A DNA stretch of 19,257 nt from Anaerolineales bacterium (GTDB lineage: Bacteria > Chloroflexota > Anaerolineae > 4572-78 > NAK82): positions 1 to 19,257 of the forward strand of contig JAHELX010000044.1 in NCBI GenBank assembly GCA_024643945.1. The letters are read 5' to 3'. Made by a program: the position numbers and the translations under genes. The notes below the pieces were generated by a model. That model did not search any database, was not told the DNA's origin, and saw nothing but the letters and a program-made list of their open reading frames with translations. Shown here piece after piece: positions 1 to 19,257 of this stretch (its first letter is position 1; each line of letters starts with the position of its first letter).

Positions 1-992
1 GCCCCTCGGGCATCTTTCGGGCACTGCGCACCATCCCGGTGATGTTGGGCATCGTCAAGGATATGGAGTGCCACTGCCCCAACGCAGTCTTGCTGAACTA
101 TACCAATCCCATGGCCATGTTGTGTCGGGCTATGCAGCGCGAATCGTTCATCCGGCTTACCGGTCTTTGCCACAGTGTACAGGGGACTGCCGAGATGCTG
201 GCCGGTTGGATCGGGGCGCCGTACGAAGAAATTACTTACACATGCGCAGGCATCAATCACCAGGCATGGTACCTTAAGTACGAGTGGAACGGCAAAGACG
301 CCTACCCTCTGATCCGCGAGGCCATGGAGAAACCCGAGGTTTACAATGAAGAAATCGTCCGCAACGAGATGTTCCTGCATCTGGACTACTACGTCACCGA
401 ATCGAGCGGGCACAACTCGGAGTACAACTGGTGGTTCCGCAAGCGCCCCGACCTGATCGAAAAGTATTGCACCCACGGCACGGGATGGAACCCGGGCGAG
501 CATGCCTACATCTTGAAAGAGTATCAGATGAGAGAACATACCTGGAAAGATGAGGCAAAAGCATGGTTCGCCGAGGAAACTCCGATCAGTCTGGAGCGGG
601 AGCACGAATACGCAGCCTACATTATCAATGCCTTGAAGGGAGGGGAGATCTTCTCCTTCAACGGCAACGTGCCCAACACCGGGCTGATCAGCGGCCTGCC
701 GGAGGGAGCGTGTGTGGAAGTGCCTGTCTATGTGGATAAAGCAGGTTTTCACCCGGTTCACGTGGGGGCGTTGCCTCCCCAATGCTTGACCCTGGTTCAC
801 ATCAGTGTGATGAGCGAGGAGATGGCCGTCGAGGCCGCCTTGAGTGGGGATCCACGCCTGGTTTTCCAGGCCATCGCCTATGATCCATTGACGGCGGCAG
901 TGCTCTCACTGGCCGAGATCAAAGACATGGTCAACGAGATGCTCCAACAGAACCGCGACTATCTGCCCCAGTTCAAACATCTCAAAGTATAA
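1..992 (+). CDS. GH4 family NAD-dependent alpha-glycosidase (5' end missing)
   Basis: The reading frame is open to the left edge (first full codon at 3), so the N-terminal Rossmann part, roughly 110-120 residues, lies outside the window. The visible part starts in the segment that reads GGLFKALRTLP in the second GH4 of this window. Counting from the Met at 39, it shows NYTNPM at 20-25, GLCHS with the metal-ligand Cys at 44, AGINHQAW with the ligand His at 74, and ESSGHNSEY. These are GH4 hallmarks. GH4 enzymes use NAD+ and a divalent metal (usually Mn2+) and cleave by oxidation at C3 and elimination. There is no phosphate-recognition evidence either way. The protein is most like the MelA/alpha-galactosidase branch and is expected in the cytoplasm. 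It lies upstream of the regulator of a sugar-import locus and is a clear paralogue of the GH4 at 9750. The exact sugar is not known; an alpha-galactosaminide is possible from context. Confidence 0.93.
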
Positions 993-1020
993 GCGTTTCG
1001 TCTGGCAGGTAGTATGTGCT

Positions 1021-1164
1021 GTAACTACTCCGCCTACCCTCCCAGAGCAAAGCCCCCCCACGGGGCAGGTTGCATTCACTGGACATCGTACGTCTGAATT
1101 GTCGAGTGTAGCAACGGTTTCTTCTTTGGCGCTTGCCTGAAACTGCGGGAGGGTAGGCAGTTAC
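1021..1164. repeat. Inverted repeat pair, MITE-like
   Basis: The 365 nt between the GH4 stop and the regulator start hold no gene. The right arm 1147-1164 (GGGAGGGTAGGCAGTTAC) is the reverse complement of the left arm 1021-1043, apart from an extra run of about five bases inside the left arm. The inner 12 bp (1032-1043 with 1147-1158) match perfectly. The arms enclose about 100 nt, including a small GCCCC/GGGGC hairpin at 1052-1066. This is the layout of a small non-autonomous element or a long-range stem. I see no clear target-site duplication. Confidence 0.5.
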
Positions 1165-1251
1165 CTGGAATTCTGCATTCCTCAGTCTTCACCATTTTTG
1201 AAACACGCCCTGCCCTGAAATTCAACATTTAGATAGTCACGAGCGCATGTT

Positions 1252-1281
1252 GTTTTGATTCAGGCTGAATTTGATCAAAAC
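1252..1281. promoter_or_regulatory. Nested palindrome, candidate DeoR-type operator
   Basis: Outer arms GTTTTGAT (1252-1259) and ATCAAAAC (1274-1281) are perfect inverted repeats. Inside sits a second perfect palindrome, ATTCAGGCTGAAT (1258-1270). The site ends 3 nt upstream of the -35 box of the regulator gene, where an autoregulatory DeoR-family protein could bind. That the DeoR-type protein binds here is inference. Confidence 0.5.
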
Positions 1282-1284
1282 CTA

Positions 1285-1313
1285 TTGACATTGATGACTG
1301 ATTATGATAAAAT
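1285..1313 (+). promoter_or_regulatory. Sigma70-type promoter of the regulator operon
   Basis: The -35 box TTGACA (1285-1290) is consensus. A 17-nt spacer leads to TAAAAT (1308-1313), one base from the consensus -10. The predicted start near 1320 leaves a leader of about 38 nt before the ATG at 1358. The promoter would drive the DeoR-type gene and the SIS gene that overlaps it, and probably the amidohydrolase. Confidence 0.7.
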
Positions 1314-1357
1314 TGGGACGGATTTAGTTTCGATTATGTTTGAACCCTGGAGGCGAT

Positions 1358-2155
1358 ATGGCTGCTTTATTAAAGGAAGAACGCCAGCAACTAATTTTGG
1401 AGACTGTTCGCGGTAGCCGGCAGGTTACCGTCGCCGAATTGAGCGACCGCTTTGACGTCAGCGAGGTCACTATCCGGCGTGACCTGCGCGCAATGGCTGA
1501 GCAGGGCATACTGCGCCGTGCTCATGGCGGGGCCGTCGCAGCGGTCCCCGCACCCCCTGAGCCGCCCGTAGTCCAACGCATGATCCAGGCGGAGCACTGC
1601 AAGGAATGTATTGGCCGCGCTGCGGCCTCCCTGGTATCAGATGGTGACTCAGTCTTCATTGGTTCGGGCTCTACTACCGCCTACGTTGCTCGCTACCTGG
1701 TTGACCGCAAGAATCTGACAGTGGTCACCAACGCTTTGACCGTCGCCACTGAACTGGCCGCCGCCGAGGGTGTGACAGTCGTGGTCACAGGTGGCATGAT
1801 GCGTGCCTCAGAGCTTTCCCTGGTGGGCCACATCACCGAGCAGGCCCTGCGCGAAGTGCGAGTGGATAAGGTCATTATGGGCATGCGGGCCATTAGCCTG
1901 GACGCAGGTATGACCAACGACTATCTACCCGAAGTGATGACCGACCGCACCATCATTCAGATGGCGCCGGAATTGATCGTTGTGGCCGACCACACCAAAT
2001 TCGGCAAGGTTGCCTCCGCGTACCTGGCATCGGTACAGCGCATTTCCACTTTGGTGACCGACTCGGACTCCAACTCCGAGATACTGGCCCGTTTAGAGGC
2101 AATGGGGGTTCGAATCATTGTAGCTGGCCCAGATGGGGAGGAAGATCACACATGA
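1358..2155 (+). CDS. DeoR family transcriptional regulator
   Basis: A 265-residue sugar-phosphate-responsive repressor type. The N-terminal winged HTH (about residues 6-60) has the family pattern VTVAELSDRFDVSEVTIRRD followed by HGGA. The C-terminal DeoRC effector domain begins around residue 80 and has the glycine-rich IGSGSTT loop, with TNALTVATEL and VVTGGMMR further on, as in the ISOCOT fold. I chose ATG 1358 because GGAGG lies at 1349-1353; a TTG at 1340 is in frame but would start upstream of that ribosome-binding site. The stop overlaps the next start by 4 nt (ATGA), so regulator and SIS enzyme are likely translationally coupled. DeoR/AgaR-type proteins commonly respond to phosphorylated sugars. 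An effector such as tagatose-6-phosphate or galactosamine-6-phosphate would fit but is inferred. Confidence 0.93.
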   Translation: MAALLKEERQQLILETVRGSRQVTVAELSDRFDVSEVTIRRDLRAMAEQGILRRAHGGAVAAVPAPPEPPVVQRMIQAEHCKECIGRAAASLVSDGDSVFIGSGSTTAYVARYLVDRKNLTVVTNALTVATELAAAEGVTVVVTGGMMRASELSLVGHITEQALREVRVDKVIMGMRAISLDAGMTNDYLPEVMTDRTIIQMAPELIVVADHTKFGKVASAYLASVQRISTLVTDSDSNSEILARLEAMGVRIIVAGPDGEEDHT

Positions 2156-3201
2156 CAAGAAACTCGCATACCTGGCAAGAGATCCTCAGTCAACCCCAGG
2201 TCTGGCAAATGACCCTGGAGGCCTTCGTCGCCAGCCAGTCAGCGCTGCAAGACTTTCTTGATCAAGCGAACTTTGACCAAATCCTCGTCGCCGGATGTGG
2301 GTCTACTCACTACCTGGCCCAGGCTGCCGCGGCGACCTTCAGCCATCGTACCGGTATCCCTGCCCGCGCCCTTCCCTCCTCTGAATTGTGGCTTTTCACC
2401 CATACAGTTCTCCCCAGCAGGACGCTCTTACTCGCTGTCTCTCGCTCGGGAACGACGACGGAGACATTGCTCGCGCTGCGTCGCTTCCGGGAGACCCAAG
2501 GGGGGCCCGTTCTTACCGTCACCTGTTATCCTGAAAGCCCGCTGGCCCAAAGGGCCGATTTCACGTTAGCTGCTCCTGACGCACAGGAGCACTCTGTCGC
2601 GCAGACCCGTTCCTTCACCAGCATGTTTCTGCTCACCCAAGCCCTGGCTGCTGTTCTGGCTAGCGATAAGGGGAGATTGGAACGCTTGCGTCGGCTTCCC
2701 GATGTCCTCGCTGGTTTGGTGGATCGGCTGGGGGACTTACCCCAGGAGTTGGGGCGAGCCTTGGACATCGAGCGCATCTTCTTCCTTGGAGGCGGCCCGC
2801 TCTATGGCCTGGCCAATGAGGCCATGCTCAAGACGAAGGAGATGTCCCTTTCTCATTCAGAAGCCTATCACCCTTTAGAATTTCGCCACGGGCCGATGTC
2901 TCTGGCGGATGAGCACACTCTGGTGGTGGGGCTCCTGTCCGACACAGGGTTGGCTGAGGAACTCTCCGTGCTAACGGATATGAAGGAATTAGGGGCGCGT
3001 ACGTTAGCGCTGGCCGAGGATGCTTCACTGTTTGCCGGCTGGCAGCCCGATCACGTCGTCGAATTGCGTAGCGGCCTGGACGAGTGGGAGCGCGGGCCGC
3101 TTTACCTGCCAATAGTCCAGCGCATAGCCTACCATCGGGCGCTGGCGAAGGGGCTAAATCCGGACCGTCCGCGCAATCTACAAGCAGTCGTCGAACTATG
3201 A
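2152..3201 (+). CDS. agaS: Double-SIS-domain sugar-phosphate isomerase/deaminase, AgaS-like
   Basis: 349 residues with two SIS domains, like the isomerase half of GlmS and like AgaS (COG2222). The N-terminus has the T..EI..QP..W pattern seen in AgaS-type proteins. The first SIS domain shows AGCGSTHYLA (47-56) and the phosphate-binding SRSGTTTET (97-105), then QTRSFTSM. The second SIS domain shows GGGPLYGLANEAMLKTKEM and ends in EAYHPLEFRHGP, which holds the usual catalytic Glu/His region. AgaS-type enzymes convert galactosamine-6-phosphate to tagatose-6-phosphate plus ammonia. The LacD-like aldolase, GatZ-like protein and PfkB kinase downstream support a product of that kind. Glucosamine-6-phosphate deaminase or a fructosamine-type deglycase are alternatives. 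The gene overlaps the regulator by 4 nt and is followed 6 nt later by the amidohydrolase. Confidence 0.85.
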   Translation: MTRNSHTWQEILSQPQVWQMTLEAFVASQSALQDFLDQANFDQILVAGCGSTHYLAQAAAATFSHRTGIPARALPSSELWLFTHTVLPSRTLLLAVSRSGTTTETLLALRRFRETQGGPVLTVTCYPESPLAQRADFTLAAPDAQEHSVAQTRSFTSMFLLTQALAAVLASDKGRLERLRRLPDVLAGLVDRLGDLPQELGRALDIERIFFLGGGPLYGLANEAMLKTKEMSLSHSEAYHPLEFRHGPMSLADEHTLVVGLLSDTGLAEELSVLTDMKELGARTLALAEDASLFAGWQPDHVVELRSGLDEWERGPLYLPIVQRIAYHRALAKGLNPDRPRNLQAVVEL

Positions 3202-3207
3202 GGTGCA

Positions 3208-4200
3208 ATGCACACAATTCAGGTCATTGATGCGCATATGCACGTCCACCCCGACATGGTGGCCGCTCTGGCAGCTATCATGGAGGCCAACCACCTGAGC
3301 CATGTAATCAACCTGGGCATCTTTGAGGTGTTGGGCATTCCGTTCCAGGAAGGCATGGACGCCTTTCGCAAAGTGCTGGGCGACCGCGTGCTTTACTTCC
3401 CCACGCCTGACTTCAGGGATACCTCCTCAGGCTTTGGCGAGCGCATGGCGGAGGACTTGGAGCGCAAGGTAGACGCAGGAGCCAAGGGTCTCAAGATCTT
3501 TAAAGAATTCGGGTTGCGCTACAGAGACACCGACGACAACCTGATTCCCGTAGACGACCCTCGCCTGGACTCTCTGTGGGCCAGGGCTGGCGAACTGGGT
3601 GTGCCTGTGCTCATCCACACTGCCGACCCGGTAGCCTTTTTCCAGCCGCTGGACGAGAACAACGAGCGCTGGGAGGAGTTGCAACTGCACCCCAACTGGC
3701 ACTTCGGCCGGCCAGAGTTCCCTGACCACGACACATTGCTGGCCCAGCGCAACCGCGTCATCGAGCGGCATCCCGATACAACTTTCATCGGCGCGCACCT
3801 GGGCAACTATCCGGAGAACCTGACCTATGTAGATGCCTGCTTGGACCGCTATCCCAACTTCTACGTGGACACATGTGCCCGCATTGGCGAGATTGGCCGT
3901 CACCCGGCACATGAGGTACGAGCGTTCTTTCTCAAGCACCAGGACCGCGTGATCTTTGGTACTGACCTGGTGCTCGGGTGGGAGGAGTTTGAGGAACAGG
4001 ATCAGGAAGATCTTTCGGAAGTCAAGCGTTTTTACGACGTTCATTGGCGCTTCTTTGAGACGGGTGAGCAGCAGATCGAATACCCGGGCTTCCCCATCCA
4101 GGGCCGTTGGAAGGTGGACGCTATCCACTTACCGGACGCGGTTCTGGAAAAACTGTACGTCCGAAACGCGCAGCGGTTGATCCCTGGATTACGGGAATAA
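3208..4200 (+). CDS. Amidohydrolase family (Amidohydro_2) metal-dependent hydrolase
   Basis: 330 residues forming a metal-dependent TIM barrel of the COG2159 type. The N-terminus carries the HxH motif (His10 and His12 in DAHMHVH). Other likely metal or catalytic positions are the Lys in KGLKIFKE (about 96), His137 in VLIHTAD, His197 in IGAHLGN and Asp253 in FGTDL. No signal peptide is seen, so it is cytoplasmic. A GAGG overlapping the upstream stop serves as ribosome-binding site for ATG 3208. Substrates in this family are very diverse (decarboxylation, lactone or amide hydrolysis). Within an amino-sugar locus, deacetylation or lactone opening are possible, but it is not the AgaA/NagA subfamily and no substrate can be read from the sequence. 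Confidence 0.88.
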   Translation: MHTIQVIDAHMHVHPDMVAALAAIMEANHLSHVINLGIFEVLGIPFQEGMDAFRKVLGDRVLYFPTPDFRDTSSGFGERMAEDLERKVDAGAKGLKIFKEFGLRYRDTDDNLIPVDDPRLDSLWARAGELGVPVLIHTADPVAFFQPLDENNERWEELQLHPNWHFGRPEFPDHDTLLAQRNRVIERHPDTTFIGAHLGNYPENLTYVDACLDRYPNFYVDTCARIGEIGRHPAHEVRAFFLKHQDRVIFGTDLVLGWEEFEEQDQEDLSEVKRFYDVHWRFFETGEQQIEYPGFPIQGRWKVDAIHLPDAVLEKLYVRNAQRLIPGLRE

Positions 4201-4355
4201 GCCCAACGATTACGCCTTCTACACGCCGCAGGCCGGCGACCACGCTCAAGGTAGCCTTCGAAAGTTCGCTGCTCATCGAGGCCGTGCCTCAGGGAGATTG
4301 ATATGAAGGAGGTGAGCGCTAGCGAGGTGCGAAAGAGTGACCTATCCAGACGGGC

Positions 4356-4384
4356 TTGTCCTAAGTTTCCTGAAACTTGGACAA
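4356..4384. promoter_or_regulatory. 29-bp near-perfect palindrome upstream of the binding-protein gene
   Basis: Left arm TTGTCCTAAGTTTC (4356-4369) and right arm GAAACTTGGACAA (4372-4384) pair fully apart from one unpaired T, with a 2-nt centre. It is an operator candidate, or a hairpin that guards the 5' end of the binding-protein mRNA, whose start codon is 55 nt downstream. It could also be a copy of a dispersed short repeat. The rest of 4201-4439 holds no convincing gene. The frame ending at 4299 (TLKVAFESSLLIEA...) reads like the tail of a lost coding sequence. Confidence 0.5.
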
Positions 4385-4439
4385 ACCTCTTCAGGCCGTG
4401 CGATTCGAGACGATACGAAACCGCAAAAGGAGGGAAGTG

Positions 4440-5804
4440 ATGGAAAAGCGCATATTCTTGAGCGTGTTTGCTGTTTTACTGGTTGTCAGTCTGGCCGCCT
4501 GTGGGTCGGCTCAGACTGCGGTGCCGGTTGCCCCTGAGAAACCTGCAGTTACTGAGGCGGCAAAAACCGCCGAGGCACCAAAAGCCGCTGAGGCACCCGC
4601 AGAGGCAGTGGAGATCACCTTTATGGCCTGGGGTGCTCCAGAGGAACTGACAGTCTGGCAGCAAATTGCTGACGAGTTCCACGCTGCCAACCCCAACATC
4701 ACGGTGAAGATGGACGTGTCCGAATGGGACTCATACTGGACTAAGCTGGACACCCTGTTTGCGGGCGGGACACCCCCGGACGTGTTTGCTATGGACGCGC
4801 CGCTCTTCCTCGACTGGCAAAGCCGCGGGGTGCTGCTGAACTTGCAGTCCTACATCGACGCCACCCCTGGTTTCCTGGATGATGTTTATGAGCAGACCCT
4901 CTCGGGCTACAAGCTGGCAGACGGGTACTACGGTCTGCCGCGTGACTTCCAGACCATCGTCATGTACTACAACAAGGACATGTTCGACGCCGCTGGGGTG
5001 GAGTACCCCAAGGAGGGCTGGACGTGGCAGGACCTACGCGAGATGGCCAAGAAGTTGACCGTGGACAAGAACGGTGACGGCAAGACTGACCAGTACGGCT
5101 ACTCCTGCGACCTGTGGGACATGGAGCTGTGCTGGAGTGAGGCCATCTGGGCCTATGGCGGCGATGTCATCAGCTCCGACTACACCCAGACCCTGATCGG
5201 CGAGCCCAAGGCGCGTGAGGCCTGGAAGCTGTTCTATGATATGACGTTTGTAGACAAGTCCATGCCCGATACGATCGCCGCCGGTGAATATGGTTATGAC
5301 CTGTTGCAGGCTGGTGTGGCGGCAATGTGGCCCCATGGACACTGGGCAATGCCTGCATATAAAGACGTCGAGTTCCAGTGGGACGTGGCTCCTATGCCCA
5401 CCGGTCCCGCCGGGCAGGCGACCAGCGTCAACAGCGCCGGGTTTGTCATCGCCAAGGACTCGAAACACCCGGACGCAGCCTGGGAGTTCGTCAAGTACGC
5501 CCTCAGCCAGACCGGCCAGACCCGTCTGACCGAACTGGGCCTGGCCATCCCGGTGCTCAAGTCTGTTGCTGAAAGCCCGGTCTTCCTTGAGCAGGATGTA
5601 AACGGACGGGCGATCAACCAGAAGGTCTTCCTGGACTCGCTGGAGTATGCCCATCTCAAGCCGATCTTCAGGGGCTATACGGAGTGGTCCGGCGCAATCG
5701 GTGATGGTATGGCCGATATTTGGGCTGGGGAAGCTGAGCTAGACGCGACCCTGGATGAGGCCGTGGCCGACGCCGACGCGGTGCTGGCAGAGCAACAACA
5801 GTAG
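4440..5804 (+). CDS. Sugar ABC transporter substrate-binding lipoprotein (family 1, CUT1)
   Basis: 454 residues. Residues 1-20 are a lipoprotein signal peptide with lipobox LAAC and lipid-modified Cys21. A low-complexity linker rich in Ala, Glu, Pro and Lys follows (about 25-55, with AEAPKAAEAPAEA repeats), then a family 1 extracellular solute-binding domain: EITFMAWG start, TLFAGGTPPDVFAMD, GYYGLPRDFQTIVMYYNKDMFD and PDAAWEFVKYALS. It is anchored outside the membrane and delivers a sugar or oligosaccharide to the two permeases downstream. ATG 4440 is chosen because AGGAGG sits at 4428-4433 and the signal peptide begins there; a TTG at 4377 would add 21 unsuitable residues. A 230-nt gap with a stable hairpin separates it from the permeases, common where the binding protein is needed in excess. 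The ligand is unknown; amino-sugar oligomers are suggested by GH114 nearby. Confidence 0.95.
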   Translation: MEKRIFLSVFAVLLVVSLAACGSAQTAVPVAPEKPAVTEAAKTAEAPKAAEAPAEAVEITFMAWGAPEELTVWQQIADEFHAANPNITVKMDVSEWDSYWTKLDTLFAGGTPPDVFAMDAPLFLDWQSRGVLLNLQSYIDATPGFLDDVYEQTLSGYKLADGYYGLPRDFQTIVMYYNKDMFDAAGVEYPKEGWTWQDLREMAKKLTVDKNGDGKTDQYGYSCDLWDMELCWSEAIWAYGGDVISSDYTQTLIGEPKAREAWKLFYDMTFVDKSMPDTIAAGEYGYDLLQAGVAAMWPHGHWAMPAYKDVEFQWDVAPMPTGPAGQATSVNSAGFVIAKDSKHPDAAWEFVKYALSQTGQTRLTELGLAIPVLKSVAESPVFLEQDVNGRAINQKVFLDSLEYAHLKPIFRGYTEWSGAIGDGMADIWAGEAELDATLDEAVADADAVLAEQQQ

Positions 5805-5906
5805 TAGCCGCATTTCGGTTCTCACCCCTGGCCTCCCTCCAGAACTGAGAGAGGGGATTCCTACTCTCTCCCAGAATGCTTCAGGGGCGGACAGGGTTAG
5901 CGCAAC

Positions 5907-5946
5907 GCTTTTGTAGGGGCGCCACATACGTCGTCCCTACAAAAGC
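5907..5946. repeat. Hairpin-forming inverted repeat between binding protein and permeases
   Basis: GCTTTTGTAGGG (5907-5918) pairs perfectly with CCCTACAAAAGC (5935-5946). One G-U pair and two more pairs extend the stem to about 15 bp around a 10-nt loop. There is no T-run after it, so it is not a classic terminator. A processing or mRNA-stability hairpin, or a copy of a dispersed GTAGGG-type repeat, fits better. A second small repeat, GAGAGAG/CTCTCTC, lies upstream within 5845-5872. The rest of 5805-6034 shows no gene. Confidence 0.6.
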
Positions 5947-6034
5947 ACCCTCGAATTCTTCGTCCTCCCCGTCTGCCCTTGAACCCAGAATAAAGAGAGG
6001 GTAAGGTCAGGGAGGAGGACGAGTATCCAGGAAA

Positions 6035-6931
6035 ATGTCAATGGAAGCATCTGGAATTAAGCCATTGAGAGGGGAGCGTTTCTGGCTGGGGGTGTTGCTG
6101 GCTCCCACCATCATAGGCCTGATGTTCGGCACGCTGGGGTCGGTGGCGGCAACGCTCCTCATCAGCCTCACCGATTGGGATCTGCTCACCCCGCCGCAAT
6201 GGGTGGGGCTGACAAATTACATCAAACTGTTCACCGACAAAGATCTGCTCGAATCCTTTCTGAACACGATCAAATTTAGCGCCATGTACGTGCCGGGCGT
6301 TGTTGTGGTGTCGCTGGCCGTGGCGGTGCTGATGAATCGCAGGATTCACGGCATCAGCCTGTACCGCACGATGTATTTTTTGCCGGTGGTCACTTCAGCC
6401 GTCGCGGCGGCCCTGGTGTGGCAAATGATCTACGGTCGGGACACCGGCCTGTTGAATTACGTGATCGAGCGGTTGGGTGGCGAGCCGGTATGCTGGCTCT
6501 GCCCCAGCAAAGCCCTGTATTCGGTCGTGATCGTGAACGTTTGGGGCGCTATTGGCGAGGGGATGATCATCTTCCTGGCCGGGCTGCAAGCCATCCCACG
6601 CGACTATTACGAAGCTGCTACGGTGGACGGCGCCAGTGGCTGGCAGCGGTTTTTCCGCATCACCGTGCCATTGGTCACCCCCAGCATTTTCTTCCAAACA
6701 CTGATCACGACGATCAATGCCTTCCAGGCCTACGAATATATTTATATGCTTACCCGGCGCGGCCAGGGGGATAGCTCGGTCCCGGTGGTCGTATTTTCTA
6801 TCTACCGCCGTGGATTCAATTTCTTCCGCATGGGCGAGGCCAGTGCTCTGGCAATAGAACTGGCTGTCATGGTGATTGCACTCATGGCAGTTTACTTCTG
6901 GCTGGAACGCCGTTACGTGGTGTATGAATAG
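6035..6931 (+). CDS. Sugar ABC transporter permease, MalF/UgpA type
   Basis: 298 residues with about six membrane segments; the first is around residues 15-40 (WLGVLLAPTIIGLMFGTL). The cytoplasmic EAA loop reads EAATVDGASGWQRFFRITVP, the site where the shared ATPase docks. The length and the TDWDLLTPPQWVGLTNY segment fit the CUT1 permease 1 class. No in-frame start lies upstream. The ATG at 6035 has only a weak AGGA close by, since GGAGGAGG at 6011-6018 is about 17 nt away; the ATG at 6041 is an alternative. It pairs with the permease 5 nt downstream and with the binding protein at 4440. Confidence 0.94.
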   Translation: MSMEASGIKPLRGERFWLGVLLAPTIIGLMFGTLGSVAATLLISLTDWDLLTPPQWVGLTNYIKLFTDKDLLESFLNTIKFSAMYVPGVVVVSLAVAVLMNRRIHGISLYRTMYFLPVVTSAVAAALVWQMIYGRDTGLLNYVIERLGGEPVCWLCPSKALYSVVIVNVWGAIGEGMIIFLAGLQAIPRDYYEAATVDGASGWQRFFRITVPLVTPSIFFQTLITTINAFQAYEYIYMLTRRGQGDSSVPVVVFSIYRRGFNFFRMGEASALAIELAVMVIALMAVYFWLERRYVVYE

Positions 6932-6942
6932 GAGATATGGCT

Positions 6943-7794
6943 ATGAAGATTTCCCCCGGCCTTCGCGCACGCAATAACCTCCTGGATTCTGGAACGTATC
7001 TCTTGCTCTCCCTGGTAGCTGTCATCATGGTGACACCCTTTCTGTGGATGGTCGCCACCTCGTTCAAGTTGCCGGCCGATCAATACACCAAGACTCTGAT
7101 TCCCGATCCGGCCACGCTCGACAACTTCAAGGAACTGTGGCAGCATTTGCCGTTCCCGCGCTTGCTTTTCAACAGCTTCAAGTTGTCTATCCTGGCTACT
7201 ATCGGACAGTTACTGACCTGCTCCATGGGCGCTTTTGCCTTCGCCGTGGTAAGGTTCCGCGGCCGCAACCTGCTCTTTACTCTGCTGCTGATCACGCTGA
7301 TGGTCCCGGGGCAGGTCGCGCTCATTCCCAACTTCATCGTGTTCAAGTGGCTTGGCCTGATCGGCACACAGGCGCCGCTGTGGCTGCCATCTTTTTGGGG
7401 GGGTGCCTTTGGCACGTTTCTGCTGCGACAGTACTTCTTGACCATTCCACGTGACCTGGCCGAGGCCGCCCGCGTGGATGGTGCCTCGCTGATGCAAATC
7501 TTCTGGCGCGTCTATCTGCCCTTATCCAAACCGGCTCTGGCGGCGTTGTCCATTTTCGTCTTCCAGTGGTCATGGAATGATTTGCTACACCCTCTTGTCT
7601 ATCTGCCCACTGATATGCAAAGGACGACCCTAACGGTTGGGCTGGCCTTTTTCCAGCAGCAACTGGTCATGGGGGGCAAATTCACAGTGTTGATGTCCGG
7701 TGCTCTGATCAGCATCCTGCCGCTCATTTTGGTATTTTTCATCGCCCAAAAGCAGTTCGTCGAAGGCATTGCTCTGACCGGCGTCAAGCGGTAG
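6943..7794 (+). CDS. Sugar ABC transporter permease, MalG/UgpE type
   Basis: 283 residues, six predicted membrane segments, with the CUT1 permease 2 landmarks: PFLWMVATSFK near the N-terminus, VPGQVALIPNFI in the middle and EAA loop EAARVDGASLMQIFWRVYLP. GGAG at 6931-6934 lies 8 nt from ATG 6943 but only 2 nt from ATG 6937, so 6943 is preferred; the difference is two residues. It forms the channel with the product of 6035-6931. No MalK/MsmX-type ATPase is encoded in the window, so the transporter probably uses a shared ATPase encoded elsewhere, as is common for this class. Confidence 0.94.
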   Translation: MKISPGLRARNNLLDSGTYLLLSLVAVIMVTPFLWMVATSFKLPADQYTKTLIPDPATLDNFKELWQHLPFPRLLFNSFKLSILATIGQLLTCSMGAFAFAVVRFRGRNLLFTLLLITLMVPGQVALIPNFIVFKWLGLIGTQAPLWLPSFWGGAFGTFLLRQYFLTIPRDLAEAARVDGASLMQIFWRVYLPLSKPALAALSIFVFQWSWNDLLHPLVYLPTDMQRTTLTVGLAFFQQQLVMGGKFTVLMSGALISILPLILVFFIAQKQFVEGIALTGVKR

Positions 7795-7801
7795 GTGAAC
7801 C

Positions 7802-8129
7802 GTGAAGCCTTTGCGGCACATTGCACTCCTGTCCGCGGGAGCGGCACTCCGGCTTCGGCCTCTTCTCTCAGAACGCCGAGAAGTTGGGCATCCACTTCCC
7901 AGACTACCTGGAGACGGTCACCGGCATCGGTGTCGAAGACCCGTACTACGGCTACCCGCGCGACCACGAGCCCCGCCGCCTGATTGACACCGCTTACGCT
8001 CGTTCCCCGGTGCGGGGCAACGTCCCCTTCGTCCCGCCTACGCGGGGCTTCGTGACCACGCGCTCGCTGGGTCTGGTCATCATCAACGGAGGACAAGAAC
8101 CGGATTGGAAGGAGGTGGTGATTTGCTAG
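7802..8129 (+). pseudogene. Broken TM1410/GH114-like secreted hydrolase
   Basis: A GTG at 7802 with AGGTGA just upstream starts a signal-peptide-like stretch (VKPLRHIALLSAGAAL). After about 45 nt the homology moves into another frame, which reads SQNAEKLGIHFPDYLETV, then TGIGVEDPYYGY, then after a further gap DTAYARS...VPFV...NGGQEPD. The order and motifs match the C-terminal half of TM1410-type (GH114-related) proteins. The middle of the barrel is missing, as is the segment between DHEP and DTAYARS, and the frame changes once. The short insertion VPFVPPTRGFVTTRS looks like local scrambling. The family tail normally ends soon after EPD; here it runs on to VIC before the stop. The intact GH114 follows directly, so this is probably a lost second polygalactosaminidase-type gene. 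Confidence 0.7.
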
Positions 8130-8206
8130 ATATGCAAACGAACCTGGCCAAGGTCAAGGCGGTGAGATCCTATAGAACGATGGCAGAAATCAAGTCAGGA
8201 GGGTAA
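8123..8206 (+). CDS. Small ORF with a strong ribosome-binding site (gene-start remnant?)
   Basis: AAGGAGGTG at 8109-8117 is a full anti-Shine-Dalgarno match, placed 5 nt before TTG 8123. The frame encodes about 27 residues (LDMQTNLAKVKAVRSYRTMA...), passes ATG 8132 and stops 1 nt before the GH114 start. I do not recognise it. NLAKVKA also resembles a segment of TM1410-type proteins missing from the pseudogene just upstream. It may be a displaced piece of that gene, the start of another lost gene, or a leader peptide coupled to GH114 translation. Confidence 0.3.
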   Translation: MLDMQTNLAKVKAVRSYRTMAEIKSGG

Positions 8207-8207
8207 A

Positions 8208-9035
8208 ATGATTACGAACAAGTCTCTTATCCTGCGCTCGGTGTCAATCGTGGCTGTATTGGTGGGTCTATTGCTGATGGGTCTGCCGCATGCCGAGGGT
8301 GCCCTGCCGGGGCCCTGGTGGCAGCCCTCCCCGGGTGTGACCTGGCAATGGCAGTTGACCGGCCTGCCCGTTGACCAGTCCTACAACGTGCAAATGTACG
8401 ACATTGACCTGTTCGACAACGATGCCAGTGTCGTGGCCTCGCTGCACGCTCAGGGCCGCAAGGTCATCGCCTACTTCAGTGCCGGTTCCTGGGAGGACTG
8501 GCGGCCGGATGCCGGCCAGTTTCCAGAGGAGGTGAAGTGCAGGCGCAACGGTTGGCCAGGCGAGAGGTGGCTGGACATCCGCCGGCTTGACATCCTCGGC
8601 CCGATCATGGAGGCGCGGATGGACCTGGCTGTGCAGAAAGGCTTCGACGGCGTCGAGCCGGACAACGTGGACGCCTACTCCAACAAGAACGGCTGTCCGG
8701 GCACGATCACCTACCAGGATCAGCTCAACTACAATCAGTGGCTGGCGAACGCGGCCCACGCGCGTGGCCTGTCGGTGGGTCTGAAGAACGACATAGAGCA
8801 GGTCGTTGATCTGGAACCGTACTTCGACTGGGCGCTGAACGAACAGTGCTTCCAGTACAGGGAGTGCGACTACCCCAACGGCGGGCTGCTGAACTTCATC
8901 AACGCCGGGAAGGCTGTCTTCCAGGTTGAGTACAAACTGAGCAAGACCAAGTTCTGCCCGCAGGCTAACGCCTGGACGTTCAGTTCGATGAAGAAGAACC
9001 TCAATCTGGACGCGTGGATGGATCCGTGCTGGTAG
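8208..9035 (+). CDS. Secreted GH114 family hydrolase (endo-alpha-1,4-polygalactosaminidase type)
   Basis: 275 residues. Residues 1-31 form a Sec signal peptide (KSLILR, hydrophobic core, HAEG). The mature part is a single GH114 TIM barrel with family patterns [15 protein letters not shown] (64-71), [36 protein letters not shown] (145-157) and GLKNDIEQV. The acidic residues of the [10 protein letters not shown] strand (Glu150, Asp152) are the likely active-site groups. GH114 enzymes cleave alpha-1,4-linked galactosamine polymers, and a related domain occurs in PelA, which acts on the Pel exopolysaccharide. AGGAGG (8197-8202) lies 5 nt before the ATG. Export plus the ABC importer and AgaS-like enzyme upstream suggests extracellular depolymerisation of galactosamine-rich polymer. 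Four Cys late in the protein could form disulfides. Confidence 0.93.
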
Positions 9036-9062
9036 ATGGCATCACGCTCGAAGGTCAGACAA

Positions 9063-9091
9063 GTGTGCTGGGCTCGTCGAGCCCAGCACAC
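9063..9091. terminator. Strong 13-bp hairpin after the GH114 gene
   Basis: GTGTGCTGGGCTC (9063-9075) and GAGCCCAGCACAC (9079-9091) pair perfectly around a 3-nt loop, beginning 28 nt after the GH114 stop. There is no T-run downstream, so it is a terminator-like or 3'-end-protecting stem rather than a canonical intrinsic terminator. It may instead be a recombination scar, since transposase debris begins about 30 nt later. Confidence 0.5.
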
Positions 9092-9121
9092 CCCAACCAT
9101 TCGACGTATGCTTCCTCCGGC

Positions 9122-9286
9122 TGGACCTTGACCATTGTCAAACGTCCGAAAGGCGCTCACGGCTTCCAGGTTTTGCCGCACCGATGGGTGGTCGAACGAA
9201 CCTTCGCCTGGTTGGGTTGGTATAGAAGGTTGGGCAAAGACCGAAGCCTTACCTGAAACCAGTGAAGCCATGATTTATGCCGCTCT
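9122..9286 (+). mobile_element. IS5-type transposase remnant (3' end only)
   Basis: The translation reads [20 protein letters not shown], then [15 protein letters not shown]. This is the C-terminal DDE transposase signature of IS5-family elements, whose catalytic Glu lies in [10 protein letters not shown]. The next conserved block, [13 protein letters not shown], is shifted by one frame, so a frameshift interrupts it. The first three-quarters of the transposase and both IS ends are missing. Homology stops abruptly at about 9286, where kinase-like sequence begins. It cannot transpose. Confidence 0.75.
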
Positions 9287-9288
9287 CC

Positions 9289-9405
9289 GGCTCGATCGTG
9301 GCGCTCAACGAGGTCAGCCGGGCCGCGTGCCGCCACGCCCTGAACCTGATCCTGGCGGCAGGTGGCCGGCTCCGCTTCGATCCCAACTTGCGCCCTGAGA
9401 TGATG
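9289..9405 (+). pseudogene. Fragment of a PfkB-type (KdgK-like) sugar kinase
   Basis: About 39 codons read GSIVALNEVSRAACRHAL, then LILAAGGRLRFDPNLRPEMM. This matches the internal segment of 2-keto-3-deoxygluconate/fructokinase-like PfkB proteins (ALNE.SR.A...A...GG...FDPNLRPE). Neither the N-terminal substrate lid nor the C-terminal GAGD motif is present. It differs from the intact kinase at 13421, whose matching segment reads SMDTNYDPSE, so it derives from a different kinase gene. It is joined in frame to unrelated sequence on its right. Confidence 0.6.
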
Positions 9406-9674
9406 CCACTGAACGTCGGCGGCAGCCTCGATCCAGGTTATCCCTTGCCAGGCAAAGTCCGGCAAGCCCAGTTCATCCTGCCGAAGGGCATGGATTGGAA
9501 AGGATTGAAGCTGAAGGCCGAGATCGAGGTAAAAGGCGTATGCTACCCGATGAGCTGGGCTTGCCACCAGAAGGCCAACCCGGATGGCACCCTCACCTTG
9601 CGGCCCACAAAGGGACTGTCGAGTTGAATGAGCATGAGGGCTGGTTTCCATACTGGCCACAAGATGGCAGGTAA
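9406..9674 (+). pseudogene. C-terminal fragment of an unidentified gene, frameshifted
   Basis: From 9406 the frame continues with FILPKGMDWKGLKLKAEIEV and YPMSWACHQKANPDGTLTLR. At about 9600-9612 the good frame shifts and reads on as KGTVELNEHEGWFPYWPQDG up to a TAA at 9672-9674. In the unshifted frame a premature stop falls at 9625-9627. The style suggests the C-terminal domain of a carbohydrate-active protein, but I do not recognise the family. It has no start of its own and is fused to the kinase slice, so it is debris of a deleted gene. Confidence 0.5.
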
Positions 9675-9728
9675 GAAACCCACTCTACTACTACTGCGGC
9701 CCACGAAAGGACTGTCGAGTTGAACGAG
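9601..9728 (+). repeat. Direct repeat pair, 32 bp, 96 bp apart
   Basis: The block 9601-9632 recurs at 9697-9728 with three mismatches. Both copies contain GGACTGTCGAGTTGAA. The first copy lies in the coding tail of the decayed gene (reading TVELNE), and the second sits just upstream of the GH4 ribosome-binding site. This indicates a small tandem duplication or two deleted copies of the same gene end. Confidence 0.75.
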
Positions 9729-9749
9729 ATGCGAGGAGGAGATTCACTT

Positions 9750-11063
9750 ATGTCTCAAATCAAGGTTACGATTATAGGTGCTGGCAGCACCGTGTTCGCC
9801 ACCGAGCTGATGACCGACATCCTCTCCACTCCGGTGCTGGAGCACGGTGTCTTTGCCCTGGTGGACATTGACGTTGAGCGGCTGGAACTGGCCCATCGCA
9901 TGGCCGAGTTCCTCATCGCTCGCAGTGGCCGGGACTGGGCCGTCGAGGCCAGCACCGACCGGACCAAGGTGCTGGCCAGGAGCGACTATGTCATCAATAC
10001 CATCGAGGTCGCCGGCCTGGCCAACGTCCGCCACGACTATGAAATCCCGCTCAAGTACGGCGTGGATCAGTGCATCGGCGACACCATTGGCCCCGGTGGG
10101 CTGTTCAAGGCGTTGCGCACGCTGCCGGCCTGGCTTGACATCCTGAAGGACGTGGAGCGCCTGACCTCTCGCGCCCTGGTCATGAATTATACCAACCCTA
10201 TGTCGCTCACCGTGCTGACCGGCATCCGGGCTTCGTCGCTGCCCATTGTCGGTCTCTGCCACTCCATCCAGCACACCTCCCAGCAACTGGCTGGCTACCT
10301 GGGCCTCCCCTACGAGGAGATTGACTGGCGCGCGGCTGGTATCAACCACCTGGCCTGGTTCGTGCAGCTTGAGCGCGATGGGAAAAACCTCTACCCGCTA
10401 TTGCGCCAGCGCATCCAGGACCCGACCATCTATGAGCAGGACCCGGTGCGCTTCGACATGATGTTGCACTTGGGCGCATTCCCCACTGAAAGCAGCGGAC
10501 ACGTCTCTGAGTACACTGGCTACTACCGCAAACGCCCTGACCTCATCCAGCGCTACTGTCGCTCCGACTACCGCGGTGAGAGTGGCTTCTACGCCAACAA
10601 CTGGCCGGCATGGCGTGCCGAGAGCGACCAGGAGATCCGTGACTATCTCTCCGGCAAGAAAGAGTTCGAGTTCGAGCGCGGTCCAGAATTCGCCTCGTAC
10701 ATCATGGAGGCTATGGAAGCCGGCACGCCGGCTGTCATCTATGGCAACGTGCTCAACACCGGCTTGATTGACAACCTGCCCCACGACGGCGTGGTCGAGG
10801 TGGCCTGCCTGGTGGATAAGAAAGGGGTGGAGCCCACCCACTTTGGGCCGTTGCCCACCCAATTAGCCATCCTCAATCAACAGCACATGGCTTTTCATGA
10901 TTTGGTTGCCGCGGCTGTGCTGGAGCAGGATCGGGAAGCGGCCGTGCATGCGTTAATGGTAGATCCACTCACGGCTGCCGTCTGCTCTTTGGCTGAAGTG
11001 CGACAGATGTTTGCAGAGATGGTTGAGGTAGAGCGTGACTATCTCCCAGAATTCCTCTTCTAG
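9750..11063 (+). CDS. GH4 family NAD-dependent alpha-glycosidase (complete)
   Basis: 437 residues, the usual GH4 length. The N-terminal Rossmann fold has the NAD-binding loop IIGAGSTVFATEL (8-20) and acidic LVDID. Then come DTIGPGGLFKALRT (111-123), NYTNPM (146-151), GLCHS with metal ligand Cys170, AAGINHLAW with ligand His200, ESSGHVSEY and RKRPDLI. AGGAGG at 9734-9739 points to ATG 9750; a TTG at 9720 is in frame but falls in the duplicated debris. It has no signal peptide and acts in the cytoplasm on imported alpha-linked sugars. It needs NAD+ and a divalent metal. It is a paralogue of the GH4 at the left edge, differing strongly between the RKRPDLI motif and the C-terminal third, which suggests a different aglycone or sugar preference. 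Alpha-galactosidase is the default call; alpha-galactosaminidase is suggested by context only. Confidence 0.95.
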   Translation: MSQIKVTIIGAGSTVFATELMTDILSTPVLEHGVFALVDIDVERLELAHRMAEFLIARSGRDWAVEASTDRTKVLARSDYVINTIEVAGLANVRHDYEIPLKYGVDQCIGDTIGPGGLFKALRTLPAWLDILKDVERLTSRALVMNYTNPMSLTVLTGIRASSLPIVGLCHSIQHTSQQLAGYLGLPYEEIDWRAAGINHLAWFVQLERDGKNLYPLLRQRIQDPTIYEQDPVRFDMMLHLGAFPTESSGHVSEYTGYYRKRPDLIQRYCRSDYRGESGFYANNWPAWRAESDQEIRDYLSGKKEFEFERGPEFASYIMEAMEAGTPAVIYGNVLNTGLIDNLPHDGVVEVACLVDKKGVEPTHFGPLPTQLAILNQQHMAFHDLVAAAVLEQDREAAVHALMVDPLTAAVCSLAEVRQMFAEMVEVERDYLPEFLF

Positions 11064-11079
11064 AGACGGGGGTTGAAGA

Positions 11080-12396
11080 ATTCTAGAATCATTACTTGAT
11101 ATCATCGCCGCCCATAAACGCGGCAGATCGGTTGGCATCTATAGCATCTGCTCGGCCCATCCTTTTGTGCTGGAAGCCTGTGTGCGTCAGGCCATCAAAA
11201 ACGCACCGCCACTGCTCATCGAGTCGACCTCGAACCAGGTGAATCAGTACGGGGGGTATACTGGCACGACCCCCTCTGACTTCCATCGCTACGTTTGGGG
11301 CATCGCCGACAAATTCAGCTTTCCCCGGGAGCGGCTCATCCTGGGGGGTGATCATCTAGGCCCCAACCCCTGGCAGCACGAACCAGCAGAAAAGGCTATG
11401 GCCAAAGCCCGAACGCTGATTCAGGATTGCGTCTCGGCCGGTTATACCAAGATTCACCTGGACGCCAGCGTGAAGTGCGCCGACGACGACCCCGACTCTC
11501 CCCTGGACAAATCAATTTCAGCCGAGCGGGCCGCCGAACTGTGCCTGGTCGCGGAGACGACTTATTTAGAATTGGACTCAATCCAGGCGGCACCGTGCTA
11601 CGTGATCGGTACGGAAGTTCCGCCGCCAGGCGGAGCGCAAGAAAATGAAGATGAACTGGCCGCGACTACAATTGGAGACGCCCAGGAGACGATTGAACTG
11701 ACCAGAGAGGCATTCAGGCGACGCAGGCTGGACGCCGCCTGGCAACGGGTTATCGCCGTGGTGGTTCAACCGGGTGTTGAATATGGTGATGACTCTCTGT
11801 TTGAATACAATCGCCAGGCGGTGTCTCAACTCTCCCGCTTTATCGAGACGGATGAGCAGCTTATCTTCGAGGCTCATTCCACCGATTATCAAACCCGCGA
11901 GGCGCTACGTGCCATGGTCGAAGACCACTTCGCCCTTCTAAAGGTAGGCCCGGCTCTCACCTTTGCTTTTCGGGAAGCTATTTTTGCCCTGGCCTTGGTG
12001 GAATCGGAGTGGCTGGCTAAACGGAAGGGGATCGAATTGTCCCATATTGTCCAGGTTCTTGACGATACTATGTCAGATAACCCGGCTCATTGGAAAAAGT
12101 ATTACGCCGGACCAGAGCCTTACATCCAATTCGCCCGCAAGTACAGCTTCAGCGATCGCTCGCGCTATTATTGGCCTGACCTGGATGTTCAGAAATCTTT
12201 GGCCCGGTTGATTGGTAACCTGCAAGCATATCCTGCACCTTTGACCCTGTTAAGTCAATTCTTGCCAGTGCAGTACGAGCGGGTCAGGGCCAGGATGCTG
12301 GCAAACACCCCCGGAGAACTGATTTACGACAAGATTGCCTCTGTTATTGCGGACTATGCGTATGCATGTGGCTACGGTCGAGCAGTGGATGTGTAG
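11080..12396 (+). CDS. gatZ: GatZ/KbaZ family protein (tagatose-bisphosphate aldolase subunit or ketose-6-P 4-epimerase)
   Basis: About 438 residues (E. coli GatZ and KbaZ are about 420-426). Family landmarks are HKRGRSVGIYSICSAHPFVL, ESTSNQVNQYGGYTGTTPSD, LILGGDHLGPNPW, GYTKIHLDASVKC, FEAHSTDYQT and LKVGPALTFAFREA. Homology begins at LLDIIAAHK, yet no ATG, GTG or TTG occurs in frame between the upstream stop (11074-11076) and GTG 11167. GTG 11167 would delete the conserved SICSAHP block. The codon where family members start is ATT at 11080. GatZ supports GatY in class II tagatose-1,6-bisphosphate aldolase, and some members of this family have been described as fructose-6-phosphate/tagatose-6-phosphate 4-epimerases. 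No GatY is present here, which favours a stand-alone enzyme acting on tagatose-6-phosphate. It lies 16 nt after the GH4 stop. Confidence 0.88.
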   Translation: MLESLLDIIAAHKRGRSVGIYSICSAHPFVLEACVRQAIKNAPPLLIESTSNQVNQYGGYTGTTPSDFHRYVWGIADKFSFPRERLILGGDHLGPNPWQHEPAEKAMAKARTLIQDCVSAGYTKIHLDASVKCADDDPDSPLDKSISAERAAELCLVAETTYLELDSIQAAPCYVIGTEVPPPGGAQENEDELAATTIGDAQETIELTREAFRRRRLDAAWQRVIAVVVQPGVEYGDDSLFEYNRQAVSQLSRFIETDEQLIFEAHSTDYQTREALRAMVEDHFALLKVGPALTFAFREAIFALALVESEWLAKRKGIELSHIVQVLDDTMSDNPAHWKKYYAGPEPYIQFARKYSFSDRSRYYWPDLDVQKSLARLIGNLQAYPAPLTLLSQFLPVQYERVRARMLANTPGELIYDKIASVIADYAYACGYGRAVDV

Positions 12397-12436
12397 AATT
12401 GACCGAGGCGCGTTTCATTTTGACAGGGGAAACTGA

Positions 12437-13411
12437 ATGACTTCACTTTCTGTTGGCAAGATCCGCCGGCTGCAGCAATGCGCTATATCGCGCGGAGTCT
12501 TCTCTATCCTAGCCATAGATCACCGCAACAACTTACGCCGGGCGCTGAATCCTCAGGACCCAAGTGCCGTGCCCGACGACGCGATGGTGGACTTCAAGTG
12601 CGCGGTCGTTGCGGCTTTGGCACCTGTGTCATCCTCTATCCTGATCGATCCAGAGTATGGTGCAACCCCAGTCATCACAAGTGGAGCGTTGCCCGGAGCA
12701 ATAGGGTTGATCGTGGCTTTGGAGCGCACTGGTTATACCGGAAGTCCCAGCCGTCGCCTGAGCGAAATCATGCCGGACTGGAGCCCACAAAGAGTCGCGC
12801 GCATGGGAGCCAGCGGTGTTAAATTGCTGGTCTACTACCATCCAGATGCGCCCACTGTGTCTGGAATTGAGACCCTGGTGGAACAGGTTGGCGCCTTGTG
12901 CCTGGAGGCTGACATCCCGCTGTTCCTTGAGCCGCTTTCCTATTCACCGGACCCAGCCCAACCCAGGCTTTTGCCCCAGGAGCGCCAACGGGTCGTGATA
13001 GAAACTGCCCGCCGGCTGACTTCTATCCCCGGCGTGGACGTGCTCAAGGCCGAGTTCCCGCTAGACATTGGGGCTGTTCCCAACGAGGCCGAGTGGCTGG
13101 CTGCTTGCCAGGAACTGACGGGGAGTTCTCGTGTCCCCTGGGTCCTCCTCAGCGCGGGAGTGGACTTTGAGACTTATTTGCGTCAGGTGGTTGCCGCCGT
13201 CCGCGCCGGGGCCAGCGGGGTTGCCGTGGGGCGGGCTGTCTGGAAGGAAGCTGTGGAACTGGCGCCGGAAGAGCGTAATGTGTTCCTGTTCACCGTCGCC
13301 AGAGAGCGAATGGCGCGTGCCACGGAGCTCTGCCAGGCGCTGGCCCACCCCTGGACTGATTTCCACTCGCCGCTCGCAATGGAGAGTCATTGGTATGAGG
13401 ACTACCCGTAG
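12437..13411 (+). CDS. LacD-like class I tagatose-1,6-bisphosphate aldolase
   Basis: 324 residues, close to LacD (about 326). It is a TIM barrel with the LacD patterns FSILAIDHRNNLRR (22-35), DFKCAVV, ILIDPEYG (69-76), GVKLLVYYHPD (127-137) and DVLKAEFPLD. Lys204 in that last motif matches the Schiff-base lysine of LacD, and Lys129 the second conserved active-site lysine. The reaction splits tagatose-1,6-bisphosphate to dihydroxyacetone phosphate and glyceraldehyde-3-phosphate. AGGGGA lies upstream of ATG 12437, and GGAG overlapping its stop serves the kinase gene 9 nt downstream. With the AgaS-like isomerase and PfkB kinase it completes a tagatose-6-phosphate route. Related LacD-like aldolases for other ketose phosphates, such as sulfofructose-type aldolases, are less likely alternatives. 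Confidence 0.87.
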   Translation: MTSLSVGKIRRLQQCAISRGVFSILAIDHRNNLRRALNPQDPSAVPDDAMVDFKCAVVAALAPVSSSILIDPEYGATPVITSGALPGAIGLIVALERTGYTGSPSRRLSEIMPDWSPQRVARMGASGVKLLVYYHPDAPTVSGIETLVEQVGALCLEADIPLFLEPLSYSPDPAQPRLLPQERQRVVIETARRLTSIPGVDVLKAEFPLDIGAVPNEAEWLAACQELTGSSRVPWVLLSAGVDFETYLRQVVAAVRAGASGVAVGRAVWKEAVELAPEERNVFLFTVARERMARATELCQALAHPWTDFHSPLAMESHWYEDYP

Positions 13412-13420
13412 GAGCACATT

Positions 13421-14353
13421 ATGAAAGAATTTGACATCCTGGCCGTCGGCGAGCTAAACGCGGACCTGATTCTGTATGGTGATGTCACCCCCGAGTTCGG
13501 TCAGGTGGAGAAGTTGATCGAGAGCGCCGACCTCACCCCAGGCAGTTCCACCGGTATCTTCGCGTGCGGAGCGGCTCAACTCGGGTTGCGGGTCGCGTTT
13601 ATTGGGAAAGTAGGAGACGATGAATTTGGGCATTTCTTGTTGCGAGAACTGGAAAGGCGCGGCATTGATGCCTCTGGTGCGGTGATCGATCCCCATCTTA
13701 AGACGGGCCTGACTGTCATTCTCTCACGTGGTACCGATCGGGCCATATTGACCTTTCCAGGCTGCATCCCGGCCCTGCACTACGAAGAAATCGACCTCAG
13801 CTACCTGGCGCGCGCCCGCCACCTGCACATCGGGAGCTACTTCCTGCTGGACGCTCTGCGTCCCAACCTCCCCGCCCTCTTCGACCTGGCACACACGCAC
13901 GCGCTCACCGTGTCTATGGACACCAACTATGATCCTAGCGAGACATGGGACGATGGGCTCTGGGAGTGCCTGGAACGCACCGACATTTTCTTGCCCAATG
14001 AAGCAGAGTTGCGCGCCATCTTTCAGGCCATCGCTCGCAAGAAGGGCACCCTTGAGACGAGCCTGAACTTTTTCGCTCAGCATATTCCCACGGTAGCAGC
14101 CAAGCTGGGTGCACAGGGGGCCATCGCTCAGCGAGGTAAGGAGGTAACCAAGGCCAATGCGCTTTCGCTTGAGGTCGTGGATACCACTGGCGCAGGGGAC
14201 ACTTTCGACGCCGGCTTCATCTACGGTCATCTGGCAGGGTGGAACCTCCAGCGCACCCTGCGTTTTGCTTGCATTTGTGGCTCGCTATCTATCCGCGCAG
14301 CAGGTGGCACTGAGGCCCAACCCACCTCTAAGGAGGTACTGAACTTGATGTAG
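13421..14353 (+). CDS. PfkB family carbohydrate kinase, likely tagatose-6-phosphate kinase
   Basis: 310 residues of ribokinase fold. N-terminal VGELNADLIL (9-18) and ADLTPGSSTGIFACGAAQLG (substrate and lid region) are followed by FIGKVGDDEFG. The C-terminal signature VDTTGAGDTFDAGFIYG has catalytic base Asp260 and the anion-hole GAG. ATG 13421 has GGAG 6 nt upstream. It directly follows the LacD-like aldolase, so phosphorylation of tagatose-6-phosphate to the 1,6-bisphosphate is the most economical role. It could instead phosphorylate the incoming amino sugar, a step otherwise unaccounted for in this window. It is cytoplasmic and ATP-dependent. It is the last gene of the sugar locus. Confidence 0.87.
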   Translation: MKEFDILAVGELNADLILYGDVTPEFGQVEKLIESADLTPGSSTGIFACGAAQLGLRVAFIGKVGDDEFGHFLLRELERRGIDASGAVIDPHLKTGLTVILSRGTDRAILTFPGCIPALHYEEIDLSYLARARHLHIGSYFLLDALRPNLPALFDLAHTHALTVSMDTNYDPSETWDDGLWECLERTDIFLPNEAELRAIFQAIARKKGTLETSLNFFAQHIPTVAAKLGAQGAIAQRGKEVTKANALSLEVVDTTGAGDTFDAGFIYGHLAGWNLQRTLRFACICGSLSIRAAGGTEAQPTSKEVLNLM

Positions 14354-14375
14354 GTGATCCATAGGGAACTGTTCC

Positions 14376-14404
14376 TTGTCATCTGTGTCGACAATGTGTA
14401 CAAT
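14376..14404 (+). promoter_or_regulatory. Promoter of the Nudix gene
   Basis: TTGTCA (14376-14381), a 17-nt spacer, and TACAAT (14399-14404) each differ by one base from the sigma70 consensus. The predicted start near 14411 leaves a leader of about 80 nt before GTG 14493. This makes the Nudix gene independent of the sugar locus. A weak AGGGAA/TTCCTT hairpin just upstream (about 14363-14377) might end the kinase transcript but lacks a T-run. Confidence 0.6.
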
Positions 14405-14492
14405 AGCGGCAATGACTCCCCAGACTGAGGCTCGGTGGAGGTAGGATTGGGCCAGGAATGGGTTATTTCTTGCATGTATAGGAGCCAACGAC

Positions 14493-14915
14493 GTGTCTGC
14501 GCGAGAGTATCCTGATGCCCCTAAGGTCGCGGTGGGGGCGATTGTGGAGAGAGATGGCCGGGTTCTGCTGGTCCGTCGCGGCCATCCGCCCAGCGAAGGG
14601 CTTTGGGCCATCCCTGGCGGGAGTGTGGAGTTGGGGGAAACGCTGCAAGAGGCCGCCGAACGGGAGATAATGGAGGAGACGGGACTCACTATCCGGGCAG
14701 GGGAGCCGGTCTATACCTTTGACGTCATCCTGCGAGACGATGCCGGGCGCGTGCGATTTCACTACGTTATCGTGGACTTGTTGGCCAATTACGTGAGTGG
14801 CGAATTACATTCTGGCGACGATGCGCGCGATGCTCGCTGGGTTACATCTGGAGAACTGGAAAAGCTACCGGTTAATCAGACGACTCTGGAGCTTCTGAAG
14901 AAACTGTTTAACTGA
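14493..14915 (+). CDS. Nudix hydrolase (MutT/ADP-ribose pyrophosphatase-like)
   Basis: 140 residues with a complete Nudix box, GX5EX7REUXEEXGU, at 43-65 (GSVELGETLQEAAERE followed by IMEETGL). The Glu residues of REIMEE bind the metal. The N-terminal PKVAVGAIVERDGRVLLVRR and RGHPPSEGLWAIPGG are typical of small MutT-like pyrophosphohydrolases that act on nucleoside diphosphate derivatives, ADP-ribose or oxidised dNTPs. The substrate cannot be told. The start is GTG 14493, with AGGAG about 9 nt upstream; there is no earlier suitable start. Its stop lies 5 nt from the end of the convergent obg gene, leaving no room for separate terminators. Confidence 0.93.
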   Translation: MSAREYPDAPKVAVGAIVERDGRVLLVRRGHPPSEGLWAIPGGSVELGETLQEAAEREIMEETGLTIRAGEPVYTFDVILRDDAGRVRFHYVIVDLLANYVSGELHSGDDARDARWVTSGELEKLPVNQTTLELLKKLFN

Positions 14916-14920
14916 AGCCT

Positions 14921-16195
14921 CTACCATATCCACTCCAGTTCCATGTCGCCGATGCGAACTATGTCGCCGGGCTGCACGCCGGCCTGGCGCAGAGCGTCGA
15001 GCACGCCCATGGTTTCCAATAAGCGCTGCGCCCGCTGCACTGCGTCGTGGTATTCCCACATCGTCTGATCTACCAGCCGCTCGACGCGCTCGCCGCGCAC
15101 CCGCCAGCTATCTCCCTCTCGCTCGATGGTGAACTCAGGCCTGTCCTCGAGCCGGAAGATAGGGATTTCGTCAGCTACAGGCTCCGGTCTCGGCAGGCTG
15201 GACAGCATCCGTCCCGCTCGTCCCATCAACTCGCGCACTCCCTCACCGGTCACTGCGGAGATCGCATAGACCGGTAACTCGCGTGCCTGCATCGCCGCTT
15301 CTACCAGGGGCCAGCGGTCCCGTGCGTCGGGCAAATCCATTTTGTTGAGAACCACAATTTGCGGCCGGTCAGCTAGAGTCGGGTTGAAGAGGCGTAGCTC
15401 CTGGTTGATCTGGTCGAAATGCCGAAGCGGATCGTCGGCAGCGCCGTCCAGCAAGTGGATAAGCAGACGCGTCCGCTCGACGTGCCGCAGGAATTGGTGA
15501 CCCAGCCCCGCGCCTGCATGCGCGCCTTCGATGAGACCTGGAAGGTCGGCCACCACAAAATCGGACCCGTCGTCCAAAGTCACCACGCCTAAGTTGGGCT
15601 GGAGGGTAGTGAAGGGGTAATCGGCGATTTTGGGCCGGGCCGCGCTGACTGCCGCCAACAGGGTGCTTTTGCCGGCATTGGGCATGCCAATCAAGCCCAC
15701 GTCGGCCAGCAGTTTGAGTTCCAACCGCAGCCAGCGTTCTGCGCCGGGTGCTCCCCGTTCCGCCAGGCGTGGGGCCTGGCGCGTGGATGTGGCAAAGCTG
15801 GCGTTGCCTCGTCCACCCCGTCCGCCCCGGGCGACGACGACCTGTTGCCCAGGCGCGGTCAGATCCGCCAGCAGGTCGCCCGTGGTGGCGTCCCACACCA
15901 TGGTGCCGGGCGGAACAAAGACGATCGTATCCTCTCCCCGGGCCCCCGTCTGGTTCTTCCCCTTGCCGTGTGTCCCACGTTCGGCCTTGAAGTGAACCTG
16001 GTTTTGGAAATGGACCAGCGTGTTCAACTGAGGGTCCACTTCCAAAATCACATCGCCTCCGTCACCCCCATTGCCACCGGCCGGGCCTCCCCGAGGGACG
16101 TATTTCTCGCGTCGAAAAGCCACGGCCCCATTGCCGCCGTTGCCCGCTTTTACGTGTATTTTTGCTTCGTCAAAGAACAACCCTGAGCTGCTCAA
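14921..16195 (-). CDS. obg: GTPase Obg/CgtA
   Basis: 424 residues. The N-terminal Obg fold (1-160) has the glycine-rich runs [20 protein letters not shown] and [14 protein letters not shown]. The GTPase domain shows G1 GMPNAGKST (170-178), the switch I Thr pair in YPFTT, G3 DLPG (217-220) and G4 NKMD (284-287). The C-terminal OCT domain spans about 345-424, as in a subset of Obg proteins. Obg binds the large ribosomal subunit and links ribosome maturation to stress and cell-cycle signals. The start is TTG at 16195, overlapping the TGA of the permease upstream in TTGA, with AGGAG 6 nt before it. No ATG is near the conserved FFDEAKIHV start. Its place behind metal-transporter genes rather than with ribosomal protein genes L21/L27 is unusual. 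Confidence 0.97.
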
Positions 16196-17061
16196 TCTCG
16201 TCTCCTACGGGCATATTCCCACACTATCCCCCTGGTCGGGGCGAAGAGAAAGACTAGAATGAAGAGAAGGGTGCAGACCAATACAATCGCCGCACCCGAT
16301 GCGACATTCACGTAGTATGAAAGATACAGGCCGCTTACGGCCGAGATGGCGCCGATGGCAGCGCCGCTCAGCATCATGGTTGGCAAGCGACGGGTGAGCA
16401 AATAAGCCGTGGCAGATGGCGTCACCAGCATTGCCACCATCAAGGCAACTCCCACCGTTTGTAACGAGACGACAATCGTGACGGCGATCAACACCAGTAA
16501 CAGGTAGCTTAGCACTCCTGCCGGCAAGCGCAGCGTGGAGGCTAGAACCGGGTCAAAAGAGAGGACCAGGAATTCTTTGTAAAAGGCCAATATAATCAGA
16601 ATAACCAGCCCACCAAAAACAGCCGTCAACCATAAATCGCCTTGCGACACGCCCAACACGTTGCCGAACAAGAAGTGGGTCAGGTCGACGGTATAGCTGC
16701 GCACGCTGGAGATCAAGGCAATGCCCAGGGCAAACATACCTGCAAAGAAGACGCCGATTGCGGTATCTTCTTTGATTTGCTTGCCTTTGATAAGGGCACC
16801 AATTCCAATAGAGGTCAAAATGGCGGTAAACATACCCCACCAGAAGAGAGGTCCTTGCACCCCGCCGCCGATCAAATAGCCTACCGCCACGCCGGGCAAG
16901 ATTGCGTGGGCTAACGCATCGCCAAAGAAGGCCATGCCACGTAGTACTACATATGTGCCGATCGTTGCACACACAATGCCTACGGTGACCGCTGCCAACA
17001 AGCCCCGGATCATAAAGGGATAGGCCAGTGGACCAAGAACCAAATCTAACAGGTCATTCAT
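16192..17061 (-). CDS. Metal ABC transporter permease (ABC-3 family, ZnuB/MntB type)
   Basis: 289 residues and about eight to nine membrane segments, with ABC-3 landmarks: [20 protein letters not shown] and [20 protein letters not shown] near the N-terminus, [17 protein letters not shown] in the middle, and [19 protein letters not shown] late, whose pattern lines the metal path. These permeases import Zn2+, Mn2+ or Fe2+. Which one cannot be told from the permease. The gene begins 8 nt inside the ATPase gene and its stop overlaps the obg start, so translation of all three is probably coupled. The periplasmic-type metal-binding protein that normally completes the set is not in the window. Confidence 0.94.
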
Positions 17062-17881
17062 CGTGGGGGTGGTGACCCTTTCCGCAGCATGTATCGCTCA
17101 GCACCATCAGCCCGTCGTCGGTCTGGATCAATCGCATATGGCCGCCGTACGCCTGTATCAGTCGCTCTGGAGTAAAAACCTCATCCGGTTGCCCCAATCC
17201 CACCAGGCGGTGATTGAGCAACATCAGCCGATCAAAGCGTTCCGCTGCCAGGTTCAAGTCGTGAGTGGCGATCATTACCGTCACTCCTCGTTGGCGCAAC
17301 TCCTCTATGATGCGAAAGATGTCCTCCTGTGAGGTTATATCCAGGCCGGTCAATGGCTCATCCAACAACATCAGTTCCGCTTCCTGAGCCAATGCCCGGG
17401 CAATGAACACGCGTTGCTGCTGGCCGCCTGATAGCTCGCCGATTTGCCGGTCAGCCAGGTCTGCCATACCAACAACCTGCAGGCATCGATGCACGTAATC
17501 CCAATCGCGGGGCTTGGGCCAGCGTAGCAGCCCCAACTTGCCGATGCGGCCCATCATCACCACGTCGGCCACGTTTACCGGGAAGGTCCAATCCACCTGG
17601 CTGCGCTGCGGCACGTAGGCGATGCAAATGTGCCCACCAGGTCCGCGCCCATAGACTTTCACATCCCCCTTGCTTGGATGCAGTACGCCGGCGATGACTT
17701 TAAAGAGCGTGCTTTTGCCCGCCCCATTGGGACCCACCACGGCAATCCGCTCACCTTGACCGAGTTGAAACGACACGTCCTCGAGGGCCAGTGTGCCGTT
17801 GTAGCGCACGCTCACGTTTGACACATCCAGAACAGGGGATCCCGCCTGATGCGGTGCATATCTACTGAGAAGCGTGGCCAT
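17054..17881 (-). CDS. Metal ABC transporter ATP-binding protein (ZnuC/MntA type)
   Basis: 275 residues. Walker A GPNGAGKST is at 50-58, the Q-loop Gln at 92 (YVPQRSQVDWTFPVNVADVV, typical of Mn/Zn transporters), the signature LSGGQQQR at 150-157, Walker B LMLLDEP at 170-176, then the D-loop and the H-loop His in IATHDLN. The C-terminus ends in a Cys-Cys and three-His tail ([12 protein letters not shown]), which could bind the transported metal. GAGGGA precedes ATG 17881 by about 6 nt. It overlaps the permease gene by 8 nt. It is the first gene of the operon that also contains obg, behind a near-consensus promoter. Confidence 0.95.
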   Translation of the reverse strand: MATLLSRYAPHQAGSPVLDVSNVSVRYNGTLALEDVSFQLGQGERIAVVGPNGAGKSTLFKVIAGVLHPSKGDVKVYGRGPGGHICIAYVPQRSQVDWTFPVNVADVVMMGRIGKLGLLRWPKPRDWDYVHRCLQVVGMADLADRQIGELSGGQQQRVFIARALAQEAELMLLDEPLTGLDITSQEDIFRIIEELRQRGVTVMIATHDLNLAAERFDRLMLLNHRLVGLGQPDEVFTPERLIQAYGGHMRLIQTDDGLMVLSDTCCGKGHHPHDE

Positions 17882-18069
17882 ATCATTCCCTCGCTACTGC
17901 AAAGTACCTGTCCAATAATAACTTTGCATCTTAATCAGCAAACCAGGTGTAAACTGATGGCAAAAGTGCCAAGTTGTTTCTGGGCAGGTGCAAAACACCC
18001 CAAATCATCGACATATGGGGACCTGTCAATCACTGTTTCGTCTCATCTAATTGAGATTTTGTCTCAGTT
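17882..18069 (-). other. Long, foldable 5' leader of the metal ABC-obg operon
   Basis: About 188 nt separate the predicted transcription start from the ATPase ATG, with no gene. Possible pairings are CAGGT/ACCTG (17985-17989 with 18021-18025) enclosing CCCCA/TGGGG (17998-18002 with 18016-18020), a TGGCA/TGCCA hairpin with a 4-nt loop (17958-17971), and ATCAG/CTGAT (17934-17938 with 17954-17958). The last two share base 17958 and could be alternatives. A metal- or ligand-sensing RNA is possible. It does not match a riboswitch class I can recognise. Confidence 0.35.
18041..18066. promoter_or_regulatory. Three-half-site operator candidate at the metal-operon start
   Basis: TCTCA (18041-18045), TGAGA (18052-18056) and TCTCA (18062-18066) alternate in orientation. 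They are spaced 11 and 10 bp, one helical turn each, so each neighbouring pair forms an inverted repeat. The array covers and follows the predicted start point, a position where a repressor would block transcription. A Fur, Zur or DtxR/MntR-type metal regulator is the natural candidate, but the motif is not one of their textbook boxes. Confidence 0.45.
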
Positions 18070-18076
18070 TGATTGA

Positions 18077-18104
18077 ATTATATCAGAAAGGCAAGACTTG
18101 TCAA
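18077..18104 (-). promoter_or_regulatory. Extended -10 sigma70 promoter for the metal ABC-obg operon
   Basis: On the minus strand, TTGACA (18104-18099), a 16-nt spacer and TATAAT (18082-18077) are both perfect consensus. TG one base before the -10 adds an extended -10 element. The start is expected near 18069-18070. Such a strong core promoter is usually held down by a repressor, which fits the half-site array just downstream. Confidence 0.8.
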
Positions 18105-18180
18105 GCGTGCTGTTATCCTGCCACTCGTGGGGTGCATTGCGATCATTCTTGCCATCCCTGTTCGGAAGTATAGGTTTTGA

Positions 18181-19257
18181 TTAAAAGGGACAGGGTCGAA
18201 GCCGGGATTGACTCTGTACGTAGCAGGAACGGCCGGCGTATAGGGCCTTAACGGCGCGCCCTTGCTGCTCGTTTCGATAGATGGCGTAGACCACATCTGA
18301 GTCGAGGGTGGGGCTATTGGCGGCGAAGAAAACTGCGAAATCATACCAATGCTCGTAGTCGGTGACGAACACGAGGGCGTTGGTGATGCCCGCGTCCTGG
18401 ACGACCCGCAGCGGCGCAGCGATGATACCTGACTTGCCCCAAAACGCACTTAGTTGCACTGGCAAAAAAACCAGTCCGTTGTAAAGCACCAACGCGATCA
18501 AAGCCAGGTAAAGCGCTGGCTTTGCCAGGGATAGGCCCATCCCAGAAGCGGTCTTCCCAACGGGGAGATACATGCCAACAGACAGCCTGCGGAAGGCGAC
18601 GGTCGTCGGTTCGATACCTCGTGCGGTCAGCAACAAGAGCGCGGGGAGGGCGGCGTAATAGTAGCGAGGGAAGCCAGCGTCACGACCGCCATAGTACCAA
18701 TATGTGATGTGCAAGGTCACCAGCGAGATCAAACCAGCCAGCAGGAGGTAGTTCCATCGGTTGCGCGGGCGAAGGACGAAGGGCAACCACAAGAAGAAAA
18801 CATTCAGATACCCTGGCCAACCCAGGAATCCAGTGGACAGGGCGCGCAGGTTTGAGCGAGCGTACAAAAGGCCGGTAGCCAGGTCGTACCCCTCAGGGCC
18901 AACGTCAGGACCAAAGCCAGGGCGGTCGTAGGGCCAGACAAAGTGATAGGGATTGGCAAAGTGCCTGGTCAGCCAATACCAATAGAGTGGCAGCATCAAG
19001 CTGAGGAGCAGAGCAACAGCAGCCGCGATCATCCCGCGGTGGAGCAGTGCCCGGTCACCGCGCAAGACCCGGGCCAGGCCATACAAAGCGAAAGGAAGAC
19101 CCACCCCAATCGCGTCGTAAGGGCGAGTGATGGCCAGGTAACCCAGTGCCAGGCCGGCGACGACCGAGAATCGCCGGGGGCTATCGGTTGGTTTCTGGAT
19201 CAGCCTGGCAAAGGACCACAGGAACAAGGTAGTGAAGAAGAGAGAAGTGGGGTGGGA
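18181..19257 (-). CDS. Multi-pass membrane protein, glycosyltransferase family 39/PMT-like (5' end missing)
   Basis: 358 codons are visible and the frame is open to the right edge, beginning SHPTSLFFTTLFLWSF; a TTG at 19227 is only an internal codon. About eight hydrophobic segments alternate with short loops. Features are LAITRPYDAIGVGLPFALYG, FANPYHFVWPYDRPGFGPD, HITYWYYGGRDAGFPRYYYA and a soluble C-terminal end with ALVFVTDYEHWYDFAVFFAA. This resembles the C-terminal half of the PMT/ArnT-like dolichyl- or undecaprenyl-phosphate-sugar-dependent transferases common in Chloroflexota. The catalytic N-terminal DE loop would lie outside the window. Acceptor and donor are unknown. The terminal residues QSRLRPCPF before TAA carry an extra Cys and may be divergent. 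It reads toward the metal operon in the same direction, with about 77 nt between its stop and the next -35 box. Confidence 0.7.
   Translation of the reverse strand, partial: SHPTSLFFTTLFLWSFARLIQKPTDSPRRFSVVAGLALGYLAITRPYDAIGVGLPFALYGLARVLRGDRALLHRGMIAAAVALLLSLMLPLYWYWLTRHFANPYHFVWPYDRPGFGPDVGPEGYDLATGLLYARSNLRALSTGFLGWPGYLNVFFLWLPFVLRPRNRWNYLLLAGLISLVTLHITYWYYGGRDAGFPRYYYAALPALLLLTARGIEPTTVAFRRLSVGMYLPVGKTASGMGLSLAKPALYLALIALVLYNGLVFLPVQLSAFWGKSGIIAAPLRVVQDAGITNALVFVTDYEHWYDFAVFFAANSPTLDSDVVYAIYRNEQQGRAVKALYAGRSCYVQSQSRLRPCPF

What the first reader, a model, noticed from the sequence alone, without database searches (positions are those of the whole stretch)
1..14353. Candidate locus for degradation of alpha-1,4-galactosamine polymer (Pel-like or GalNAc-rich) through tagatose phosphates
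Seen: secreted GH114, CUT1 ABC importer, two cytoplasmic GH4 alpha-glycosidases, AgaS-like double-SIS protein, GatZ-like protein, LacD-like aldolase, PfkB kinase and DeoR regulator, all on one strand. Known: GH114 cleaves poly-alpha-1,4-galactosamine; AgaS deaminates galactosamine-6-phosphate to tagatose-6-phosphate; LacD splits tagatose-1,6-bisphosphate. Inferred: the set forms an ABC-fed, PTS-free route from extracellular galactosaminoglycan to triose phosphates, with GH4 taking the oligomer-cleaving role. I know of no described locus with exactly this combination.
Basis: partly seen in the sequence, partly recalled or inferred. Interest (0 to 1): 0.75.

Follow-up and report, generated by a model that had tools for sequence, protein, structure and literature searches.

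The report
Galactosamine-polymer degradation gene locus
A stretch of bacterial DNA carries a recurring gene set that appears to cut up a sticky galactosamine-rich biofilm polymer outside the cell, import the pieces and burn them as sugar; such a feeding locus was not found described in the papers searched.

Summary
Two things were missed: an Amidohydro_2 enzyme (AMH, 3208-4200) and a decayed GH191 endo-galactosaminidase fragment before GH114. GH114 lies in the homologous locus of four other Chloroflexota genomes (one split over two contigs), and GH191 in a fifth; of nine such loci three lack both and one is cut off. Most Chloroflexota GH114 genes lack strong core neighbours (52 of 59 regions). 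In Actinobacteria, 10 of 38 GH114 regions carry GH4 and a CUT1 importer, 9 with PfkB. Best reading: an ABC-fed, PTS-free utilisation locus for an alpha-1,4-galactosamine/GalNAc polymer (Pel-like, or fungal galactosaminogalactan). Amendments: GatZ is probably the tagatose-6-P/fructose-6-P 4-epimerase, so LacD is not the only exit; SIS scores nearer GlmD than AgaS; AMH is a candidate GalNAc(-6-P) deacetylase. Substrate, GH4 specificity, kinase and deacetylase roles are inferred. New variant of a known kind; interest 0.62.

The parts
1..992 (+). GH4-A: NAD-type alpha-glycosidase, 5' end cut by window edge; CHSV / GINH motifs
   Evidence: PF11975, PF02056; NF011657 382 bits, truncated; 73% identical to the locus-linked GH4 of L118
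1285..1313 (+). sigma-70-like promoter TTGACA-17-TAAAAT before DeoR; overlaps a weak match (1295-1310) to the operator motif of relatives
   Evidence: 11 of 12 matches; score 14.6; shuffles mean 11.9, max 17.6, so not significant alone
1340..2155 (+). DeoR-family regulator, best named match AgaR
   Evidence: AgaR 207.6 bits, cut-off 260
2152..3201 (+). double-SIS sugar-phosphate deaminase/isomerase (GlmD/AgaS-like); proposed GalN-6-P to tagatose-6-P + NH3
3208..4200 (+). AMH: Amidohydro_2 enzyme with conserved HxH, K, H, H, D; proposed GalNAc(-6-P) deacetylase
4377..5804 (+). CUT1 sugar-binding protein (lipobox LAAC by eye)
6035..6931 (+). CUT1 permease 1
6937..7794 (+). CUT1 permease 2
7821..8126 (+). 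decayed C-terminal fragment of a GH191 (TM1410-type) enzyme with an internal deletion
   Evidence: TIGR01370, E 0.043; 52 of 121 columns identical, 38 gaps, to intact GH191 of L171; intact GH191 in L121, L161, L171
8208..9035 (+). GH114 endo-alpha-1,4-galactosaminidase; N-terminal signal peptide by eye; catalytic Asp and Glu present
9158..9250 (+). IS5-family transposase remnant (scar)
   Evidence: NF033580, 2.6e-8
9277..9414 (+). fragment of a second PfkB-type sugar kinase (scar)
   Evidence: fructokinase, 3.7e-4; no Pfam match
9720..11063 (+). GH4-B: alpha-glycosidase, second subtype (42% to GH4-A, 75% to L121)
   Evidence: (NF011657 503 bits over cut-off 486)
11080..12396 (+). GatZ/KbaZ family; proposed tagatose-6-P/fructose-6-P 4-epimerase (start codon uncertain)
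12437..13411 (+). LacD-like class I aldolase with Schiff-base-type lysine (DVLKAEFP)
   Evidence: (PRK12858 255.7 bits over cut-off 184)
13421..14353 (+). PfkB-family sugar kinase, substrate not assignable

Best explanation
This is a utilisation locus for an alpha-1,4-linked galactosamine/N-acetylgalactosamine polymer (bacterial Pel-like polymer or fungal galactosaminogalactan) in a Chloroflexota bacterium. Secreted GH114 (formerly helped by a GH191 enzyme, now decayed) cuts the polymer; a CUT1 ABC importer using an ATPase from elsewhere brings oligomers in; two cytoplasmic GH4 enzymes release GalN, GalNAc and possibly Gal; the PfkB kinase makes the 6-phosphate; AMH removes acetyl groups; the SIS enzyme turns GalN-6-P into tagatose-6-P and ammonia; GatZ epimerises tagatose-6-P to fructose-6-P, and/or a kinase plus LacD split tagatose-1,6-bisphosphate to triose phosphates. 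An AgaR-like DeoR regulator controls it. Shown: gene content, catalytic residues of GH114, recurrence of the set. Inferred: substrate, order of steps, and the specificities of GH4, PfkB, AMH and SIS.
For: Much the same gene set in other Chloroflexota: L118 DeoR-AMH-SIS-SBP-PERM1-PERM2-GH4-GH114-LacD-PfkB-GatZ; L121 and L161 with GH114 and GH191; G341 (L180/L200 and L119, split at contig ends); L171 with GH191. Genome-level association of AMH with GH114: 9 of 25 against 46 of 375, p 0.003 (kinship not corrected). Actinobacteria: GH114-GH4-SBP-permeases in 10 of 38 regions, PfkB in 9 of these 10; a further group links GH114, AMH and GH4. Locus-linked GH114s lie on several branches of the GH114 tree. 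Catalytic Asp/Glu in 90 of 90 rows. GH191 of L161 matches TM1410 (4e-45) and PelA (1.6e-4); one GH191 enzyme is reported active on Pel (PMC12054363, passages). GatZ matches 2fiq at 2e-120 with the residues named in PMC11907403 present. DeoR best named match AgaR. NagA-type deacetylase over cut-off absent in 4 of the 5 genomes with GH114/GH191 in the locus. PelG absent from 12 of 12 genomes searched, so self-made Pel is less likely.
Against: Of 59 Chloroflexota regions with a mapped GH114/GH191, 7 have GH4 or another strong core gene nearby and 5 have the amino-sugar core. Three of nine homologous loci (G334, G257, G346) lack GH114 and GH191; the core also goes with a GH36-like enzyme, DUF4832 proteins or GH29. 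The closest AMH relatives (L001-L004, 65-75%) show no GH114 in the fetched stretch; L003's genome has GH114 on another contig (59% identical), L001's has GH191-like hits, L002's and L004's have neither. The importer is not the same everywhere: the window's binding protein is 59% identical to that of L118 but 22-24% to those of L121, L161 and L171. The T. maritima GH191 showed no activity and soluble bacterial GH114 was not obtained (PMC12054363, passages). No GH4 is known to me to act on amino sugars (recalled), and GH4-B fits the alpha-galactosidase subfamily. The GH114 neighbourhood here is scarred. Genome completeness is not told.
Confidence: 0.72

Rival explanations
1. General GalNAc/GalN catabolic core (AgaR-like, AMH, SIS, PfkB, LacD, GatZ) fed by various alpha-GalNAc glycans; GH114 is one of several interchangeable glycosidases and not what the locus is mainly for.
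For: The same core occurs without GH114/GH191 but with a GH36-like and DUF4832/4874 proteins (L178, L184) or a beta-helix protein (L181), and a similar core with GH29 (L004).
Against: Where GH114 or GH191 is present it sits inside the gene run, twice with both families (L121, L161), and GH114-GH4-CUT1-PfkB recurs in another phylum without most of the core.
Confidence: 0.15
2. Ordinary alpha-galactoside (melibiose/raffinose) locus with MelA-like GH4 and tagatose pathway; GH114 a passenger of an insertion.
For: GH4-B passes the alpha-galactosidase subfamily cut-off; IS5 and PfkB scars flank GH114 in the window.
Against: GH114 is in the homologous locus of relatives; a deaminase-type SIS and an AgaR-like regulator point to an amino sugar; no LacAB-type isomerase among the window genes scanned.
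Confidence: 0.07
3. For the AMH step only: AMH is a sugar lactonase rather than a deacetylase, as some Amidohydro_2 relatives are (recalled).
For: Structural neighbours are decarboxylases, COG3618-type and other hydrolases, and do not fix the function; in Streptosporangium L074 dehydrogenase, FAA-hydrolase and SMP30-type genes lie near AMH.
Against: In Chloroflexota SIS lies near AMH in 13 of 25 genomes, and AMH neighbours SIS and PfkB in Acidobacteria and Bacillota loci L046, L051, L056; no sugar dehydrogenase among the window genes scanned; 4 of 5 relevant genomes lack a NagA-type deacetylase over cut-off. A deacylase (3gip) is also among the structural neighbours.
Confidence: 0.3

Closest known systems
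E. coli aga/gam (GalNAc/galactosamine) pathway
   Same: AgaR-like repressor, SIS-type GalN-6-P deaminase/isomerase, GatZ/KbaZ protein, tagatose-6-P route (PMC3668189, passages)
   Different: no PTS among the window genes scanned; CUT1 ABC import plus PfkB kinase; Amidohydro_2 enzyme instead of AgaA; LacD-type class I aldolase instead of KbaY; polymer-cutting GH114 and GH4
Shewanella Aga pathway (AgaP/AgaK/AgaAII/AgaS)
   Same: PTS-free, permease plus kinase (PMC2996990, passages)
   Different: no polymer-degrading enzyme or ABC importer named in the passages seen; kinase and deacetylase not compared by sequence here
GH114/GH191/GH166 endo-galactosaminidases (Ega3, Env-GH191, PelA)
   Same: GH114 catalytic Asp/Glu kept; GH191 partner in relatives
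   Different: PMC12054363 (passages) treats them as single enzymes; here they sit with import and catabolism genes
Fructose-6-phosphate 4-epimerase of the GatZ family (E. coli GatZ/KbaZ; Caldilinea aerophila enzyme)
   Same: same family; residues named for GatZ are present; Caldilinea is Chloroflexota (recalled)
   Different: activity of this copy untested; the Caldilinea paper itself was not read, only its citation in PMC11907403
Latescibacteria poly-D-galactosamine prediction (PMC4454575)
   Same: GH114 proposed as a carbon-source enzyme (passages)
   Different: single genes with a predicted PTS route; no locus described in the passages seen

Membership tests
GH114 (PF03537) | profile match over gathering score and catalytic Asp/Glu | tested here: met
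   282.7 bits against 27; Asp152 and Glu212, kept in 90 of 90 aligned rows
GH114 (PF03537) | endo-cleavage of poly-alpha-1,4-galactosamine | not testable with these tools
   needs assay
GH191 (fragment 7821-8126) | homology to TM1410-type enzymes | tested here: met
   fragment aligns to intact GH191 of L171, L161, L121; L161 protein matches TM1410 at 4e-45; TIGR01370 alone gives only E 0.043
GH191 (fragment 7821-8126) | complete gene | tested here: not met
   only the C-terminal part, with an internal deletion
GH4 alpha-galactosidase subfamily (NF011657) | curated cut-off 486 bits, GH4-B | tested here: met
   503 bits
GH4 alpha-galactosidase subfamily (NF011657) | curated cut-off 486 bits, GH4-A | tested here: inconclusive
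   382 bits; gene cut by window edge
AgaS family (TIGR02815) | curated cut-off 529 bits | tested here: not met
   116 bits; filed only as an AgaS/GlmD-like double-SIS protein
GlmD (NF041128) | curated cut-off 580 bits | tested here: not met
   165 bits, best named match
GatZ/KbaZ-like (PF08013) | profile match and residues of the 4-epimerase site | tested here: met
   555.6 bits against 26.7; GGDHLGPN, IGTEVP, EAHSTDYQ, LLKVGPAL, SICSAHP, IESTSNQ seen in alignment to 2fiq
GatZ equivalog (TIGR02810) | curated cut-off 568.8 bits | tested here: inconclusive
   529.1 bits, but the protein scanned lacked at least its first 24 residues
LacD (TIGR01232) | curated cut-off 432 bits | tested here: not met
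   112 bits
tagatose-1,6-diphosphate aldolase subfamily PRK12858 | curated cut-off 184 bits; Schiff-base lysine region | tested here: met
   255.7 bits; DVLKAEFP
AgaR (NF040755) | curated cut-off 260 bits | tested here: not met
   207.6 bits, best of 14 listed
E. coli-type aga/gam system | PTS permease genes | tested here: not met
   none among the window genes scanned with Pfam
E. coli-type aga/gam system | AgaA/NagA-type GalNAc-6-P deacetylase | tested here: not met
   none among the window genes scanned; AMH is Amidohydro_2

The most novel reading that the evidence does not exclude
A dedicated Pel/galactosaminogalactan feeding system in which the GH4 enzymes are true alpha-galactosaminidases (oxidation-elimination chemistry on a 2-amino sugar, not a known GH4 activity to my recall) and AMH is a new, non-NagA type of GalNAc-6-phosphate deacetylase, the set having been assembled around GH114 more than once in Chloroflexota and Actinobacteria.
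Probability: 0.35. Interest if true: 0.78.

Novelty: new variant of a known kind. Interest (0 to 1): 0.62.

Why it matters
Pel and galactosaminogalactan are major cationic biofilm polymers of bacteria and moulds, and the work seen on the enzymes that cut them concerns single enzymes (PMC12054363, passages). A recurring catabolic locus says that bacteria feed on such a polymer, names candidates for the downstream enzymes, and offers bacterial GH114, GH191, GH4 and deacetylase candidates for assay. It also makes two family-level questions testable: can GH4 act on amino sugars, and can an Amidohydro_2 enzyme replace NagA/AgaA.

Tried and rejected
GH114 as a chance or IS-borne passenger: considered because an IS5 remnant and a PfkB scrap flank it; set aside when GH114 was found in the homologous locus of other genomes.

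AMH function from structure: the AlphaFold model is good (pLDDT 88.6), but Foldseek (top 50 rows shown) and VIA-align (50 entries shown) only place it in the amidohydrolase-2 fold: ACMSD, dihydroxybenzoate decarboxylases, COG3618 proteins, and lower down phosphotriesterases, dihydroorotases and one deacylase. No function follows. NagA-type deacetylases were not among the rows shown, which says nothing either way.

Substrate from the kinase: PfkB matches ribokinase, IolC, tagatose kinase and YdjH without passing any cut-off, so no assignment. Substrate from the binding protein: nearest solved relatives are an arabino-oligosaccharide binder and Lmo0181, so no assignment.

Operator: TGATTG repeats with 10-base period lie at or just before the DeoR start in the 8 relatives used to build the matrix. 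The window's best site (1295) is in the same place but scores inside the shuffle range; the shuffles kept single-base composition only, and the matrix was built from the sites it then found. L121 and L004 show no strong site. A hint only.

A strict-motif check of GH114 residues (47 and 51 of 90 rows) missed many rows because the motif was too narrow; replaced by an alignment check.

Paper searches for a described Pel/galactosaminogalactan catabolic locus, listings only and capped: 15 of 138 shown; 10 of 10; 15 of 9,700; 12 of 271; 0 found; 12 of 8,998; 12 of 23; 6 of 6. PMC4454575 passages predict GH114 and a PTS route for poly-galactosamine in Latescibacteria genomes. The library holds open-licence papers only.

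On checking, I added the L001-L004 result and the differing importers to the evidence against and lowered confidence from 0.74 to 0.72.
Full report
Observation. The window holds one + strand run from 3 to 14353: GH4-A (cut by the window edge), DeoR, double-SIS, Amidohydro_2 (AMH), CUT1 binding protein, two permeases, GH114, GH4-B, GatZ, LacD-like aldolase and PfkB. DeoR/SIS overlap by four bases, and SIS/AMH, the two permeases and LacD/PfkB are 5-9 bases apart, which suggests co-transcription of those pairs; a near-consensus promoter lies at 1285-1313. Downstream are NUDIX and, on the other strand, ObgE, a metal-type ABC transporter and a protein without Pfam match. No whole genome is held for the window; close AMH relatives are named Anaerolineae or Chloroflexota.

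Scars. GH114 is flanked by debris: a GH191 (TM1410-type) C-terminal fragment at 7821-8126, an IS5 transposase remnant at 9158-9250, a PfkB-type fragment at 9277-9414, an unidentified stretch at 9418-9624 (no Pfam match) and a 34-nt direct repeat at 9599/9695. That made GH114 look like a possible insertion, so conservation was tested.

GH114 in Chloroflexota. PF03537 is over its cut-off in 55 of 400 Chloroflexota genomes. I fetched 60 regions covering all 55, up to 20 kb each, several on short contigs; GH114 or GH191 was mapped in 59. Nine have a core gene nearby. Seven are strong: L118, L119, L121, L161, L171 (amino-sugar locus) and L142, L154 (GH114, GH4 and CUT1 only). L172 and L173 have only a weak SIS match (25-26% identity). 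The other 50 show no gene of the catabolic core at the threshold.

AMH in Chloroflexota. AMH (E up to 1e-40) is in 25 of the same 400 genomes. For 24 the surroundings were fetched, for seven of them extended (G341 also with L119); for G003 the existing L003 was used. Near AMH: SIS in 13 of 25, GH4 13, DeoR 11, PfkB 10, LacD 9, GatZ 7, GH114 5, GH191 3. Query proteins included those of L118 (G225) and L121 (G153), so these two rows are self-matches. G073's GH114 lies about 22 kb away, and some matches are distant (G025 SIS 33%; GH4 of G064, G348, G266 34-39%). Nine genomes have the DeoR-AMH-SIS start with DeoR at 63% or more: G225, G406, G081, G334, G153, G241, G341, G257, G346. Five carry GH114 and/or GH191 in the locus, G241 runs off its contig inside GH4, and three lack both. 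G341 is seen in pieces: its locus runs off one contig inside GH4 (L180, L200), and a cut GH4 followed by GH114-LacD-PfkB-GatZ stands at the end of another (L119); that they belong together is inferred. Genome-level association of AMH and GH114: 9 of 25 against 46 of 375, Fisher p 0.003; kinship is not corrected, and G003, the centre of the sample, had been chosen for its AMH.

Results against. The closest AMH relatives, L001-L004 (65-75%), show no GH114 in the stretch fetched. L001 has GH4 next to AMH; L001-L003 are on short contigs; L004 has 20 kb with DeoR, SIS, GH29, AMH, LacD, PfkB and a divergent GatZ. L003's genome has GH114 on another contig (59% identical) and L001's has GH191-like hits, while L002's and L004's have neither. 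The importers also differ: the window's binding protein is 59% identical to that of L118 but 22-24% to those of L121, L161 and L171.

Actinobacteria. PF03537 is over cut-off in 86 of 200 genomes of the order of Streptosporangium saharense. I fetched 38 regions: 33 of the 36 best-scoring of 94 listed matches and 5 lower ones. GH4 is nearby in 12 of 38; 10 of these (L255-L264) have GH114, GH4 and a CUT1 importer together, 9 with PfkB, 4 with DeoR and 2 with SIS. The weaker GH114 relatives are hardly sampled: L250-L252 had no GH4. A second form joins GH114 with AMH: nine of the 80 AMH loci have GH114 nearby (L052, L053, L054, L059, L062, L066, L072, L074, L076), eight of them with GH4 and six with CUT1 genes. 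As a rough contrast, 0 of 24 AMH loci, mostly Planctomycetes, had GH4 or GH114; these were picked after one search had shown none, so this is no blind control.

Tree and residues. In a quick tree of 90 GH114 rows (25 locus-linked including the window) the locus-linked rows fall in several places: near the window and L121 (unresolved), L118/L119/L161, L142/L154, the L255-L264 group, and the L059-L074 group. Starred branches force at least 4 changes for the Chloroflexota linked label and 5 for the Actinobacteria one; 27 of 86 inner branches are drawn open (weak). This fits repeated gain, or repeated loss, of linkage. The catalytic Asp and Glu are present in 90 of 90 rows.

What the parts suggest. 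GH191 is a sister family of galactosaminidases, one member with shown Pel activity and one (T. maritima) without any found (PMC12054363, passages). The GH191 of L161 matches TM1410 (4e-45) and weakly PelA (1.6e-4). Two endo-galactosaminidase families in one locus point to a galactosamine polymer. Pel is mainly a GalN-GalNAc repeat (PMC9135694, abstract), so a deacetylase is expected. None of NagA type is among the window genes scanned, and a NagA match over cut-off is missing in four of the five genomes with GH114/GH191 in the locus (G225, G406, G341, G081; present in G153; 5 of the 12 genomes searched have one). AMH, near SIS and with an amidohydrolase-like set of conserved residues, is the candidate. 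This is an inference; a lactonase role is not excluded.

SIS scores best as GlmD (165 bits), then GlmS (161) and AgaS (116), all far below cut-offs; SIS-type AgaS is the proposed GalN-6-P deaminase of E. coli (PMC3668189, passages). GatZ keeps the residues named for the 4-epimerase, and a Caldilinea enzyme is cited there; in G346 the locus has GatZ but no LacD in the region fetched. So fructose-6-phosphate is a likely exit alongside LacD. GH4-B passes the alpha-galactosidase subfamily cut-off, and the window has two GH4 subtypes 42% identical. Fungal galactosaminogalactan contains galactose too (recalled), so one GH4 may be a plain alpha-galactosidase. PelG is absent from 12 of 12 genomes searched, so a polymer made by other organisms is more likely than self-made Pel; completeness of these genomes is not told.

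Verdict. No step has been shown biochemically here. The combination is a new variant of a known kind (glycan utilisation locus plus Aga-type catabolism). No described Pel/galactosaminogalactan feeding locus appeared in the capped listings, which cover open-licence papers only.

Noticed in passing
window 9158-9250, 9277-9414, 9418-9624, 9599-9632 and 9695-9728: Debris between GH114 and GH4-B: IS5 transposase tail, a second PfkB-type fragment, an unidentified stretch without Pfam match, and a 34-nt direct repeat 96 bases apart.
   Followed up: partly
L178, L180, L184: DUF4874+DUF4832 proteins sit behind the CUT1 permeases in loci with the same amino-sugar core: candidate glycosidases.
   Followed up: no
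L161:9217-10902, L180:16830-18353: TMEM260/PMT-like membrane glycosyltransferase genes inside the galactosamine loci.
   Followed up: no
L180:18499-19899: Protein with the GH114-associated N-terminal domain (PF14741) in the locus of G341.
   Followed up: no
L255:3898-5151 (-): GFO_IDH_MocA protein directly behind the CUT1 permeases in the actinobacterial GH114-GH4 locus; perhaps a GH109-like alpha-GalNAcase or a sugar dehydrogenase.
   Followed up: no
at or before DeoR in L118, L161, L171, L178, L179, L180, L181, L184: TGATTG repeats with 10-base period, a possible operator of the AgaR-like regulator.
   Followed up: partly
L188:8175-9401: UxaE (tagaturonate epimerase family) lies next to AMH-SIS-LacD-PfkB, and no GatZ was mapped there: possible replacement 4-epimerase.
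   Followed up: no
L002:2104-3318, L004:13001-14251: Divergent GatZ-like proteins (108 and 115 bits to PF08013) behind PfkB in AMH loci without GH114.
   Followed up: no
24 loci among L005-L047 (mostly Planctomycetes): AMH relatives occur without GH4 or GH114 nearby: perhaps another role for the family.
   Followed up: no
L074:3217-8605: FAD oxidase, SDR, Ala-racemase-N type, FAA hydrolase and zinc dehydrogenase genes next to GH4-AMH-GH114 in Streptosporangium saharense: perhaps an oxidative sugar route.
   Followed up: no
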